Source: Aureispira sp. CCB-QB1 (GTDB taxonomy: Bacteria; Bacteroidota; Bacteroidia; Chitinophagales; Saprospiraceae). From it: a stretch of DNA of 64,000 nucleotides. The stretch's first letter is position 1; each line of letters begins with the position of its first letter. Below the pieces are notes generated by a model, which saw nothing but the letters and a program-made list of their open reading frames with translations, had not been told where the DNA came from and ran no database searches. Positions 1-64,000 of this stretch are shown one piece after another. The stretch spans positions 124,001 to 188,000 of the forward strand of contig NZ_JHBV01000042.1 of the NCBI RefSeq assembly GCF_000724545.1, in the 5' to 3' direction. The position numbers and the translations under genes were made by a program.

Positions 1-150
1 AGCATCTAAAGCCAATTGAGTGTATAAGCAAGTATAGTGATGACAGTGCAAAACCGACAAGATACCATTTATATAATGTCTATTGGTTTTTTCATCAAAC
101 TGATGATTGTATTGTATGTTATCTTTTATTACAATAGCCATAGTTGTTCT

Positions 151-342
151 TTATTTAAATTCCTTTTTTATTTCTTCCATAGCATCTTGGAAAGTACCAA
201 TAAGTTCTTGGGTATCTTCAATTTCTGCGGCTTTGACACTAGGGGTTCGAGTAATAACTGCAAGTCTGATTTTTGCTTTTAGCCCGCCTAATTTTTGCGC
301 TTCATCATAAAACTGAGTTAATCGTTCTGCCATATAATTCAT
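151..342 (-). CDS. Small conserved-looking hypothetical protein (63 aa)
   Basis: A short, charged, probably alpha-helical cytoplasmic protein without a signal peptide, membrane segment or Cys residue. The middle (LKAKIRLAVITRTPS) looks like a compact conserved core and the C-terminus is acidic/basic helix (DAMEEIKKEFK). I do not recognise the family. A second in-frame ATG at 333 gives the N-terminus MAERLTQF and is an equally plausible start. The opposite strand has longer open frames, but their composition (Phe/Ser/Cys-rich) is typical of antisense shadow. The gene stands alone, with about 500 nt of non-coding DNA before the next gene. Confidence 0.55.
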   Translation of the reverse strand: MNYMAERLTQFYDEAQKLGGLKAKIRLAVITRTPSVKAAEIEDTQELIGTFQDAMEEIKKEFK

Positions 343-846
343 TTCATTTTGTATCTTAATAAGATGCTTTTAGGTATTGTATTGTGAGAGGAATAGGGAT
401 CGTTCAAATACTTGCTAAAGCATATAAGAGATGACTTTAATTAAGATAGATGTTAGAAATAATAAATTGTATCGGATATCTAGAATTGTCATACCAATGA
501 AAGAATGGGGGGAATGACAATTCTAATTATAGTGTAAACATATAAATCTTTCTTCAAAAATTGCACCATATAGGCTGTTATTTATTTATTAAGCAGCGCT
601 TAAACCAGAGGCTATATAGAGTTGGATGATAAATATATCGCTATGTTGTGGTGTAGGAACTGTTATTACACAAATAAGTCCCTGTTTTGTTAGTTCAAAA
701 ATAGCGAATTATGGACTAACAATTGATGCTTAATGTTGGTAGTATACACATTTTCATAGATAAAAAAATAGAATGCAATTTCATTTTGAATGAAAAACTA
801 TAAGAATGAAGTTTTGACAACAAGGTGCTGTGCAAAATAATAGAAC
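343..846. other. Non-coding gap of about 500 nt
   Basis: AT-rich intergenic DNA between the small hypothetical gene and the exonuclease gene. Apart from the inverted repeat at 481-525, and a weaker TTGTTAGT...ACTAACAA pair around 686-724, I see no coding frame, RNA gene or terminator. Confidence 0.5.
481..525. repeat. 12-bp perfect inverted repeat
   Basis: TAGAATTGTCAT at 481-492 is followed 21 nt later by its exact reverse complement ATGACAATTCTA at 514-525. No T-run follows on either strand, so it is not a normal intrinsic terminator. It could be an operator, a cruciform or the remnant of a mobile repeat. Confidence 0.6.
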
Positions 847-1344
847 TTAACGTTGTAAATACAATTGAGCACAGCCCTCTGCATCCGAAAGTGCATGATG
901 ATGATTGAGCTCAATTCCTTTTCGGGCACAACAAGCACTCAATTTAGCAGGTTTATAGCCTTTAGATCGGTAGATTTTGCAGGTGCATTCCCAACGATAG
1001 CCAAGGTCATAATCATCGTAATTCAAACCATAATAAGCCATAGAATTTTTTAGAACACTTCTGTCAAAAGATTCATTATGAGCAACCAACGTTTGACTTT
1101 CTATTCGTTTGATAATATCGGGAAACAAATCTAGGAAGTTCGCTTGACCCGCTGTTTCGTGAGGCTGAATGCCATGTACTTGAATTGTTTGCCAAGTGTA
1201 TAAATTGCCAGGTGGTTGAATGAGAGAGTAATATTTATCGGTAATAATACCATTTTCTACCGTTACAAGTCCGATAGCACAAGCGCTGTATCTGTGATAG
1301 GTCGCCGTTTCAAAATCAATAGCTACAAAATTCATAGGATTCAT
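847..1344 (-). CDS. 3'-5' exonuclease, DnaQ-like DEDDh family
   Basis: A stand-alone exonuclease domain of 165 aa. The DEDDh active site is visible: Exo I DFET near residue 10, Exo II HNESFDRS with its Asp near residue 95, and the C-terminal Exo III HHALSDAEG, which supplies the His-x4-Asp pair near residue 150. The family removes nucleotides from DNA or RNA 3' ends using two metal ions. The protein is much shorter than a full polymerase III epsilon and has no extra domain, so a repair, RNA-trimming or accessory proofreading role is as likely as replication. It reads toward the small hypothetical gene after a long gap. Start ATG at 1344; a second ATG at 1335 would remove three residues. Confidence 0.85.
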   Translation of the reverse strand: MNPMNFVAIDFETATYHRYSACAIGLVTVENGIITDKYYSLIQPPGNLYTWQTIQVHGIQPHETAGQANFLDLFPDIIKRIESQTLVAHNESFDRSVLKNSMAYYGLNYDDYDLGYRWECTCKIYRSKGYKPAKLSACCARKGIELNHHHALSDAEGCAQLYLQR

Positions 1345-1413
1345 TTTATACAGTTAATAGAGTCATTCACTAATTTTTGTGAATGATTGTTAATAGGGAA
1401 ATTAGAATGGGGG

Positions 1414-2583
1414 TTAAGCTTCAAAAATAAATGTACAATCGGGCAAAGCTGTCTCTAGTTCTTGTCTTTCTATATTGGTAAACGCATAAGGTTTGATATG
1501 TTTAAAGGTAAACTCTTTTAACCAAGTCATTTCTTTGAGCCATTCCCAGCCATAAATTTGAATTCTAGAAACTCCATCAGGGATCCCTTTGTCATCAATG
1601 TCAAAAAGAGATTCATATCCTTCAACAGTAGTAAATTTCGCATCATAAGAAAGGTAACTCAAATCTAAGTAGGTAAGTTTTTTTAAATTTTTGATCGTAT
1701 TAGGAATGCTAACAGCTGGTTCAATAACCAAGCATTCAAGGGATTGCATTTTGTCAATGTCTTCAGGAATATCAACAGAATAGGCATTGATTTGCAAGAG
1801 CTCTAAGTTTGATAATTGCGTAAAGGTTTTAGGAATTTTTAGATAGGGATTGCTTCCCATACCACTAAATAGCGTTAAATACTTTAATTGACGCAGCTCG
1901 TGAAGCCATTCGGGAATTTCTGTAACAATCACATCTCCCAAGTCCAAATGCTCCAGTTGTTTCATTTGGCGAATGCAGGAAGGAAAATCATAGGCATAAG
2001 TGTCTTGCCCAGACACTTGGCGTTGGGGCGTGCTAAAAATACCTGGAATCCCATAAAGAATCAATTCTTTCAATGCAGGTAGTTGTCCCAACTCATCGGG
2101 CAAGTTGCGCAATTCATTGTTGCAAGACAAGTCGAGCCGAACTAAGTTGTGTAGTTGCACAATCTCTTTAGGAATTTCTTTGATATTATTCCAAGAAAGA
2201 TTGAGTTTGGTAATAAACTGGCAGTTCAACAAAACTTTGGGAAACGTTGTCAGTTTTGATTGTTCTTTATTGATGCCAACACTTCCTTTTAAATTCATAG
2301 AAGGATGAAAATGGACGTTACAAAAACTATGAATGTGTGCTTGTTTTAAATCTAGGGCATCTGTAGGAAAGGCTATATTGTCTTCTTCACAATCTTCTCT
2401 AAAAATCTCGAGCCAATAGGAGCGATCTTGCTCAAAAGAAGGCAACTCTTGAAGGGCTTTGTAAAATTCATTGATTACTTCCTCACGACAACCCAAGCCT
2501 TTTGCTAATTCAAAGGCTAAGGCTCTATTCTCTGGATCTGTGGAGTAAAAAAGCGATCTAATTTTTTCTCTTTGAGTAGGCAT
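1414..2583 (-). CDS. Leucine-rich repeat protein with N-terminal helical domain
   Basis: A 389-aa protein without a signal peptide. Residues 1-70 form a helical domain (ENRALAFELAKGLG...) and residues 110-370 carry LRR units such as LNLSWNNIKEIPKEI, LVRLDLSCNNELRNLPDEL and LEHLDLGDVIVTEIPEWL. These match the short bacterial LRR type with conserved Leu and Asn and Pro at unit ends, which usually mediates protein binding. The N-terminal helix resembles a segment of the LRR-BRCT protein at 62014-63747, suggesting a shared module. It lies 10 nt upstream of the next minus-strand gene in the same direction as the NlpC-like and BaiN genes, so it may share their transcript. No enzyme domain is visible. 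Confidence 0.85.
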   Translation of the reverse strand: MPTQREKIRSLFYSTDPENRALAFELAKGLGCREEVINEFYKALQELPSFEQDRSYWLEIFREDCEEDNIAFPTDALDLKQAHIHSFCNVHFHPSMNLKGSVGINKEQSKLTTFPKVLLNCQFITKLNLSWNNIKEIPKEIVQLHNLVRLDLSCNNELRNLPDELGQLPALKELILYGIPGIFSTPQRQVSGQDTYAYDFPSCIRQMKQLEHLDLGDVIVTEIPEWLHELRQLKYLTLFSGMGSNPYLKIPKTFTQLSNLELLQINAYSVDIPEDIDKMQSLECLVIEPAVSIPNTIKNLKKLTYLDLSYLSYDAKFTTVEGYESLFDIDDKGIPDGVSRIQIYGWEWLKEMTWLKEFTFKHIKPYAFTNIERQELETALPDCTFIFEA

Positions 2584-2592
2584 AATATTGAA

Positions 2593-3267
2593 TTAGTTAG
2601 GAACCGTAATTAATAGCTCAGATTCAAAAATAGCAGCAGGTGAAATGACCTTTTCATCCAAGGGAATTGCGCCCTTATAGCGTTCTTGTAGTTTTCTTTG
2701 CACTTCATCGTCGGTTAAGTCAAATGACTCTAAGGTTTGCAATTGACCCAATTCAACCCCAATCGCTTTTTTATAAATTTTCCAGACCAATTCAGAACAA
2801 TAAATCCTATCATCCGACCATTCAAAATAAAAATCATAATGCTTGCCCATGTATTGCTTGCCAATTGTTTTCATTGAATGCAAAGCTTGTTCATCGAGTA
2901 TTTGATCGGCATCTTTTAATCGTTTGACAACATATTGCTCTTTTTGACCCCGCTTAATCCAAGTTTTTAGAGGAGTTAATTGAACAGGTTCTATTGCTTC
3001 ATAGACCCAAAAACTTCCTTCTTTTTGATAAATAATGCCAACGTGACTATAAGGAGAATGCGTTGCCAACTGAATCGCTTTACTTTGTCTAGAATTAGAA
3101 GTTTGAAAAATAATATCTCCACTTTGAAAAGCAGGCGCTATTTGATTGGGTTTGCGAGGGGGATAAATGCAATCAGGGGTGGTAGGTTCAGGCGTGCACG
3201 CAGTTAAGCTATAGAGGATCAGCAAAGCAAAGAACATTAAGTTCACTCTTGGGAAATTCTTTTTCAT
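2593..3267 (-). CDS. YiiX/YebB-like permuted NlpC/P60 cysteine hydrolase, lipoprotein
   Basis: Starting from the ATG at 3267 the protein opens with KK, a hydrophobic stretch and the lipobox LTAC, so it is probably a lipoprotein. An upstream ATG at 3279 adds four residues and overlaps the preceding gene's stop. The body has the circularly permuted NlpC/P60 pattern: GDIIF, then SHVGIIY (catalytic His region), and later YCSELVWKIYK, which carries the presumed nucleophile Cys. Relatives act on amide or acyl bonds in peptidoglycan or lipids at the envelope; the substrate here is unknown. It follows the BaiN gene directly, so the two are probably co-transcribed. Confidence 0.8.
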   Translation of the reverse strand: MKKNFPRVNLMFFALLILYSLTACTPEPTTPDCIYPPRKPNQIAPAFQSGDIIFQTSNSRQSKAIQLATHSPYSHVGIIYQKEGSFWVYEAIEPVQLTPLKTWIKRGQKEQYVVKRLKDADQILDEQALHSMKTIGKQYMGKHYDFYFEWSDDRIYCSELVWKIYKKAIGVELGQLQTLESFDLTDDEVQRKLQERYKGAIPLDEKVISPAAIFESELLITVPN

Positions 3268-3269
3268 AA

Positions 3270-4466
3270 CTATTGGCATTTAGTTTTTAAATAATGGGTA
3301 CAAGCCATTGCGGTAGAAAAACAACCTTGCAACAAAAAACCACCTGTAGGAGCATCCCAATCTAACATTTCGCCAATAACAAAAATATGAGGATACTTTT
3401 GAAGTGAATAATTAGCATTGAGTGCATTCAAAGAAACACCACCTATGGTAGAAATAGCTTCTTCTATGGGGCGTAAAGCTTCTATTGGAATTTTCAAATG
3501 TTTGATGGCTTCTATAAATCGTTCAGGAGCCAAGTATTCCTCTTTTGTTGTAAATGCTTTGAGCAAGGCAAATTCTGCCTTGTTTAAATTAAATTCATAA
3601 GCATAGTTCTTAGTTTTTAAGCGTTTACCTTTTGTTTTACTCAATAAATTTTGATGAGAGTTATTGGGTTTGAAATCAATAGCTAAAAAAGGAGGCTGTA
3701 GGGACTTAAAAGCAGTACGGATGAGTGGTACAATAGGATAGATAGCGTTCCCTTCTAAGCCATAATCTGTAATCAAAGCTTCTCCTTTTAGGGAAGTAGA
3801 GCCAAGAGAAACTTGAATATTTTTTAGTGGTGTTCCTGCGTATTTATCCCTAAACGCTGCATCCCACTTAACTTCAAGACCGCAGTTAGAAGCTTCAAAA
3901 GGCTGCGTAGAAATTCCCAGTTGTTCAAAGAAAGGCAACCATTTCATATTACTACCAGTAACCGACCAAGATGCACCGCCCAAAGCAAAAATATAAGCAT
4001 CCGCTTGTGGTGAAAAGGTAGTAGATTGATGTTTTAGAATAGGTAATTGGTGCGCATTAAAACCTATAAATTCATGTTTGCAATGAATTTGGACACCATT
4101 ATCCAACAGTTTGTCTTTAATTTTTTGCAAAACTTGAATCGGTTTAACCCCTTTTTGAGGAAAAACCCGACCACTACTACCAATAAAAGTAGTTATGCCT
4201 AATTTTTCTAGCCATGCACGCATTTTTTGAGTATCAAAAGATTGCAATGCAGATTGCAAAACAGGATGAGGCGTATATTTTTGATATAGGTCGTCCTCTA
4301 TAGCAGCATTGGTCAAATTAAAACCACCATTGCCCGCTACCAAGAATTTACGACCAATGGTTTTTCCCTTTTCGTAAATATGCACGTCACAAGTAGCACT
4401 TAATTGCTCTGCTGCAATTAGCCCTGCTGCACCACCACCAATAATGATAACTTTTTTTGACTGCAT
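3270..4466 (-). CDS. FAD-dependent oxidoreductase, HI0933/BaiN (YhiN) family
   Basis: The N-terminus has the dinucleotide-binding fold VIIIGGGAAGLIAAEQL (residues 6-22), then YEKGKTIGRKFLVAGNGG, a signature of the HI0933-type flavoproteins. The C-terminal PTGGFLLQGCFSTAM is the usual second FAD-contact motif. Length of 398 aa is typical. Family members are cytoplasmic flavoproteins of poorly defined reaction; BaiN of gut clostridia reduces bile-acid intermediates, which need not hold here. The start is supported by the Rossmann motif lying right after it. It lies 15 nt from priA and overlaps the longer start of the following lipoprotein gene. Confidence 0.88.
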   Translation of the reverse strand: MQSKKVIIIGGGAAGLIAAEQLSATCDVHIYEKGKTIGRKFLVAGNGGFNLTNAAIEDDLYQKYTPHPVLQSALQSFDTQKMRAWLEKLGITTFIGSSGRVFPQKGVKPIQVLQKIKDKLLDNGVQIHCKHEFIGFNAHQLPILKHQSTTFSPQADAYIFALGGASWSVTGSNMKWLPFFEQLGISTQPFEASNCGLEVKWDAAFRDKYAGTPLKNIQVSLGSTSLKGEALITDYGLEGNAIYPIVPLIRTAFKSLQPPFLAIDFKPNNSHQNLLSKTKGKRLKTKNYAYEFNLNKAEFALLKAFTTKEEYLAPERFIEAIKHLKIPIEALRPIEEAISTIGGVSLNALNANYSLQKYPHIFVIGEMLDWDAPTGGFLLQGCFSTAMACTHYLKTKCQ

Positions 4467-4481
4467 CCTAAAATCGTTTGT

Positions 4482-6989
4482 TTAATAAGGGTCTACATCA
4501 ATAATTGTTCGAACGGTAGAAAAGCCTTTTTGAGCTTTTAGGTGATTTTGAACATCCCCAATTAACTGTTTGGTATAATTGAGCTGCTCAGAATTTTTTC
4601 CTAATTTTATAATAATATCTCTTATATAATAAGTACGAATTCTAGAAATTCCAGGCGTTGCAGGACCTAAAATTCGATCTCCTAATTTTAGTTTTAAGCA
4701 CTCCGCAAAAAAGCGAGCGGCTTTGTCTACCACATCAGCTTTTTTATGTTTTAATTGAATTTTAATTAAGCGATGAAATGGAGGGTAAGCAAAATCAATT
4801 CGTTCTTGCAATTCTCGTTCAAAAAAGTCCTTAAAATTATTTCTTTTAACTTCTTTCAACACGGGATGATCCATTTTATAAGCTTGGATATATACTTTTC
4901 CCTTTTTCTTTTTTCGTCCTGCACGACCACTCACTTGCAACAGGAGTTGAAATGCTCGTTCGGTCGCTCTAAAATCAGGGAAGTGCAACATTTGATCGGC
5001 ACTTAGTACCCCAACCAACCCCACATTATCAAAGTCTAAACCTTTGGTGACCATTTGTGTACCAACCAAGATGTCTACTTCTTTGTTGGCAAAACGATGG
5101 ATAATTTTTTCATGACCATGTTTGCCTTTTACGGTGTCCCAATCCATGCGAGCAACTTTTACATTAGGGAGGTAAATTTGTAGCTCATCTTCAATTTTTT
5201 CGGTTCCAAAACCTTTGATGATTAAACCATGATTGCCACAAGCAGGGCATGACTTAGGTAATTTTCGATGGTGATTGCAATAATGGCAATGTAAATCATT
5301 GCTAAACTTATGATAAGTTAAACTAACATCACAATCGACACAGTCTGCCGTCCAACCACAGGTATTACAACTATAAACAGGCGCATAACCTCGGCGATTT
5401 TGAAACAAAATTACTTGTTCTTCATTCGCCAACGTTTCTTCAATGGCTTGAAGGAGTTGAGGTGTAAAATGCGATTTCATACGCTTTTTCTTAGTTTCTT
5501 CTCCTGCATCTATAATATGAATATCAGGCAAAGTCGCATCCCCAAAACGTTTGTTTAATTCGACCAAGCCATATTTTTTTTGTTGCACATTATAATAGGT
5601 CTCTAAGGATGGCGTTGCCGTTCCTAGCAGCGTTTTGGCTTGGTATAAATAAGATAAAAATACAGCGGTATCACGGGCATTGTACCTTGGAGCAGGTTCA
5701 TTTTGTTTGTAAGATGGGTCGTGTTCTTCGTCAACAATGATTAAACCCAAATTAGAAAAAGGAAGAAACAAAGCAGAGCGAGCCCCTAAAACAATAGGCA
5801 CTCCATTGAGAGAGTTGTGCCAAATTTCTACGCGTTCGTTGTTATTAAACTTAGAATGATAAACAATAATTTGATCGCCAAAATGTTTTTGCAAGCGTTG
5901 TACGATTTGGGCTGTTAGCGCAATTTCAGGCAATAAGTAGAGCACCTGTTGCCCTTTGGCAATCACTTCTTCCATTAATTCGACAAAAACTTGCGTTTTA
6001 CCACTTCCCGTTACTCCGTGTAGCAGGACAACATTTTTTTCTTCAAAAGCTTCCTTAACTTCTGTTAATGCTTGTTCTTGAGCATTTGATAATTTAAAGT
6101 TGCCAATAACTTCCCCTTCGTATTCTCCAAGTCGACTAATTTCTTTTTGGTAGACTTCTAGAATGTTTTTGTCGACTAATTTTTTTAGACCACTAGAATC
6201 TATCTTAGCTCGATCATAAAGTGCCGCTTTAGGGACTTCGTCCAACTCCTTGCTCAATTGAATAAATGCCATCAACGTTTCTGCTTGGCGAATAGCACGA
6301 GTTCCAATCATTTCAAAGGCATCTCGTAGTTTGGTAGAGTCGCTAAAGTAGGGCTCTGCCAAGCAAACCATATCTATTGTTTTGCTTTTGTATTTATTCT
6401 TTAACTCTTCATTGACATGGATCAAGCGCTTTTCCATCAAACTTTTGATATAAGGATAGATGGTTTTTTGGTTAATTAAGGCTTGTGTTTCGGCAATTGT
6501 CAACTCAACCCGATTAAATAATGCCTCTAAAATGGTATATTCTTTATCATTGAGGTTGTGGTTGCCAAAGTCATCTTCAGAAAAATCATGCCGTAAGGTA
6601 ATTTTAGTCTCACTTGCTAGTTTTAAGCCTGCTGGCAACGCCGCATTCATAACTTCCCCCATTGTGGTAGCATAATATTGGCTCATCCATTCCCACAATT
6701 TGAACTGCTTTTCTGTAACAACAGCTTCGTCATCCAATACATTTAGAATGGGTTTGGGAATATAATTCTCAGGTTCTGTTTGATGGATTTTGTAGATTAA
6801 AGCAGAATATAATTTGCTCTTGCCAAATTGAACTTCTACCCGAAAGCCCACCTGCACTAAATCTTTGAGATGAAGTGGAACACTATAAGTATAGAGTTTT
6901 GGCAGAGCAACAGGAACAATTACGCTTACAAATAATCGTTGTGTGCTTGCTTCGTTATCATTTTCCAAAAGATGGAGCAGTTGATCCAT
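4482..6989 (-). CDS. priA: Primosomal protein N' (replication restart helicase)
   Basis: PriA recognises stalled forks and reloads the replicative helicase. The 835-aa protein shows the PriA N-terminal DNA-binding region (VSVIVPVALPKLYTYSVP), Walker A GVTGSGKT at 325-332, Walker B DEEHD at 420-424, and eight paired Cys between 541 and 584 that form the two zinc-binding sites. The helicase C-terminal motif VSGRAGRKKKKG is also present. It is slightly longer than the Escherichia coli protein because of a longer region before the helicase core, as is common in Bacteroidota. It is the first gene of the minus-strand run priA-baiN-lipoprotein-LRR, with 15 nt to the next gene. Confidence 0.97.
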   Translation of the reverse strand: MDQLLHLLENDNEASTQRLFVSVIVPVALPKLYTYSVPLHLKDLVQVGFRVEVQFGKSKLYSALIYKIHQTEPENYIPKPILNVLDDEAVVTEKQFKLWEWMSQYYATTMGEVMNAALPAGLKLASETKITLRHDFSEDDFGNHNLNDKEYTILEALFNRVELTIAETQALINQKTIYPYIKSLMEKRLIHVNEELKNKYKSKTIDMVCLAEPYFSDSTKLRDAFEMIGTRAIRQAETLMAFIQLSKELDEVPKAALYDRAKIDSSGLKKLVDKNILEVYQKEISRLGEYEGEVIGNFKLSNAQEQALTEVKEAFEEKNVVLLHGVTGSGKTQVFVELMEEVIAKGQQVLYLLPEIALTAQIVQRLQKHFGDQIIVYHSKFNNNERVEIWHNSLNGVPIVLGARSALFLPFSNLGLIIVDEEHDPSYKQNEPAPRYNARDTAVFLSYLYQAKTLLGTATPSLETYYNVQQKKYGLVELNKRFGDATLPDIHIIDAGEETKKKRMKSHFTPQLLQAIEETLANEEQVILFQNRRGYAPVYSCNTCGWTADCVDCDVSLTYHKFSNDLHCHYCNHHRKLPKSCPACGNHGLIIKGFGTEKIEDELQIYLPNVKVARMDWDTVKGKHGHEKIIHRFANKEVDILVGTQMVTKGLDFDNVGLVGVLSADQMLHFPDFRATERAFQLLLQVSGRAGRKKKKGKVYIQAYKMDHPVLKEVKRNNFKDFFERELQERIDFAYPPFHRLIKIQLKHKKADVVDKAARFFAECLKLKLGDRILGPATPGISRIRTYYIRDIIIKLGKNSEQLNYTKQLIGDVQNHLKAQKGFSTVRTIIDVDPY

Positions 6990-7132
6990 ATAATATTTGT
7001 GCTTTTTGTCTTAAATCTTATTCTGTAGTATAAAGATAGGTATAAAAAGGATGATAAAACAGGTTTTTGCTATTTTTTATTACGCAAAATAATGATTGTG
7101 TATCTTATTTGCTTATTTTTTAATAAAAAGAA

Positions 7133-7174
7133 CAAAAAAAAGACAAACTCCAATAGTAGAGTTTGTCTTTTTTA
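7133..7174 (-). terminator. Intrinsic terminator after the desaturase gene
   Basis: GACAAACTC (7142-7150) pairs with GAGTTTGTC (7159-7167) around an 8-nt loop. A-runs precede and T-runs follow, so the hairpin could end transcription in either direction. The gene it serves is the desaturase, which stops 28 nt away on the minus strand. Confidence 0.85.
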
Positions 7175-7201
7175 GTGCTTCTCCTTGTAGAGAACGAATG
7201 A

Positions 7202-8170
7202 CTAGTGCGTTGTTGCTGTTACTGGTTCTTGAATCCCTTCTACACTAGGTTTGCCTTGGTTGGCTTCTTTTTCTTTTCTTTCTAGACGCATTGATTTGGT
7301 TCTAAAACGCTTATTGAAAGGAGCAAAAATATAAGCTTTGAAAATATAGCCCCAGAAATAAGGTTCGTTCAAACTAGGATCAATTTTATGCTCTATTTTT
7401 TCGTGTGCTTCTTTTGCCAAACTCCAGTGCATATTGGCATTCATATGATGTACCGTATGATAACCATTATTAAATAAGAACCAATTTAGAGAGAAAATAT
7501 GCGATGCAGTAATGTTGCGAGAGTGATTGTACTCAGATTCTTCATCAGCATGTACATGTTGTACAAAGTTAAAGACAACTACTGTATACAAAGATGCTTG
7601 ATGAGGGATAATAACTAGGAAAATAGCTGCTACCCAGTTTAAGTACAAAAAGGTACCTACCCAAGCCAAAAGAACAACAATTTGAGAAATAAAGCGCCAG
7701 AATTCACCACGATTTTTGCGGTAACGCTCTTGCAAGAACTCCTTATTGGCAATTGATTGGTAGTAATTACTAACAAATGGATATATTAAAAGTACCCATA
7801 GCTCATTGCGTTCTGTAAAACGGTACGTTTTGGTATAATCTGGTTCTTTGTTATTGTGTTTGTGATGGTTGCGGTTGTGTGTTGGAATCCAACCAAATAC
7901 AGGAGTACCATAAAAAAGAGTAATCCAGTATTCCATTAAACGATTTAAGGGCTCTGACTTAAATATAGATACATGCATCGTATTATGTGCTATTACAGAC
8001 ACAGTTACTGCCATGAATAAATGCCAGATGTATAATCCTGCAAATACTAGTGTGCCTCCTGTCCATAAAATACTATCTGGATTGTTCCACGATACCCACA
8101 TGAATGCGAATAAACAAGTAGTAATGGTCATAAAGAGGAGGGTCTTCAAATCAGCTTTGTACTTCAACAT
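7202..8170 (-). CDS. Membrane fatty-acid desaturase / hydroxylase superfamily protein
   Basis: An integral-membrane di-iron enzyme of the fatty-acid desaturase superfamily, which inserts double bonds or hydroxyls into acyl chains. Counted on a longer reading from TTG at 8224, the His boxes are HNTMH (80-84), HNRNHHKHN (116-124), HVH (223-225) and GYHTVHH (255-260); several hydrophobic spans lie between them. The start is set at the ATG at 8170 because the longer reading begins with TTG and adds 18 residues with no clear leader. The C-terminus is a charged, probably cytoplasmic tail. It is monocistronic, with its own terminator. Substrate and position of oxidation cannot be read from the sequence. 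Confidence 0.85.
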   Translation of the reverse strand: MLKYKADLKTLLFMTITTCLFAFMWVSWNNPDSILWTGGTLVFAGLYIWHLFMAVTVSVIAHNTMHVSIFKSEPLNRLMEYWITLFYGTPVFGWIPTHNRNHHKHNNKEPDYTKTYRFTERNELWVLLIYPFVSNYYQSIANKEFLQERYRKNRGEFWRFISQIVVLLAWVGTFLYLNWVAAIFLVIIPHQASLYTVVVFNFVQHVHADEESEYNHSRNITASHIFSLNWFLFNNGYHTVHHMNANMHWSLAKEAHEKIEHKIDPSLNEPYFWGYIFKAYIFAPFNKRFRTKSMRLERKEKEANQGKPSVEGIQEPVTATTH

Positions 8171-8727
8171 TTTTAATAAGTTTTGATGATAAATTGCTGC
8201 TTTTGTTAAAATAAACAGGAGCAATTTAGTTGAAATAATAACTACAAAACAGTTGTCTTGTATTTATTAAGAACATTTTGACTTTTTAATAAAGTGTTTC
8301 TTTGAAGTTGACAAGCAAAACTCTATTAAACAAATAAACACTCCATAAAGTTTAAAAACAAGGCAAAAATACAAAGTTTTATACATATTGTTACTATTCA
8401 AACTAATTTTAATAGTACTTAAAAAGTTTAAGTAGTTGATTGTTAGTGATATAAACTTTATTATTATTTGTTTTTGTTTATTTGTATATATATTCAATCA
8501 ACAGAAAAAGGCCTTTTTTACTCTATTTTTGCTGCTTTTCAACTTCATTTATATTGATGCACAAAACTATACCATCCCCTATAAAACTCCAGTTTTAGAA
8601 TTATCAAAAGGATAGAAATTATTAAAATGAAGAGTTAATAGATTGCTGGTCAGTGTATTTGATAGGGTTTTGTTTTGAAATAATGTTTTGTTAAGAGAAT
8701 GCAATTAGAGAGAGGGAATCAGCAGTT
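8171..8727. other. AT-rich non-coding gap
   Basis: Very AT-rich DNA upstream of the desaturase. A minus-strand match to the Bacteroidota -7 box (TATTTTTG, reverse of 8364-8371) is present, but no -33 TTG lies at the right distance, so I do not call a promoter. A 76-codon minus-strand frame here is low-complexity and unlikely to be a gene. Confidence 0.4.
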
Positions 8728-9483
8728 CTAGTCATTGCTAGACAATAATTGCTCCTCTTGAATGTCGGTGTTTGTTACTTCGAAATTATCGACCTCAATT
8801 TTAAATCCACTAGAATGTTCTACTTGAATATCTTTAAAAACATAACGAACGGCATCAGAGCGAATTGCATTTTTATCAAAGGTGTCTTTGTGGTAAGTTT
8901 GTCTAAAGACCATTCTGCCATGGATATTATAGGCAGCTAGTTCAAAAGAATGAATTTTGGAATCTTTCTTATCAATAACGTTTGTATAATTATAAATAGA
9001 ATCATAAGCACGTTGAGCCCTTTGGTTGGGATTTTGTGTTCCAAAAGAAGGTACAACAACCTCTTTTCCTTCGTTTGTCATCCCTTTGATATTAGTATAA
9101 GAGATGAATGCACCATTGCCATAACGACTTCTTATAAAACCCAATGCTCTACTATTGAGAAAACTACCTTGAATATCTTTTAAAACAATTGCTTCTCCTC
9201 TTGTTGATATAATTGCTAAATCAAACTCTGTGATAACCACTTGACAAACGGCTATGGTGTCGGGATGTTGACATCCTAATTTGACCAAAGGCGTATTTCT
9301 ATTCGAATTGGTGGGGCAATCACATGAAGTAGCTGTTTGAGGCAAGGCTAATGCTTGCGAAAAGGAAGGTTTCAGGCGGCGTTTTCGAATTTTTATACTA
9401 GGAACATCTTTAAATTTTGATGTTTGTGCGTCTGCAAGTGGCAAGCACAATAACATAGATAGGAGACAGGAGAAATATTTCAT
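8728..9483 (-). CDS. Secreted protein of unknown function
   Basis: The 251-aa product begins with a clear signal peptide (Lys, then hydrophobic LLSMLLCLPLADA, cleavage before QTS), so it is exported to the periplasm or surface. The mature part has one Cys-rich patch (TSCDCPTN) and otherwise beta-type sequence with many Asp/Asn. No catalytic motif, lipobox or C-terminal T9SS sorting signature is evident. I do not recognise the family. It stands alone, facing away from the repeat element at 9895-10034. Confidence 0.65.
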   Translation of the reverse strand: MKYFSCLLSMLLCLPLADAQTSKFKDVPSIKIRKRRLKPSFSQALALPQTATSCDCPTNSNRNTPLVKLGCQHPDTIAVCQVVITEFDLAIISTRGEAIVLKDIQGSFLNSRALGFIRSRYGNGAFISYTNIKGMTNEGKEVVVPSFGTQNPNQRAQRAYDSIYNYTNVIDKKDSKIHSFELAAYNIHGRMVFRQTYHKDTFDKNAIRSDAVRYVFKDIQVEHSSGFKIEVDNFEVTNTDIQEEQLLSSND

Positions 9484-9894
9484 AGGAGTATTTATTTGTA
9501 GCGTTGCGAATGGTTGATTGCAATTGTCTTAACGGAACTTTAACGAAAGGTTACAAAATAACAGTGTGCTAAGTCTTTTTTATAAAAAAAATATAGGCAG
9601 AGGTCAACTTTTTAGTTAGAATTGGAGTTAATTAAGCGGGAATTAAATGCAATTCTAGGGAGTATCGATGAAATAGTGGTATTGGTTTGCTAAAATTGAT
9701 AACGATGCTAAAGACAAGTAGTTGATAACTGTTTGACTAAACAAACAAAGTAGCCAAGTGAATTTTTTATGGGATATTTTCTAAGTTTTGAATTCATTTT
9801 GCTCGCGAGAAAGCATGTTTAATTCTAAGAAAACTAAAAAAATTGGTCAACTACTAAGAATGGATAATAGTTACATTAGCTATCTTTGTATTAG

Positions 9895-10034
9895 TACTTC
9901 GTGGATTTTTTAGCTTTTTTGTAAAAAACTAAAAAAGCATCTTTGCATCAGTTTGATTATCAATTCTTTAAGAAATCAAGCAGCAAAAGTATACTCTATT
10001 GATAATCAAACTGATGCGATTTTCCCACGAAGTA
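9895..10034 (+). repeat. Repeat family R1, copy A: 140-bp element with terminal and internal inverted repeats
   Basis: The ends are perfect 10-bp inverted repeats, TACTTCGTGG (9895-9904) and CCACGAAGTA (10025-10034). Inside, a perfect 20-bp inverted repeat, beginning GCATCAGTTTGATTATC at 9945 and ending at 10017, encloses a 33-nt loop. A T/A-rich hairpin (CTTTTTTGT, then CTAAAAAAGC) follows the left end. The same element in reverse orientation is at 52203-52348, and a diverged copy is at 35927-36066. No coding frame is present. A TATCTTTG box ends 6 nt before the element (9881-9888). Confidence 0.85.
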
Positions 10035-10210
10035 ATGTGTATAGAATTTTATATTTTTTCGTTCTTAAAAAGAAGTAAACCTATTAAGAAAGAGTAGTAT
10101 AGATTCATAATGATGTCTTGAAAAATAGTTGTTTATGAATCGCGCTTGTTTTTTAAACTAAAAAACTAAATCAAATTATAAATTAACCCAATATTCCTAA
10201 ATTTTATCTT

Positions 10211-11014
10211 ATGCAAGCATTTGACACAAAATCATTACCTGCACCACTAAGAGCCATTGTTGTCTTTATGCAACGTCTTTGGTTTGCTTGGTGTTGTTTA
10301 GCAACATTACTAATTGGCGTGGTTGCTTTAGTGTGTTACATCTTCATTTTTAATTTCTTGAGTGGAAAGAAGGCTGCCAATGCAGCTTACTTTGTGACCA
10401 AGTGGTGGGGAAAAACCTTATTGGCAGCTATGTTGGTACGGGTAACTTCAGAGGGGCTAGAAAAAATTGATCCAGAAGCAGGTGCCTATGTTTTGGTAAG
10501 CAATCACTTATCAGTAGTAGATATTCCTATTTGTATGTCAACAGCACCAGTGCCATTTTCCTTTTTAGCCAAACAAGAAGTAGACAAATTGCCGATTGTT
10601 GGGTATTTGGCTAGAAATATGCACGTTTATGTAGACCGAAAAAGTAAGGAAAGCCGCAAGCAGACCCTAGAGCGTATGAAAGCGCATATTGATTCTGGTC
10701 ATTCTATTCATATTTATGCAGAAGGAACACGAAACAAAACGAATGAATTGTTGCAAGATTTTTATGATGGTGCCTTTAAATTGGCAATAGAAACACAACA
10801 GCCCATTGTGGCAATGACCATTTGTGATTCAGATAAAGTCTCGACTCCCAAAAAACCTTTTTTAGGTTCTCCTGCGTGGGTGCATTGTATTTGGGATGCT
10901 CCAATTTCGACAAAGGGAATGACGGTTGAAAATGACTTAGAACACCTCAAAACGATTGTTAGAGAACGTATCTTACACAATTTAGAACGTTATCATGCGA
11001 CGTATCACATTTAG
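10211..11014 (+). CDS. plsC: 1-acyl-sn-glycerol-3-phosphate acyltransferase (PlsC family)
   Basis: Transfers an acyl chain to lysophosphatidic acid in phospholipid synthesis, at the inner membrane. The acyltransferase block I NHLSVVD (98-104) supplies the catalytic His and Asp, and block III EGTRN (171-175) binds the glycerol phosphate. A hydrophobic segment at 15-50 anchors the protein. Length 267 aa fits the family. It is the only plus-strand gene between two minus-strand genes and ends 1 nt before the cox gene's stop, so transcription converges there. Specificity for the sn-2 position is inferred from the family; other lysolipid acceptors are possible. Confidence 0.85.
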   Translation: MQAFDTKSLPAPLRAIVVFMQRLWFAWCCLATLLIGVVALVCYIFIFNFLSGKKAANAAYFVTKWWGKTLLAAMLVRVTSEGLEKIDPEAGAYVLVSNHLSVVDIPICMSTAPVPFSFLAKQEVDKLPIVGYLARNMHVYVDRKSKESRKQTLERMKAHIDSGHSIHIYAEGTRNKTNELLQDFYDGAFKLAIETQQPIVAMTICDSDKVSTPKKPFLGSPAWVHCIWDAPISTKGMTVENDLEHLKTIVRERILHNLERYHATYHI

Positions 11015-11015
11015 A

Positions 11016-11624
11016 TTAAAAAAGCATATTTAGCAAGAAAAATAAGACTAGAAAAATCCACAAGCCATCTAAGAAATGCCAATAAATCGTTAATAACTGA
11101 AGTCGCATTCTTTTGACAGGATCTGAAAAGTATAATAAAACAGTCATAGGTTCTTGCATCTTTTTATAAGCATTGTATAAAAAGAGTGCTAAAAAAGGAA
11201 TTCCTCCAATAATATGCGCAAAATGCAGCCCCGAAATAGCATAAAGATAGTTCGCCCCGTTGCCAATGTTCTCTCCAATTAATGAAGATTTGAAATAAAA
11301 CCAACCCACCACTTGTGCTCCCATAAATAAAATGGTCAACATCATGGTGACGGTAAGTGCTTTTTGGTACCCTTTGGTGTCATCGTCTTTGTAAGCTCGA
11401 TTGGCTTTGTTCATAAAATAGCTACTAGCCAATAAAATAAAGGAATTGATAATAAAAATAGGAGGGAGATAGACCCCATCGGCACTATTTTGAGAACGTG
11501 TAAAAACATAGCCAATCGAAAATGCCATGAATAACATAGTCAGGCTGATTAGCAATAGGAATAAACCAATTTTTTCAAGTGGAAGTCCAACAGCTGAACG
11601 TTCCATGTTAGATTTTTTTGTCAT
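11016..11624 (-). CDS. Haem-copper oxidase subunit III
   Basis: A hydrophobic protein of about 200 aa with five or more membrane spans and the subunit III pattern: an N-terminal loop, GAQVVGWFYFKS, then GLHFAHIIGGIPFL and a final YWHFLDGLWIFLVLFF. Subunit III supports the catalytic subunits of cytochrome c or quinol oxidase without binding metals. The ATG at 11624 is chosen because the longer reading starts with GTG at 11654 and adds ten residues, while AGGA lies just upstream of the ATG. No other oxidase subunit is in the window, so it sits apart from the main cox locus. Confidence 0.85.
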   Translation of the reverse strand: MTKKSNMERSAVGLPLEKIGLFLLLISLTMLFMAFSIGYVFTRSQNSADGVYLPPIFIINSFILLASSYFMNKANRAYKDDDTKGYQKALTVTMMLTILFMGAQVVGWFYFKSSLIGENIGNGANYLYAISGLHFAHIIGGIPFLALFLYNAYKKMQEPMTVLLYFSDPVKRMRLQLLTIYWHFLDGLWIFLVLFFLLNMLF

Positions 11625-11764
11625 GTTGTGTCCTGCAAGGTATTGTAATGGCACAATAAATTAGTATTGATACAAATAGCATAAAGGATACTGCATGAGT
11701 AAGACTCATAAGAGACGCTTTGTAACTATTAACCTATGGAACAGCACCTTTATATTATGGTTCA

Positions 11765-14464
11765 TTAAAACCCATCAATATATTCTAAATCTCCTTCTTC
11801 TCCATTGTATTCAGGAATATCTTCCCATTCTTTGGGTTGTGCCAAGGGCTGAATTGTTGGTTGACTTGCTTCTATATTATTGTTTTTAGCAAATTCTGCA
11901 CGAAGGGTATTGGTAATCGCAGGCAACTCTTGACTCAACTGTGCGTCTAAGAATTTTTTACTGTGTTTGGGACCAATTTTATAATCATAATCCCCATACA
12001 AATTGCCCATAATGCGCGCATATATATTAAATAATCCTTGTTGGCGAGCTTTTATAGCTGTTTTATCTGGATTGTATCGTTTAAATTTATTAGCAATTAC
12101 CTGCCCTGCATTGATTTTTATTTTAAAATCCAAATCATGGTTGAAGCTATATTGTCCTCCAACAACTAAGTTCAAAGCATTGCTTTGAATAAACATAGCA
12201 GGCAATATAAATTTACCATGCTCGATTTTAAATTGATTTTTAAGCTTTGTGAAAGCTATATGTTGCAAGTCACGCATTTTGATAAAGGAAGAGAAACCTT
12301 CGAGCATTTTTAGATTAATCAACTCACCATTGGTAATTTCAACATCTGCCACCACAAATAAATCTTCGTTTTTGAAGTTGCCTAAAGAATCTAAAAATAA
12401 GTTTACTTTGATGAGTGATTTTAGGCGCCCTCTCAAGTGCTCTGCTGTTAAAACATCTTGACCAAAATTATCTAATTGTGCCAAAAATTCTTGGATATCA
12501 ATATTGTTACAATCTAAGAATAGCTCTAGGCGAGGTTCTTTTTCAAAATAGATTTTACTGTTCAGCTCAAAAAGACCATCCATGGCATCTACTTTGACCC
12601 CTTTTAGTTGCATGACACTTTTGTCAAACTCAACGGCTCCATTAAAGTTTTTGGCTAAGACATTGCCATATTGCAGCTCAACAATATTAGTAATAAAGGT
12701 TCCTTTTAGGAAGGAGGTACGATAAGCTCTTCGCTCGAAATTTTCTTGTTTGAGTGAATCTTGGTCTTCAACCGCAGCGGCTTCAATTTCTTCGGCGGTA
12801 TGTCCTCCACCAATGGCTAAAAGCTCGTCTAAATCCATTTTTTGAGAATTAAGAGAGGCTTGAAAGGTTAATTTAGCGTTTTGAGAATTTAAGGAATCAG
12901 AAAGCAATACAGGTAAGATATTTTGAAAATCGCCATTAAATACCATATCGCTTTTAGCTGTTTTGAAGGTAAGATTGGTAACGTTAAATGCATTGTTATC
13001 CAGCGATAATTCGCCTGTTTCTATATTTGTTGGTACATTATTAACGAGTAAATGTGCTTGATTAAAGTTGACTAAGCCATTTAGTTTGACTCTAGGGATA
13101 CGATACATAGAGGTCATGTCTTTGAGACGACCATTTAGTGAAAGCTGGGCAATTTCTATCCAGCCACTTCCTTCTGTAACAGTATTACCAAAGAAGCCAT
13201 AAACGGCATCTAGTGGAATTTTACCATCTAGCCCCATTGTAATTGTTGGGTTTTCCAAACCAACCATTTCCCAACTCAAGTTAATGGGTTGGTTATTTAG
13301 ATTTGCTTGAAAACCAATGAGCTTCAATTTAGCAGTTTGATCGTCTATTCCATTGCCATTGGTGAAGTGTACATCAAAATTTACATTTTTCATGCTGCCA
13401 GCCATATTGGGATGTGTAATTCGACCGTCTTTTAGACCAAATTGGACTTCAACAATGGGAGCAATTCGTTTGGAGGAAATGCCGTTGACTCTAGCGTTGA
13501 AGGATAGTTTTCCATAGCTCTCAAATTGCCCTAATGTAGCAGCATATTGCTCTGGAATCAACTGCATCAAAGATCCTAGCAATGCTTTTTTACTGTCAAA
13601 AAGAAGATTGTATTCTGTGCCTTTGTCTACTTTTTTGACAGAACCATGCATGTTAAATTGATTGCCTTCGATGTATAGTTTGATATTGTCAAAGGAATAG
13701 ATTTCCGCAGCCAAATCCAAATCAACAGAGCCATTGTAAGCTAAGTTAGTTCCTTTCATATAGGTCGTTTCACCAATTGTGATATGTTCTGAAAATAATT
13801 CAGCATAACTCGTCATGGTGTGCTGATTGGCGTTGACTTCATTATCAATAATAAAATCTCCTGCAAAATCGGCAGAACTAGCTCTAACCTTGATGTCATA
13901 GGCAGCCGCTTTGTCTACATAGTGAATGGTAATATTGGATAGTGTGGCATCAGAAATAGATAAATTCAAGTCGGTACTTTCATCTGTTTCTGTTTTTTCT
14001 GCTGAGCTTTTGAAAATATCATAGTTGACATGTCCTTTTTCGTCGCTATAGATAAATAAAGAGCCCTCATTGATGGATATGGATGTAAAATTGTAGTCGC
14101 CCATCAAAAGTCCTAAAGTACCGCATTGTAGAGAAATACTTTTAACATCCAGTAGTTTTTCCTCTTGCCCTCCTACACCGTCAATTTTAGCATCATTAAG
14201 GTAAACTGCGGCTTGTGGAAATTTCCAAATCAAAGACAAACTTGCTTCGCTTACTTGCAAATCTGTTTTCAGTTGCTTATTAAGTGTATTAATAACCATT
14301 CCTGCAATTTGTTTTTCAAATATGGCAGCAATAACAATGAGGCTGATGATGGAAATTAAAAATAAACTACCAATTAATTTGAATAAAAACTTGACACGAC
14401 CTTTTTTGCGTTTTTTTTGAGCTTTTTTTTGTTCGTCTCTTTTCTTGTAATTATCTACAGACAT
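11765..14464 (-). CDS. AsmA-family inner-membrane protein (bridge-like lipid-transport type)
   Basis: An 899-aa protein with a Lys/Arg-rich start, one transmembrane helix at about residues 25-48 (FLISIISLIVIAAIF), then a long periplasmic region of repeating beta strands. The segment after the helix (LNKQLKTDLQVSEASLSLIWKFPQAA) is typical of AsmA N-termini, and the region around 650-800 (FLAQLDNFGQDVLTAEHLRGRL, later LEGFSSFIKMRDL) resembles the AsmA C-terminal domain. AsmA-like proteins are thought to form hydrophobic grooves that carry phospholipid to the outer membrane. It is monocistronic, about 110 nt beyond the oxidase gene. The Pro/acidic C-terminal tail is unusual but has no known role. 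Confidence 0.85.
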   Translation of the reverse strand: MSVDNYKKRDEQKKAQKKRKKGRVKFLFKLIGSLFLISIISLIVIAAIFEKQIAGMVINTLNKQLKTDLQVSEASLSLIWKFPQAAVYLNDAKIDGVGGQEEKLLDVKSISLQCGTLGLLMGDYNFTSISINEGSLFIYSDEKGHVNYDIFKSSAEKTETDESTDLNLSISDATLSNITIHYVDKAAAYDIKVRASSADFAGDFIIDNEVNANQHTMTSYAELFSEHITIGETTYMKGTNLAYNGSVDLDLAAEIYSFDNIKLYIEGNQFNMHGSVKKVDKGTEYNLLFDSKKALLGSLMQLIPEQYAATLGQFESYGKLSFNARVNGISSKRIAPIVEVQFGLKDGRITHPNMAGSMKNVNFDVHFTNGNGIDDQTAKLKLIGFQANLNNQPINLSWEMVGLENPTITMGLDGKIPLDAVYGFFGNTVTEGSGWIEIAQLSLNGRLKDMTSMYRIPRVKLNGLVNFNQAHLLVNNVPTNIETGELSLDNNAFNVTNLTFKTAKSDMVFNGDFQNILPVLLSDSLNSQNAKLTFQASLNSQKMDLDELLAIGGGHTAEEIEAAAVEDQDSLKQENFERRAYRTSFLKGTFITNIVELQYGNVLAKNFNGAVEFDKSVMQLKGVKVDAMDGLFELNSKIYFEKEPRLELFLDCNNIDIQEFLAQLDNFGQDVLTAEHLRGRLKSLIKVNLFLDSLGNFKNEDLFVVADVEITNGELINLKMLEGFSSFIKMRDLQHIAFTKLKNQFKIEHGKFILPAMFIQSNALNLVVGGQYSFNHDLDFKIKINAGQVIANKFKRYNPDKTAIKARQQGLFNIYARIMGNLYGDYDYKIGPKHSKKFLDAQLSQELPAITNTLRAEFAKNNNIEASQPTIQPLAQPKEWEDIPEYNGEEGDLEYIDGF

Positions 14465-14545
14465 GTTTCAGTTATTTGTTTCTTTTGGATGTGTTTGATG
14501 TGTGTGACACGGTACTTAGATTAAAAACAATATCTATTCAATCAT

Positions 14546-14568
14546 TACTCCGTTGGAACTACGAAGTA
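14546..14568. repeat. R1-type terminal-repeat remnant
   Basis: TACTCCGTTG (14546-14555) and ACGAAGTA (14561-14568) face each other across 5 nt. These are the two end sequences of the R1 family placed almost back to back, so this looks like a minimal or collapsed copy. It lies just upstream of the AsmA gene and downstream of the tRNA terminator. Confidence 0.5.
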
Positions 14569-14625
14569 TTATTCAACTAAATTTACAAAAATCTATTCAA
14601 TAAGCTTGATTTGTGTATATCTAAA

Positions 14626-14658
14626 ACAAAAAAAGCTTCTACTAAAAAGTAGAAGCTT
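14626..14658 (-). terminator. Terminator of the tRNA-Val pair
   Basis: AAGCTTCTAC (14633-14642) pairs with GTAGAAGCTT (14649-14658) around a 6-nt loop. On the minus strand the stem is followed by a run of T (complement of the A-run at 14627-14634). It lies 5 nt past the second tRNA. Confidence 0.9.
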
Positions 14659-14663
14659 GATGT

Positions 14664-14737
14664 GGGTAATGAGGGATTCGAACCCCCGACCCCCTCGGTG
14701 TAAACGAGGTGCTCTGAACCAACTGAGCTAATCACCC
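14664..14737 (-). tRNA. tRNA-Val (anticodon UAC)
   Basis: On the minus strand the 74-nt sequence folds as a normal cloverleaf. The acceptor stem is GGGTGAT/ATTACCC, the D-arm contains GCTCAGTTGGTTCAGAGC, the anticodon stem CCTCG/CGAGG encloses TTTACAC with anticodon TAC, and the T-arm contains GGTTCGAATCC. The 3' CCA is not encoded. It is identical to the copy 62 nt upstream and is followed by a terminator. Confidence 0.97.
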
Positions 14738-14799
14738 GTAAAGAATTTGGATATAATTTGTAACTAAATACAAACTAACTATTTGAAGTGTTTTATAGT

Positions 14800-14873
14800 G
14801 GGTAATGAGGGATTCGAACCCCCGACCCCCTCGGTGTAAACGAGGTGCTCTGAACCAACTGAGCTAATCACCC
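14800..14873 (-). tRNA. tRNA-Val (anticodon UAC), second identical copy
   Basis: Base-for-base identical to the 14664-14737 copy, with the same anticodon TAC and no encoded CCA. The 62-nt spacer is unrelated to other sequence in the window, so the pair is probably one transcript processed into two tRNAs and ended by the hairpin at 14626-14658. Confidence 0.97.
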
Positions 14874-15114
14874 TATTTTGTTATCTCTTCTTTTAAGAGC
14901 AGCACAAAGATAGGGCATTTTTATAAAACTGCAAATTTTTTCTATTTTTTTTTAAAATAAAATTAAGATTTAAATAAAGTTAGTAGCTAGTGCTGTTGTT
15001 TATTGTCTTGGTTTATAATTGTATAGCATATATGAAGGAAGAAAATTAAAGCTTGAATTTTTTTTGTAATTTTTTTGTACCTTACTTAAAAAGTGAATCA
15101 AGTATCATTGCACT

Positions 15115-16119
15115 ATGAAAATACAAGCCATTCAAACCATCGCTAAGGTGAATTTTTCGAGATTTAAGCCTCAATCCAACAAAGGTTTTTATGAATCTTA
15201 CTTCATAAGGGGAAATCATCCTTCTGAAAAAAAAGCCTTTTGGATTCGTTACACTGTATTTGCTCCCAAAGATCGACCCCAAGAAAATATGGGAGAATTG
15301 TGGTTTGTTTATTTTGATGGCAATAAAATTTATCCTGCCAAGCAGGAATTCCCAATAGAAATGTGTAAGTTTCCTCGAAAGCATTTTTTTGTAGAATTGG
15401 GAGCGAATTTTATCAATAGTGCTCAAGCACAAGGACAGATTGAAGAGATCTCTTGGAAATTGAATTATACGTCAGCGGCAGCCCCTATTTTTTTATTGCC
15501 TCAAAACTTATATATAGGTCCATTTCCCAAAGCCAAGTCTATCGTTTCTCAACCTTTTGCTCGGTTTGGTGGATACTTAAAAATGGGCAATCAGAAAATT
15601 AATATTGAAAATTGGGTAGGGTCTCAAAACCATAATTGGGGAGAACAACACACCGATTGGTATGCTTGGGGGCAAGTAGCAGGTTTTGATAACAGCCCAG
15701 CTACTTTTTTGGAAGTAGTGACTGCTAAACTAAACATAAAAGGAGTGGAGACGCCTTTTTTAACGATCTTAGTATTGCACCACAATGAAAAAAAATATCA
15801 ATTGAATCAAATCAACCAATGGTTTACGAATAAAGGAAGTTTTGATTATTTTGATTGGACATTTGAATGTCAGACAAAGGAAATTCAATTAAAGGGAAGG
15901 ATTAAAGCTTCTGCCAATGATTTTGTCGGGTTGCGCTACTTGAATCCTTCTGGAGGAAGCAAAAATTGCCTGAACAGTAAAGTGGCTAGTTGTGAGTTGG
16001 AAATACGAGAAACCAATCAGTCTGGCATGCCTCAAGCATTATTTAGCGAGCACAAATGCGCTTTTGAATTATTAACTAACGAAGGACAAGAACATCATGG
16101 CATTAAAATCAATTTTTAA
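15115..16119 (+). CDS. Lipocalin-like protein, possibly AttH/CrtC-related
   Basis: A 334-aa soluble protein without a signal peptide, rich in beta strands and aromatic residues. The central segment QNHNWGEQHTDWYAWGQVAG resembles the His/Trp-rich motif of the two-lipocalin AttH/CrtC superfamily, whose CrtC members hydrate carotenoids. The match is by impression only. Its last 23 nt overlap the start of the SDR gene in another frame, so the two are translationally coupled and very likely act on the same, probably lipophilic, substrate. Alternatives are a non-enzymatic lipid-binding protein or a tocopherol-cyclase-like fold. Confidence 0.5.
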   Translation: MKIQAIQTIAKVNFSRFKPQSNKGFYESYFIRGNHPSEKKAFWIRYTVFAPKDRPQENMGELWFVYFDGNKIYPAKQEFPIEMCKFPRKHFFVELGANFINSAQAQGQIEEISWKLNYTSAAAPIFLLPQNLYIGPFPKAKSIVSQPFARFGGYLKMGNQKINIENWVGSQNHNWGEQHTDWYAWGQVAGFDNSPATFLEVVTAKLNIKGVETPFLTILVLHHNEKKYQLNQINQWFTNKGSFDYFDWTFECQTKEIQLKGRIKASANDFVGLRYLNPSGGSKNCLNSKVASCELEIRETNQSGMPQALFSEHKCAFELLTNEGQEHHGIKINF

Positions 16120-17494
16120 TTTAAAGAATAAGAAGCAGGATTTGAGGGGCAAATATGTTTTAATTACAGGCGCTGCTCAAGGTATTGGTTTAAAAACAGC
16201 CCATCAGTTTGCGGCAGCAGGTAGCCACCTTATTCTAACAGATATCAATGAAGAAAAGCTAGCCTTGGCAAAAGTAACTTTGAGAAAATACAAAGATATT
16301 GATGTGCAGGTTTTCAAAGTGGATGTATCGAGTAAAAAAGCTGTTCAAGAAATGGCTGATACGATACGACAACGCATTGGAAGAATTGATATTTTGGTTA
16401 ATAATGCAGGTATTGGACATCAAGGCTCAATGGAAGATACTAGTTTGAAGACTTGGAAACGATTGATTGATATTAATCTTTGGGGACCATTGTATCATAT
16501 TTATGCTTTTTTGCCCATGATGAAAGCACAAGGAAGTGGACAAATTGTTAATGTTTCGTCTGGTCAAGCTTTTTTTAGATTGCCAACTTGGGGGGCTTAT
16601 GCTGCTATTAAATTGGCGATGGGGGCTGTTAGTGAAATATTGCATTATGAACTTCAACAGTACAACATAAAAGTGACAACCGTTTATCCTTATATGGTTA
16701 ATACAGGATTTTATAAAGATGTGGAAGCTGAAACATTGGGGACAAAGCTGTCTATGAAGCTCCTGCCTCTATATTCTCAAAAACCAGAAACAGTCGCTAA
16801 AACTATTTTTAAAGCTGTAGAAAAAGGCAAACGCATAGAAATGGTTAATGTATTGAATAATATGGCAAAAGGACTGCATTTTTTTAACCCCGTATCCAAT
16901 ATTTTTAGCAAAACCGTAAATTTTGCATTGAATAGTTCTAATCGTTCTATCAAAAACTCACCTGTGATGCAGTCAGTCGAAAATTTAGTAAATTTATTGA
17001 CCAATATATCCTATGGAGCATTGGGAGAGGTAGGTTTTAAAATGGAGGAAGTAATGTCTGGAGAGCACGAGTTTGTAAAAGGAAAACAAGGGAAGTTGCC
17101 CATGGAATTTAAAGTGGTATGGGGAACAGAAAATTTAGTTGACTGGGCAAATCCTTTTGGAGAAGACTTTATGTGTAATACACTAAGCGGAACGGTTACG
17201 ATTGGTGGTTTGTGTGAAAATGCACCTTGTAGAGGACGTCTAGAGTTGAAATATTTTACAGAACAAAAAATACGATACACCTTCTATTTTCAGGCAAATG
17301 GAGAGTCGTATGAATTTATTGGAGAAAAAAGAAATATTTATCCTTGGAACTTACCGTTTTCTCATACCTGTTGTTTTGGAGAATTGAGGAAAGTAGGGTC
17401 TAATAAAGTGCTTTCCAATTCTATTACTCATTTTCATTGGGATACTCTGCCCGCTTTCTTGGGGAGTTTTGAATTGTTGAGAGATGCTGTCTGA
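16097..17494 (+). CDS. Short-chain dehydrogenase/reductase with extra C-terminal domain
   Basis: Residues about 15-255 form a classical SDR: the NAD(P)-binding motif TGAAQGIG (about 24-31), NNAG (about 101-104), the catalytic Ser in NVSSGQ (about 150), and the YAAIK active-site Tyr/Lys (about 168-172). The remaining roughly 200 residues lie outside a normal SDR. They include a linker and a beta-rich, Trp/Gly/Phe-rich domain (GTVTIGGLCENAPCRGRLEL, then RNIYPWNLPFSHTCCFG) that I cannot assign. The start overlaps the upstream lipocalin-like gene. A terminator follows 40 nt downstream. The fused tail suggests a lipid-like substrate binder, as an inference only. Confidence 0.85.
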   Translation: MALKSIFNLKNKKQDLRGKYVLITGAAQGIGLKTAHQFAAAGSHLILTDINEEKLALAKVTLRKYKDIDVQVFKVDVSSKKAVQEMADTIRQRIGRIDILVNNAGIGHQGSMEDTSLKTWKRLIDINLWGPLYHIYAFLPMMKAQGSGQIVNVSSGQAFFRLPTWGAYAAIKLAMGAVSEILHYELQQYNIKVTTVYPYMVNTGFYKDVEAETLGTKLSMKLLPLYSQKPETVAKTIFKAVEKGKRIEMVNVLNNMAKGLHFFNPVSNIFSKTVNFALNSSNRSIKNSPVMQSVENLVNLLTNISYGALGEVGFKMEEVMSGEHEFVKGKQGKLPMEFKVVWGTENLVDWANPFGEDFMCNTLSGTVTIGGLCENAPCRGRLELKYFTEQKIRYTFYFQANGESYEFIGEKRNIYPWNLPFSHTCCFGELRKVGSNKVLSNSITHFHWDTLPAFLGSFELLRDAV

Positions 17495-17535
17495 TGTTAG
17501 ATAATTAAATAGCTTTTTATATGGCTGTTGATTAG

Positions 17536-17569
17536 AATAGTCGGCTATTTTTTTAGTAGCCGACTATTT
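17536..17569 (+). terminator. Intrinsic terminator after the SDR gene
   Basis: AATAGTCGGCTA (17536-17547) pairs perfectly with TAGCCGACTATT (17557-17568) around a 9-nt T-rich loop. The following T-tract is short, so strength is uncertain. Confidence 0.7.
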
Positions 17570-17581
17570 AATTTATAGTAG

Positions 17582-17634
17582 TAGTTAGCTTCGCTGCTAC
17601 TGCGTGATTAGTTAGCTACGCTACTATTGCGTGG
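17582..17634. repeat. Repeat family R2, two tandem copies
   Basis: Two direct copies of a 25-nt unit, 27 nt apart, begin TAGTTAGCTTCGCTGC (17582) and TAGTTAGCTACGCTAC (17609), each ending in TGCGTG. The unit matches one arm of the hairpin at 39952-40012 and the fragments at 52441 and 60699. Confidence 0.7.
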
Positions 17635-17674
17635 TTTTAACGAACTATTGTGATAGAGTGTGGTTAATTTCTAT

Positions 17675-18799
17675 TTACTCTGATGCTGGATTCAACTCAA
17701 CGTTGTAAAAATCGAACGGAGTAACATCCTCTTTAGGTTTGCCCTCAATTAAATCAAACGTTGATAAATCATTTGGCAGTCGATCAAAATAAACATCATA
17801 GGTTAATAAATACAAACAAGGGCTCTTTTCTAAGCGTAAGTTTTCTTTATCATTGATGCTCTCCTTTATTAAATATTGATTTACAAGTACGTTTTGAATA
17901 GAACGCATCTTGAATTTTTTAGAACCTGCTAAGATATGGTACTTTTGTTTGCCTTTGTTGTATAAATTAACAAAAGCATAAGTACTCTGTGGGGCATAGT
18001 ATTGTATCCTAAAAATAGTAGCTGTTTGGGTATGCCATACTCCTTTTAAGAAAAGTTGATTTTGACCAGAAGGAAGGACTTTGTAATTAGGAGTCAATGC
18101 ATGAGAAGGAGGAATTGTGGTGGCAATTCTTTGGAGAGAAATGGGAACAGGAACTTCATTGAGCGTGCAAATCATTTTTTTTAGTGCATCATCTCTTGTC
18201 CAAAGAAAATCCTCTTTATATGCTTTAGAAATAGCCTTTGGAAAATTTTTAGTGCGTATACGGATACCTTTAAATTCAAGATAAGGAGAGGTTTGATCGC
18301 TGTAGTTTTTTACCAAAGATTCGCGTAAAATGGCTTCACCGTGAATAAAGTCTTCTCTAAAAAACTGAAATGCGCAACTGATACGAGTCATTGGTATCGT
18401 GGCATCTCGAAAAATTAAATCTAGAGGAGTTTCTTTTGTCTGTTTCGAAATGAGTTGCCCGTTTTTTCGGATGTCTTTAATAAGAACAGGGTGACAAATA
18501 CCAGCAGCTGTTTCACAAGTCCACCCATGATTGCTACTAATTGACTCAAAAAGGTAATGGCCATCAGAAGTCGGTTTCTCAAAACTAACATAGAAGGTGA
18601 TAAAAGGACCATTATAAATAATACTATCTATGAAGCTATTTTTATGAGAAGCTTTGTAGACAGGGTAAGGGTCTAATCCACTACTGTGCTCGACTAAAGG
18701 TTTTGCTTGTTTTTTGGATTGCCCAATGGTGGTAGTTGTACTTAATGTTAATAATAGCAAACAAGCAATTGAGAAGGTTAATTTTTGAGGTAGTAACAT
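17675..18799 (-). CDS. Secreted protein of unknown function
   Basis: The 374-aa product has a signal peptide (hydrophobic IACLLLLTLSTTTTIG, cleavage before QSKK). The mature part is mixed alpha/beta with scattered aromatic residues. It contains FYVSFEKPTSDGHYLFESIS and a Cys pair (WTCETAAGICHP), both within the first third. No enzymatic motif, lipobox, membrane span or T9SS C-terminal domain is recognisable. It is followed in the same direction by nothing close, and the protease-like lipoprotein gene lies 72 nt upstream, so the two may be co-transcribed. Confidence 0.65.
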   Translation of the reverse strand: MLLPQKLTFSIACLLLLTLSTTTTIGQSKKQAKPLVEHSSGLDPYPVYKASHKNSFIDSIIYNGPFITFYVSFEKPTSDGHYLFESISSNHGWTCETAAGICHPVLIKDIRKNGQLISKQTKETPLDLIFRDATIPMTRISCAFQFFREDFIHGEAILRESLVKNYSDQTSPYLEFKGIRIRTKNFPKAISKAYKEDFLWTRDDALKKMICTLNEVPVPISLQRIATTIPPSHALTPNYKVLPSGQNQLFLKGVWHTQTATIFRIQYYAPQSTYAFVNLYNKGKQKYHILAGSKKFKMRSIQNVLVNQYLIKESINDKENLRLEKSPCLYLLTYDVYFDRLPNDLSTFDLIEGKPKEDVTPFDFYNVELNPASE

Positions 18800-18871
18800 G
18801 AATGAAATTAGAGTTTTAATAGTTACAAAATTTTCTTTATAATGGTCTTGTTGTATCTGGGAATATCAATC

Positions 18872-19918
18872 TTATTCTAGAATAATAGCTTGCAAATCTT
18901 GAACCAATTTCTGTCCTTCTGCACTCAGTTTTTCTAGATTTTTTCCGTCGTTGGCTTTGGCTAAGGCCATGATAACAAAGTTGTCTGCACAAAGCTCGTC
19001 AGGGTGAATATTATACTGTGTGTTTCTACCGACTTGTTCCCAAAAACCAGTGATTTCATCAATAGAATATCCTACATCTTTATTCACAACCGACCATACT
19101 CCTGCACGGTTCTTTACTTCAAATAGTTGAAACGTTAAGTAACCGAAAAAAGCATTTAAGTCTGAAGTATACGCTTTGTATCGAGAATAAATGACAGGAA
19201 TAGCTTCAAACTCACGACCTGTTTCTTTTTCTTTTACCGTAATAGCATATCTTAAATCAACTCCATCAGGATTATATAATACACGTTTTTTCAAAAAATC
19301 GGATAAGTTCAACTCAGGTAGTTTTTCAAATCCAATACGTTGATACAAGGCATCTCGTTTGTCTTTATTATAACGAGAATAAATGTGGAAAATTTCGTGA
19401 ATCATAGTTGATAAAAAAGCATCATTCGCATCTTTTGCCATTGTTAACATAGGAGCAGGAATAATAATAGAATTGTCACGAGTATAATAAACTGAAGGAC
19501 CGTAATATTTTCCAGCTGTTTTGATCAGAAAAATTTCAGGTAGTTTTAAGTTAGGATTAACTTTGTAAGACAACTCTAATGCTCTATCAAATAGTTTGGT
19601 AGCAATTTCTTTTTCTTCTTTGCTAAACTCCTGCAAATCATCTTGTAGCATTTTCTTGTAATCTTCTAAAACCGTAGTTCTAGGATCTTCTTCTCGGTTT
19701 TCTTTCATTTGTATGGACATTTCCAAAGGAGCTACTTTTCCAAAGAAATCCTCTTTTTCATCAATGACAATCCATTTGCTAGCTTCCTTTTTACTAAGAA
19801 AACGATAGCCTGGGCGTTCGGTTGTGTTAGCGTTGTTGTTTTGTGAAGCGCAGCCCATTATCAATAAGAGAATAGCAAGGTAAAAAACAGATAGGGCAGA
19901 TGATTTGTGGATGGTCAT
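18872..19918 (-). CDS. Putative zinc metalloprotease lipoprotein (HExxH, gluzincin-like)
   Basis: The leader (SVFYLAILLLIMGC) ends in a lipobox Cys near residue 23, so the protein is lipid-anchored. HEIFH at 174-178 supplies two zinc-binding His and a catalytic Glu. DELCADNFVIMAL near residue 308 is well placed to give a third ligand from Glu, as in gluzincins. The segment between them has no other recognised motif. The overall family is unknown to me, so substrate and essentiality of the active site are open. It precedes the secreted protein gene at 17675-18799 by 72 nt on the same strand. Confidence 0.65.
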   Translation of the reverse strand: MTIHKSSALSVFYLAILLLIMGCASQNNNANTTERPGYRFLSKKEASKWIVIDEKEDFFGKVAPLEMSIQMKENREEDPRTTVLEDYKKMLQDDLQEFSKEEKEIATKLFDRALELSYKVNPNLKLPEIFLIKTAGKYYGPSVYYTRDNSIIIPAPMLTMAKDANDAFLSTMIHEIFHIYSRYNKDKRDALYQRIGFEKLPELNLSDFLKKRVLYNPDGVDLRYAITVKEKETGREFEAIPVIYSRYKAYTSDLNAFFGYLTFQLFEVKNRAGVWSVVNKDVGYSIDEITGFWEQVGRNTQYNIHPDELCADNFVIMALAKANDGKNLEKLSAEGQKLVQDLQAIILE

Positions 19919-20066
19919 GTTGTTTGCTTTATTGGTCTAAAAAGAGAAAGAGGGTTACTTTTAAAAAGAGTAAACCATCTATATATTAATCGTATTGAAG
20001 TTTATGTAGTTCGTGACTTTTTATAGACTGGCAACTTCACAAAGTGATGTTGTCTAACTTCATTGG

Positions 20067-20711
20067 TTATAAAATACTTGTTTGCAAATAATAAACAGCC
20101 TCTGGTCCTGTACAAAACAGCAAGTCCAAGATGCTTAAGTTAGAAACAAAACCTAATCTATCTTCAAAAACTTGAGGATAAGGGGCCGGTTTGAAAGAAG
20201 CATCTGCTGGAGCAGTGTAGTTTTTAGGCAATATGCAATTTCTAAAGTCAAGTACCTCTTTTTGAGGAGTTTTGACAAAGGTTTCAGAAAGGTGGATGTT
20301 TGGAGTTATTTGTAAACAATTCAGAACAAGTTCTTGCAAATCTAGACAAAAATCGAATAGAAGTACATAAGGCTTGTGGTACAGAATTTCAAAATCATCT
20401 TGGTAATATTCAAAAAATGGACTACTACCATATGCTGTTTTGATACTTCTCCAGTGCAGTGTCTGCCAATTTTTACTATTATCAATTTTTATACTGCGAA
20501 TATTGGCTTGTTGATGCTTGCCTTTCAACAGAGGAATGCTTAGCGGAATGACGCCATTTGCTGTAGCAATATAACAACGATTCCGAAAAGAACCTTTTCG
20601 GTAATTTTCATGCTGTTCTAAGTAAATTGAATCGTGTTTTAAAAATTTGGAATAATACTGAACGGTACCTAAGTACTGAAGTTCCATTAAAATAGCTGTC
20701 TGCATACTCAT
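20067..20711 (-). CDS. WbqC-like family protein
   Basis: The 214-aa product has the WbqC opening: ELQYLGTVQYYSKF, then FRNRCYIATANGVIPLSIP with the hydrophobic-strand pattern of the family, and LGFVSNLSILDLLFCTGPEA near the end. WbqC proteins are cytoplasmic and often found near polysaccharide or signal-peptidase genes in Bacteroidota; their activity is unclear. No polysaccharide cluster surrounds this copy. The ATG at 20711 and one two codons later are both possible starts. Confidence 0.8.
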   Translation of the reverse strand: MSMQTAILMELQYLGTVQYYSKFLKHDSIYLEQHENYRKGSFRNRCYIATANGVIPLSIPLLKGKHQQANIRSIKIDNSKNWQTLHWRSIKTAYGSSPFFEYYQDDFEILYHKPYVLLFDFCLDLQELVLNCLQITPNIHLSETFVKTPQKEVLDFRNCILPKNYTAPADASFKPAPYPQVFEDRLGFVSNLSILDLLFCTGPEAVYYLQTSIL

Positions 20712-21539
20712 TAAATTAAATAAGTGAATTCCTGAAGGTAAATAATCTAGCCATCAAATAGGTTGTGATTTATTCAAATAAGGCACTTAAATTCCTCAAA
20801 GATGGTGTTTTTTATTTAAAATGAAATGCTTCGGATTGTTATTCTGAAGGAGTTGCTCAAAATTGACTTCATATCTTTATCAAAATACTTTTGGAAGGAC
20901 AAAAAAACAATGCGTAAAAGGCATTTTATCTACCCAGATATGTTATACAAAACGAGATAACTGAATCGACCGTATACAAAATACTTTGAAGGAGAGATGA
21001 GGAATTGTAACTCTTGGTTTGATGGGCAAAAAGCTTGTAGTAGGTTCTGTTATAATGTGGAAATGTATCTTTGTATTGCCTTGATTGTTAATGTTTTGTT
21101 GTTTTGGGTGTTGGAAATGTATATGGCTGATAATCAATATGGAAGCCATGTTGTCTCAATTAAACAAGTTTTTTGTGCAGTCTATTGATTTTTATACCTA
21201 ATATTCAAGGGAAGTTTGTATTTTACGATGAATTTGAAGACTTTTTTACAATTCTGTTAGAGAAGCCTTAAATTCTAGAAAAAGAATCCTATTTTTGTCG
21301 ATGCTAAAGTTTTTAGACTTTATTGCTTGTTAAAGCGATTCAAAGCTTAGGCTAATAAAGCAAAAATATTCCATCTTTATCAATGAATTGGAATAGGGGT
21401 ATCCCCAAGCTAGATTGTGCAAGAGTGTGTCTACTGAATAAGATAAGAATACATTTTTTTCACAATTTATAAAATGAGCGAATTAATTAGCTTCATTTTA
21501 AATCAGGCGAAACGCCTAAAAGTTATAAAAAAGTAGCTT
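20712..21539. other. Non-coding gap of about 830 nt before porP
   Basis: A long intergenic stretch between divergent genes. A tight hairpin AGGCG-AAA-CGCCT (21505-21517) lies 23 nt upstream of the porP-like start, within the presumed leader. Short open frames inside (for example 20997-21188) are Cys/Tyr/Ile-rich and show no start signal, so I do not call them. Confidence 0.45.
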
Positions 21540-22589
21540 ATGAAAAGATTTATATTACTCACGTTGGTTGTATTAAGTATGGGGTTTGCTGCTAATGCAC
21601 AGCAGGAAGCTATGTTTACAAAATACATGTTTAATCCATTGCCATTTAATCCTGCTGTTACAGGAACAACAGGGGCTTTGGATATGGTTTTGTTGCACAG
21701 ACATCAATGGTTTGGCTTGCAAGGCGCTCCTTTAACACAACATTTTTCAATTCACTCACCATTAAAGATAGGAAAGGAAAACGAGAATGCTTCTATTGGA
21801 GGTTTTTTGGGGCATGATCAAATTGGTGCTACTAGAACTTTCATGGGATATGTCACCTTTAGTTACCGCTTGCGACTGAATAATCCTAAAAAGAAAAATA
21901 GGATTATTTATTTAAATATTGGCTTGTCTGGCGGTGTTGGCAATTGGTCGGCAGATTTTTCTAAATTGAATTTAGACGATGCAAACGATCCTTCTTTTCA
22001 AAACTTAACACCTAATATTTGGTTGCCCAACTTTGGAGCTGGACTTTATTTGTATTCCAAAATGTGGTACGTAGGAATTTCTGCGCCCAAACTTTGGACG
22101 AACAACATGCGTACCCGTACTCAGAACGAAAATACCAACTTGCCCATCTCACAAGAGTATCGTCATTATTACTTGACGTTTGGTGGTGCCATTAAAATTA
22201 ATGATAATTTTGTGATTCGTCCCTCGTTCTTATTGAAGAATGTTGGACTTTTTGTGGCTAAAAACGCTCAAAATACAGTTGGTGCACCAACAGAGTTTAA
22301 TGTAGATTTAGGCTTTTTGTTAATGAAGCGTTTTTGGATAGGTGCTTCTTTCCGTTCTTCTGTAGAAGCCGTTATTGGTCAAGGCTCTTCGTTTGATTCG
22401 GTTGATTTTTGGATGGGAATGCGTCTCAAAAATGGTATCCGATTTGGTCTAGCGTACGATTATCCACTCAATAGCATGTTAGGACCTGGAATTGGTTCTT
22501 ATGAGGTTATGTTGGGATATGACCTATTCAAAACAAAAGAACTAGAAGATGGTGGTCGAGTAATTGACCCCCGTTACTTAAACTTCTAA
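21540..22589 (+). CDS. PorP/SprF-family type IX secretion membrane protein
   Basis: A 349-aa outer-membrane beta-barrel with a signal peptide (FILLTLVVLSMGFAANA, cleavage before QQE). The mature N-terminus QQEAMFTKYMFNPLPFNPAV is characteristic of PorP/SprF, and alternating hydrophobic strands with Gly/Phe continue to the aromatic C-terminus. PorP/SprF anchors adhesins and T9SS machinery at the outer membrane in gliding bacteria. The TPR/PD40/OmpA gene follows after about 105 nt, the common pairing. I see no PorK/L/M/N genes, so this may be one of several PorP-like paralogues and not the core gene. Confidence 0.88.
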   Translation: MKRFILLTLVVLSMGFAANAQQEAMFTKYMFNPLPFNPAVTGTTGALDMVLLHRHQWFGLQGAPLTQHFSIHSPLKIGKENENASIGGFLGHDQIGATRTFMGYVTFSYRLRLNNPKKKNRIIYLNIGLSGGVGNWSADFSKLNLDDANDPSFQNLTPNIWLPNFGAGLYLYSKMWYVGISAPKLWTNNMRTRTQNENTNLPISQEYRHYYLTFGGAIKINDNFVIRPSFLLKNVGLFVAKNAQNTVGAPTEFNVDLGFLLMKRFWIGASFRSSVEAVIGQGSSFDSVDFWMGMRLKNGIRFGLAYDYPLNSMLGPGIGSYEVMLGYDLFKTKELEDGGRVIDPRYLNF

Positions 22590-22695
22590 CAACAACAAAT
22601 AACACACTATCACACGATCTAATTCACTATTGTTCTGTTAGTGTCATCAATACTGAAACACGATATAGATCCTTATAACTTTTCTTAATAGAACT

Positions 22696-25251
22696 ATGCG
22701 ATTCTCAAATTATATACTAACCTTTTCTTTTATACTGGCTTTTTGTCTTAGTGTCAATGCTCAGCGAGCTAAACTCAATCGTGCAGAGCGTTTGATGGGA
22801 CAGCATAATTACACGGCTGCAATTGACATTTATTTAGGTATTTTGGACAAAGGGAACAATGATGATGCAATCATTGGCATAGCAGAGTGTTATCGACGTG
22901 TAGGCAATCCTGATGAAACGGAGTACTGGTATGGCTTGGTATCTAGAATGCCCAATGCTCCTCAAAAATCTTGGTTGTATTATGCACAAGCTTTGCAACG
23001 GAATGGAAAATATAATGAAGCTAAAACTTGGGCTGAAAAATATGTGAATCAGATAGAGCCGAACAACACACAAGCGATGTGGTTGATTAAGTCTTGTGAA
23101 GAGAATGTAGTTCAGGATTTGAGAGCGTCAGGCAAACTTTATAAAGTAAGTCCTGTTGATGAAGTCAATACAGAAAATGACGAATTTTCACCTGCTTACT
23201 TTAAAAATGATTTGGTGTTTGTTTCAGCTAGAGATCGCAAGGCGTATGTAAAACGATTCAATCGCTGGAGTGAAGAAGAGAACAAGCCGTTTACAGAAAT
23301 TTATACGGTTAAAAGAAACCAAATAGGAGAGCCTGAGGAGTATACGTATAACTATGGTAAAGTAGAAAAGTTTAGCAAAGGCTTGAGCTCTAAATTTCAC
23401 GATGGACCATTGACCTTTAATGCAGAGTTTAATGAGATTTACTATACACGCTCTAATATGGGCAAATCAGATGATGGCGTCATTCGTTTAAAGGTCTATC
23501 AATCAAAAGGAAGTCCAAGCAAATATACAGAGCCTCGTTCATTGCCGTTTAACAGTGATGAATACTCTGTCTTGCACCCTTCGCTTTCTGACGATGGTGA
23601 AATGTTGTTCTTTTCGTCAGATATGCCAGGTGGTTTTGGAGGATACGATTTGTATGTGTCTTATTTAGAAGATGGTCGCTGGTCGCCCCCTGTTAACTTG
23701 GGACCGACTGTAAATACAGAAGGAAATGAGGTATTCCCTTTTCATCATGAAAGTGGGACCTTGTATTTTGCTTCAAATGGTTTAGTTGGACTGGGAGGAC
23801 TGGATATTTATAAAACAAAAGAAAATTATGGTGCTTGGACGGACCCTATTAATTTAGGGTATCCTATTAACACCGTAGATGATGATTTTGGTTTTATTAT
23901 TAACGATGAGCAAACACACGGTTATTTTTCTTCAAACCGAAAAGGAAAAGGTGGGGATGATATTTATACATTTACCAAGTTATCTGTTACTGTTGAAATT
24001 AACGTGTTTGATGAAGAAACCAAAATGCCTATTGAAGCTGCGGATGTCTTTACACCTTGTTCCGAAGTACAAAACTTCTTGACCAATCAAGATGGTAAAG
24101 TAATCATGGAATTGCCATTAAATAAGGCCTGTGACTTTGCCGCAGAAAAATTAGGGTATCAACCTAATTCGGTACGTCTGTCTTCCAAGAATGAACCTCC
24201 TGGAAAGACCTTGTATGTGCAAATTCCATTAAAATTAGAGTGTATTTTTAGCGTATCGGGAACAATTGTAGATGGTTTAACTAATGAACCTGTTGATAGC
24301 GCATTGGTTCGTATGCGTTCTTATTGTGGCGGGGAAGAGGACGAACTTTCTGTTTATACTGATGCAGAAGGGAAATACTTGTTTAGAGATGTCCGAGAGG
24401 ATTGTGATATTCGTGTAACTGTCGAAAAACCTGGCTTTACCAAAGGTTCGGTGACCTTTAAGACAGGAACGGAGTGTGGTCCAGGTGCCGTAGCCAATGG
24501 TGTTGTTGATACCAACGGTGCGATTGTTCAGTCGATTCCTTTGTATTGTTATGGTCCTAATTGTGATAATGACACGATAGGAGGTGGAATAACAGATGTA
24601 AATATAGATCCTGACTCTGAGAAATGTGTGAAGGATTCTATAGCCCTTCCAGATGGAGGTGTTAGAATAGAATATTGCAACGGAGAGGCTAAAGAAATTG
24701 GAGCAGATGATAGGATTGTTGATATAGATAAAGATGGTATAAGAACAGAACGTCCTAGTGTGGGAACAGCAGAGTTGGTTAATATTTATTATGACTTTGA
24801 TAGAGCGGATATTAGAAGAGATGCTAGAGCAGGTTTGGATGATTTGATAACGATTCTTCAAGCGTATCCAGAAGCTAAAATTAAAATTACTTCTCATACA
24901 GATGCACGAGGGAAAAAAGGCTATAATAAGCGTTTGTCAAAACGAAGAGCGGAATCTGTTATTCGTTATTTAATGGATAAAGGAATTGATAAGAGCCGTT
25001 TAAGAGCTAAAGGAATGGGAGAGGAAATTATGATTAATGATTGTTATGATGGGGTAGAATGTAATGAAGAGCAACACCAAGAAAACCGTCGTACAGAATT
25101 TATGATTATTGAATATGTGCCACCTAAGTTTGGTGACGGGAAATCAAAACGTCCAGCCAATATAAAAACAAACCCTTGTACAAATTGCCCTAGTGCACCT
25201 AATGTAGAGGGAGAAGTTGAAAGCATAGAATCATCTACAAATGATTTTTAA
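22696..25251 (+). CDS. TPR-PD40-CRD-OmpA protein, PorE-like
   Basis: An 851-aa exported protein (signal peptide ends NAQRAK). In order it has TPR-like helices (about 25-135), PD40/beta-propeller blades (about 285-430, for example HPSLSDDGEMLFFSSDMPGG), carboxypeptidase-regulatory-like beta domains (about 430-620, for example SVSGTIVDGLTNEPVDSALV), and a C-terminal OmpA domain (about 690-815) with the peptidoglycan-binding motif SHTDARGKKGYNKRLSKRRA. This is the order of PorE, the T9SS protein that ties the machine to the cell wall. Its pairing with PorP/SprF upstream supports that role. A strong terminator follows. The Asn/Cys-rich C-terminal tail is extra. Confidence 0.88.
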   Translation: MRFSNYILTFSFILAFCLSVNAQRAKLNRAERLMGQHNYTAAIDIYLGILDKGNNDDAIIGIAECYRRVGNPDETEYWYGLVSRMPNAPQKSWLYYAQALQRNGKYNEAKTWAEKYVNQIEPNNTQAMWLIKSCEENVVQDLRASGKLYKVSPVDEVNTENDEFSPAYFKNDLVFVSARDRKAYVKRFNRWSEEENKPFTEIYTVKRNQIGEPEEYTYNYGKVEKFSKGLSSKFHDGPLTFNAEFNEIYYTRSNMGKSDDGVIRLKVYQSKGSPSKYTEPRSLPFNSDEYSVLHPSLSDDGEMLFFSSDMPGGFGGYDLYVSYLEDGRWSPPVNLGPTVNTEGNEVFPFHHESGTLYFASNGLVGLGGLDIYKTKENYGAWTDPINLGYPINTVDDDFGFIINDEQTHGYFSSNRKGKGGDDIYTFTKLSVTVEINVFDEETKMPIEAADVFTPCSEVQNFLTNQDGKVIMELPLNKACDFAAEKLGYQPNSVRLSSKNEPPGKTLYVQIPLKLECIFSVSGTIVDGLTNEPVDSALVRMRSYCGGEEDELSVYTDAEGKYLFRDVREDCDIRVTVEKPGFTKGSVTFKTGTECGPGAVANGVVDTNGAIVQSIPLYCYGPNCDNDTIGGGITDVNIDPDSEKCVKDSIALPDGGVRIEYCNGEAKEIGADDRIVDIDKDGIRTERPSVGTAELVNIYYDFDRADIRRDARAGLDDLITILQAYPEAKIKITSHTDARGKKGYNKRLSKRRAESVIRYLMDKGIDKSRLRAKGMGEEIMINDCYDGVECNEEQHQENRRTEFMIIEYVPPKFGDGKSKRPANIKTNPCTNCPSAPNVEGEVESIESSTNDF

Positions 25252-25280
25252 GATAGAATTTCATTTAGTATAAAATGACA

Positions 25281-25317
25281 AAAAGCGTTTAGAGATTCAA
25301 TCTCTAAACGCTTTTTT
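25281..25317 (+). terminator. Strong intrinsic terminator after the PorE-like gene
   Basis: AAAAGCGTTTAGAGATT (25281-25297) pairs with AATCTCTAAACGCTTTT, followed by a T-run ending at 25317. The stem is about 17 bp with a tiny loop. Confidence 0.95.
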
Positions 25318-25511
25318 ATGGTGCCAAACCGAGGTGAAAAAATGGCATAAAGTAGATAAAACTTATAAATCTAACGAAAAAAAATGAACTACACAAGCCC
25401 TAAAAACAATAATCTTCTATAGGGTTTTAATTGAAAAAAATCCTTGTTTTTTTGCTTTAAAAGTCGTATCATTAGCTCGTCTAAATTTGTTTAATTAAAA
25501 ACTAATAGCAA

Positions 25512-26468
25512 ATGACAAAAGAAGATTTTGACTTCAAAGCTTTGAAAGCACTAAAATATAACGATTATAAACGACAGTATTTCAAAGATGCTGTATTGAA
25601 CAAATCAAAGGGCGGCTTGATTTTGACTATTTTTGATATCGGTACCGCCAAAAAGACTTGTGCCTTTATTCCTTTTCTTAAATATAAAGAAGCAGAAAGT
25701 GCCTTTAAAGTTTGGAAAAATCTTAAAGATACTAGTTTAAAAAAATCGGCATGTAAAGTAGCTTTGGGAAAAGTTTCTACGAAAAAAAATAGCGATGGAC
25801 TACTAGAGGTGACTTTTGACATTTCTAAAGGGTTGAAAAATCCAGCTAAAATAGAAGCAGCTGCTCGCCCACTATTCGACCTTGTCGAGAAAGGATTAAA
25901 AGTTGTTGGGACAATAGAAGAAGGAGACAATGTGCCTACCGATGGAACGACTGTAGAGGATACTCCTACCTCAACTCCTGATGATAAACCAGCTCCTGCT
26001 CAAATTAAAGAACTTATATTGGGAGTAACAGGAATTCTAAAAGAGGCTTTGCCTAAAGTGATTATTCCGAATATTAAAGCAAAAAAGGTTTCTTCTAAAG
26101 ATGCTGATACTATCAACGATTTGTTTTCCAAGTTGGAAGACTTGAAAGCTGTTTATGAAAAAGCTGGTTCTGAAATTCAACAGAAGATTGACAAACATTA
26201 CAACTCTATTCTGAATCAAATTCCAAAATTAACCAAAATTAAAACGGCTATAGATAGTCTTTTGGGGTTAATCGAGGCACAAGAAGATGTCAAAACAGAA
26301 CAAGGAGATACCGAAGAGGTTAAGCGATTGAAGGAGCTATTGGATTATGCTATGAAAGAAACGGAATCTATTTGGAAAAACTTTAATAAAACAAAGGACG
26401 AAATCTCAAATGCTACTTCTCAAATTATTAAAGGAGGAGATGAATTGTTAAACGCATTATTTAATTAG
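25512..26468 (+). CDS. Hypothetical helical protein with T/P-rich linker (cassette gene 1)
   Basis: A 318-aa protein without a signal peptide or membrane span. Residues 1-135 form a mixed, Lys-rich domain (FDISKGLKNPAKIEAAARPL). About 140-165 is a Thr/Pro/Asp linker. The rest is long alpha helix, probably coiled coil, ending GGDELLNALFN. I do not recognise any domain. It is followed after 62 nt by a 592-aa protein that also looks helical and Lys/Glu-rich, so they are probably co-expressed partners. Role unknown; a structural or effector-associated function cannot be separated by sequence alone. Confidence 0.65.
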   Translation: MTKEDFDFKALKALKYNDYKRQYFKDAVLNKSKGGLILTIFDIGTAKKTCAFIPFLKYKEAESAFKVWKNLKDTSLKKSACKVALGKVSTKKNSDGLLEVTFDISKGLKNPAKIEAAARPLFDLVEKGLKVVGTIEEGDNVPTDGTTVEDTPTSTPDDKPAPAQIKELILGVTGILKEALPKVIIPNIKAKKVSSKDADTINDLFSKLEDLKAVYEKAGSEIQQKIDKHYNSILNQIPKLTKIKTAIDSLLGLIEAQEDVKTEQGDTEEVKRLKELLDYAMKETESIWKNFNKTKDEISNATSQIIKGGDELLNALFN

Positions 26469-26530
26469 ACTTACCCCCAATATTCTAAAGGCCATAGAAC
26501 GTCTCTGAATATTATGAAATCATAACCATT

Positions 26531-28309
26531 ATGCCAGTAGTAAAATCAAAAGCACTTGAAGAAGGGCAAAAAGAATTGGAACGCCTTAGAGAGTTGAAGC
26601 AAGAAATCTTAGGCAAAATGCCTAAAGAGTCTAATTTCTTGACGAAAAAATTGATCAAGTTATTAGAAAAACAATTGGACAAAATTGAGGATAAGATTAA
26701 AGAGGCAGAAGAAAAATTAATAGAAGCTACCAATGCCTCGGATTTAGTTAATCCTGAGGTTTTAGGTAAAGTAAAAGATATTGTGGAGGATGTTGCAGAA
26801 GGAAAAACGGATGAGGCTATCGATCATGTCAAAGACCTTGCACAAGAAAAAGTAGACGAAATCATTGATGAAAAAGTCAAAGATGAAACACTTGCTAGAA
26901 CTGCTAAAGACGTGATCGACCGAACAATGGATGGTGATTTTGATGGCGTAGTTGATGTGGTTAAAGATGGTGCTAAAGATAAAGCAGGGGAGGTAATTGA
27001 TAAGCATGTTAAAAACGAAAAAATAGCCGAAGTTTTAAAAGATGTTGTAGATGGGGCTGTTGATGGTGAATGGGAGAACTTGCTAGAGATTGTCAAAGAT
27101 GGTGTTGTTGATATTGCAGAGGGTAAATTAGAAGAGTTTATTAATAAGATACTGGATTTGTTTGAAGCTCAAATCAAAATTAAGATTGAGTTTGATATGA
27201 AGGAAGAAGCCAAGGCACTTATTCCTAAAGCATTACAAGAAACAAAGAAAAAAGCAGGTCCTCATTGGTCGGTAGAACTAGCCAAGAACCTTAGTATCCG
27301 ATTGGTTAAGGAATCAGCTATTATTATTAAAGCAGAAATCAAGCGTTTAACCTCTGAAAATGGCTTAAAAATATTGACGCAGATTGCTAAGGATGCCTTA
27401 ATTGCTACTTTGCAAAGTGGTCTGGCTGGTCGAAAAATCAAAGATATACTGAAAGAGCTGGTACAACAAATTGCGCAGCATCCTGAGTTTAAGAAAATTA
27501 TCAAGGATTTCAAACGCAAAATGTTGACAATGTTCATCCGAGTAGCAGAAGAAGAGGTTGAGAAAACAGTAGGACCTGTTGTAGATGCATTTTTGCGTGT
27601 GCATTCTCCTTGGACAGGAACATTATTAAAAACAGGCAAGCAAACAGCAAAGGTTGGACCATTTTGGGGATGTGTTAGCTTGGCGTTGAGTATACAAGCT
27701 GATTTAACAGCCAAATTAAATGCCGAACGAAAAGGCTTAGGAGCAATTGGAAAAGGAGGCTTGTCAGGAAAAGTTTATGCAGGTGTTGGAATTGAAATTG
27801 GATTTGATGTTCCTTTGGTAGGGGATGTATCTATAGAAGGAGGTGTACAGGGGGGACCAAGTATTAATGCTTTAGCAAGTCTTAGTTTTAGTTTTAAAAA
27901 TGCCGTTGTTCATGCCAAAGTAGTTCCTGCTACTTTAAATATTGATATGTCAGCACGTTTGTATTTGGAGACGCCTATACCTAATCGCATTCTAAAATAC
28001 GTTCCTGCTTATTTGTCTAGCACGTCTGTTGTAGAACAAACAATTTATTATCCATTAGGACGCCTCAATTTGTTGACAGCAACTACACCTGGATATACGT
28101 TGACATTTGATATGGTTAATAAAAAATATGCCTATATCGGTGCTTCTGGAAAGTATACAATAGGAATTCACCCTAAGGTGAAAGCTTATTTGAAAGATGT
28201 CAAAGAGGCTATTGAAGAAGCTGCTCAATCGGTTGTGGATACCGTCAATCCAACCAATTGGGACTTAAATCCATTTGATGAAGAAGGATGGATTGGTAGC
28301 TTGTTCTAA
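26531..28309 (+). CDS. Hypothetical protein: coiled coil, three ~44-aa repeats, Gly-rich beta C-terminus (cassette gene 2)
   Basis: A 592-aa cytoplasmic-looking protein. Residues 1-70 are coiled coil. Three imperfect repeats of about 44 residues follow (about 77-121, 122-165, 166-210), each containing D-G/E-x-x-D and VKD (EDVAEGKTDEAIDHVKD; DRTMDGDFDGVVDVVKDG; DGAVDGEWENLLEIVKDG). After a helical region, residues about 370-470 turn Gly-rich and beta-like (GKVYAGVGIEIGFDVPLVGD), and the end is again helical. No signal peptide or known catalytic motif is visible. The layout recalls large polymorphic or injected proteins, but nothing in the sequence proves it. The gene is ended by a bidirectional hairpin at 28342-28380. 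Confidence 0.65.
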   Translation: MPVVKSKALEEGQKELERLRELKQEILGKMPKESNFLTKKLIKLLEKQLDKIEDKIKEAEEKLIEATNASDLVNPEVLGKVKDIVEDVAEGKTDEAIDHVKDLAQEKVDEIIDEKVKDETLARTAKDVIDRTMDGDFDGVVDVVKDGAKDKAGEVIDKHVKNEKIAEVLKDVVDGAVDGEWENLLEIVKDGVVDIAEGKLEEFINKILDLFEAQIKIKIEFDMKEEAKALIPKALQETKKKAGPHWSVELAKNLSIRLVKESAIIIKAEIKRLTSENGLKILTQIAKDALIATLQSGLAGRKIKDILKELVQQIAQHPEFKKIIKDFKRKMLTMFIRVAEEEVEKTVGPVVDAFLRVHSPWTGTLLKTGKQTAKVGPFWGCVSLALSIQADLTAKLNAERKGLGAIGKGGLSGKVYAGVGIEIGFDVPLVGDVSIEGGVQGGPSINALASLSFSFKNAVVHAKVVPATLNIDMSARLYLETPIPNRILKYVPAYLSSTSVVEQTIYYPLGRLNLLTATTPGYTLTFDMVNKKYAYIGASGKYTIGIHPKVKAYLKDVKEAIEEAAQSVVDTVNPTNWDLNPFDEEGWIGSLF

Positions 28310-28341
28310 AACGCAAAATTGGCAATAAAAATAGATTAGAT

Positions 28342-28380
28342 AATGGCTCTAAAGTTACAATGTGTAATTTTAGAGCCATT
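28342..28380. terminator. Bidirectional terminator between convergent genes
   Basis: AATGGCTCTAAA (28342-28353) pairs with TTTAGAGCCATT (28369-28380) around a 15-nt loop. It lies between the stop of the plus-strand cassette gene and the stop of the minus-strand TPR gene and can serve both. Confidence 0.85.
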
Positions 28381-28390
28381 TTATTGATGT

Positions 28391-30094
28391 TTACAATAGT
28401 TTGGCAAGAATAGGTTGGGCTTTTGCTCCCAAATAAGCTACAGACTCTTTTTGCAAATGCTTTTTATAGTTTTCCGCCAACTGAGAGGGGACATTGCTTA
28501 AATCCTGTGCTTGCAAAAATAGCACTTCATTTTCCTCTTTGCTAAAGCTAAATCCATCTGCATCTAGCTTAAGTTTTGCGACAAAACTAGGGAAATTATC
28601 TAAGGGCAAGAACTCAACTAAAGCACCTGTTGTAGCTTCTTTTTTTATTCTATAAGTTAACAATTCCTCTTTGTTGTCAGAAACTAAAATTGCCCCTTTC
28701 TCTGTCAAGACCATAGAAAATGCAGATAATGTATTCTTGACATTTTGTACTTGCTCTTCGGGCCAATCTTCTAACTTTTTACTTTTTAAATCTGAAAATT
28801 TCCACAACTTGCCAAATAATTGTTGAAGGACAGGCGAAGCTTCATTTTTAGAAAATTCATTTTCATTCGCTTTTAACGAACGTTCCTTCATTTCTTCAAC
28901 GAACTCCTGCAAATAAGCATTGATATATTCCTGTGCCAAATCATGATGCCCAACTTTAGCTGCTTTCATAAAACGATAGGCCTTATTAGGGTCTCCTTGT
29001 TCATAGAAAACAGTACCTAAGCCATAAAGTGCATCTTTTTGGCGTAAGCCCTTTGTTTTGGCAAGAGTAGTATAAGTGGCTTCGGCTTCTTGATATTTTT
29101 TTAATCCTAGTAATGCAGCCCCTTTTAGCAAAGTTGCTCGGTCTGTTAAGCTTTTGTCATTACCTGCCTTTTTTAGCAAGGTTACCACGTCTGTTAGGGC
29201 TTCTTCAAATTGAGCTAGTTCAATTTTTGTTTCAATAAGCATTAAGAAAGCTTCCGTTTCTTCTGGGGCTAATTCGATACAAGTTTGTAGAGCCACCAAC
29301 GCATCTTCTAGTTGAAGGGCGTATAAACAGGCTTGTCCCAACACTCTATAAAACATAGCGTGTTTTTCTTCTACTAATGCTGTTGCTAATGTTAAATGTT
29401 CTACAGCTTGGGCAAACTTATTTTGATCCAATAAACTTTGCCCATAGTTGAATTGATGCATGTGGTTATTAGGAGCATTTTCTATAATTTGCTCGTACAA
29501 CGGAAATGTAGCTTCGACACGACCTAATTCTTTTAGAATATTAATTTTGGATAAAACCCCTACTTCACTAAATTCTTGTTGAGATGCCAAAAATAAATCA
29601 ATATCAATTAATGCTGCTTCGTGCTGCCCTAGTCCACTCAATGCGTCAGCTCGGTATAAGTAAGCGGATAATTCTTCTGGTTGCACCAAAATAGCTTGAT
29701 TGATTAGCTCCAAACCTTGTTGGTATTCTTGGTATTGTGTAATTAAGAAACTGGCTTTAGCAATTAAAGCGGTTGGATTTTTGGGGTCGCGTTTCAAGAT
29801 TTTACCCCAAATTATTTGAGCATCATCAAAGCGTCCTAAAAGCTGTTTTAATTGACCAAATTGAAGTAGATAGTCCAGATTATTCGGTTCAAATTCTAAT
29901 GCTTTTGCCAAACAAACTTCTGCTTCATCATAACGAGGAATAGACTCTAGTAAAAGGGATTTGGCCAAATAATAATAACCAAAAGCTTCATTAGGATATT
30001 CAGAAACAGCCTGTTTGGAAAGCGTTTCGAAGGTGTCGTATTGATAATTTATTACAGCCGTTTCTAAGGCTTCTATGAGTTGAATTTTATCCAT
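28391..30094 (-). CDS. Tetratricopeptide repeat protein
   Basis: A 567-aa protein made of about ten TPR units over residues 20-400 (for example AFGYYYLAKSLLLESIPRYD and KYQEAEATYTTLAKTKGL). The remaining third is not TPR, with mixed alpha/beta character. There is no signal peptide or clear membrane span, so it is probably a cytoplasmic scaffold. Partners cannot be read from context: the upstream neighbour is a DUF1295 gene reading the same way but about 70 nt away. Confidence 0.85.
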   Translation of the reverse strand: MDKIQLIEALETAVINYQYDTFETLSKQAVSEYPNEAFGYYYLAKSLLLESIPRYDEAEVCLAKALEFEPNNLDYLLQFGQLKQLLGRFDDAQIIWGKILKRDPKNPTALIAKASFLITQYQEYQQGLELINQAILVQPEELSAYLYRADALSGLGQHEAALIDIDLFLASQQEFSEVGVLSKINILKELGRVEATFPLYEQIIENAPNNHMHQFNYGQSLLDQNKFAQAVEHLTLATALVEEKHAMFYRVLGQACLYALQLEDALVALQTCIELAPEETEAFLMLIETKIELAQFEEALTDVVTLLKKAGNDKSLTDRATLLKGAALLGLKKYQEAEATYTTLAKTKGLRQKDALYGLGTVFYEQGDPNKAYRFMKAAKVGHHDLAQEYINAYLQEFVEEMKERSLKANENEFSKNEASPVLQQLFGKLWKFSDLKSKKLEDWPEEQVQNVKNTLSAFSMVLTEKGAILVSDNKEELLTYRIKKEATTGALVEFLPLDNFPSFVAKLKLDADGFSFSKEENEVLFLQAQDLSNVPSQLAENYKKHLQKESVAYLGAKAQPILAKLL

Positions 30095-30162
30095 TGTTAT
30101 GGTTTTGAATTAGAGAGAGTCGTATTCTCATTAATTTTTTCCTACAATGAAAGATAGGGAAT

Positions 30163-30915
30163 TTAGTATAAAAAGGGAACTAATAAAGAAGTATTCTTTT
30201 GGTAGCTTTGATAACTTTCTAGGTGGCCGTATTTTTTTTGTGCTGCCTTTTGTAGCAAAGGAATTCCACTAACAAAAACTAATAGAAAAATAATCCAAAG
30301 GGGACTAATAATTGCTAACCATTCCCATTTCTGTAGAGAAGGTGTAGCGCAAATAAAAATCCCTATCCAACAAAGAATTTCACCTGTATAATTGGGATGT
30401 TGTACATACTGCCAGAGTCCAGATTGTATGAATTGTCCATTATTAGTTGGATTTTGACGAAAAGTAAATTTTTGTTGATCGGCAATCGTTTCTATAATAA
30501 AACCAAACAACCAAATCAACAGACCTAAAACATGAATTGCTGTTAAAATGATATTAGGGGTTTGGTAAATGATAATAATAGGGATGGATAAAATTAAAAC
30601 ACTACTTGCTTGAAGTAGCCAAAAACCAGCAAAACGAATGAAATCCTGCCGTAATTTATCAAAACGATCGTCTTTATTCATAGCATGGATACGTTTAAAT
30701 AGATAGCTTCCTAACCGAATGCTCCAACTCATAATCATAAGGAGCAATAAGTGGTGCATCCAGCTATTGGCTCCTTGAAACCACAACACTCCTGTCAAAG
30801 AAGCAAAACTAATGCTATAAAATAAGTCGGTAGCTTTATCGCTTTGTTGGGTGTATCCCCAAACGAAACCAATTGTATTGATAATAATAACTGTAAGAAT
30901 AGATTCCAATAACAT
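30163..30915 (-). CDS. DUF1295 / steroid 5-alpha-reductase-like membrane protein
   Basis: A 250-aa protein with about six hydrophobic spans. The C-terminal half contains QSGLWQYVQHPNYTGEILCW, the HPNY-x-GE motif of the DUF1295 and isoprenylcysteine methyltransferase-like reductase superfamily. Members reduce or methylate lipid-type substrates; the bacterial DUF1295 reaction is not established. It is 68 nt from the TPR gene on the same strand. Confidence 0.85.
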   Translation of the reverse strand: MLLESILTVIIINTIGFVWGYTQQSDKATDLFYSISFASLTGVLWFQGANSWMHHLLLLMIMSWSIRLGSYLFKRIHAMNKDDRFDKLRQDFIRFAGFWLLQASSVLILSIPIIIIYQTPNIILTAIHVLGLLIWLFGFIIETIADQQKFTFRQNPTNNGQFIQSGLWQYVQHPNYTGEILCWIGIFICATPSLQKWEWLAIISPLWIIFLLVFVSGIPLLQKAAQKKYGHLESYQSYQKNTSLLVPFLY

Positions 30916-31091
30916 AGTTTGACATTTTTATTAGGATAATGATAGGATATTTTTCTATTTAAAATAAGTACTAATAAGACAAAGGCATGATTAAAGATTT
31001 TGATACAACATCTACTATTTAAAGCAAAACGCTGTACATTTGAACCAAGTTTTGAACTACGTTAATATCTAAAAAATAGGAAACAATTGTT

Positions 31092-32360
31092 ATGATAAAA
31101 AGAATACTTAGTGATTTTGCTAAAGTTCCTTCTCACATTCTTTACCTAATGGGGGCGGTGTTCTTTATACAATTGATAGACGCATCCCTGTTCATATTGT
31201 TCAATTTTCATTTAAAAAAATTAGGTTATGTCGATAGTGAAATAGCACATTTAATTTCTTATAAGTATGCTGCGGTTGTCTTATTTGCCTTTCCATTAGG
31301 ATTATTAATAAAAGGGAGAGAACTACTTAAATTTTTTCGTTTAGCTTCTGTTATTACACCAACATTCATTTTGTCTGTTCTATTCGCTTTGGAATACGGT
31401 TATACAAAAATGGTCTATGTATTGGTTTTTTTGTTTGGAATGGGAACAATTTGTATTAGTGTAACAGCAATGCCATTTATTATATTAAATACGCCTAAAG
31501 AACGACATTCAGAAGCAGTTACGCTTTATTTTCAAGTATTTAGTGCAACGGCTTTTGTCTCAGGTATGTTGAATTATATTTTAAATTCTATTGCGCCTAA
31601 TTTTTTTACAGAGGGAACAGTCTTAAAAGTATTTGGTTTGTTAGGCTTTACAAGTGTTTGGTTTGTTTCTAAAATTAAGGTAAAGGAAAATATCTCGAAT
31701 CGTGTGCCTATTCAAACCTTTTTGCATGCTTATGAGTGGAAGAAAATAGGCATCGCTGTTTTTCCAACTATATTAATTGCAACAGGAGCAGGCTTAACCA
31801 TTCCATTTATCAATTTATTTTTCTTGGGCGTGCACGGTATTGATTCCAAAGCATTTTCTTTGTTTGGCTCTTTGAGCTTTGTATTGGTAACTATTGTCAT
31901 GCTATTTGTCCCTGCAATTCGACGAAAATGGGGCTACAATGTAGTTGTCAATGGTTTTCAAACTTTGGCTGTTGGCGCTTTGTTTATTATGGCGTCAACA
32001 GAGTGGTATGCCAATTGGGAATGGGCTGCTATGATAGCGGTAGTGGCCTTTTTGATTCGTCAACCATTGATGCAAGTTGCTTCACCTGCGATTACCGAAA
32101 TGACAATGTATTATGTTGGAGAACGAAATCAAGAAATGATGGGCGCTTTAAATGCATCTATTTGGTCGGGAGCTTGGTTTTTTAGCTCTGTTATTTTTGG
32201 TGTTTTGAGAGCTTGGGAAGTTGCTTATGTGAATATTTTTATGATGACAGTCGTTATGTATGGTGTTGCTACCTTGGTGTATTATTGGTTGATCAAAGAT
32301 TACGAACGTATGAAAAAAGCAGCTCCAGAGCTTTATCAAGAAGACAGTGAGACATCCTAA
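31092..32360 (+). CDS. Major facilitator superfamily transporter
   Basis: A 422-aa polytopic protein with about twelve hydrophobic spans (for example YMGAVFF-type helices from residue 18, and TILIATGAGLTIPFINLFFL in the second half). There is no periplasmic domain. The exported or imported substrate cannot be read from the sequence. A TACATTTG box (31035-31042) lies about 50 nt upstream and matches the Bacteroidota -7 consensus, though no correctly spaced -33 TTG was found. It converges with the DUF2007 gene, with only 9 nt between their stops. Confidence 0.85.
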   Translation: MIKRILSDFAKVPSHILYLMGAVFFIQLIDASLFILFNFHLKKLGYVDSEIAHLISYKYAAVVLFAFPLGLLIKGRELLKFFRLASVITPTFILSVLFALEYGYTKMVYVLVFLFGMGTICISVTAMPFIILNTPKERHSEAVTLYFQVFSATAFVSGMLNYILNSIAPNFFTEGTVLKVFGLLGFTSVWFVSKIKVKENISNRVPIQTFLHAYEWKKIGIAVFPTILIATGAGLTIPFINLFFLGVHGIDSKAFSLFGSLSFVLVTIVMLFVPAIRRKWGYNVVVNGFQTLAVGALFIMASTEWYANWEWAAMIAVVAFLIRQPLMQVASPAITEMTMYYVGERNQEMMGALNASIWSGAWFFSSVIFGVLRAWEVAYVNIFMMTVVMYGVATLVYYWLIKDYERMKKAAPELYQEDSETS

Positions 32361-32369
32361 ACTATGTTT

Positions 32370-32750
32370 TTAAATAGACATAAGCAATGCTAAGCCAAAG
32401 GGAATAGCAATGAGAATAAAGCAAACGATAACAATACGAAGCTCTTTTGGAAGCTGTTTTACACCCGGAATGGGCCTTGAAAGAGTGTCTAGAAAATCTA
32501 CAATCCAGAAATCTTTTGGGTTTTCATTGGCTGTAATAAACCCTCCTTCTATCAAAATTTGAGAAGCTTTTGCATAATCCTTTTTGTGAACCAGCAATTT
32601 AGCGCCTCCAGTCGCTCTTGCTTCTATACTGTATACCTGCAAGGTCAATTCATCTCTAGTGACCGTTTCAATACCAGCAGCTTCTAATTGCCTTTTAGCT
32701 AAAGACAATGCTGGCAAATCATAAAAATATTGTACGACAATTAAACTCAT
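32370..32750 (-). CDS. DUF2007-type small protein with C-terminal membrane helix
   Basis: A 126-aa protein. The N-terminal 65 residues are the DUF2007 ferredoxin-like fold, seen in many bacteria as a putative signalling domain (SLAKRQLEAAGIETVTRDEL, then GGAKLLVHKKDYAKASQIL). A single membrane helix closes the C-terminus (RIVIVCFILIAIPFGLALLM). The role is unknown; a membrane-tethered regulatory domain is likely. Confidence 0.75.
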   Translation of the reverse strand: MSLIVVQYFYDLPALSLAKRQLEAAGIETVTRDELTLQVYSIEARATGGAKLLVHKKDYAKASQILIEGGFITANENPKDFWIVDFLDTLSRPIPGVKQLPKELRIVIVCFILIAIPFGLALLMSI

Positions 32751-32885
32751 AAACTAGTATTTAAACCTACTGTTAAAACAAGTTGTAACGAATTATAGTT
32801 GGATTCATGTTTTGAAACTAGTAAAGCAAGAAATTACAGCAAAAGAAAATAAACTCAACAGCTTATACTGCGGACAAAAGAGAGC

Positions 32886-33590
32886 CTAATAGCTCTCTGG
32901 TTCTACGTCTTTTCTAATAATAAACTTAACCCCAAGGGTAACTTCAATACTTAGGTTGATAATTTTATAATCTTCACTAAATGTTCTAACAGAAGTAGTT
33001 GATCTAAACGGATCTACATATTGCACCTGTGTTCCCCGCCTGAAAAACACTTGTGGCGTTACATCAGGACTTACATTGATTTCAAAAAATAAGCCAAATG
33101 GTAATTTAGGAGGTTCCCAGTCAATGCCAGCACCCAACCAAAATCCAAAATTAAGTGGCGTAACACCTTGAGCATCCAAATTATTAACAACATCGTTGGC
33201 GACTGTTACATCTAATCGAACCCCTGCTGCATAATAAGGCAAAACACTTGGGCTAAGCCTAAAATTTCCTTTTAATAAGGTAGCTAAAGAAATATTGTGA
33301 AAAAGATCGTTGACAACAAAGGTATTGGTGCCAAAGAAACCAGAATTATAAGAAGCCCCTCTTCTGTGGTATCCCAATTGCGCGACAAAACCCAAGCGTC
33401 GAGGGGTGTTTTCGCCTTGCCATTTTCCCATTGATTCAAAAACAAGGTCAGCATGATAAGAAATTAAAGCACGTTTACTTTGTTGTGTGCCAACTAACAA
33501 GCCTCCTTTTGCTCCAAAACCCATTTGTTGGGCTTGTGTGAAAGAGCAATATAACAAAAGGGCGATTACACTATAAAAATATCGTTTCAT
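32886..33590 (-). CDS. Outer-membrane beta-barrel protein
   Basis: A 234-aa protein with a signal peptide (YSVIALLLYCSFTQA, cleavage before QQM). The mature sequence has alternating Gly/aromatic strands (GFGAKGGLLVG, FGFWLGAGIDWEPPKLPFGL, ISLATLLKGNFRL) typical of small outer-membrane barrels of Bacteroidota. Function is unknown; transport or adhesion are both possible. It is monocistronic and follows the minus-strand acyl-CoA dehydrogenase gene after a terminator. Confidence 0.75.
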   Translation of the reverse strand: MKRYFYSVIALLLYCSFTQAQQMGFGAKGGLLVGTQQSKRALISYHADLVFESMGKWQGENTPRRLGFVAQLGYHRRGASYNSGFFGTNTFVVNDLFHNISLATLLKGNFRLSPSVLPYYAAGVRLDVTVANDVVNNLDAQGVTPLNFGFWLGAGIDWEPPKLPFGLFFEINVSPDVTPQVFFRRGTQVQYVDPFRSTTSVRTFSEDYKIINLSIEVTLGVKFIIRKDVEPESY

Positions 33591-33649
33591 TGAGTTGGTA
33601 TTTTTGTTTTGAGAGATTGGAGGGCAAAATAGGCACGATTCTTTTAAAA

Positions 33650-33683
33650 AGAAAAAAGAACCTGTTAAATATTAACAGGTTCT
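33650..33683 (-). terminator. Intrinsic terminator of the acyl-CoA dehydrogenase gene
   Basis: AGAACCTGTTAA (33657-33668) pairs with TTAACAGGTTCT (33672-33683) around a 3-nt loop. On the minus strand the stem is followed by TTTTTTC (complement of the A-rich run ending at 33658), so it ends the gene whose stop lies 90 nt upstream. Confidence 0.9.
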
Positions 33684-33772
33684 AGGTAGATTGTATTTTT
33701 TAACTAAAAACAGATCTTTTGATTGGTTTGATAACAGTATAAAGTAGCACTGTATCAATCTCAAAATTGGTT

Positions 33773-34930
33773 TTAGTCTTTTAAGATTTTTCTAGAAATA
33801 ACTAGTTTTTGAATTTCTGATGTTCCTTCACCGATAGTACATAGTTTACAGTCACGGAAGAATTTTTCAACTGGAAAATCTTTCGTGAAACCATATCCAC
33901 CATGAATTTGCACTGCTTCAGTAGCTGCTCTTACACAAGCTTCAGAGGCATAGTACTTGGCCATAGCTGAAATTTTAGTAACAGGCAAATGGTTATTTTT
34001 TAGATGTCCTGCTTTGCGAATCAACAACTCAGATGCTTCAATTTCGGTAGCCATATCTGCCAACTTGAAAGAAATTGCTTGGAAGCTAGAAATTGGTTTG
34101 CCAAATTGCTCTCGCTCTTTAGAGTATTTCAAGGCAGCATCGTAAGAACCTTTGGCAATTCCCAATGACAAAGCACCAATAGAAATACGCCCACCATCTA
34201 GTATTTTCATAGATTGGATAAAACCTTCTCCCTCTTTACCAAGTAATTGGCTTTTGTGTACACGACAGTTGTCAAAGATTAGTTCCGCAGTTTCTGAAGC
34301 ACGCATCCCCAACTTGTTCTCTTTTTTACCACCAGAAAAACCTTCCATATCACGTTCGATAATAAAGGCACTCATGCCGTGACTATCCAAAGGCTCACCT
34401 GTACGAACGATTACAACCCCTACATCACCAGAACGACCATGTGTAATCCAGTTTTTAGTACCATTGATGACATAATAATCACCATCTTTTTTGGCAACAC
34501 ACTGCATTCTTCCTGCGTCAGAACCTGTGTTTGCTTCTGTCAATCCCCAAAAAGCAATGTGCTCACCAGATGCTAATTTAGGCAAGTACTTTTGTTTTTG
34601 CTCTTCAGTACCAAACGACAAAATGTGGTTTGTTCCCAAAGAGTTGTGTGCAGCAAGAGACAACCCAATAGAGCTACATACTTTTGTCGTCTCTTCTATA
34701 ATTGTAATGTATTCTTGATATCCCAAGCCAGAGCCCCCATATTCTTCAGGAACCAAGACTCCCATGAATCCTTGCTCACCCATTTTGTGGAATAAGTCTT
34801 TAGGAAAATGTTGCGCTTCATCCCATTCCATTACATGTGGACGGATATGTTTTTCTGCAAAATTACGCGCACTTTCGCGAATCATTTGTAGGTCTTCAGA
34901 CGTATCTGGAGTCATATAATCTGTATTCAT
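33773..34930 (-). CDS. Acyl-CoA dehydrogenase
   Basis: A 385-aa flavoenzyme of beta-oxidation that dehydrogenates acyl-CoA at the alpha-beta bond. It has the family's FAD-contact motif GLTEANTGSDAGRMQ and the C-terminal GGYGFTKDFPVEKFFRD followed by IGEGTSEIQ, which contains the catalytic Glu in this class. The start at ATG 34930 is preferred over the upstream TTG at 34939. A TAATTTTG box (34955-34962, minus strand) lies about 25 nt upstream and matches the -7 consensus. It is monocistronic with its own terminator. Chain-length preference cannot be inferred. Confidence 0.92.
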   Translation of the reverse strand: MNTDYMTPDTSEDLQMIRESARNFAEKHIRPHVMEWDEAQHFPKDLFHKMGEQGFMGVLVPEEYGGSGLGYQEYITIIEETTKVCSSIGLSLAAHNSLGTNHILSFGTEEQKQKYLPKLASGEHIAFWGLTEANTGSDAGRMQCVAKKDGDYYVINGTKNWITHGRSGDVGVVIVRTGEPLDSHGMSAFIIERDMEGFSGGKKENKLGMRASETAELIFDNCRVHKSQLLGKEGEGFIQSMKILDGGRISIGALSLGIAKGSYDAALKYSKEREQFGKPISSFQAISFKLADMATEIEASELLIRKAGHLKNNHLPVTKISAMAKYYASEACVRAATEAVQIHGGYGFTKDFPVEKFFRDCKLCTIGEGTSEIQKLVISRKILKD

Positions 34931-34954
34931 CACAATCAATTTTTATAATACGGA

Positions 34955-34962
34955 CAAAATTA
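34955..34962 (-). promoter_or_regulatory. Bacteroidota -7 box of the acyl-CoA dehydrogenase gene
   Basis: The minus strand reads TAATTTTG, an exact TAnnTTTG. No TTG lies at the expected -33 spacing, so this is only a partial promoter match. Confidence 0.45.
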
Positions 34963-35221
34963 ATATTCTTTAATTCGTAGTTTCACCAAATCTAAAACTA
35001 CAAATAACTGCCTTTTTAGGGCACACAAAAATAACATTTTTTTCCAATTTTTTTAAGGAAAATATTAAAAGGTATGGAGCCGCTTTTTTTTGAGAAAAAA
35101 ATGCCTTTTTGCTGTTAAAAAAGTGTACATTGTTGCACAGTTTAATCTTTTGAACTACATTTATTCGATTAAGTATTCCCTTAATTGTTCAGAAACCTAA
35201 TTTATTGGTTAATTTCCTCTA

Positions 35222-35617
35222 TTGTTGAAATATCTTCTTAATATATTATTATTGGTATTGTTGGTCTCTCATACCTCAAAAACCATTATTACATTTGTCA
35301 GTTTCAAATGTAATCAAAGATATATTGCTTCAACACTATGTGAAAATAAACAAAAACCTGCTTTAGAGTGTGATGGTAAGTGTTATCTAAAAAAGCAAAT
35401 AAAAAAACAACAAGAATCAGAAGATAGTCCTTTGTCATTGAAGAAAGTACAATTTTTTGATTTCTTTATACCACAAGAATCAAAACCATTTTCATTCTCA
35501 TCTTATTATTCGCCTGTTCATGTTGTTCAAATAGCCAAAACCATTTTTTTCGAAGATATGGGCTTGTACGCTAGGCTATGGATAACTAAGGTACTCCGAC
35601 CGCCTACCTGTTTTTGA
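35222..35617 (+). CDS. Small Cys-motif membrane protein (CxGKC type), upstream of mbnP-mbnH
   Basis: A 131-aa protein with a hydrophobic N-terminus (LLNILLLVLLVSH), then the Cys-rich segment TLCENKQKPALECDGKCYLK followed by Lys-rich KKQIKKQQ. A similar motif occurs in short Bacteroidota proteins next to metal genes, from memory and not checked. The four Cys (one more at FKCNQ) could bind copper or another soft metal. The start is TTG at 35222, with no ATG in frame upstream. It lies about 520 nt before mbnP, separated by repeat copy B, so co-transcription is uncertain. Confidence 0.6.
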   Translation: MLKYLLNILLLVLLVSHTSKTIITFVSFKCNQRYIASTLCENKQKPALECDGKCYLKKQIKKQQESEDSPLSLKKVQFFDFFIPQESKPFSFSSYYSPVHVVQIAKTIFFEDMGLYARLWITKVLRPPTCF

Positions 35618-35926
35618 ATTTTGAGTATTATAACTACATTTTATAACTGATCTATATGCCTTCATATAGGCTTCAGAGGTGCTTTTTATGTCGATTTTAT
35701 TGGTTCCGAAAATTGGAGAAAGATAAAATCGCCTAACTCCGTCTAATTAAGTGGATTATTGACAAGTAGTACCTTCAAGTATAATGTATGTTTTGAGGTT
35801 TATCTTTTGGAATGACGGGTGTTATTATATAATACCATCATGATAGAAAGATAAGTCTAGGAGAACCTATTGTTCTGTGATGCAGAATCGTAGGACGGAT
35901 TTTTATTATAGGAATAGTTTGTTTAA
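35618..35926. other. Intergenic DNA before repeat copy B
   Basis: Non-coding. It contains a 9-bp inverted repeat CGATTTTAT...ATAAAATCG near 35693-35732 and a short CTATATGCCTTCATATAG dyad. No coding frame or terminator run is apparent. Confidence 0.4.
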
Positions 35927-36066
35927 TACTCCGTTGATTTTTTAGTTTTCCTACGAAAAACGTAAAAAAGCATCTTGCATTAGTTTGATTATCAGTCTTT
36001 TAGTGTAAAGGTTAATAAAGGTGCATCTTGCTGATAATCAAACTAATACGATTTTTCAACGGAGTA
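35927..36066 (+). repeat. Repeat family R1, copy B, with a second terminal-repeat version
   Basis: 140 bp bounded by TACTCCGTTG (35927-35936) and CAACGGAGTA (36057-36066), again a perfect 10-bp inverted repeat but differing from copy A at two positions on each side. The internal dyad is GCATTAGTTTGATTATCAG (35977-35995) against CTGATAATCAAACTAATAC (36031-36049), with one mismatch. It lies 71 nt upstream of mbnP and could influence that leader. Confidence 0.85.
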
Positions 36067-36136
36067 ATGTTTGTTAAAACTACATTGTAAAAGTGTGGCT
36101 AACTACTATTCAAAACAACTTAAAATTTAAAAAAAA

Positions 36137-36955
36137 ATGAAAAATTTATCATATATTTTATTGGGTTTGACAATACTTTTATTCTCCTTTACTGCTTGCG
36201 AAAAAGAGACAAGCAAGTATGGTCAGTTTAGCTTAGAATTTGATAATAAGGTAGGATCAGATGCTGTGACTTTGAGTGCAGCGGGAAGTACAGATTATCC
36301 GTTTTCTACTCAGATGAACCAAAAATTTAACCTTCAAACATTGGGATATTATGTTTCTCGTATTGAATTGACAGGTCCGAATGGGGAAACTTATTCTGAT
36401 GAGGTAACAACAGGAGCTACAGCAGCCGAAGTGAACGGTTTTTATCAAGTATTGGAATCCGATGCTAACTCACAATCGATTACATTAAAAAATGTACCAG
36501 TTGGAACATACAACAAAATCACTTTTACATTAGGTGTTGAAGCCGATTATGTACAAGATGGTGCAACAGGAGGTGTTTTAGATCCAGCTAATGGCGGATG
36601 GTTGTGGAATTGGGATTCAGGATATATTTTTTATAAAATGGAAGGTACTTCGCCTGCATCTACTAGAGCAGACAACACGTTTAGATTTCACATAGGTGGA
36701 TGGAAAGAAATTGCAGGTAATGCTAGTTTGACAAATAACGTGAAACGCATAACATTGGACTTTCCTACGAATGCCGAAGTGACGGAAAGTTCAGATTTGG
36801 AAGCTCATATCATAATGAACCTTTTAGCTGTATTGGATGGTCATCATGCAGTAGATTTTTCGACTACCAATATGGTGATGAGCCCAGCAGCAGGCGCAGA
36901 CATTGCCCATAGTTTAGAAGATGCATTTATGGTACACGGCATACACGGGAACTAA
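36137..36955 (+). CDS. mbnP: MbnP-family copper-binding lipoprotein
   Basis: A 272-aa lipoprotein (lipobox FTAC, Cys 21). The motif GGWLWNWDSGYIFYKMEG (about 153-170) contains Trp 155, 157 and 159 in the Trp-rich position of MbnP. In methanotrophs MbnH converts a Trp of MbnP to kynurenine, which binds copper; that the same happens here is inferred. N-terminal strands and the RIELTGPNGETYSDEV region fit the family. The downstream gene mbnH starts directly at the stop, so they are translationally coupled. No methanobactin precursor gene is visible in the window. Confidence 0.85.
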   Translation: MKNLSYILLGLTILLFSFTACEKETSKYGQFSLEFDNKVGSDAVTLSAAGSTDYPFSTQMNQKFNLQTLGYYVSRIELTGPNGETYSDEVTTGATAAEVNGFYQVLESDANSQSITLKNVPVGTYNKITFTLGVEADYVQDGATGGVLDPANGGWLWNWDSGYIFYKMEGTSPASTRADNTFRFHIGGWKEIAGNASLTNNVKRITLDFPTNAEVTESSDLEAHIIMNLLAVLDGHHAVDFSTTNMVMSPAAGADIAHSLEDAFMVHGIHGN

Positions 36956-38026
36956 ATGTCGTTTATCTATTCTAAAAAATCTAGATACCCTATTAGCTAC
37001 TTGCTAATAGGGTGTGTAGGTTTGTTGTTTGGAATGACAGCTTGTCAAGAAGACAAAATAACTACAGCTAAGGAACCATATAAATTTGTAGCGCCAAGTA
37101 ATTTTCCTGAGCCTACTTATACTTTTTATAATAACGAAATCACAAAAGAAGGATTTGAGCTAGGAAAGAAGCTGTTCTTTGACCCTATTTTATCTGTAGA
37201 TGAGAGTACTTCCTGTAGTTCTTGCCACAAACAGTCTTTTTCATTTGCAGATCTTCCATCGAATCCATTTAGTATAGGGATTAGTGGGTTGGTAGGCACT
37301 CGAAATGCTCCTAGTTTAGCCAATTTAGCTTTCATGCAAGAGTTCTTTTGGGATGGGGGAGTGACGCACTTAGATTTTGTGCCGATTAATGCAATTGAAA
37401 ACCCTGTAGAAATGGGAGAAGGCATTGCTGCTGTTATTGCTAAAATTAAAAACGACCCAGAGTATCCTGCTCTTTTTCAAGCTGCTTTTAAGACAACGGA
37501 AATTAATATGCCTTTATTGATGGATGCACTAGCGCAATTTATGCTGTTAATGGTATCGAATCATTCTAAATATGATGCTCATCTGCAAGGAGAGGCGAAC
37601 TTAACCGAACAAGAATTAAAAGGGTTGCGTTTGTTTGATGAGCATTGTGAGCATTGTCACGCTGGAATTTTATTTACCAACCAAGCCTATTTTAACAATG
37701 GCATAGATAGTGTTTTTTCAGATTCAGGACGTGCACGAATCTCTGCAAATCCATTGGATATAGGAAAATTCAAAGTTCCTAGTTTGCGAAATGTAGCGGT
37801 GACTGCTCCTTATATGCACAATGCAAAATTCTTTACCTTAGAAGAAGTGTTGGAGCATTACAGCGATGGACTTGTTAATTCTGCTACCCTTGCTTCAGAG
37901 CTAATACAAGCTAATGGGAATTTGGGAATTCCGCTATCTGCTTCAGAAAAAGAAGCGATAATTGCTTTTTTGAAAACGTTGACGGATCATGAGTTTTTAA
38001 ACAACCCTATTTTTTTTGAAAAATAA
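36956..38026 (+). CDS. mbnH: MbnH-family dihaem cytochrome (MauG/bacterial CCP superfamily), lipoprotein
   Basis: A 356-aa protein with lipobox GMTAC (Cys 30) and two haem-c sites, CSSCH (87-91) and CEHCH (231-235), spaced as in dihaem peroxidases. The family uses a high-valent dihaem state to oxidise a Trp in its partner MbnP. It follows mbnP with no spacer (stop TAA, then ATG), which supports a partner role. A terminator follows. A plain cytochrome c peroxidase function is the alternative, but the pairing with mbnP argues against it. Confidence 0.85.
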   Translation: MSFIYSKKSRYPISYLLIGCVGLLFGMTACQEDKITTAKEPYKFVAPSNFPEPTYTFYNNEITKEGFELGKKLFFDPILSVDESTSCSSCHKQSFSFADLPSNPFSIGISGLVGTRNAPSLANLAFMQEFFWDGGVTHLDFVPINAIENPVEMGEGIAAVIAKIKNDPEYPALFQAAFKTTEINMPLLMDALAQFMLLMVSNHSKYDAHLQGEANLTEQELKGLRLFDEHCEHCHAGILFTNQAYFNNGIDSVFSDSGRARISANPLDIGKFKVPSLRNVAVTAPYMHNAKFFTLEEVLEHYSDGLVNSATLASELIQANGNLGIPLSASEKEAIIAFLKTLTDHEFLNNPIFFEK

Positions 38027-38095
38027 GTAATTGTCCAGAAAAAATTCTATAAAAACGATGTAACTTATTGTTTAAGGTAAAGAACCCTAAAAAAA

Positions 38096-38149
38096 GGATT
38101 TGGACTGTTTGGCAATTTTTGCTGCTTTTAAGAGTCCAAATTCTTTTTT
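38096..38149 (+). terminator. Intrinsic terminator of the mbnP-mbnH unit
   Basis: ATTTGGACT (38098-38106) pairs with AGTCCAAAT (38133-38141), then TCTTTTTTA follows. The loop is large (26 nt) but the T-run and position fit. Confidence 0.7.
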
Positions 38150-38209
38150 AATTATTAGTTCGCATGAGAATTAAGAATAAGTTTTATAAAGTATCACTTT
38201 ATTGCGTAT

Positions 38210-38824
38210 TTATTTAATAGAACAGTTGAGCAGCGATTGTTTTCCAATAAAGCCCTCTAATTTATCTCCAATTTGCACTGGACCGACACCTTTAGGAGTT
38301 CCTGTAAAGATAACATCACCTCGCAGTAGCATAAAATATTTTGAAATATAAGCAATCAAATCATCAAAGCCTGTCAGCATATCACTGCTAATGCCTTGTT
38401 GTACTGTTTCCCCATTTTTAGTGAGAGAAAACTCAATCTCTCCATGTTGGTTTCGAGCTTCTTCGATGGGAATAAAACGACCAATTGCTGCTGAATGGTT
38501 CCATGCTTTTGCAATTTCCCAAGGGTGTCCCTTTTTTTTGCAGGCATCTTGTATGTCACGTGCAGTAAAGTCAATGCCTACCGATACTTCCTTGTAATAA
38601 GTAGACGCAAATTCTGGTGCAATATGCTTACCGTTTTTACATATTTTGAGTAGGACCTCTACTTCATAATGCAAGTCTTTGGTAAAGTCAGGATAAAACA
38701 GTGGATAGCCATCTAGTAGCTGAGCAGTATCTGGTTTTAGAAATAAAAGTGGTGTTTGAGGAACAGGATTGTTGAGTTCTGCGGCATGGGCAGCATAGTT
38801 GCGACCAACACAAATAATTTTCAT
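38210..38824 (-). CDS. Fumarylacetoacetate hydrolase (FAH) family protein
   Basis: A 204-aa soluble protein in the short FAH/acylpyruvase class. The metal-binding region is HYEVEVLL, whose two Glu fit the family's ExE signature, and GIDFTARD and FTGTPKGVGP are typical core motifs. The family cleaves C-C bonds of beta-dicarbonyls or decarboxylates oxaloacetate. The exact substrate is not visible. Monocistronic on the minus strand, with the mbnH terminator in front. Confidence 0.88.
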   Translation of the reverse strand: MKIICVGRNYAAHAAELNNPVPQTPLLFLKPDTAQLLDGYPLFYPDFTKDLHYEVEVLLKICKNGKHIAPEFASTYYKEVSVGIDFTARDIQDACKKKGHPWEIAKAWNHSAAIGRFIPIEEARNQHGEIEFSLTKNGETVQQGISSDMLTGFDDLIAYISKYFMLLRGDVIFTGTPKGVGPVQIGDKLEGFIGKQSLLNCSIK

Positions 38825-39098
38825 AACGTATGTATGCTAACTTTGTTTTTGATTAAAGTAGATAATTTCATTTTTACAATAAACTAAAAAATATGAACTA
38901 AAAGAACTTAACATCAACATAAAATTGATGTTAGCATAAAAAAGATAGATTTTTTATTTGTAAATGCAAAATGGTGTTTATTTGGTTATTGTATTGATTT
39001 TTAGGTTTTTGTGTGGTGTTTAGTTGTTTTTTGTAGTTTATTTTGAATTAATTTGATTATATTTTTGATAAAAATAAGCAAAAAAATCACAAAAAAAT

Positions 39099-39129
39099 TT
39101 GGAACTACCAAAAAGCTGCTTTATATTTG
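39099..39129 (+). promoter_or_regulatory. Consensus Bacteroidota promoter (no CDS directly downstream)
   Basis: TTG at 39099-39101, 20 nt spacer, TATATTTG at 39122-39129, which fits the TTG-N20-TAnnTTTG promoter. The next confident coding gene is more than 1.1 kb away, so it probably drives the RNA at 39136-39489. Confidence 0.8.
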
Positions 39130-39135
39130 ACCTGT

Positions 39136-39489
39136 CGTTAGGAGGAAATGCTTCCTAATAATAATTAAGTTCTAAAAAAAAGAACTCACTTAAATAAACA
39201 CAAAGATTCAAGTAGAGTTTGACCCTAATTGATATTCATAGCTAAGATATTGTAATACAATTAAAGTACCCAGAACACAATACCTAAAAACCCAAAATCC
39301 ATGAAGCTTGATTAGTTTTTACTCAAAGGGCAATTAGGGTTTCTGAGAAAATCTGAGAGCCTAATCGCCTAAAGAGTAGGGAACTAAACCCAAACCTATT
39401 TGAAAAAGAAACAATGCAAGTTGTCTTATCTGTCTGTCTTAAATTTGAAGAGATGCCTTTGTAGGAATACGAAGGTTATCTCTTTTTTT
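39136..39489 (+). ncRNA. Candidate structured non-coding RNA, about 350 nt
   Basis: The locus is bounded by the promoter at 39099-39129 and the terminator at 39449-39489. It has no good coding frame. Predicted helices by eye: TTAGGAGG/CTTCCTAA (about 39139-39159, one G-T), AGTTCT/AGAACT within TTAAG/CTTAA (about 39166-39194), and a long-range helix TTAGTTTTTACTC (39312-39324) with GAGTAGGGAACTAA (39374-39387), using G-T pairs and one bulge. Inside that helix, a second one pairs GCAATTAGG with CCTAATCGC. The apical region GGGTTT can alternatively pair with AAACCC just downstream. I found no tmRNA or RNase P signature. The exact 5' end is inferred from the promoter spacing. Confidence 0.65.
39449..39489 (+). 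terminator. Intrinsic terminator of the candidate RNA
   Basis: AGAGAT (39449-39454) and CCTT pair with AAGG and ATCTCT (39478-39483), followed by TTTTTT to 39489. The stem has a one-base bulge and loop TGTAGGAATACG. Confidence 0.85.
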
Positions 39490-39951
39490 CAGCAGTCAGC
39501 ATTTTAGTCAACTTATTAAAGATAACCATGCGACGATGTATAGGAGCATCATCCTGCAATTTAAGACCTAAAGACGGATTGATTCCTTTTACTAGTGTGG
39601 AAAAGTAACTATAATAGATGATGAAGATTAGAAGTTGGAGATTGGAATTTGTTTCATAAGACCATAACCAACTACTTGAGATAAAAATAGAATTGTCCCA
39701 ATTTCCCAACTTTCTAATCATCTATTGCCGAATAAAAGTTTAATTATTAGAAAGGTTAGAATAGAGATGCTTACTCCCCAAGTGTCTCTTTTTTTTATTT
39801 TTATACATGACCAGAACTTAACCGAGTTTGTTAGGTGTTTTATCCTTGCCTTAAGTGTTTCCCCAAATTCCATTCAATACATTATCCACAATAGTAACTT
39901 AGTCTAAACACCTTTCCTTATTCTTCATTTTAGCTATGCTGCTACTATCAA

Positions 39952-40012
39952 TAGTTAGCTTTGCTGCTACTACGTGGTCGTTGAAACCACGAAGTAGCAG
40001 CAAAGCTAACTA
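39952..40012. repeat. Repeat family R2, long hairpin copy
   Basis: A 26-bp inverted repeat with one mismatch and a 9-nt loop: the arm from 39952 begins TAGTTAGCTTTGCTGC and the return arm ends GCAGCAAAGCTAACTA at 40012. The bases at the loop (TACTACGTGG and CCACGAAGTA) match the ends of the R1 family. An additional half-copy (TTAGCTATGCTGCTACTA) lies at 39930-39947. No T-run follows, so it is not a standard terminator. Confidence 0.8.
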
Positions 40013-40194
40013 CTAACTATGTGACGTGATTTTTTAGTGGTATATTATTGATTATTAATAAGATGTGTATTTGTTTGCTTTCGCTCTAAAAAGCTAATAA
40101 TAAAATTAATACTAATGCACAAGTCTATAGAAACCATGTAGTAACAGAAAAATTGATGACTATTAATTAAAAAAATTGGAATTCATATAAAAAA

Positions 40195-40255
40195 AGTTTA
40201 CGTTTGTAGTATTAGTTTACGTTTTTGGGAACTTTTATTTGAAAACGTAAGTTTG
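40195..40255 (+). promoter_or_regulatory. tetR promoter with repeated operator half-sites
   Basis: TTG (40225-40227), 20 nt, TAAGTTTG (40248-40255) form a Bacteroidota promoter. AGTTTACGTTT occurs at 40195 and 40214 (19 bp apart, direct) and the inverted AAAACGTAAGTTT at 40242-40254, so half-sites cover both promoter boxes. This is the usual layout of a self-repressing TetR operator. Confidence 0.75.
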
Positions 40256-40279
40256 AGAATGTAAGATTAGAAAAAGTAT

Positions 40280-40870
40280 ATGAGTAGAGATTTAGAGAAT
40301 AAGAAGTGTCAAGCTATTTTGAAAACAGCGAAAGAGTTATTCTGGAAACATGGTGTCAAACGAGTATCTATACAAGAAATTTGTAAGGAAGCAAAAACAA
40401 GTAAAATGACCTTTTATAAGTTTTTTGACAACAAAATAGACTTGGCAAAAACAATTTTAGATTTAGTGTTTGAAGAAGGAATACAAGAATACAAAGCCAT
40501 TATGGAACAAAACATCCCATTTGCTCAAAAAGTAAAGGAGACGTTGTTGGCCAAAGCAAGGAATAGTAAAAATATCAGCCAAGAGTTTATTACAGATATT
40601 TATAAAAATAATGACTTAGGTTTGTTGGAATATATCTATGCTAAGGGAGAAGTTATGATGGATTTGGTTTTGGATGATTATGAACAAGCTCAAAAAGAAG
40701 GCTACGTACGTCCTGGGATTAAGCGTGAATTTATGCGATATCAATTGCTAAAAATGAGAGAAATGGTGTTGGACGATGCTTTGTTGGTGCATTATGATAG
40801 TCCACAAGAATTGACAATGGAATTGACGAATTTCTTTTTTTATGGTTTGTTGGTTCACGAAGATGAATGA
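40280..40870 (+). CDS. TetR/AcrR-family transcriptional repressor
   Basis: A 196-aa protein with the TetR N-terminal helix-turn-helix (RVSIQEICKEAKTSKMTFYK, about 34-53) and a helical ligand-binding C-terminal domain. It probably represses itself through the operator at 40195-40255 and may control the export genes that start 107 nt downstream in the same direction. The ligand is unknown; the export operon suggests a membrane-active or toxic compound, which is inference. Confidence 0.9.
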   Translation: MSRDLENKKCQAILKTAKELFWKHGVKRVSIQEICKEAKTSKMTFYKFFDNKIDLAKTILDLVFEEGIQEYKAIMEQNIPFAQKVKETLLAKARNSKNISQEFITDIYKNNDLGLLEYIYAKGEVMMDLVLDDYEQAQKEGYVRPGIKREFMRYQLLKMREMVLDDALLVHYDSPQELTMELTNFFFYGLLVHEDE

Positions 40871-40977
40871 GTAGAGAAAGTAAGTGTTCTAGTATTTACT
40901 ATAAAAGTGGTTAGATCGATTGGGGCGTTAAAATGATCAAAAAATCATTATCTATATTGATAAATTAAACGAAAAAA

Positions 40978-41727
40978 ATGATGAAAAATATTCTATTAAT
41001 GGGCTTTTTGTGGCTAGGAACCTTTATGGCTAGCTATGGACAATCTGCCAAAGAAATTGTACAAAAAATGGACGACAATGCTTTTGGTGGGCGAATAACG
41101 TCTAGCATGAAAATGACCATAGTTCGTCCAACTTGGTCGCGTACAATGGAGTTCAAAAGTTGGGCAGATGGCGCTGATTATTCCTTGATTTTGATTACGG
41201 CACCAGCACGTGAAAAAGGAATTACCTACTTGAAACGAGAAAAAGAGATGTGGAATTTTCAACCATCGATTGATCGTACCATTAAAATGCCTCCTTCTAT
41301 GATGATGCAATCTTGGATGGGATCGGATTTTAAAAACGATGATTTGGTGCGCCAATCTTCTATTGTTAATGATTATCAACATGAATTATTGGGCAAAGAA
41401 ACTATCGAAGGTAGAGAATGCTATAAGATTGAAATGATTCCCAATGAAGAGGCACCAGTTGTCTGGGGAAAAGTAATTGTTTGGATTGATGCAAAGGATT
41501 ATCTTAACTTAAAAACGGAACACTACGATGAAGATGGCGAATTGGTGGACACCAATTATGGTCAAAATATTAAGAAAATAGGAGGGCGATTATTGCCTGC
41601 TAAAATGGTTCTTATCCCTGCTGATGAGGAAGGTCATAAGACCATATTGGAATATACAAGCCTCGAATTTGACAGTAAATTTGACGATCGGTTCTTTTCT
41701 ACTCAGAATATGAAACGCGTTCGATAG
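40978..41727 (+). CDS. Outer-membrane lipoprotein-sorting (LolA-like) protein
   Basis: A 249-aa exported protein (leader ends ASYGQSA). The mature part fits the LolA/LolB-like half-barrel family annotated as outer-membrane lipoprotein-sorting proteins (EREMWNFQPSIDRTIKMPPS; EGRECYKIEMIPNEEAPVVW). Such proteins carry hydrophobic cargo through the periplasm. It leads the export operon, 33 nt ahead of the first permease. Whether the cargo is a lipoprotein or another lipid is open. Confidence 0.82.
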   Translation: MMKNILLMGFLWLGTFMASYGQSAKEIVQKMDDNAFGGRITSSMKMTIVRPTWSRTMEFKSWADGADYSLILITAPAREKGITYLKREKEMWNFQPSIDRTIKMPPSMMMQSWMGSDFKNDDLVRQSSIVNDYQHELLGKETIEGRECYKIEMIPNEEAPVVWGKVIVWIDAKDYLNLKTEHYDEDGELVDTNYGQNIKKIGGRLLPAKMVLIPADEEGHKTILEYTSLEFDSKFDDRFFSTQNMKRVR

Positions 41728-41760
41728 AACCTATCTATTCATCCTACAAAATGTTAAAAA

Positions 41761-42981
41761 ATGATACTTAAAATTGCGTGGCGGAATATTTGGCGAAATC
41801 GAAGAAGGACGCTAATTACAGCAGCGTCTATCTTTTTTGCCGTTTTATTTGCTGTTACTATAGAAGCGATGAATCGAGGTATTTTTGATAAAATGATCAA
41901 TGATTCTGTTAGTTTCTATACGGGATATGTCCAAGTAACACACAAAGGGTACTGGGACGAACGGTTCTTAGATAATTCTTTTGAGTTATCTCCAGACTTG
42001 GTGACGACCATAAAAGCAACTTCTGGGGTGAATGATCTTGCCCCAAGGTTAGAATCTTTTGCCCTAGCTTCTTACAAGAAAATTACAAAAAGTGCTTTGG
42101 TGGTAGGAATTGCTCCTCAAAAAGAGGCTGCTTTGACAGGGCTAGACAAACGAGTCGTGACTGGAACTTATTTGACCAAAGAGGATGAAGCCGTTCTTGT
42201 TGGAGAAGGTTTGGCAGAAAAACTCAAATTAGGAGTTGGAGATACGATTGTATTGATTAGTCAAGGCTATAGAGGGGTAAATGCAGCAGGGAAGTATCCC
42301 ATAAAAGGAATCGTTTCGTTTGGAGCGCCAGATATGAGTGCTACGATGGTCTATATGCCTTTAAAAGTAGCACAATGGTTTTATGGAGCACCCAACTTAG
42401 TAACGACTGCTGTTTTAGATATTAACGACAAAAATGCTGCCGAGTTGGCATTGAGTAGCCTAATGTCAACACTAGATACAGCTTCTGCTTACGATGTATT
42501 GAGTTGGCAAAAAATGATGCCTGAGTTGATGGAAATGAAAGACTTAAAAGAAAGTAGTAATGTGATTACGGTATTCATCCTATATTTTATTGTTTCTTTT
42601 GGAATACTAGGAGTCATACTGATGATGACCAAAGAACGCCAACGAGAGTTTGGTGTCTTAATTTCTATCGGCATGAAACGGAGTAAATTGGCACTCATTA
42701 CATGGATAGAAACGATCTTTTTGGGGCTGTTAGGGGCTTTTGTCGGTATTGCTGTAGCCTATGGATTGATGTATTATTTATCTATTAATCCTATTGTGGT
42801 AACAGGAGACATGGCGGAAACTTATGCCAAATTTGGAATCGAGGCAAAATTACCAGCGTCTACAGACGTGGATATTTTTTATACTCAAGGGATTATTGTG
42901 TTGTGTATTACAACTGTTTTAGCTCTGTATCCTTGTCTTCAAATTTGGAAAATGAAACCCATTGATGCAATGCGTGCTTGA
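41761..42981 (+). CDS. ABC transporter permease, FtsX/LolE type (first)
   Basis: A 406-aa protein with one N-terminal helix (ITAASIFFAVLFAVTIEA), a periplasmic domain of about 230 residues, and three C-terminal helices (NVITVFILYFIVSFGILGVIL and following). The start ILKIAWRNIWRNRRRTLI and the C-terminal sequence PIDAMRA are typical. The layout is that of LolC/E and MacB-type permeases, which pass cargo to a periplasmic partner, here the LolA-like protein. Together with the second permease at 43116 it probably forms a heterodimer powered by the ATPase at 44443. Confidence 0.9.
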   Translation: MILKIAWRNIWRNRRRTLITAASIFFAVLFAVTIEAMNRGIFDKMINDSVSFYTGYVQVTHKGYWDERFLDNSFELSPDLVTTIKATSGVNDLAPRLESFALASYKKITKSALVVGIAPQKEAALTGLDKRVVTGTYLTKEDEAVLVGEGLAEKLKLGVGDTIVLISQGYRGVNAAGKYPIKGIVSFGAPDMSATMVYMPLKVAQWFYGAPNLVTTAVLDINDKNAAELALSSLMSTLDTASAYDVLSWQKMMPELMEMKDLKESSNVITVFILYFIVSFGILGVILMMTKERQREFGVLISIGMKRSKLALITWIETIFLGLLGAFVGIAVAYGLMYYLSINPIVVTGDMAETYAKFGIEAKLPASTDVDIFYTQGIIVLCITTVLALYPCLQIWKMKPIDAMRA

Positions 42982-43115
42982 TGCACTGCCTAATAAATGA
43001 TTATGCTTATAACGATTGTCATGAAACGTAGTTCTTGTTATGATAAAGCGTTTTGATGAATACGCTCTTGCAAATCTATTCGTGATAACCGTTGTTTTAA
43101 CAAAATAATAATAAT

Positions 43116-44333
43116 ATGATTTTCAAAATAGCATGGCGGAACATCTGGCGGAATAAAATTAGAAGTTTTACCGTAATGGGCTCTGTCTTGGTTGGTGTCT
43201 GGGCGTTGATATTTATTTTGTCCTTTACGGCAGGGTTTATCAATTCTTACATAAGTGGTGCCATTGAGAATGAAATCTCACACATTCAGTTGCATCATCC
43301 TAAATTTATGGATGAAAAAGAGGTGCAGTATACCTTAGAAAATACTCCTTCGATTGTCGCCAATTTAAAAGAAAATTCGACCGTTAAAGCATTTGCTACT
43401 AGAACGATTAATAGTGGAATGTTAGCCACAGCGAGAGGGTCTAGAGGGATTCAAATTAGAGGTATAGTGCCAGAAGAAGAAGCCAACTTAACTCGGCTAA
43501 ATGAAAAATTGGTAGAGGGAAGTTATTTGGATGCTACCAAGAGTAAAAATCCGATTCTTATTAGTAGTCGGCTGGCTGAAAAAATGCAACTTAAGTTAAA
43601 ATCAAAACCTATTCTGAGCTTTCAACAAAAGGATGGCACAAGTGTTTCTGCGGCGTTTAAAGTAGTTGGAATTTATGAAATTGGAAATGCTATTTTTGAG
43701 GAGAGCAACGTTTTGGTTCGGCAAGCTGACCTAAATCGTTTGATGGGGGGAACGCCAATTACGCACGAAGTTGCTTTACTACTAAATGACTTAGATGATT
43801 TGGATACTACTAAGCGGGCATTAGCAGCTGCTTTCCCAAATGCTTTGGTGCAAAATTACAAGGAAATATCACCTGATGTTAATTTGTATGAGTCTCAAAT
43901 GTCTGTCTCAACTTATGCGGTTATTTTTATCGTAATGCTAGCATTAATTTTTGGTATTATCAATACTATGTTAATGGCGGTACTAGAGCGAACAAAAGAA
44001 TTGGGAATGCTAATGGCGGTAGGGATGAAACGCTTACAGGTGTTTTTGATGATTGTGGTAGAAACTCTCTGCTTAACTATGATTGCTGCACCTGTGGGAT
44101 TATTTCTAGGGTTTCTAACCGTCAGTTATTACGGCAGCAAGGGGATTGATTTGAGTGCTTATGGAAAAGGAATGGATAAGTTTGGATTGAGCGATCAGGT
44201 TTTCTTGACCTTAGATGCTTCATCTTTTATTGCAGTTACGATTGCGGTTGCCATTACCGCTATTTTAGCAGCCTTATATCCAGCTATTAAAGCAACTCGA
44301 TTAAAACCAATCGAAGCTATGCGTACGGTGTAG
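43116..44333 (+). CDS. ABC transporter permease, FtsX/LolC type (second)
   Basis: A 405-aa paralogue of the first permease with the same start (IFKIAWRNIWRNKIRSF), the same 1+3 helix layout, a periplasmic domain of about 220 residues, and the final PIEAMRTV. The 134-nt gap from the first permease is unusually long for this operon. It may carry an extra leader, but I see no promoter in it. Confidence 0.9.
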   Translation: MIFKIAWRNIWRNKIRSFTVMGSVLVGVWALIFILSFTAGFINSYISGAIENEISHIQLHHPKFMDEKEVQYTLENTPSIVANLKENSTVKAFATRTINSGMLATARGSRGIQIRGIVPEEEANLTRLNEKLVEGSYLDATKSKNPILISSRLAEKMQLKLKSKPILSFQQKDGTSVSAAFKVVGIYEIGNAIFEESNVLVRQADLNRLMGGTPITHEVALLLNDLDDLDTTKRALAAAFPNALVQNYKEISPDVNLYESQMSVSTYAVIFIVMLALIFGIINTMLMAVLERTKELGMLMAVGMKRLQVFLMIVVETLCLTMIAAPVGLFLGFLTVSYYGSKGIDLSAYGKGMDKFGLSDQVFLTLDASSFIAVTIAVAITAILAALYPAIKATRLKPIEAMRTV

Positions 44334-44442
44334 CAACGTTGAAAGATACTTATTATCAAATAGTTTAATCACAATAGACGACTTCATCAACCCAATAGGA
44401 TATGATCTAGTAAGCTAAGTAGTCTATTATAATCAATATAAA

Positions 44443-45135
44443 ATGGAGAACGTAATCAAAGTGCAAGGGGTTACCAAAACATATAATCCAGATACGATTC
44501 CTGTTCATGCGTTGAGAGGGGTAGATTTAGAAATAGGACAAGGAGAATTTACGGCATTGGTCGGACCTTCGGGATCGGGAAAAACAACTTTGTTAAATGC
44601 AATTGGTGGCTTAGATATTCCTACGAGTGGTCATATTATGGTGAGCAACCAAGATATTGCACAATTGTCCGATAGTGAGATGATTGAGTTTAGAAAACAA
44701 AATATTGGCTTTGTCTTTCAAGCTTATAATTTAATTCCTGTATTAACCGCCAAGGAGAACGTGGAATTTGTGATGTTGTTACAAGGTAAATCACAAGAAG
44801 AACGAGAGGCAAGGGTCAAAGAACTCTTGAAGGCCGTAGGTTTAGAAGATCAAATTGATCGTAGACCCGCACAATTGTCAGGGGGGCAACAACAACGGGT
44901 AGCTGTTGCGCGAGCATTGGCATCCAAGCCGATGTTTGTCTTAGCGGATGAACCGACAGCTAATTTGGATTCCAAGTCAACGGCTGATTTGCTGGATATT
45001 ATGTCCCAATTAAATCAAGAAGAAAACATTACCTTCTTATTTTCCACACATGATCAGCGTGTTATTGATCGAGCACGTCGTATTGTTACGTTGGAAGATG
45101 GGAAAATTATCTCAGACGAAACAGTTGCTTCCTAA
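44443..45135 (+). CDS. ABC transporter ATP-binding protein (LolD/MacB type)
   Basis: A 230-aa ATPase with Walker A GPSGSGKTT (about 42-50), signature LSGGQQQRV (about 144-152), Walker B VLADEPT, and the His-loop STHD. The sequence class matches LolD/MacB. It drives the two FtsX-type permeases upstream. Its stop overlaps the start of the outer-membrane protein gene (TAATG), so these are translationally coupled. Confidence 0.93.
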   Translation: MENVIKVQGVTKTYNPDTIPVHALRGVDLEIGQGEFTALVGPSGSGKTTLLNAIGGLDIPTSGHIMVSNQDIAQLSDSEMIEFRKQNIGFVFQAYNLIPVLTAKENVEFVMLLQGKSQEEREARVKELLKAVGLEDQIDRRPAQLSGGQQQRVAVARALASKPMFVLADEPTANLDSKSTADLLDIMSQLNQEENITFLFSTHDQRVIDRARRIVTLEDGKIISDETVAS

Positions 45136-46382
45136 TGGGTATGTTAAAATATTGGCTTTTTTTAGTAGGGATTATTGCTCTGCCAACGTTTAGTTTTAGT
45201 CAAGACACGACCCAGTTAGACCGTGTAATTACGAAAAAGCAACGATCTAAAAAAAAGAAAAAAGATCCCAATGCCCCTAAAAATTGGGCGTTGAATGGCT
45301 ATCTGAAATATTTGACTTCTGTATATTTTATACATCAGCCTCAAAAAGCGATGTTGCAAGATAATTTGATTCACAATCGTCTAAATTTTAGGTGGTACAT
45401 CAACGATGCTTTTACATTCAAGGCAGATTTGAGAACCCGTGTGTTCTTTGGAGAATATATTAAGTTACAACCCAATTATGGACAAACAATTGTTCGTGGG
45501 GATAGCCTCAAAAATGGCTATTATGATTACTTGTCTTGGGTGTTGTTAGACCAACGAGGTGCCGTTATTCATAGTACATTGGATCGTCTTTATTTTCAAT
45601 ATTCTAAGGGAAATTGGGATATCCGATTAGGACGACAGCGAATCAATTGGGGAATCAATACGATTTGGAATCCGAACGATATTTTTAACACGTACTCTTT
45701 TACAGATTTTGATTATGAAGAACGTCCAGGAAGTGATGCTTTACGCATTCAGTACTTTACGGGGGTTGCTTCTAGCATTGAATTTGCTGCCAAAGCTTTT
45801 ACACGATGGGAAAATGCTACGGCTGCTTTTTTGTGGAAGACCAATAAATGGGAATATGATTTTCAAGTATTGGCTGGAATTGTTGAAGAAAACCTTGTTG
45901 TTGGAGGCGGTTGGGCTGGCAATATAAAGGGAGCTGGTTTTAAAGGAGAGTTGTCTTACTTTTACAACATTAACGATACCCTTAGCAATCGGCATAGTTT
46001 TACAGGAACAGTGAGTTTTGATTATTTATTCAGCAGCAAAACCTATTTGGTAGCGGGTTTCATGTACAACAGCAATGGCGCTACCAATGCCAATTCTAAT
46101 GCCTTATTTGCTTATCGTCCATCTGCTAGAAATTTATATCCTTATCGTTATTCTATTTTTGCTACTTTTTCACAACCTATTAAAGAAATTTTTTCGGTAG
46201 GAGTGACAGCTGTTTATAGTCCAGGAGAAAGCCATGCCTTGTTTTTAACGCCTAATTTTGCGTATACCATCAATGAAAAGTGGGATATTTCTATTGTTGG
46301 ACAAATTTCATTAAATCAGTCCAATGGGTATTATGTTAGTCCTGTTCAAGTAGCTTTTTTGAGAATTAAGTTTAGTTTTTAG
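45135..46382 (+). CDS. Predicted outer-membrane beta-barrel protein of the export operon
   Basis: A 415-aa protein with a signal peptide (WLFLVGIIALPTFSFS, cleavage before QDT), then a Lys-rich segment and alternating amphipathic strands (SSIEFAAKAFTRW, GVTAVYSPGESHALFLTPNF, VQVAFLRIKFSF) ending in the aromatic strand of outer-membrane barrels. Its coupling to the ATPase gene argues that it accepts or passes the cargo of the same exporter. I do not recognise a named family. Confidence 0.75.
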   Translation: MGMLKYWLFLVGIIALPTFSFSQDTTQLDRVITKKQRSKKKKKDPNAPKNWALNGYLKYLTSVYFIHQPQKAMLQDNLIHNRLNFRWYINDAFTFKADLRTRVFFGEYIKLQPNYGQTIVRGDSLKNGYYDYLSWVLLDQRGAVIHSTLDRLYFQYSKGNWDIRLGRQRINWGINTIWNPNDIFNTYSFTDFDYEERPGSDALRIQYFTGVASSIEFAAKAFTRWENATAAFLWKTNKWEYDFQVLAGIVEENLVVGGGWAGNIKGAGFKGELSYFYNINDTLSNRHSFTGTVSFDYLFSSKTYLVAGFMYNSNGATNANSNALFAYRPSARNLYPYRYSIFATFSQPIKEIFSVGVTAVYSPGESHALFLTPNFAYTINEKWDISIVGQISLNQSNGYYVSPVQVAFLRIKFSF

Positions 46383-46388
46383 AGAGCA

Positions 46389-47201
46389 ATGAAGAAAGAT
46401 CTTATTAAGTTAAATAACTATAAGTTAGAGTATTGCTTGACAGGAAGTAAGCATTCTGAAACCATTCTTTTTGTACATGGATTGGGAGCCAATCAAAGTC
46501 AGTTTGAACAACAGCACATTTATTTTAGTGCCCAATACCAAGTTTTATCGATTAGCCTTTGTGGGCATGGCAATTCAACGGTACCTTTAGACATTTTACC
46601 AGAAAACTTTTCATTGACTCAATTAAAAAATGATCTTATACAAGTGCTTGATTTATTAAAGATAGCAAAGGTGCATTATGTTGGTAATTCAATGGGAGGA
46701 AATGTTGGCTTAGAGTTTTTGAAGGAAAGCCCTAATCGTTTGCTTTCTTTGACGCTATTTGGAACAACAGGGAAGCTCAAAAAGTCAAGGTTTTTGGTCG
46801 CTTGTATGAAAATATTGTATCAAATTCTAAGTATACAAATAATAGCGAATTTGTCTCGATTGGCAGGAACCACTAGCTTTTCTCAAGCTAAAATAGCCAC
46901 TATGATTTCCAAAGCTTCTAAAAAGGCAATTCTTTACTGTCTGCCTCATTTAGCAAATTTTGATTATCTAATGGATATTAAGAATTCTAAAGCACCTACC
47001 TTATTATTAGTAGGAGAAAAAGATAAGGAAATAAATGCTTGCCTAGACAGTACAATTGAAGCTTTTCAAGCTAGGGGAAATTTTCAACTAAAGTCTATCA
47101 AAGGAGCTGGACATTTTATAAATTTGGATGCTCCAGAGTTATTTAATCGAGAGCTAGAAGCCTTTTTGCAGGGTAGGAAATTATCTTCACCAAAAACGTA
47201 A
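46389..47201 (+). CDS. Alpha/beta hydrolase
   Basis: A 270-aa protein with the alpha/beta-hydrolase pattern: HGLGANQ oxyanion turn, the nucleophile elbow GNSMGG near residue 104, an Asp in LLVGEKDKE and the final His in GAGHFINLD. It starts 6 nt after the outer-membrane protein gene, so it is likely in the same operon. Substrate unknown; esterase or lipid hydrolase functions would suit the context. Confidence 0.88.
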   Translation: MKKDLIKLNNYKLEYCLTGSKHSETILFVHGLGANQSQFEQQHIYFSAQYQVLSISLCGHGNSTVPLDILPENFSLTQLKNDLIQVLDLLKIAKVHYVGNSMGGNVGLEFLKESPNRLLSLTLFGTTGKLKKSRFLVACMKILYQILSIQIIANLSRLAGTTSFSQAKIATMISKASKKAILYCLPHLANFDYLMDIKNSKAPTLLLVGEKDKEINACLDSTIEAFQARGNFQLKSIKGAGHFINLDAPELFNRELEAFLQGRKLSSPKT

Positions 47202-47203
47202 AC

Positions 47204-47653
47204 ATGAAAACAATAACAGGAGACTTAATTCAGTTGGCATTAGAAGGAGTCTTTGAGGTAATTGTACACGGATGTAATTGCTATGGTACAATGGGGGCTG
47301 GAATTGCCAAAGGTATAAAAAAGCATTTTCCAGAAGCTTATGAAGCTGATTTGAAAACCGAAAAAGGGGCAAAGGATAAATTAGGTACCTTTAGTTTTGC
47401 CAATATTGAGGATAAAAACTTGATTGTAGTGAACGCTTATACGCAATATCATTGGAGAGGAACTGGGAGAAAAGTTGACTATGAAGCGGTACGAGCTGTT
47501 TTTAAACAGATCAAAAAACAATTTGAGGGAAAAAAGATAGCCTATCCAGCCATTGGAGCGGGGTTGGCAGGTGGAGATTGGAACATTATTGCCACAATTA
47601 TTAGAGAAGAATTAGAAGGAGAGGATCATACCTTTGTTTTGTATCAAGCTTAA
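47204..47653 (+). CDS. Macro-domain protein (ADP-ribose-binding / phosphatase type)
   Basis: A 149-aa stand-alone macro domain. ITGDLIQLA and IVHGCNCYGTMGAGIAKGI are the substrate-loop motifs, with the Asn-Cys-Asn stretch and the Gly-rich loop. IAYPAIGAGLAGGDWNIIA forms the second loop. Members bind or remove ADP-ribose or hydrolyse ADP-ribose-1''-phosphate. It starts 2 nt after the hydrolase gene and ends the operon. Confidence 0.88.
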   Translation: MKTITGDLIQLALEGVFEVIVHGCNCYGTMGAGIAKGIKKHFPEAYEADLKTEKGAKDKLGTFSFANIEDKNLIVVNAYTQYHWRGTGRKVDYEAVRAVFKQIKKQFEGKKIAYPAIGAGLAGGDWNIIATIIREELEGEDHTFVLYQA

Positions 47654-47828
47654 TGAGTATAAGTAATCGTTCAGAAAAAAAATCTAAGAATAAGGCTATT
47701 TTTTTACCTATAATTTTTATGCCTACTTGCTTATATTATAAAACTATACAGATTTTACTTTTTAAGAATTAAAAGCAGAATCTACTCCAAAAAAGAGCTT
47801 ATACTCTGTTTTGAAGGGGCATATTGGA

Positions 47829-47964
47829 GCTTGGGAAATCGGGATGGCTTGTACTAGTAGTACAAAAGAATAAGCCTACGAAGAATACGTCCGCATTTGT
47901 CAGTTGTGACGAAGGAACAATCATTTGACAAATGCAGTATTCGAGTAGAGTAAGCCATCCAAGC
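47829..47964. repeat. Long interrupted inverted repeat in the intergenic region before cobT
   Basis: Nested arms: GCTTGG (47829-47834) with CCAAGC (47959-47964), GGATGGCTT (47842-47850) with AAGCCATCC (47952-47960), GAATAC (47883-47888) with GTATTC (47937-47942), and GCATTTGTCA (47893-47902) with TGACAAATGC (47926-47935). The innermost loop is 23 nt. The outermost two pairs overlap slightly, so only one of them can be used at once. No coding frame lies within. Confidence 0.7.
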
Positions 47965-48149
47965 GTAAATTAAGCCCTTGATTTTGCTTCTTTTATCAAG
48001 AAAAGAAGATACAAAAATCTTATTTAAAATTTGTGTACGGTTTAATAACTTAGATTAGAGAAATTAATGAGATAGCTTTAGAAAGCTACCAAAGAATTTT
48101 TTCTATACAGTTTGTGACAAAACTAATTTTAATAGAGCATTTTTAAAGC

Positions 48150-48157
48150 TATCTTTG
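48150..48157 (+). promoter_or_regulatory. Bacteroidota -7 box for the cob genes
   Basis: TATCTTTG is an exact TAnnTTTG. A start point about 7 nt downstream would give a short leader to the ATG at 48189. A correctly placed -33 TTG is not seen, so the call is partial. It also makes the longer TTG start at 48168 unlikely. Confidence 0.5.
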
Positions 48158-48188
48158 CAAACAGTCATTGACCTCAAAAAATGCAACA

Positions 48189-49190
48189 ATGTTAGACGCA
48201 ATTCAACACAAGATCAATTTTAAAACCAAACCACTAGGAGCATTAGGATATTTAGAAACACTCGCAGAGCAAATTTGTGTCGTACAGAATACTTTGTGTC
48301 CTCAGTTAATCAAGCCAACGTTATTGGTTTTTGCTGCTGATCATGGCATTGCACAAGATGGTGTAAGTGCTTATCCTGCTGAAGTAACTGCTCAGATGGT
48401 GCTCAACTTTTTAAATGGAGGAGCTGCTATTAATGTATTTTGCCGTCAGAATGATATAACGTTTAAAGTGATAGATGCTGGAGTGAATTTTGATTTTGAG
48501 GCAGACCCATGCCTTATTGATGCCAAAATTAGTAAGGGAACGAAAAGTTCCTTAACAGGAATGGCAATGTCCCAGAAAGAACTGAACGACTGTTTTACCA
48601 AAGCCAATACAATATTGTTAGAGTTGTATGCATCAGGTTGTAATATAGTGGGCTTTGGAGAAATGGGGATAGGAAATACTTCTTCTGCTAGTTTGTTGAT
48701 GAGTGCTTTGTGCGACTTGCCAATAGAGGACTGTGTAGGTAGAGGCACGGGGCTGGATGATGAACAATTGCAACGAAAAGTGGACATTCTGAAGGCGGTT
48801 CAAAAGCATCACCGCAAGCCTCAGGATGCCAAAGAAGCCTTGTGCTTTTTTGGAGGTTATGAAATTGCTCAAATTTGTAGCGCTATGCTAACTGCCTATG
48901 AAAAAAATATGCTCATCTTAGTAGATGGTTTTATAGCAACCGCTGCTTTTTTGTGTGCTTATCACATAAACCCCAAAATAAAAGAAAATGCTATTTTTTG
49001 TCATCAAAGTGATGAACAAGGGCATGGTCGAATGTTGACGTATTTAGATGCAAAGCCACTGTTAAATTTAGGTTTGCGTTTGGGAGAAGGAACGGGCTGT
49101 GCCTTGGCTTATCCGTTGGTGAAAAGTGCGGTTCAGTTTGTGAATGAAATGGCAAGTTTTGAAAGCGCAGGTGTGCAAAATAAATCATAG
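48189..49190 (+). CDS. cobT: Nicotinate-nucleotide:dimethylbenzimidazole phosphoribosyltransferase
   Basis: Makes alpha-ribazole phosphate for the lower loop of cobalamin. The sequence shows LVFAADHGIAQDGVSAYP, the MVLNFLNGGAAINVF region, IVGFGEMGIGNTSSASLL and GRGTGLDDEQLQRK, all family motifs; catalytic Glu lies in the C-terminal part (LGLRLGEGTGCALAYPL). Length of 333 aa fits. It starts at the ATG at 48189; the reading could begin seven codons earlier at TTG. cobS follows after 2 nt, so the two form an operon. Confidence 0.95.
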   Translation: MLDAIQHKINFKTKPLGALGYLETLAEQICVVQNTLCPQLIKPTLLVFAADHGIAQDGVSAYPAEVTAQMVLNFLNGGAAINVFCRQNDITFKVIDAGVNFDFEADPCLIDAKISKGTKSSLTGMAMSQKELNDCFTKANTILLELYASGCNIVGFGEMGIGNTSSASLLMSALCDLPIEDCVGRGTGLDDEQLQRKVDILKAVQKHHRKPQDAKEALCFFGGYEIAQICSAMLTAYEKNMLILVDGFIATAAFLCAYHINPKIKENAIFCHQSDEQGHGRMLTYLDAKPLLNLGLRLGEGTGCALAYPLVKSAVQFVNEMASFESAGVQNKS

Positions 49191-49192
49191 TT

Positions 49193-49966
49193 ATGCTTAA
49201 ACAGGAGCTTCATATCTTTTTTACTGCAGTAATGTTTTATACCCGAATACCTTGTCCTAGCTGGGTAGATCATTCAGAAGATTATCTAAATCAAGCCACT
49301 CGTTATTTTCCACTTATTGGTTGGATCGTAGGAGGAACAACGGCTTTGTTAATTTACGGACTCTACTTTTTACTGCCTATCTCTGTCGTGGTTCTGTTAT
49401 CGTTAGCTTATAGTGTATTATTAACAGGGGCATTTCATGAAGATGGTTTTGCAGATGTTTGTGATGGTTTTGGAGGAGGTTGGACAAAGGATAGAATCTT
49501 GGAGATAATGAAAGATAGCCGAGTGGGTGCCTATGGAGCTATAGGAATGATTATTCTGCTTTTGTTAAAGGTGTTTGTCTTAATAGAGTTGTTTCAAATA
49601 GATGTGATGTATGCTCTAAAAGCGATCGTGTTAGGACATGTTTTGAGTCGATTTAGTGCTGTGACAATGATTTTTACACACGAATATTCTAGAGCAGATG
49701 CAAAAAGTAAGGTGAAACCGATTGCTAAAAAATTGAGTAAATCTAGCTTGTGGATCAGTTCATTTTGGGTTATTCCTGCTTTATTATGGTTTCAAAGTAG
49801 CTGGATATTGCTTGTGTTAATTCCTGTTTATATGATGAAAATGTATTTAGCGCACTATTTTACAAAATGGATTGGAGGATACACAGGAGATTGTTTGGGG
49901 GCTACCCAGCAGATTAATGAAATAGTAACGCTTTTATTTTGTCTTGGTTTATGGAAATTTATTTGA
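49193..49966 (+). CDS. cobS: Adenosylcobinamide-GDP ribazoletransferase
   Basis: An integral-membrane protein of 257 aa that joins alpha-ribazole to adenosylcobinamide-GDP, the last assembly step. The N-terminal FYTRIPCPSWVDHSEDYLNQ and the conserved GAFHEDGFADVCDGFGGGW are the family signature, and YTGDCLGATQQINEI is its C-terminal hallmark. Five or six hydrophobic spans are visible. Its end overlaps the start of the phosphatase gene. Confidence 0.95.
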   Translation: MLKQELHIFFTAVMFYTRIPCPSWVDHSEDYLNQATRYFPLIGWIVGGTTALLIYGLYFLLPISVVVLLSLAYSVLLTGAFHEDGFADVCDGFGGGWTKDRILEIMKDSRVGAYGAIGMIILLLLKVFVLIELFQIDVMYALKAIVLGHVLSRFSAVTMIFTHEYSRADAKSKVKPIAKKLSKSSLWISSFWVIPALLWFQSSWILLVLIPVYMMKMYLAHYFTKWIGGYTGDCLGATQQINEIVTLLFCLGLWKFI

Positions 49967-50514
49967 TTCGACATACGACACCTTCTATTGCCAAGGGGAT
50001 TTGTTATGGTCAAACAGATGTTTGGGTAGAGCCCACTTTGTTTGATAAAGAACGAAAATTGGTTCAAAAAAAATTGCCATCTGACATTCAATATGGTTAC
50101 TCTAGTCCGCTTCGTAGATGTACAGAATTGGCTACAGAACTCTTTGATAATATACAGGTAGACGCTCGTTTGATGGAATTAAATTTTGGAAATTGGGAGC
50201 AAGAAGCTTGGAACAATATTGCGCCGTCAGAGTTAAAACCTTGGATGGAAGATTTTGTACAAGTTGCCCCTCCAAATGGAGAGAGTTACAGGGAGCTGCA
50301 TCAACGCACCAATGCCTTCTGGGAAGACTTATTGGAGCGTAACGATTCACCTGTTGCTGTCGTAACACACGCTGGTGTTATTCGAAGTTTTCTTAGCTGG
50401 ATGCTAGAGTTGCCTTTGTCCAATTCATTTCGCATAGATATTGCATATGGAGGAGTGGTTCATGCCCTTGTAGCAAAAGACAAACACTATAATAAGTTAA
50501 TAAGAATAGGATGA
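49951..50514 (+). CDS. cobC: Alpha-ribazole phosphatase (histidine phosphatase)
   Basis: A 187-aa histidine-phosphatase protein that removes phosphate from alpha-ribazole phosphate or cobalamin phosphate. The catalytic RHT (YLIRHTTPSIAKGICYGQTD) is at the start, and VVTHAGVIRSFLSW gives the second His. ATG at 49951 is the preferred start because it places the RHT motif near the N-terminus as usual; it overlaps cobS by 16 nt. It completes the cobTSC set. Confidence 0.9.
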   Translation: MEIYLIRHTTPSIAKGICYGQTDVWVEPTLFDKERKLVQKKLPSDIQYGYSSPLRRCTELATELFDNIQVDARLMELNFGNWEQEAWNNIAPSELKPWMEDFVQVAPPNGESYRELHQRTNAFWEDLLERNDSPVAVVTHAGVIRSFLSWMLELPLSNSFRIDIAYGGVVHALVAKDKHYNKLIRIG

Positions 50515-50518
50515 GTGT

Positions 50519-50950
50519 TTAAATTTTTTGATTTTCATAAGCTGCCCAACTATCCAAAACCGAAATATTGTAATCAATTTTTGTAAATGCTTTGGTAAGC
50601 TGCCAATTGTTATCCGAATCTACTAGAATTTTTTTGACTTCTTTTAGAGGATCTTGTAAGTGAATATAGAGCTTCTGTTGGCTCTTAATGTCATCAGGAG
50701 TACTCAAGCCAACCAAAGACCATTTATTAATTGGGAAAAATTCTCGTTTTCTAAATTGATTATCCCAAACAGCATAATCATAAAGCATGAGTTTTTTCAT
50801 TCCTGAGGTTTGGATATAACGATCTGTTTCCATCTTTTTTATCCAAAGATGAACGTTAGGAATGATAGCAGGTCTAGGGTCATTCCAACTAGTTCTTCTA
50901 ATGACGTCCCATTCTTCGGACAAACCAATCCACCATATTGATTTTGACAT
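50519..50950 (-). CDS. Hypothetical protein (143 aa)
   Basis: A soluble, Trp-rich protein (six or more Trp in 143 residues), mixed alpha/beta, with no signal peptide or known motif. The start SKSIWWIGLSEEWDVIRRTSW is unusual. I do not recognise the family. Its stop lies 4 nt past that of cobC on the opposite strand. Confidence 0.6.
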   Translation of the reverse strand: MSKSIWWIGLSEEWDVIRRTSWNDPRPAIIPNVHLWIKKMETDRYIQTSGMKKLMLYDYAVWDNQFRKREFFPINKWSLVGLSTPDDIKSQQKLYIHLQDPLKEVKKILVDSDNNWQLTKAFTKIDYNISVLDSWAAYENQKI

Positions 50951-51076
50951 ATGCAGCGTTGTTTTGATACGAGCTAAAACTTTTTGTATTGGTTGCTTAT
51001 TGCTTTTTTTTAAAACTACTCATTACTCTTACAATCTATTAAATATAGTAATTTCAAGTTCAAAATAAGGCATTAT

Positions 51077-51985
51077 TCATTGGTTTTTTATCATCACATA
51101 TAAAGTAACAGCTAGAATGATACTGCCACCTAAGTAGACATAGAGACTAGGACTTTCTCCTAAGAAAAGCCAAGCCAATAAGATGGCATAAAGCGGCTCC
51201 AAGCTAGCTATTAAACTAGCCGTTCTTGCTTTTAAGGCTTGCATACTGTGAATGAATAGTGTATGCGCAATAGCTGTAAATATAATTCCTAATAAAAGCA
51301 AATAAAGCCAATCTTGGGTAGTTCCTTCAAAAATATCAAGGGCAAAAAAAGGCATTAAAAAAATGGCAGCAATCCCATTTTGATAAAAAGAAACACAGTT
51401 GCTTGTATATCCCTTTAACATACGTTTGCTTAGTAAGGTTAAAACAGCAAACGAAGCCCCAGAGGCAATCCCCCACAGTGCCCCTTGTGTATAACGATTG
51501 TTATAGTCAAAATCAGGCAGTACCAATGCAACACCTATAAAAACGATGAAAGCTAAGAGAAGGTTAGTTGCTTTTAGGGGTTCGTGATTTAAGAATGGTT
51601 CTAATAATGTTGTAAAAATCGGAAACGTAGAAAATGTCAGTACACCAATGGCGACACTTGAATTTTGGATCGCTTCAAAAAAAGCGACCCAATGAAATGC
51701 TAAAATGATTCCTAGTAAACAAAAAACAATAAAGTCTTGGGTTGATTGAGGACGGAATTGTTGTACACGAACAGAGGACTGAGAAGGATAAAAGTTGGAT
51801 AGCTGACTAAAAAAATAGACAAATAGAGCGCCTAAGCATGCTCGACCTAAGACAATGCTACCTGCAGGCAAGTCAATTAGCTTTCCAAACAACCCTGCTC
51901 CTCCAAATAAGAGAACGGCTATATGAATACTTAGATAGGCATGTGTTTTAGGGGGATAGGAATTGGCATCAGGTGCGGTAGGCAT
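51077..51985 (-). CDS. EamA/DMT-type transporter
   Basis: A protein of about 300 aa with ten hydrophobic spans in two EamA halves (HIAVLLFGGAGLFGKLIDLP; then ALWGIASGASFAVLTLLSK and following helices). The family exports metabolites such as amino acids or nucleotide precursors. The longer reading starts at TTG 51994; ATG 51985 is the better start. No operon partner is visible. Confidence 0.88.
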   Translation of the reverse strand: MPTAPDANSYPPKTHAYLSIHIAVLLFGGAGLFGKLIDLPAGSIVLGRACLGALFVYFFSQLSNFYPSQSSVRVQQFRPQSTQDFIVFCLLGIILAFHWVAFFEAIQNSSVAIGVLTFSTFPIFTTLLEPFLNHEPLKATNLLLAFIVFIGVALVLPDFDYNNRYTQGALWGIASGASFAVLTLLSKRMLKGYTSNCVSFYQNGIAAIFLMPFFALDIFEGTTQDWLYLLLLGIIFTAIAHTLFIHSMQALKARTASLIASLEPLYAILLAWLFLGESPSLYVYLGGSIILAVTLYVMIKNQ

Positions 51986-52202
51986 GAGAAACAAGTTAAG
52001 AATAATAGAACAGTGTGTTTACACGAAGTTAAGTAAAATAGAGGCCTCAAATGCTATTTTTCAATTAAAAGTGAATCAGCATGATAAGATAATACAACTC
52101 AACGGAAAGTTTAAGTGTAGAATTTTTTACTATTCCTTTTCGTTTGCGTATTTTTGTAGTCAATAACTCATTTAATAAATGAACTATTCAAGTTTCTAAC
52201 AT

Positions 52203-52348
52203 TACTTCGTGGGAAAATCGCATCAGTTTGATTATCATTATTAATAGAGTATATTTTTGTTGCTTGATTCTTTAAAGGGTTGATAATTAAGATGGTGTAA
52301 AGATGTTTTTGGGGTTTTTTACAAAAAAGCTAAAAAATCCACGAAGTA
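52203..52348 (-). repeat. Repeat family R1, copy C (reverse of copy A)
   Basis: Perfect 10-bp inverted ends TACTTCGTGG (52203-52212) and CCACGAAGTA (52339-52348). Read in reverse it repeats copy A at both ends: TGATAATCAAACTGATGCG then GATTTTCCCACGAAGTA. It is the first of three R1-like elements in front of map. Confidence 0.85.
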
Positions 52349-52423
52349 CTATTCTAAATAAGTGGGGAGAAAAAAGTAAGACTAAAATAAGGTTGTTTGA
52401 CTACGCTGTTATTGCTTAGTCAT

Positions 52424-52526
52424 TACTCCGTTGAAACTATGTAGTAGCAGCGAACTGAGCTTCGCAAGTTCACAGTAACAAAACAAAGCGATCTCGTGAA
52501 GTCGAAACTAAAAAAGCAACGGAGCA
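52424..52526 (-). repeat. R1-like composite element with R2 core, copy E
   Basis: TACTCCGTTG (52424-52433) and CAACGGAGCA (52517-52526) match as inverted ends with one mismatch. The interior contains the R2-type string GTAGTAGCAGCGAACT (52441-52456), so the two families are joined here. The AAACTAAAAAAGCAACGG end resembles the ends of C and D. Confidence 0.65.
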
Positions 52527-52573
52527 TTATTAGTGTAATATATTATAAAATAGTTGATGGCTTACGAAAAAAA

Positions 52574-52620
52574 TACTTTGTGATATAAAGAGTTTTTTGC
52601 AAAAAAACATTCACGAAGTT
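52574..52620 (-). repeat. Short degenerate R1-like element, copy G
   Basis: TACTTTGTGA (52574-52583) and TCACGAAGTT (52611-52620) are imperfect inverted ends (8 of 10 pairs) around an A/T-rich hairpin TTTTTTGC/AAAAAAAC. It stands directly in front of map. Confidence 0.5.
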
Positions 52621-52662
52621 ATGATTAAGTAGGCACCAAAAAATAAGATAACGAACAAAAAA

Positions 52663-53463
52663 ATGGCTGATTCACCAATCATATATAAAACGAGGGAAGA
52701 GATAGAATTGATGCGAGAAAGTGCTCAGTTGGTATCCAAAACGCTTGGATTAATAGCAGAGCATATCGAGCCAGGAGTAACAACCTTGTACCTTGATAAA
52801 TTGGCAGAGGAGTTTATTCGTGATAATGGAGGAGTTCCTGGGTTTTTGGGACTATATGATTTCCCAAATACACTTTGTATGTCACCCAATGCACAGGTAG
52901 TCCACGGTATCCCGACAGATACTCCGTTGGAGAACGGAGATATTATTTCTGTAGATTGTGGCGTATTGATGAATGGTTTTTATGGAGACCATGCTTATAC
53001 GTTTGGGGTAGGAGAGATTGATCCTAAGGTAGAAAAATTGTTGGAAGTTACGAAAGAAAGCCTTTATCGAGGAATCGAACAATGTTGTGTAGGAAATCGT
53101 ATTGGTGATATTGGATATGCTATTCAAAGCTATGCCGAAAAGCACCGTTATGGAGTCGTAAAAGAATTGGTAGGGCATGGTTTAGGACGCACCATGCACG
53201 AAGAACCCCAAGTACCCAACTACGGTCGTAGAGGAAAGGGAAAGATGTTGAAAAATGGAATGGTCTTAGCTATTGAACCAATGATTAACATGGGAACAGC
53301 TAAGATTAAGCAGTTGTCGGATGGATGGACAATTTTGACTCGAGATGGTAAACCTTCTGCTCATTTTGAGCATGATGTGGCTATTGTAGATGGCAAACCT
53401 GATATTTTATCAACATTTGACTATATTGATGCTGCATTGGCAAAGAAAAAAGCACAGGTATAA
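52663..53463 (+). CDS. map: Methionine aminopeptidase, type I
   Basis: Removes the initiator Met from nascent proteins. The 266-aa sequence has all metal ligands: Asp in VDCG, Asp in GDHAYTF, His in GHGLGRTMHEEP, Glu in EPMINMG and Glu in FEHDVAI. Length and class fit the type I enzyme without extra zinc fingers. Start ATG at 52663. It is preceded by a cluster of repeat elements, so its transcription start is uncertain. A weak AGTTTTCT/AGAAAACT hairpin lies at 53480-53498. Confidence 0.95.
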   Translation: MADSPIIYKTREEIELMRESAQLVSKTLGLIAEHIEPGVTTLYLDKLAEEFIRDNGGVPGFLGLYDFPNTLCMSPNAQVVHGIPTDTPLENGDIISVDCGVLMNGFYGDHAYTFGVGEIDPKVEKLLEVTKESLYRGIEQCCVGNRIGDIGYAIQSYAEKHRYGVVKELVGHGLGRTMHEEPQVPNYGRRGKGKMLKNGMVLAIEPMINMGTAKIKQLSDGWTILTRDGKPSAHFEHDVAIVDGKPDILSTFDYIDAALAKKKAQV

Positions 53464-53710
53464 TTGCACTGTAAATTTTAGTTTTCTTAAAGAAAACTTA
53501 TGTAATACCTAAAAATAATACAAAAGCTATTTAAACACCTGTTGTTTGAGTGGCTTTTTCTATATTTATGAAGTTGCTTTTTAATCGTAACAATGTTTAG
53601 AAATGGATGCTTGCTGATAACATGGTTTGGTTGGAAAGGCATAACATATCGACAGCTACAACACTTGAAATAACCTATTTTTTTTGGAAACTTGATAACT
53701 GTTTTGCCAC

Positions 53711-55273
53711 TTGAAGAAAATTGATAAATTAATTGTACGAAGCTTTTTGCCACCTCTGATCATCTGGACATTGGTTGCTATGTTTATCTTTAACATGCAA
53801 TTTCTTTGGAAATATATTGATGATATTATTGGCAAGGGACTGGATCTTTCAATTATTTTTGAATTGTTATTTTACCAATCATTAGCAATGATTCCTCGTG
53901 CAATGGTTTTTGGGGTTTTGATTGCATCGGTAATGACTTTAGGAAATTTAGCCGAGCATTACGAACTGGTAACCATGAAATCGGCAGGAATGTCTTTGTT
54001 TAGAGTAATGTCTCCTTTGATCTTTTTTGCCTTTACCTTAGCAGGCGTCTCCTTTCTATTTTCGGATCAATTGATCCCTGTAACGGCTCTTAAATTTAAG
54101 TCTACTCTCTATGATATTCGCAAACAAAAGCCTGCTCTTTCATTCAAAGAGGGACAGTTTAACGATGATTTTCAGAAGGTTTCTATTTTTGTAGACAAAA
54201 AAGCACCTAGTGGAAAGGTGTTGAAAGGACTGAAAATCTATGATCATACCACTACTGTTGGTTATAAGGGACAAACCAATGCAGAATCAGGAGGATTGTT
54301 TTATGCTAGAGATACCTTACAAACAACGGTAAAAGCAACAATTCAAGATTCCATAATAAACAAAGACACAACAATTCAAAGAAGCTTTTTGGTCGTCAAA
54401 CTTAAGAATGGAACTCGCTACGAAGAAATGGATCCCGATAGTAAGAAACCCAATGCTTACCCTCACATAGAGATGAACTTTGACACGTATACGACTTTAT
54501 TTGACATGAGCGAATTTGAGTTTAATGAAACCAATGAGGATTTGTTTAAGGGGCATTACAGTTTGTTGACAACTAGGCAATTATTGCGGGCAATAGACTC
54601 TTTGTTCAAGAAGCGAGAGGAACGTTATGAAATGCTAAAAAGAAATGCAGATGCGATGTTCCACTTTCGAAGAGAGGGCTTAGCTGAGCCAGGAGTAGAT
54701 ACTATAGAGATGATTCCGACGAGATATGCCAAGCATTATTACCCTCCAAATGCAGCACATGCACCTAAAGTTGAATTGGATACTACCGTTCATAATTTTT
54801 ATGATTATATTCCACAAAGCAAGCGAGATTATATCTATCAACGTGCTTCTGGTTTTTGTCAGAATGTCAAAGGACAGGCTAATGGCGTTGCTAAGTATTG
54901 CAAAACAAGTGAAAAGATACATGCAGAACACGAAAATGAAATTCATCAAAAATTTTCGTTTGCTTTAGCTTGTTTACTTTTCTTATTTATTGGCGCCCCA
55001 ATGGGAGCAATTATACGAAAAGGAGGCTTTGGATGGCCAATATTGGTAGCCTTTATCTTCTTTATGTCGTTTTTTGTGTTATTTTTAGTTGGCGAGCGAT
55101 TGGCAACAAGTTTATCTGTTCCTTGTTGGGTTGGATCTTGGTTGCCTAATTTAGTATTGTTGCCTTTTGGCTTGATGTTAACCCACAAAGCATTATACGA
55201 TTCAAGGTTTATTAGTATGGAAAAGGTGCTAAACCTTTTGCAATGGATTAAGGGGATTTTTAGCCGAAAATAA
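53711..55273 (+). CDS. LptF/LptG-family permease (YjgP/YjgQ)
   Basis: A 520-aa membrane protein that moves lipopolysaccharide to the outer membrane as part of the LptB2FG transporter. Motifs: the KKIDKLIVRSFLPPLIIW N-terminus, helices at the start and the last third, and a large periplasmic beta region between. The middle has an insertion of about 150 residues, so it is longer than the usual 350-400 aa. The gene starts with TTG at 53711; the frame has no better ATG near. It could be LptF or LptG; the sequence does not decide. Confidence 0.85.
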   Translation: MKKIDKLIVRSFLPPLIIWTLVAMFIFNMQFLWKYIDDIIGKGLDLSIIFELLFYQSLAMIPRAMVFGVLIASVMTLGNLAEHYELVTMKSAGMSLFRVMSPLIFFAFTLAGVSFLFSDQLIPVTALKFKSTLYDIRKQKPALSFKEGQFNDDFQKVSIFVDKKAPSGKVLKGLKIYDHTTTVGYKGQTNAESGGLFYARDTLQTTVKATIQDSIINKDTTIQRSFLVVKLKNGTRYEEMDPDSKKPNAYPHIEMNFDTYTTLFDMSEFEFNETNEDLFKGHYSLLTTRQLLRAIDSLFKKREERYEMLKRNADAMFHFRREGLAEPGVDTIEMIPTRYAKHYYPPNAAHAPKVELDTTVHNFYDYIPQSKRDYIYQRASGFCQNVKGQANGVAKYCKTSEKIHAEHENEIHQKFSFALACLLFLFIGAPMGAIIRKGGFGWPILVAFIFFMSFFVLFLVGERLATSLSVPCWVGSWLPNLVLLPFGLMLTHKALYDSRFISMEKVLNLLQWIKGIFSRK

Positions 55274-55480
55274 GTTATATCCAATAAAAAAAGCAGCAAA
55301 GCCTACTATACTCTAAGAACAATTTTACCCGCTAGATTGTATCTATGTTGACAACTTTTGTACGACACGAAGTATACATCAATAGAAGTTTTTTATCAAG
55401 CTAATACGGTTTTAAGCATGCTCTAAAGCGAATTACAAATCAAAGCAATAGATTTACCAACGAATATACCCCACGATAAA

Positions 55481-56215
55481 ATGACAAAAGAAGCAACTAC
55501 CATATCTGATTTAACAATAGCAGATCGCAATTTACAAGCTCAAATTGACCATTTTGTAGCAGAAAACAGATGGTATATTGCGAGTTTTTTATTGCTTTGG
55601 GGAATTGCTTGTTATTTTTTGATGGGGGTATTGAGCAAAGGAGATGTGATTTTATTCTTTGCAGAAAATCGAAGCGAACTAAAAAATACATTTTTCCTCT
55701 TTTGCACTTATATAGGAGAGGGCTATGTGTACTTGTTGGCTACAATCGTCCTATTGTTTTCAGGTTATTCAAGAAGTTTGGCTATTTGTCTGAATGCTAT
55801 ATTGGTTTTGACAATTAGTCATGCCTTAAAGGTTTTCTTTGCCCATGAACGCCCAGTTCGTTATTTTGATAATTTATTAGAGCAACCCGATTTGCCGAAT
55901 TATGTTCCCGATGTTGTTTTGTTAGATGGATGGACAACTAGCTTTCCTTCTGGGCATACAACATCTGCTTTTGCATTTTACAGTCTTTTAGCATTTTTCA
56001 TCCCCAATAAATGGATTAAAATGTTGTGTTTGTTGCTGGCAACCTTAGTAGGGCTTTCTAGAATGTACTTGGTTCAGCATTTTTTGAAAGATGTAACTAC
56101 GGGAATGTTGACAGGTTTTTTGATTGCTTTGATAGTGTATTGGGGACATGAAATGCTATCACCTAGTGTTACTAGCAAGAAATTACGATTAAGAAGAAAG
56201 AAGGCTAACCATTAG
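55481..56215 (+). CDS. PAP2-superfamily phosphatase
   Basis: A 244-aa membrane enzyme with the three PAP2 motifs: KVFFAHERP (KxxxxxxRP), PSGHT, and SRMYLVQHFLKD (SRxxxxxHxxxD). About six hydrophobic spans are visible. Members dephosphorylate lipid phosphates such as undecaprenyl pyrophosphate, phosphatidylglycerol-phosphate or lipid A groups. The presence of the LptF/G-like gene just upstream makes an envelope role likely. Specificity is unknown. Confidence 0.9.
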   Translation: MTKEATTISDLTIADRNLQAQIDHFVAENRWYIASFLLLWGIACYFLMGVLSKGDVILFFAENRSELKNTFFLFCTYIGEGYVYLLATIVLLFSGYSRSLAICLNAILVLTISHALKVFFAHERPVRYFDNLLEQPDLPNYVPDVVLLDGWTTSFPSGHTTSAFAFYSLLAFFIPNKWIKMLCLLLATLVGLSRMYLVQHFLKDVTTGMLTGFLIALIVYWGHEMLSPSVTSKKLRLRRKKANH

Positions 56216-56250
56216 TATCTGGAAATAAAAATACAGCCCAAAGGTTACTT

Positions 56251-56326
56251 TACTTCGTGGAAAATAAACACAAGTATTAACTTCCAACACTTATTATTGC
56301 CATCATCAAAAAAGCGTTACGAAGTT
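56251..56326. repeat. Degenerate R1-like element overlapping a terminator, copy F
   Basis: TACTTCGTGG (56251-56260) is the left R1 end; the right end is degenerate (TTACGAAGTTATT, 56317-56329). The AAAAAAGCGTTACGAAG segment resembles the end of copy D. Its right half forms part of the terminator stem at 56310-56344. Confidence 0.5.
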
Positions 56327-56344
56327 ATTCTCCATAACGCTTTT
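56310..56344. terminator. Bidirectional terminator between PAP2 and SPFH genes
   Basis: AAAAGCGTTA (56310-56319) pairs with TAACGCTTTT (56335-56344) around 15 nt. A-runs and T-runs on either side let it end the plus-strand PAP2 gene and the minus-strand SPFH gene. Confidence 0.85.
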
Positions 56345-56402
56345 AGAAGCTTATTGATAATTGTTTGGTAATTGATCAAAAGGGTCACCTTTTGACAGTC
56401 AC

Positions 56403-57383
56403 TTAATCTAAGCTTTTATTAATATCTAAAATATCCTTTTCTTTCTGAGCAAATGTTTTCTTAACAGTGGGAATCTTAGTACGATCTTTACTCAATCGAT
56501 TAATTTCGTCAGCCATTAAATTACCTTCCATAAGTTGTTGTTGCAAATTTTGTAAATTGCCAGGAGAATAAGGAACAATAATAGAGCTGTTTTTCTCTCC
56601 AACTTCCTTGATGGTATCGTAATGTTGTGTTAATAGAACGAACTGCATAATTTCGATTGGAGATACATCGTTAAGTGTGTTGCTAAAATCTTCTACAGAA
56701 TCTGCAAAACCTTTGATGATTGCTAAACGTTGTTCGGCAACCCCTTCTCCTTGCAAACGTTTGGATTCTTTATCGGCTTCCGCATCTTTAATTTTTGCAA
56801 TTTTTCGTCCTTCTGCATCTTCATAAATCGCCTCTTTGTTGCGTTTAGCAGCATTGATTCGGTTCATAGATTCTTTTACCATTGCATCGGGATCAATGTC
56901 AGTAATCAAGGTTTGGACAATACGATAACCGTATTTTTCCATATGTTCAGACAACTCTGTCTTTACTGCTGTAGCAATATCGTCCTTACGAGCAAATACA
57001 TCATCCAATTCTAATTTAGGAACTTCAGCGCGAACGGTATCAAAAATATACGAAGATATTTGACTATATGGATCGTCCAATTCATAGAAAGCTTCTTTTA
57101 CCTTACTCTTCATGATTTGCACATGTACCGAAACTTGTAGTTTTACAAATACATCATCTTTTGTTTTTGTCTCAATATGGATGTCCAACTGTTGAACTTT
57201 GAGGTTAACGGTTCCTGCAACAGTTTCTAAGATGGGAACACAAAAGTTAATACCTGGGTGTAAAATTCTGTTAAAACTACCCAAGCGTTGAACAATTTTT
57301 GCTGATTTTTCTTGAACTACTTTTACTGTGGAAAAGAGAAAAAACAGAAAAACAACCGCAGTGACAATAATAAATGGATCCAT
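56403..57383 (-). CDS. SPFH/Band 7 (stomatin-like, QmcA type) membrane protein
   Basis: A 326-aa protein with an N-terminal membrane helix (FIIVTAVVFLFFLFSTV), then the Band 7 domain (VVQEKSAKIVQRLGSFNRIL; VKLQVSVHVQIMKSKV; PKLELDDVFARKDDIATAV), a coiled-coil region (AKRNKEAIYEDAEGRKIAKI) and a tail. Such proteins organise membrane microdomains or regulate proteases. ATG at 57383 is the preferred start because the longer frame starts at TTG and adds 35 residues with no clear function. It is monocistronic. Confidence 0.88.
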   Translation of the reverse strand: MDPFIIVTAVVFLFFLFSTVKVVQEKSAKIVQRLGSFNRILHPGINFCVPILETVAGTVNLKVQQLDIHIETKTKDDVFVKLQVSVHVQIMKSKVKEAFYELDDPYSQISSYIFDTVRAEVPKLELDDVFARKDDIATAVKTELSEHMEKYGYRIVQTLITDIDPDAMVKESMNRINAAKRNKEAIYEDAEGRKIAKIKDAEADKESKRLQGEGVAEQRLAIIKGFADSVEDFSNTLNDVSPIEIMQFVLLTQHYDTIKEVGEKNSSIIVPYSPGNLQNLQQQLMEGNLMADEINRLSKDRTKIPTVKKTFAQKEKDILDINKSLD

Positions 57384-57552
57384 AGACGCTGATATTTTGA
57401 GAAGGTTATTAATTAAGATTAAAAATAGATATTGTCCAGCCTTTTTAAGTATTTTGTGTGCCAAACGATGATTAATATAGAGAATCAATCATTATCTAAT
57501 ATAATAAATAATGTGGAACGATGAATAAGAGTTCCCAATAATCATAAAAAAG

Positions 57553-57852
57553 ATGCGAATTACATTTGTTTTGATAATACTGAGTTGGTATGTATGGGCT
57601 TGTTCTGCACCCGAGAGTAAACGCCAAACCATTTCAGGAGTAGAGATTTATAAAACACGTTGTGTGACTTGCCATGGAACCGATGGTAGAATGGGAATGA
57701 ATGGCGCCAAAGAATTACCTGACTCGCCTTTGAATGCGGCGCAACGAATAGAGGTGGTCACACATGGTAGAAACATTATGCCTGGATTCAAAGAAATGTT
57801 ATCAGAAGAAGAAATAAAGGCAGTTGTAGAGTTTACAATGACTTTAAAGTAA
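57553..57852 (+). CDS. Monohaem c-type cytochrome, lipoprotein
   Basis: A 99-aa protein with a signal peptide ending in the lipobox-like WACSAPES, then the haem motif CVTCHG and a distal Met in NIMPGFKEM. It carries electrons in the periplasm or at the membrane. The partner is unknown; no oxidase or reductase gene is beside it. The GNAT remnant follows after 15 nt. Confidence 0.85.
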   Translation: MRITFVLIILSWYVWACSAPESKRQTISGVEIYKTRCVTCHGTDGRMGMNGAKELPDSPLNAAQRIEVVTHGRNIMPGFKEMLSEEEIKAVVEFTMTLK

Positions 57853-57867
57853 ATAGTAGTAGGATGT

Positions 57868-58419
57868 ATGAAAAAGATGATCGAATCTAAACGGTGGGTA
57901 ATCCGATTATTGGGAAAAAAGGATGCAGCGAAACTTCAGCAGTATTATAGTAAGAACAAAGCTTTTTTTTAACCTTGGATGCCAACGTATGCGCCCAATC
58001 GATTTCAATTAGAATATATAGAAGCCAGTATTGTCGTTTCGCTCGATCATTATCAAAAAGGAGTTTTGCTTCCTTTTATAGTATTACATCCTATAACTGA
58101 TGAGCTAATAGGCACCATTACCTATTCTCAAATTCAAAGAGGAGTTGCTCAATATTGTTGTGTAGGATATAATATATCTGAAACTTGGAATGGTATGGGT
58201 GTCGCAACAGAGGCTTTGGAAGCAACCAATCGTTATGTTTTTGAAGTGTTGAACTTGCATCGGATAGAGGCTAATATATTGCCTGTCAATAAGGGATCTA
58301 TTCGAGTAGTAGAAAAGTTGGGCTTTGAAAAAGAAGGGATTTGTAAGGCTTTGTTAAAAATTGATGGACATTGGCAAGACCATATAAGATATGCTTTAAT
58401 TAATCCTCTAGTTGAATAA
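57868..58419 (+). pseudogene. GNAT N-acetyltransferase (RimJ/RimL type) interrupted by an in-frame stop
   Basis: A continuous GNAT reading frame runs from ATG 57868 to the stop at 58417-58419, apart from one TAA at 57970-57972. Residues before it (SKRWVIRLLGKKDAAKLQQYY, ending NKAFF) and after it (PWMPTYAPNRFQLEYIEAS...) join as a normal RimJ/RimL protein: the family motif FF-x-PWMP spans the stop. The acetyl-CoA-binding core GVATEALEAT and the C-terminal strand GFEKEGICKALLK are intact. The stop follows a run of eight T. A single substitution (for example AAA or GAA to TAA) explains it; an indel would shift the frame, which has not happened. Translation might restart at ATG 57979, but that product would lack the first strand and helix. 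Confidence 0.75.
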
Positions 58420-58462
58420 TAACCTACTAGAGTCGAGCCGATAGTATCAAACTCCAACAACT

Positions 58463-59098
58463 ATGTATTATCCAATTAAGATTCCAAAGTGGTTTCAAAA
58501 ACTTTTTCCAGCTTATCTGTGGAGAGGGGCAACAGGGCAAAATAAAAAACAACTTTATTTGACATTTGATGATGGTCCGATTCCACAAATAACGCCTTGG
58601 GTATTGGATCAACTTAGAGCATATAAGGCCAAAGCAACTTTCTTTTGTGTTGGTGCCAATGTGCAAAAAAACAAAGCAATTTATCAACGGATTTTAAATG
58701 AAGGACATCAAGTCGGAAACCATACTTTTAATCATGTCAATGGTTGGAAAACAAAACACCAAGATTACATCACAAATGTTACGGCATGTAGGGAACAGGT
58801 CGAAAGCAAGCTTTTTAGACCTCCTTATGGGCGCCTAAAATGGCAGCAAGCCAAGGAACTACGCAAGGATTATAAGATTGTAATGTGGGAAGTTTTGGCA
58901 GGCGATTTTGATGCTTCTATAACAGGAGAACAGTGTTGGCAAAATGTATGTCAGTCAGCTAAAAATGGTTCTATCATAGTTTTGCACGATAGCCAAAAAT
59001 CATGGCAGCATTTGTCCTATGTATTGCCGAAGTTATTAGAACATTATCATCGACAAGGATTTACTTTTGAAGCGATAACTATAGAAGACGAAAGCTAG
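58463..59098 (+). CDS. Polysaccharide deacetylase (NodB-type)
   Basis: A 211-aa carbohydrate esterase 4 protein. LYLTFDDGPIP supplies the catalytic and metal Asp pair, HTFNHVNG the His ligands, FRPPYGRLK the third motif, and VLHDSQKS the C-terminal His. It removes acetyl groups from chitin-like or peptidoglycan sugars. There is no signal peptide, so it may be cytoplasmic or membrane-peripheral. It converges with the membrane-protein gene, 9 nt between stops, and may serve the neighbouring glycan genes. Confidence 0.9.
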   Translation: MYYPIKIPKWFQKLFPAYLWRGATGQNKKQLYLTFDDGPIPQITPWVLDQLRAYKAKATFFCVGANVQKNKAIYQRILNEGHQVGNHTFNHVNGWKTKHQDYITNVTACREQVESKLFRPPYGRLKWQQAKELRKDYKIVMWEVLAGDFDASITGEQCWQNVCQSAKNGSIIVLHDSQKSWQHLSYVLPKLLEHYHRQGFTFEAITIEDES

Positions 59099-59107
59099 AG
59101 CAATACC

Positions 59108-60508
59108 CTAGTTTAGAGGTACCGTTTGTATTGTTGTATTGGGACTTGAAAGCGGTGGTGGCGGAGCAACTTTAGGCTTTCGTACTTTGTCCAGTAACAA
59201 AACCATAGCAATGTAATAAAATGGTAAACAAGGAATTTTATACCGAGCTAAGGCACCAAAATTAAAGGAAGTGAAGCCAACTGCAAAGGCAAAAATAATC
59301 GCAAAAATTAAACAGAACAGAATAACAGGATCACTGAATATGGCTTTTAACGTTTTAAAAACACCTACTTTAAAAAATACGTAGATGGTGAAACCTAACG
59401 TAAATAAGGCTTCGGCAGCTGATGGCAAAACGATGATTTTTGTGGCTTCCCAAGGATAGGGACGAAAAAGAGCTACGTTAACTGCTTTGGGAAATGTGGC
59501 AATTAAACCACCTAAAGAAGGGTCTAAAACTCCTAAATCATACCCTGTGCCATTGTCTCGTTCTGTACTCAGCTTTAACCACCACTGAACCTTTGCCGCT
59601 TCTTCCAAGAAACCTTCTAAAGTATATTCTGAAAAAACGCTGCCCAGTTGTTGTATAACAATTACGCCCCCTAAGGCTCCTACGCCAAAAAAAATAGGGG
59701 TCGCTAATTTTCTTAAAGTATCATTTTTGATGCGCTCTTTGATCATAAAAAAGACCCAAACAACAGTTGCTGGAAAAATAGCGACCAAAACATATACCTT
59801 AATATTTTTCATCAAGAAAGCTCCCATGATAATAAAAAAGATAGAACGCAGTATTTTTTTCTTTTTGCTAATCAAACTATAATAAATACCATTAACAAAA
59901 AAGCCTAAGGCTCCAATAACAATAGAATCTTTCATGATACCTGTGCTCCAAAACCACATAGAGGGCAAAAATAAAACGGCAAGTGCTATTGGAAAATGTA
60001 AGTGAGGAACGAGGTCATAAAAAACTCGATACATTGCCCAACAGCCTAAAAAACTAAAGACAGTTAAAGCAAAGGAGGTGCCTATATAAGTGCCAAACCC
60101 TAATGGGCTAACAATTCCTGCTAATTTAATTACCATTGCCTCTTTCGGGTTGACAAAGAAGCCACGTAAAGTAACCGAATTGTAAGCTTCTAAGGACCAC
60201 TGTTTATAGTCAACGGCAATAAGCTCGTAAGCGGTTCCTGGATTGTTGAGCATGGCATTGTAAATATCTCTTGCACCAAAGAAATAAAAAAAAGTATCTC
60301 CATAACCATAATAATATTGATACATCAATGCGGTTAGGATGGCTCCCAACAAGCGAAGACCTAATGCAGGTAGAAAATATTTTTTTATAATATCGTTGGA
60401 GTACTTTCTGTTTCGGTAGAAATAGAAAATGAGCACCCAGATCACCAAGAAAAAAGGCAATAAGATAAAATCTTTCGTATAAAGTATTTGCCATGCAAGT
60501 AAAAACAT
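59108..60508 (-). CDS. Multi-pass membrane protein of unknown function
   Basis: A 466-aa protein with about ten hydrophobic spans and a large extracytoplasmic region around residues 90-130 (GYGDTFFYFFGARDIYNAML) and 290-330. Features such as the start LAWQILYTKDFILLPFF and the final Pro-rich tail do not match a family I can name. It lies between a deacetylase and a GT4 glycosyltransferase, so a role in glycan polymerisation or transport is possible but unsupported. Confidence 0.7.
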   Translation of the reverse strand: MFLLAWQILYTKDFILLPFFLVIWVLIFYFYRNRKYSNDIIKKYFLPALGLRLLGAILTALMYQYYYGYGDTFFYFFGARDIYNAMLNNPGTAYELIAVDYKQWSLEAYNSVTLRGFFVNPKEAMVIKLAGIVSPLGFGTYIGTSFALTVFSFLGCWAMYRVFYDLVPHLHFPIALAVLFLPSMWFWSTGIMKDSIVIGALGFFVNGIYYSLISKKKKILRSIFFIIMGAFLMKNIKVYVLVAIFPATVVWVFFMIKERIKNDTLRKLATPIFFGVGALGGVIVIQQLGSVFSEYTLEGFLEEAAKVQWWLKLSTERDNGTGYDLGVLDPSLGGLIATFPKAVNVALFRPYPWEATKIIVLPSAAEALFTLGFTIYVFFKVGVFKTLKAIFSDPVILFCLIFAIIFAFAVGFTSFNFGALARYKIPCLPFYYIAMVLLLDKVRKPKVAPPPPLSSPNTTIQTVPLN

Positions 60509-60698
60509 ACTAGATAAAGCTGTATTTTGTGCTTGAAAGATTAAGAGGATGTTGCGTCACCAATTTAAAGTTATCCCTTGGGTGTATGATGAAAATATAA
60601 AGGTACGCAAATATTGTATCTAGTGCAAAAATAAAACTCAAGCATTTTAATGTACCTTTGAGAAGGGGGAAATAAATAAAAGGAAGGCAGCACAAACT

Positions 60699-60718
60699 AG
60701 TAGCAGTGTTGCTAACTA
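60699..60718. repeat. R2-type fragment
   Basis: AGTAGCAGTGTTGCTAACTA is a variant of the R2 arm. It lies 60 nt upstream of R1 copy D in the region between the divergent membrane-protein and glycosyltransferase genes. Confidence 0.5.
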
Positions 60719-60777
60719 AAAGCAAAGTGCTCGCGAAGTGCCACGGAGCTAAATTGATGGGGCTTTCCAACAAACAA

Positions 60778-60849
60778 TAGTTCGTTGAAAAACTAATATA
60801 AATGTGCTTTTTTATCTTTTTGGTAAAAAAGTAAAAAAGCAACGAACTA
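60778..60849 (-). repeat. Repeat family R1, copy D, third terminal-repeat version
   Basis: A 72-bp form with perfect inverted ends TAGTTCGTTG (60778-60787) and CAACGAACTA (60840-60849). Relative to copy B, positions 3 and 5 and their partners in the other arm are changed together. The interior keeps the TTTTTTA/TAAAAAAG hairpin. It lies immediately before the glycosyltransferase start. Confidence 0.8.
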
Positions 60850-60878
60850 CTAAACAAAGTAATGTAATAATAGAAAGT

Positions 60879-62003
60879 GTGAATAAGCAACTAAAAATAG
60901 GAATTGTTTTAAATACAGCATGGAATATATACAACTTCCGATTGGGGTTGGTCAAAGCTTTATTAGCGGCAGGGCACGAGGTTTATGCTATTGCTCCAGT
61001 TGACGATTTTGTACCAGCAATAGAAGCAACAGGGTGCCAATTTGTTCCCGTTCAATACTTAAGTAGAAAAGGAGTAAATCCGATTCAAGACATGCGTTTT
61101 GGATATGAATTGTATCAAATTTATAGATCCAAAGAACTAGATGTTGTGTTGCAGTATACCATTAAACCTAATATTTATGGATGCTTAGCAGCAGGAAGAG
61201 CTAAGGTAAAGAGCATTTCAACGGTGACGGGATTGGGATATAGCTTTTTGAAAGAAGGTTGGGTAAATAAAATTGTAAAATTACTGTACAAGACAGCCTT
61301 CAAATCTGGGACACGCATTGCCTTTCAGAATCGAGATGATAAAAAACTATTTGAAAATTTGACCTTGTGTCCTGCTTCCAAAACTACTCTAATCAAAGGT
61401 TCTGGGATTAATACCAGTCATTTTAAACCCATACCCAAACAAAAGACCTATGACAAATTAATTTACCTATTTGTGGGGCGTTTGTTGTATGATAAAGGAA
61501 TCAATGAATTGTTTGAAGCGGCACAGAAATTTAAAAAACAGTGCCCTGATACAGAAATTTGGGTAGTTGGAGCGATTGATGATGGCAATCCCTCTGCTGT
61601 TAACAAAGAAGAAGTAGCAGAGCAAGAAGCCAATGGAACGATTCGTTATTGGGGTGTTTCGAAGGACGTACGCTCGATTATGCAAGAAGCAGATGTTGTG
61701 GTTTTGCCTTCTTACAGAGAAGGGTTGCCTAGAGTTATGCTGGAGAGTTTAGCAATGGCTAAGCCAATTATCACAACAGACACCGCAGGTTGTAGAGAAA
61801 CAATTCAAGATACTAAAAATGGATTTCTAGTTCCTGTGAAGGATGCAGAAGCGTTAGCCAGTGCGATGTTAAAAATGTACAACTTGACAGATGAAGAAAG
61901 AAAAAATATGGGGAAAGTTGGACGAGAAATGGCTTTGCAAGAGTTTGATGAGCAGGCTATTATAAAACGCTATTTTGAAGAAATACAAAACATGACGTCA
62001 TAA
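60879..62003 (+). CDS. Glycosyltransferase family 4
   Basis: A GT-B retaining glycosyltransferase, probably for surface glycan. LKIGIVLNTAWNIYN opens the N-terminal Rossmann half, FVGRLLYDKGINEL opens the C-terminal half, and EGLPRVMLESLAMAKPI holds the E-x7-E motif. An open frame extends to ATG 60804, but that part crosses repeat copy D and is Lys/Gln/Thr-rich, so GTG at 60879 is taken as the start. This gives 374 aa, typical for the family. A deacetylase lies about 1.8 kb upstream. Sugar and acceptor are unknown. Confidence 0.88.
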   Translation: MNKQLKIGIVLNTAWNIYNFRLGLVKALLAAGHEVYAIAPVDDFVPAIEATGCQFVPVQYLSRKGVNPIQDMRFGYELYQIYRSKELDVVLQYTIKPNIYGCLAAGRAKVKSISTVTGLGYSFLKEGWVNKIVKLLYKTAFKSGTRIAFQNRDDKKLFENLTLCPASKTTLIKGSGINTSHFKPIPKQKTYDKLIYLFVGRLLYDKGINELFEAAQKFKKQCPDTEIWVVGAIDDGNPSAVNKEEVAEQEANGTIRYWGVSKDVRSIMQEADVVVLPSYREGLPRVMLESLAMAKPIITTDTAGCRETIQDTKNGFLVPVKDAEALASAMLKMYNLTDEERKNMGKVGREMALQEFDEQAIIKRYFEEIQNMTS

Positions 62004-62013
62004 GACACCATCC

Positions 62014-63747
62014 CTATAATTTTAATTGCAAGTTGGGTATTAATTCTTTTATTTTTTCGAGTAATTTTTTGTTTTCTAAAAGGTTATAATTCCCTTTTAA
62101 GATCAGGACTTTTAATTGGTTGAGTTTGGGGAGCAATTTAGTAGAAATAGATCGCAATTGATAGTTGTAAGATAAATCTAAGATTTCCAATTCATCTAAT
62201 TCAAAGAGCGAAGTTGGCAAGGTTGTTAGACCAATTTGAGAAAGAGACAATTGCTTGTCTTTGACGCGTTCTCTAAGTAGTTCAATGCTTTCTTTTTGAG
62301 GGAGTTCTGACAAAAGAAAGGTAAACCCTTTTTTATAGGTTTTGTATCCGTGCCAAGCTATTTTTAAGCAATCCAATTCTGTGCGCCTTTGCAAGCTTCT
62401 TAATTTGCGTTTTATACCTACCTCAGATGCATATTTTGAAAAAATGACTTGATTTTTTTTGAGCTCATCGACAAGATTAATAGAGCCATATTGCCGAATT
62501 AGACGTTCTGACTCTCGATGTATGGCGTTGTTATCGGTTTGTCGATGCGCCAAGAACAACTCTGTAAGCAATTCCATCGGAAAACCTCCCTGTTTGAACA
62601 GCGTTAAGGCTAATAAAATATTTTCATCTTGACCAGATAACAATAGTTGCCCAATATGCTCCGTGTTGACATCTGCATCATCTACTAAGTATTGCTCCGA
62701 ATTACTATTGATAAAATTCAAAACATATTGTTCTGATAAAATTGGTATTTGTTGCTCCAAAGCATCTAGATAAGCACCATGAGATAGTTGCCCTAGCAGT
62801 AGATGGGTAGTTTGGGATGTTATTTTAGAACTGTATTTAATTCCTTGTGCTTTCAGTTTTTTGCGCAACTCTTGTTTGTTAATGCCAATTTTGCCAGCAA
62901 CAGCTAGTTGTGCACCTTTTAGAAGGGGAGAAGTCGTATTTTTTGTCCATCTATTGTGATAATACTCTAAAGCTTTGAGCCTAATAATCTCCAACAACTT
63001 AATATCAGTTGTTTTCAAAATCATTTCTTGCGTAACAAAACGATCTAATTTGGTCATATTACCAGCTAACAAATTGAACAAAACAGCTCTAAAAGTCCAA
63101 TCAAATTGATGTTTTCGGCAAATGTTTAATAAATTATAGTAATACTTCTTTTCTAATGTGCTATGACCATACAAATAAGGGATGTTAGCACAAAAAATAG
63201 GATGCTTTTTAATTAGTTGATTATAAAGTTTTTTAGGAAGTGCCAACTCAGATAAAGTATGCAGCTCTGCAATCTCTACAGGAAGTGCTTTTAGTTTGGC
63301 ACGCAATAAATTGACGTATTTTAATGATTTAATAGAGTTGAGGACAGCCCATTCGTGTATGTCGTTTTCAAAATGAGAGCCATTAAAATCCAATTCTTCG
63401 AGGCGAGGAAGATCAGCAAGGGATCGAGGGATGGAGGACAAAGAATGCTCCTGCAAGCCCAAGGTTTTTAAGCATTTTAACTTTCCGATGGAGGGCAAAA
63501 TAGCATTTGCTTCTACTCCTCTAAATACCAATGTTTGTAGTTTAGGAAGTGTCAGGATAGAAGCGGGAATAGTGACTCTAAAGTAACTCTCTAAAAAATA
63601 AAGTTCTTCGAGGTTAATACATTTACTAATTAACTCGCCAAAACGCTTAGATTTGTAGTAACTATTTGTCCGAATACAAACAATTTCTTCGTAGTCATCT
63701 ACAGTTTCCAAGTCATCGATGCTATATAAGGTAATTCGTTGCTTCAT
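62014..63747 (-). CDS. Leucine-rich repeat protein with internal BRCT domain
   Basis: A 577-aa protein. LRR units lie at about 40-175 (CLKTLGLQEHSLSSIPRSL; RLEELDFNGSHF) and again at about 505-577 (LTTLPTSLFELDELEILDLS). Residues about 275-350 resemble a BRCT domain (LLKGAQLAVAGKIGINKQEL; TTHLLLGQLSHGAYLDALEQ), a fold mostly found in DNA ligase and repair proteins. A segment near residue 370 (GQDENILLALTLFKQGGFP) resembles the N-terminal helix of the LRR protein at 1414-2583. There is no signal peptide. The combination is unusual, and its role is unknown. Confidence 0.82.
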   Translation of the reverse strand: MKQRITLYSIDDLETVDDYEEIVCIRTNSYYKSKRFGELISKCINLEELYFLESYFRVTIPASILTLPKLQTLVFRGVEANAILPSIGKLKCLKTLGLQEHSLSSIPRSLADLPRLEELDFNGSHFENDIHEWAVLNSIKSLKYVNLLRAKLKALPVEIAELHTLSELALPKKLYNQLIKKHPIFCANIPYLYGHSTLEKKYYYNLLNICRKHQFDWTFRAVLFNLLAGNMTKLDRFVTQEMILKTTDIKLLEIIRLKALEYYHNRWTKNTTSPLLKGAQLAVAGKIGINKQELRKKLKAQGIKYSSKITSQTTHLLLGQLSHGAYLDALEQQIPILSEQYVLNFINSNSEQYLVDDADVNTEHIGQLLLSGQDENILLALTLFKQGGFPMELLTELFLAHRQTDNNAIHRESERLIRQYGSINLVDELKKNQVIFSKYASEVGIKRKLRSLQRRTELDCLKIAWHGYKTYKKGFTFLLSELPQKESIELLRERVKDKQLSLSQIGLTTLPTSLFELDELEILDLSYNYQLRSISTKLLPKLNQLKVLILKGNYNLLENKKLLEKIKELIPNLQLKL

Positions 63748-63837
63748 GCATTAAAAATAACTTTTTTCTACAGAAAAAAAGATAATTGATTCAAAGTTCT
63801 CATCCTAAAATGCTTGCTTTGAGGCATTTTTTCTAAA

Positions 63838-63871
63838 AACAAAATGCCAACACTTTTGGGAGTGTTGGCAT
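63838..63871 (-). terminator. Intrinsic terminator of the gene at the window's right edge
   Basis: ATGCCAACACT (63844-63854) pairs with AGTGTTGGCAT (63861-63871) around a 6-nt loop. On the minus strand TTTTGTTTTTAG follows. It lies 25 nt past the stop of the partial gene. Confidence 0.85.
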
Positions 63872-63895
63872 ACATTATTGTATTCTTATTAAAAT

Positions 63896-64000
63896 CTATT
63901 TTTTAGTAGATTTTTTCTTTTTCTTAACTGTAATAATCATTTCATCTTCTTCGCCCAAAGTTGCAATCAAGGTTGCCCCTTCCTCTAAAGTAGCTTGATT
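63896..64000 (-). CDS. C-terminal end of an unidentified protein (partial)
   Basis: Reading from the window edge, the minus strand gives an uninterrupted 34-residue C-terminus followed by TAG (complement of CTA at 63896-63898). It has an acidic stretch (LGEEDEMIITV) then a basic Lys tail (KKKKKSTKK). The rest of the gene is outside the window. A terminator follows, which supports a real gene end. Family unknown. Confidence 0.6.
   Translation of the reverse strand, partial: NQATLEEGATLIATLGEEDEMIITVKKKKKSTKK

Follow-up and report, generated by a model that had tools for sequence, protein, structure and literature searches.

Gene-free 146-bp repeats with coupled inverted ends are copies of a non-autonomous transposon in the marine bacterium Aureispira

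We identified the R1 repeats of the marine bacterium Aureispira as copies of a 146-bp non-autonomous transposon (MITE), which contains no genes and has spread through intergenic regions. Its mobility is evident from target duplications, from the many copies and from their presence or absence, with exact empty sites, within one species. The best explanation, which we regard as very probable, is that R1 is such a transposon with ends coupled through recognition by one enzyme; an IS701-like DDE transposase would move it in trans. The element is composed of 13-bp inverted ends, an A/T-rich hairpin and an inner dyad of 18–22 bp; the dyad and the hairpin would fold the whole R1 strand into a three-way junction. 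Three versions of 10-bp ends had been reported in a preliminary description of the window (the whole 64-kb stretch of strain CCB-QB1 DNA that was analysed), and all were found in place, at 9895/10034 (copy A), 35927/36066 (copy B), 52203/52348 (copy C) and 60778/60849 (copy D), compared with 0.03–0.07 matches per 10-mer end expected from shuffled sequences. The R1 boundaries lie three bases beyond the 10-bp ends on either side.

Two of the window copies are full-length (146 bp) and lie on the plus strand. Copy A (9892–10037) has A-type ends (TAGTACTTCGTGG...CCACGAAGTAATG), an A/T hairpin at about 9905–9937, and dyad arms at 9945–9962 and 10000–10017 with the tip at 9963–9999. It is flanked by a 5-bp target duplication, TGTAT (9887–9891 and 10038–10042), and the same site is occupied in Aureispira sp. 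CCB-E (G127), a genome of the same species. Copy B (35924–36069), which has B-type ends (TAATACTCCGTTG...CAACGGAGTAATG), is inserted between two copies of TTTGTT (35918–35923 and 36070–36075); it is absent from CCB-E, where a single TTTGTT remains at the empty site. The other two copies are on the minus strand and are aligned through in CCB-E. Copy C (52200–52351, 152 bp) has A-type ends, a decayed hairpin and dyad, and the target duplication TTCTAA (52194–52199 and 52352–52357). Copy D (60775–60852, 78 bp, D-type ends TAGTAGTTCGTTG...CAACGAACTATTG), flanked by AACAAA (60769–60774 and 60853–60858), is an internal deletion in which the inner dyad is gone and the hairpin is retained. The internal dyad described earlier for A and B was present; the A/T-rich hairpin ascribed to all copies was seen in A, B and D and was degraded in C. 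The sequence previously counted as copy E (52421–52623, plus strand) does have a B-type left end, but its right end is damaged and its interior is a mosaic unlike that of R1, which makes it an R1-like remnant only.

In the CCB-QB1 DNA examined, at least 80 distinct, oriented, two-ended R1 copies were detected (37 B, 31 D and 12 A), with element lengths of up to 200 bp admitted; 55 of the 80 were 146 bp long, and no transposase gene was present inside. Genome searches with three R1 queries returned at least 40 candidates each, the list for the A query also including B copies. The motif TACTYCGTKG occurred 472 times genome-wide, compared with 67 occurrences of a reversed control; many of the 472 belonged to other small modules and not to R1. 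A comparison of copy B with a phage collection gave no match, and a phage home for R1 is unsupported. The intergenic location proposed earlier was largely borne out, as only 2 of 80 emptied targets were inside an ORF of at least 100 aa, compared with 243 of 400 random points. Among the 62 of 80 copies whose gene context was classified, 21 were in tandem on the same strand, 17 in tandem on the opposite strand, 12 between divergent and 12 between convergent genes.

Exact 6-bp target duplications were found at 44 of 74 R1 copies, compared with 0.83 expected from re-paired flanks (the 74 rows remained from 90 loci once 8 lacking a complete pair of ends and 8 duplicates had been removed, and two of the 74, L019 and L075, have doubtful boundaries). 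Duplications of 5 bp (13/74, 0.63 expected) and 7 bp (10/74, 0.2 expected) were also observed, in classes that can overlap. In a public Aureispira MAG set, the two ends agreed in 41 copies and 33 of these had exact 5–7 bp duplications, a value somewhat inflated because the choice of the left boundary rewarded a duplication. Nine of 31 mapped R1 sites were cleanly empty in CCB-E, each 152–154 bp shorter and eight of them confirmed base by base; this proportion is not a rate, since most CCB-E stretches were chosen because copies seemed absent, and less biased samples of presence and absence are provided by a 298-kb comparison with contig C14 and by the window. A D copy with the duplication ATTTAA was present only in CCB-E (C14:97518), and R1 contributes to the differences between Aureispira strains. 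Together with an insertion sequence that has similar ends (see below), the target duplications and precise empty sites bear out the earlier proposal of a non-autonomous mobile element. They also bear on a possible relationship to REP/REPIN elements, which R1 resembles in being palindromic, intergenic, multicopy and foldable, and which would imply a hairpin-reading Y1 transposase (IS200/IS605, RAYT). Y1 enzymes are not known to duplicate their target, and this mechanism was rejected on the target duplications; the consistent 6-bp duplications and clean one-target empty sites oppose it, and the genome carries a DDE element that resembles R1 in its ends and equals it in duplication length, so we consider it extremely improbable.

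The paired changes noted between end versions, at positions 5 and 9 from A to B and at positions 3 and 5 from B to D, were correct, and the 10-bp arms were fully complementary in 52 of 66 aligned copies, as expected of terminal inverted repeats. Within subfamilies, 20 end changes affected one arm only and 3 affected both arms; as 20 of 23 changes were uncompensated, copy-by-copy maintenance of end pairing is not supported, and selection for pairing at each copy was rejected. These data weigh against a structured RNA or DNA module in which base pairing would be selected at each locus through compensatory changes, for example a bidirectional terminator or regulatory hairpin. Such a module would fit the pairing of both helices, which among 35 copies was intact in 98.0% and 93.2% of cells, the 61 double-change cells compared with 24 in shuffles (none of 500 as high, and slid versions at most 14), the folding of copies A, B and D as DNA (z = −7.8 to −7.9; −1.7 for the inner 146 bases of copy C) and the mostly intergenic location of R1. 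However, the number of pairs with double changes (7) was close to that in shuffles (6.2; 183 of 500 reached 7), further pair types numbered 14 compared with 15.7 in shuffles (500 of 500 reached 14), and independent pairing events are few because there are only three subfamilies. In addition, R1 without the tip differed between strains at 18 of 3270 sites (0.55%), compared with 0.44% in flanks and 1.11% at fourfold sites, so its stems diverge about as fast as the flanks, if more slowly than fourfold sites, and strain-specific presence and occurrence in every gene context fit insertion better than a per-locus module. A known RNA family was likewise rejected, as an Rfam scan of the window at gathering thresholds detected only two tRNAs. 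Overall, a per-locus module appears very unlikely.

Instead, the coordinated change of the two ends probably reflects their recognition by a single transposase. An IS701-like-group DDE transposase would bind both R1 ends and move the element in trans; as the same enzyme has to recognize left and right ends alike, a new end sequence would spread only if carried by both, which would produce the paired changes among subfamilies A, B and D. After insertion, the ends would decay without compensation. Coupled ends were also observed in related insertion sequences, which were found partly via a search for matching ends: both ends were located in nine elements, eight of which had ends identical at 14 of 14 positions, and 3.1 of 14 differed between elements, and two-end recognition by one transposase would thus explain the pattern. 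The nine comprised 8 of 29 relative loci and the CCB-QB1 element itself; L117, with one end found, is outside this comparison, and L142, L143 and L144, which have broken or partial transposase frames and differing end-like matches on both sides, were left out. These relatives provide a comparison set for coupled ends, and 'covarying' inverted ends among repeats need not signal selected base pairing, as two-end recognition by a transposase yields coupling. The inner dyad should not be needed by a DDE transposase, and end recognition leaves its conservation unexplained. Its pairing was kept through double changes at 3 of 18 pairs, suggesting that folding may still have a role.

A candidate helper element was detected in CCB-QB1, which contains a single copy of a 1,365-bp IS701-like insertion sequence (L113:1282–2646, equal to L115:1480–2844) with perfect 22-bp ends (CAATACTTCGTTGAAGTATTAA) and the 6-bp duplication TTATGC; its site is exactly empty in CCB-E (−1371 bp). 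Its 429-aa transposase matches DDE_Tnp_1 (30.5 bits, cut-off 23), and residues D100, D186 and E327, invariant across nine transposase rows, are assigned by position as the putative DDE catalytic triad. The best NCBIfam model was IS701_3 (92.3 bits, under the model cut-off of 170), and a PDB sequence search gave three weak membrane-protein matches (E ≥ 0.16). Compared with the published IS701 family (De Palmenaer 2008, PMC2266710), the element agrees with all seven fixed positions of the IS701 end consensus ---YACT-Y--YR, but its duplication is 6 bp and not the reported 4 bp, its length falls below the 1,400–1,550 bp of IS701, and its transposase has the complete Y-2-R-3-E-3-R motif reported for ISH3. 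Exact 6-bp duplications were present in two of seven testable members of the group (L115 and L128), and the other five had none of 3–9 bp.

Compared over its 13-base end, this element agrees with the right ends of R1 at 12 positions for type D and at 11 for types A and B, and with the left ends at 10 positions for types D and A and at 11 for type B; the outer left-end bases differ (TAG/TAA), and the end tips alone are common to both, with no subterminal sequence shared. Based on end similarity and duplication length, we infer mobilization of R1 by an IS701-like DDE transposase. A possible but unlikely alternative is that R1 uses a different DDE transposase and that its ends resemble those of the IS701-like element by common descent only. 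The outer left-end bases are consistent with this, as is the distribution of the element: no L113-type sequence was detected in CCB-E at E 1e-10, although both strains carry strain-specific R1 copies, and two other R1-rich Aureispira assemblies, whose completeness is not given, contained an 87-residue fragment (G150) and no match (G151) at E 1e-5. On the other hand, duplication length agrees between the two elements, and no other DDE_Tnp_1 transposon examined had R1-type ends, neither the three in CCB-QB1 nor those in CCB-E, where 30 loci of 43 matches listed included none flanked by such ends as a transposon and a copy of the 468-aa-type transposase had ends of another kind. Since the L113-type element is single-copy in CCB-QB1 and undetected in CCB-E, and these other transposons lack R1-type ends, the R1 helper may have disappeared or may belong to a different family. 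A first contig scan of genomes with the L113 transposase protein found no relative, and assembly of over-represented k-mers yielded just two short motifs.

The unexpected and unusual part of R1 is the variability of its inner-arm tip, which is 37 nt long. Of 41 ortholog pairs, the 30 with a length of 146 bp were analysed, and their tips differed at 46 of 1,109 sites (43 transitions), compared with 1.11% at fourfold sites. Three outlier pairs (L045/L194, L087/L154 and L076/L235) hold 22 of the 46 differences; without them, 24 of 999 sites differed (p = 0.0008 against fourfold sites). The part predicted to be single-stranded thus evolves at several times the rate of the stems predicted within the same 146 bp. 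The tip behaves like a transition hotspot, through either a mutation hotspot or local conversion. In a rough test with sampled paralogs, covering the 15 ungapped of 18 pairs with tip differences, the ortholog was closer in 9, equal in 2 and more distant than a paralog in 4, so conversion may account for some of the differences. A more speculative idea, which we think improbable, is that in vivo the inner arm forms an extruded DNA hairpin, its single-stranded tip being a natural transition hotspot (e.g., by cytosine deamination), so that each copy would record local single-strand exposure and the fold would be read by the transposase or the replication machinery. The mutable tip provides a handle on the possible extrusion of long palindromes from bacterial chromosomes.

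Many R1 copies include small modules nested within other repeats. Similar nested modules of very small size occur in the small dispersed repeats of cyanobacteria, a different phylum, as reportedly described by Elhai in 2008. Another comparison involves the TIMEs, which derive from Tn3, unlike R1. TIMEs resemble R1 as non-autonomous miniature inverted-repeat elements and generate mosaics (PMC4133298). Among bacterial MITEs in general, BrickBuilt of Porphyromonas gingivalis (PMC4596501), for example, is similar to R1 in being short, gene-free, intergenic and multicopy, with inverted ends and a Bacteroidota host. R1 differs from it in having no minisatellite, in its predicted folding into a three-way junction, in the three types of its ends, and in its demonstrated empty sites and proposed IS701-like helper.

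R1, a 146-bp gene-less repeat, has four copies in the window (A, 9892..10037; B, 35924..36069; C, 52200..52351; D, 60775..60852). The inner 10 bases of each of its 13-bp ends are paired, an A/T-rich hairpin adjoins the left end, and an inner dyad of 18-22 bp encloses a tip of ~37 nt. The end sequences, as well as the paired changes between copies reported in the preliminary description, were recovered when the window sequence was checked, and fall into three types: A (TAGTACTTCGTGG...CCACGAAGTAATG), B (TAATACTCCGTTG...CAACGGAGTAATG) and D (TAGTAGTTCGTTG...CAACGAACTATTG). First-pass searches of the CCB-QB1 genome (7.37 Mb, 184 contigs; the window is NZ_JHBV01000042.1:124001-188000) returned 291, 386 and 494 candidates with the A, B and D queries, respectively, of which 40 per query were scored, the A list also including B copies. 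The DNA fetched from this genome contained 80 distinct two-ended copies (37 B, 31 D and 12 A); the length was 146 bp in 55 of these. An end-pair scan (≤3 mismatches per end) detected 21 R1-like loci in one 298-kb contig (C14), which would extrapolate to ~500 loci genome-wide, a rough figure in which any chance matches are included. A pattern drawn from the right half of R1, searched without mismatches, hit 57 stretches in the genome collection. Two uncultured Aureispira MAGs account for 55 of these; of the remaining two, one is in a Dokdonia MAG and the other in a Sulfurovum MAG, both perhaps mis-binned. The B query had no match at E 0.001 in another genome of the genus (G021). Literature searches on repetitive or transposable DNA of Aureispira, and on IS701 together with miniature elements, gave no paper on R1 among the matches listed, which argues only weakly that none exists. 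Near an unpaired B-type end at window position 14546 lies a pair of identical tRNA-Val(tac) genes (14662-14873), spaced by 136 bp.

R1 moves. The suggestion of a mobile element, for which target duplications had been proposed as a check, was borne out by the flanks of 74 loci (from 90, after exclusion of 8 that did not have both ends and of 8 duplicates): identity over exactly 6 bp was found in 44, exactly 5 bp in 13 and exactly 7 bp in 10, classes that can overlap, whereas re-pairing of the flanks gave expectations of 0.83, 0.63 and 0.2. All four window copies had target duplications. Copies A, C and D were common to CCB-QB1 and a complete same-species genome taken to be Aureispira sp. CCB-E (the match in plasmid record NZ_CP133672.1 has the coordinates that it has in this genome's second contig), but copy B was absent from the latter, which had an uninterrupted sequence with a single target copy at this site. 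Altogether, 9 of 31 distinct mapped sites were empty in CCB-E, each 152-154 bp shorter, most of the CCB-E stretches having been selected for apparent absences. In the C14 comparison, one D copy was present only in CCB-E. A separate 32.7-kb stretch at C14:231149 of CCB-QB1 was missing from CCB-E and had apparent ~18-base inverted copies at both edges; it may represent a large element that has integrated or that transposes.

The tip (element positions 72-108, at the end of the inner arm) evolves at several times the rate of the stems, and nearly always by transitions. Comparison of 30 orthologous pairs, all of 146-bp copies, showed differences at 46 of 1109 tip sites (43 transitions), against 18 of 3270 in the rest of the element; flanks of all 41 ortholog pairs differed at 142 of 32472 sites, and non-R1 intergenic sites of C14 at 191 of 43318 (137 transitions). 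Among paralogs, where the minor base of a tip column occurred in at least two copies, it differed by a transition in 18 of 19 columns for B and in 19 of 20 for D, and a crude polarity count gave 24 G-to-A or C-to-T changes, 12 reverse and 3 transversions. Relaxed constraint on the tip with constrained stems is one possible explanation, but as a sole cause it is opposed by fourfold sites of C14, which differed at 292 of 26272 positions (226 transitions; tip versus fourfold, p = 6.5e-13, or 0.0008 without three outlier pairs). A mutation hotspot in predicted single-stranded DNA is possible, as is local conversion between R1 copies. The tips of L150 and L151, which occupy separate sites in CCB-E, were identical; the tip can thus come through copying unaltered.

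Small modules ~20-35 bp long, TACTTCGTGAGTGCTGCGCAGT and CTAAGCTTGCGATCTCACGACCGCAGGGAGC among them, were also inserted at recurrent positions in many copies (L008, L017, L036, L038, L039 and L046-L049 in CCB-QB1; L161, L167 and L170 in CCB-E). Three ortholog pairs (L096/L161, L097/L167 and L098/L170) differed by 20 bp, CCB-E being longer, and base-by-base alignment showed the L097/L167 difference to be an insertion into the loop of the A/T hairpin; modules of this kind thus undergo gain, loss or conversion inside R1. The module CCACGCAGTAGCAGCGAAGCTAA, found both inside and outside R1, had 14 matches in the 298 kb of C14 (≤3 mismatches) versus none for the reversed control, and four in the window; near its places at 17585-17634 and 39955-40009, the strains differed by 10- and 14-bp indels.

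Selection for pairing, also proposed in the preliminary description, was not supported for individual copies. Over 35 copies the helices were largely paired (98.0% of cells in the ends and 93.2% in the dyad), but changes within subfamilies were mostly uncompensated (20 one-arm versus 3 both-arm end changes). Double changes occurred in 4 of 10 end pairs and 3 of 18 dyad pairs, a number reached by 183 of 500 shuffles, and the number of pair types was reached by all 500, because all copies fall into just three subfamilies. No shuffle equalled the observed proportion of paired cells, number of double-change cells or score, an outcome that relatedness by itself can also bring about.

A candidate helper is an IS701-like element of CCB-QB1. 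Searching this genome with DDE_Tnp_1 (Pfam) identified four transposases, one of them inside an element of 1,365 bp that has perfect ends of 22 bp (CAATACTTCGTTGAAGTATTAA) and is flanked by a duplicated TTATGC; the site of this element is likewise empty in CCB-E (length difference 1371 bp). Its single copy in CCB-QB1 and the lack of its type in CCB-E count against such a role, as do two other R1-bearing Aureispira assemblies, one with an 87-residue transposase fragment and the other with no match. DDE_Tnp_1 had 43 matches at E 0.05 in CCB-E versus 4 at E 0.01 in CCB-QB1; multi-copy elements may have been lost at contig breaks of the CCB-QB1 draft.

Further searching of the family gave matches in 20 genomes out of 150, own included. 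Both ends were found for nine insertion sequences, again including the own one; their 14-base ends were identical in eight and had two mismatches in one, a count biased toward agreement, the search having relied on a matching pair for some ends and on a shared 11-base pattern for the rest, and from which L142, L143 and L144 (partial or broken frames with disagreeing end-like hits) were left out. Between different members, ends differed by 3.1 of 14 bases on average. Exact 6-bp duplications flanked L115 (the own element) and L128; L116, L122, L123, L125 and L129 had no flank duplication of 3-9 bp, and in L118 and L120 the element runs up to the edge of its contig. A hybrid R1 copy common to both strains (L091) had a D-type end on one side and a B-type end on the other, with flanks sharing AATTA by eye. 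End recognition does not explain the persistence of the inner dyad, which may have a role in the folding of a transposition intermediate. As the ends of R1 lie inside the range of this group, in which eight of the nine members with both ends found have identical ones, "covariation" of ends is what a two-end recognition system normally produces; for comparison, see De Palmenaer 2008 on the IS701 family (PMC2266710) and Klein 2015 on a bacterial MITE (PMC4596501).
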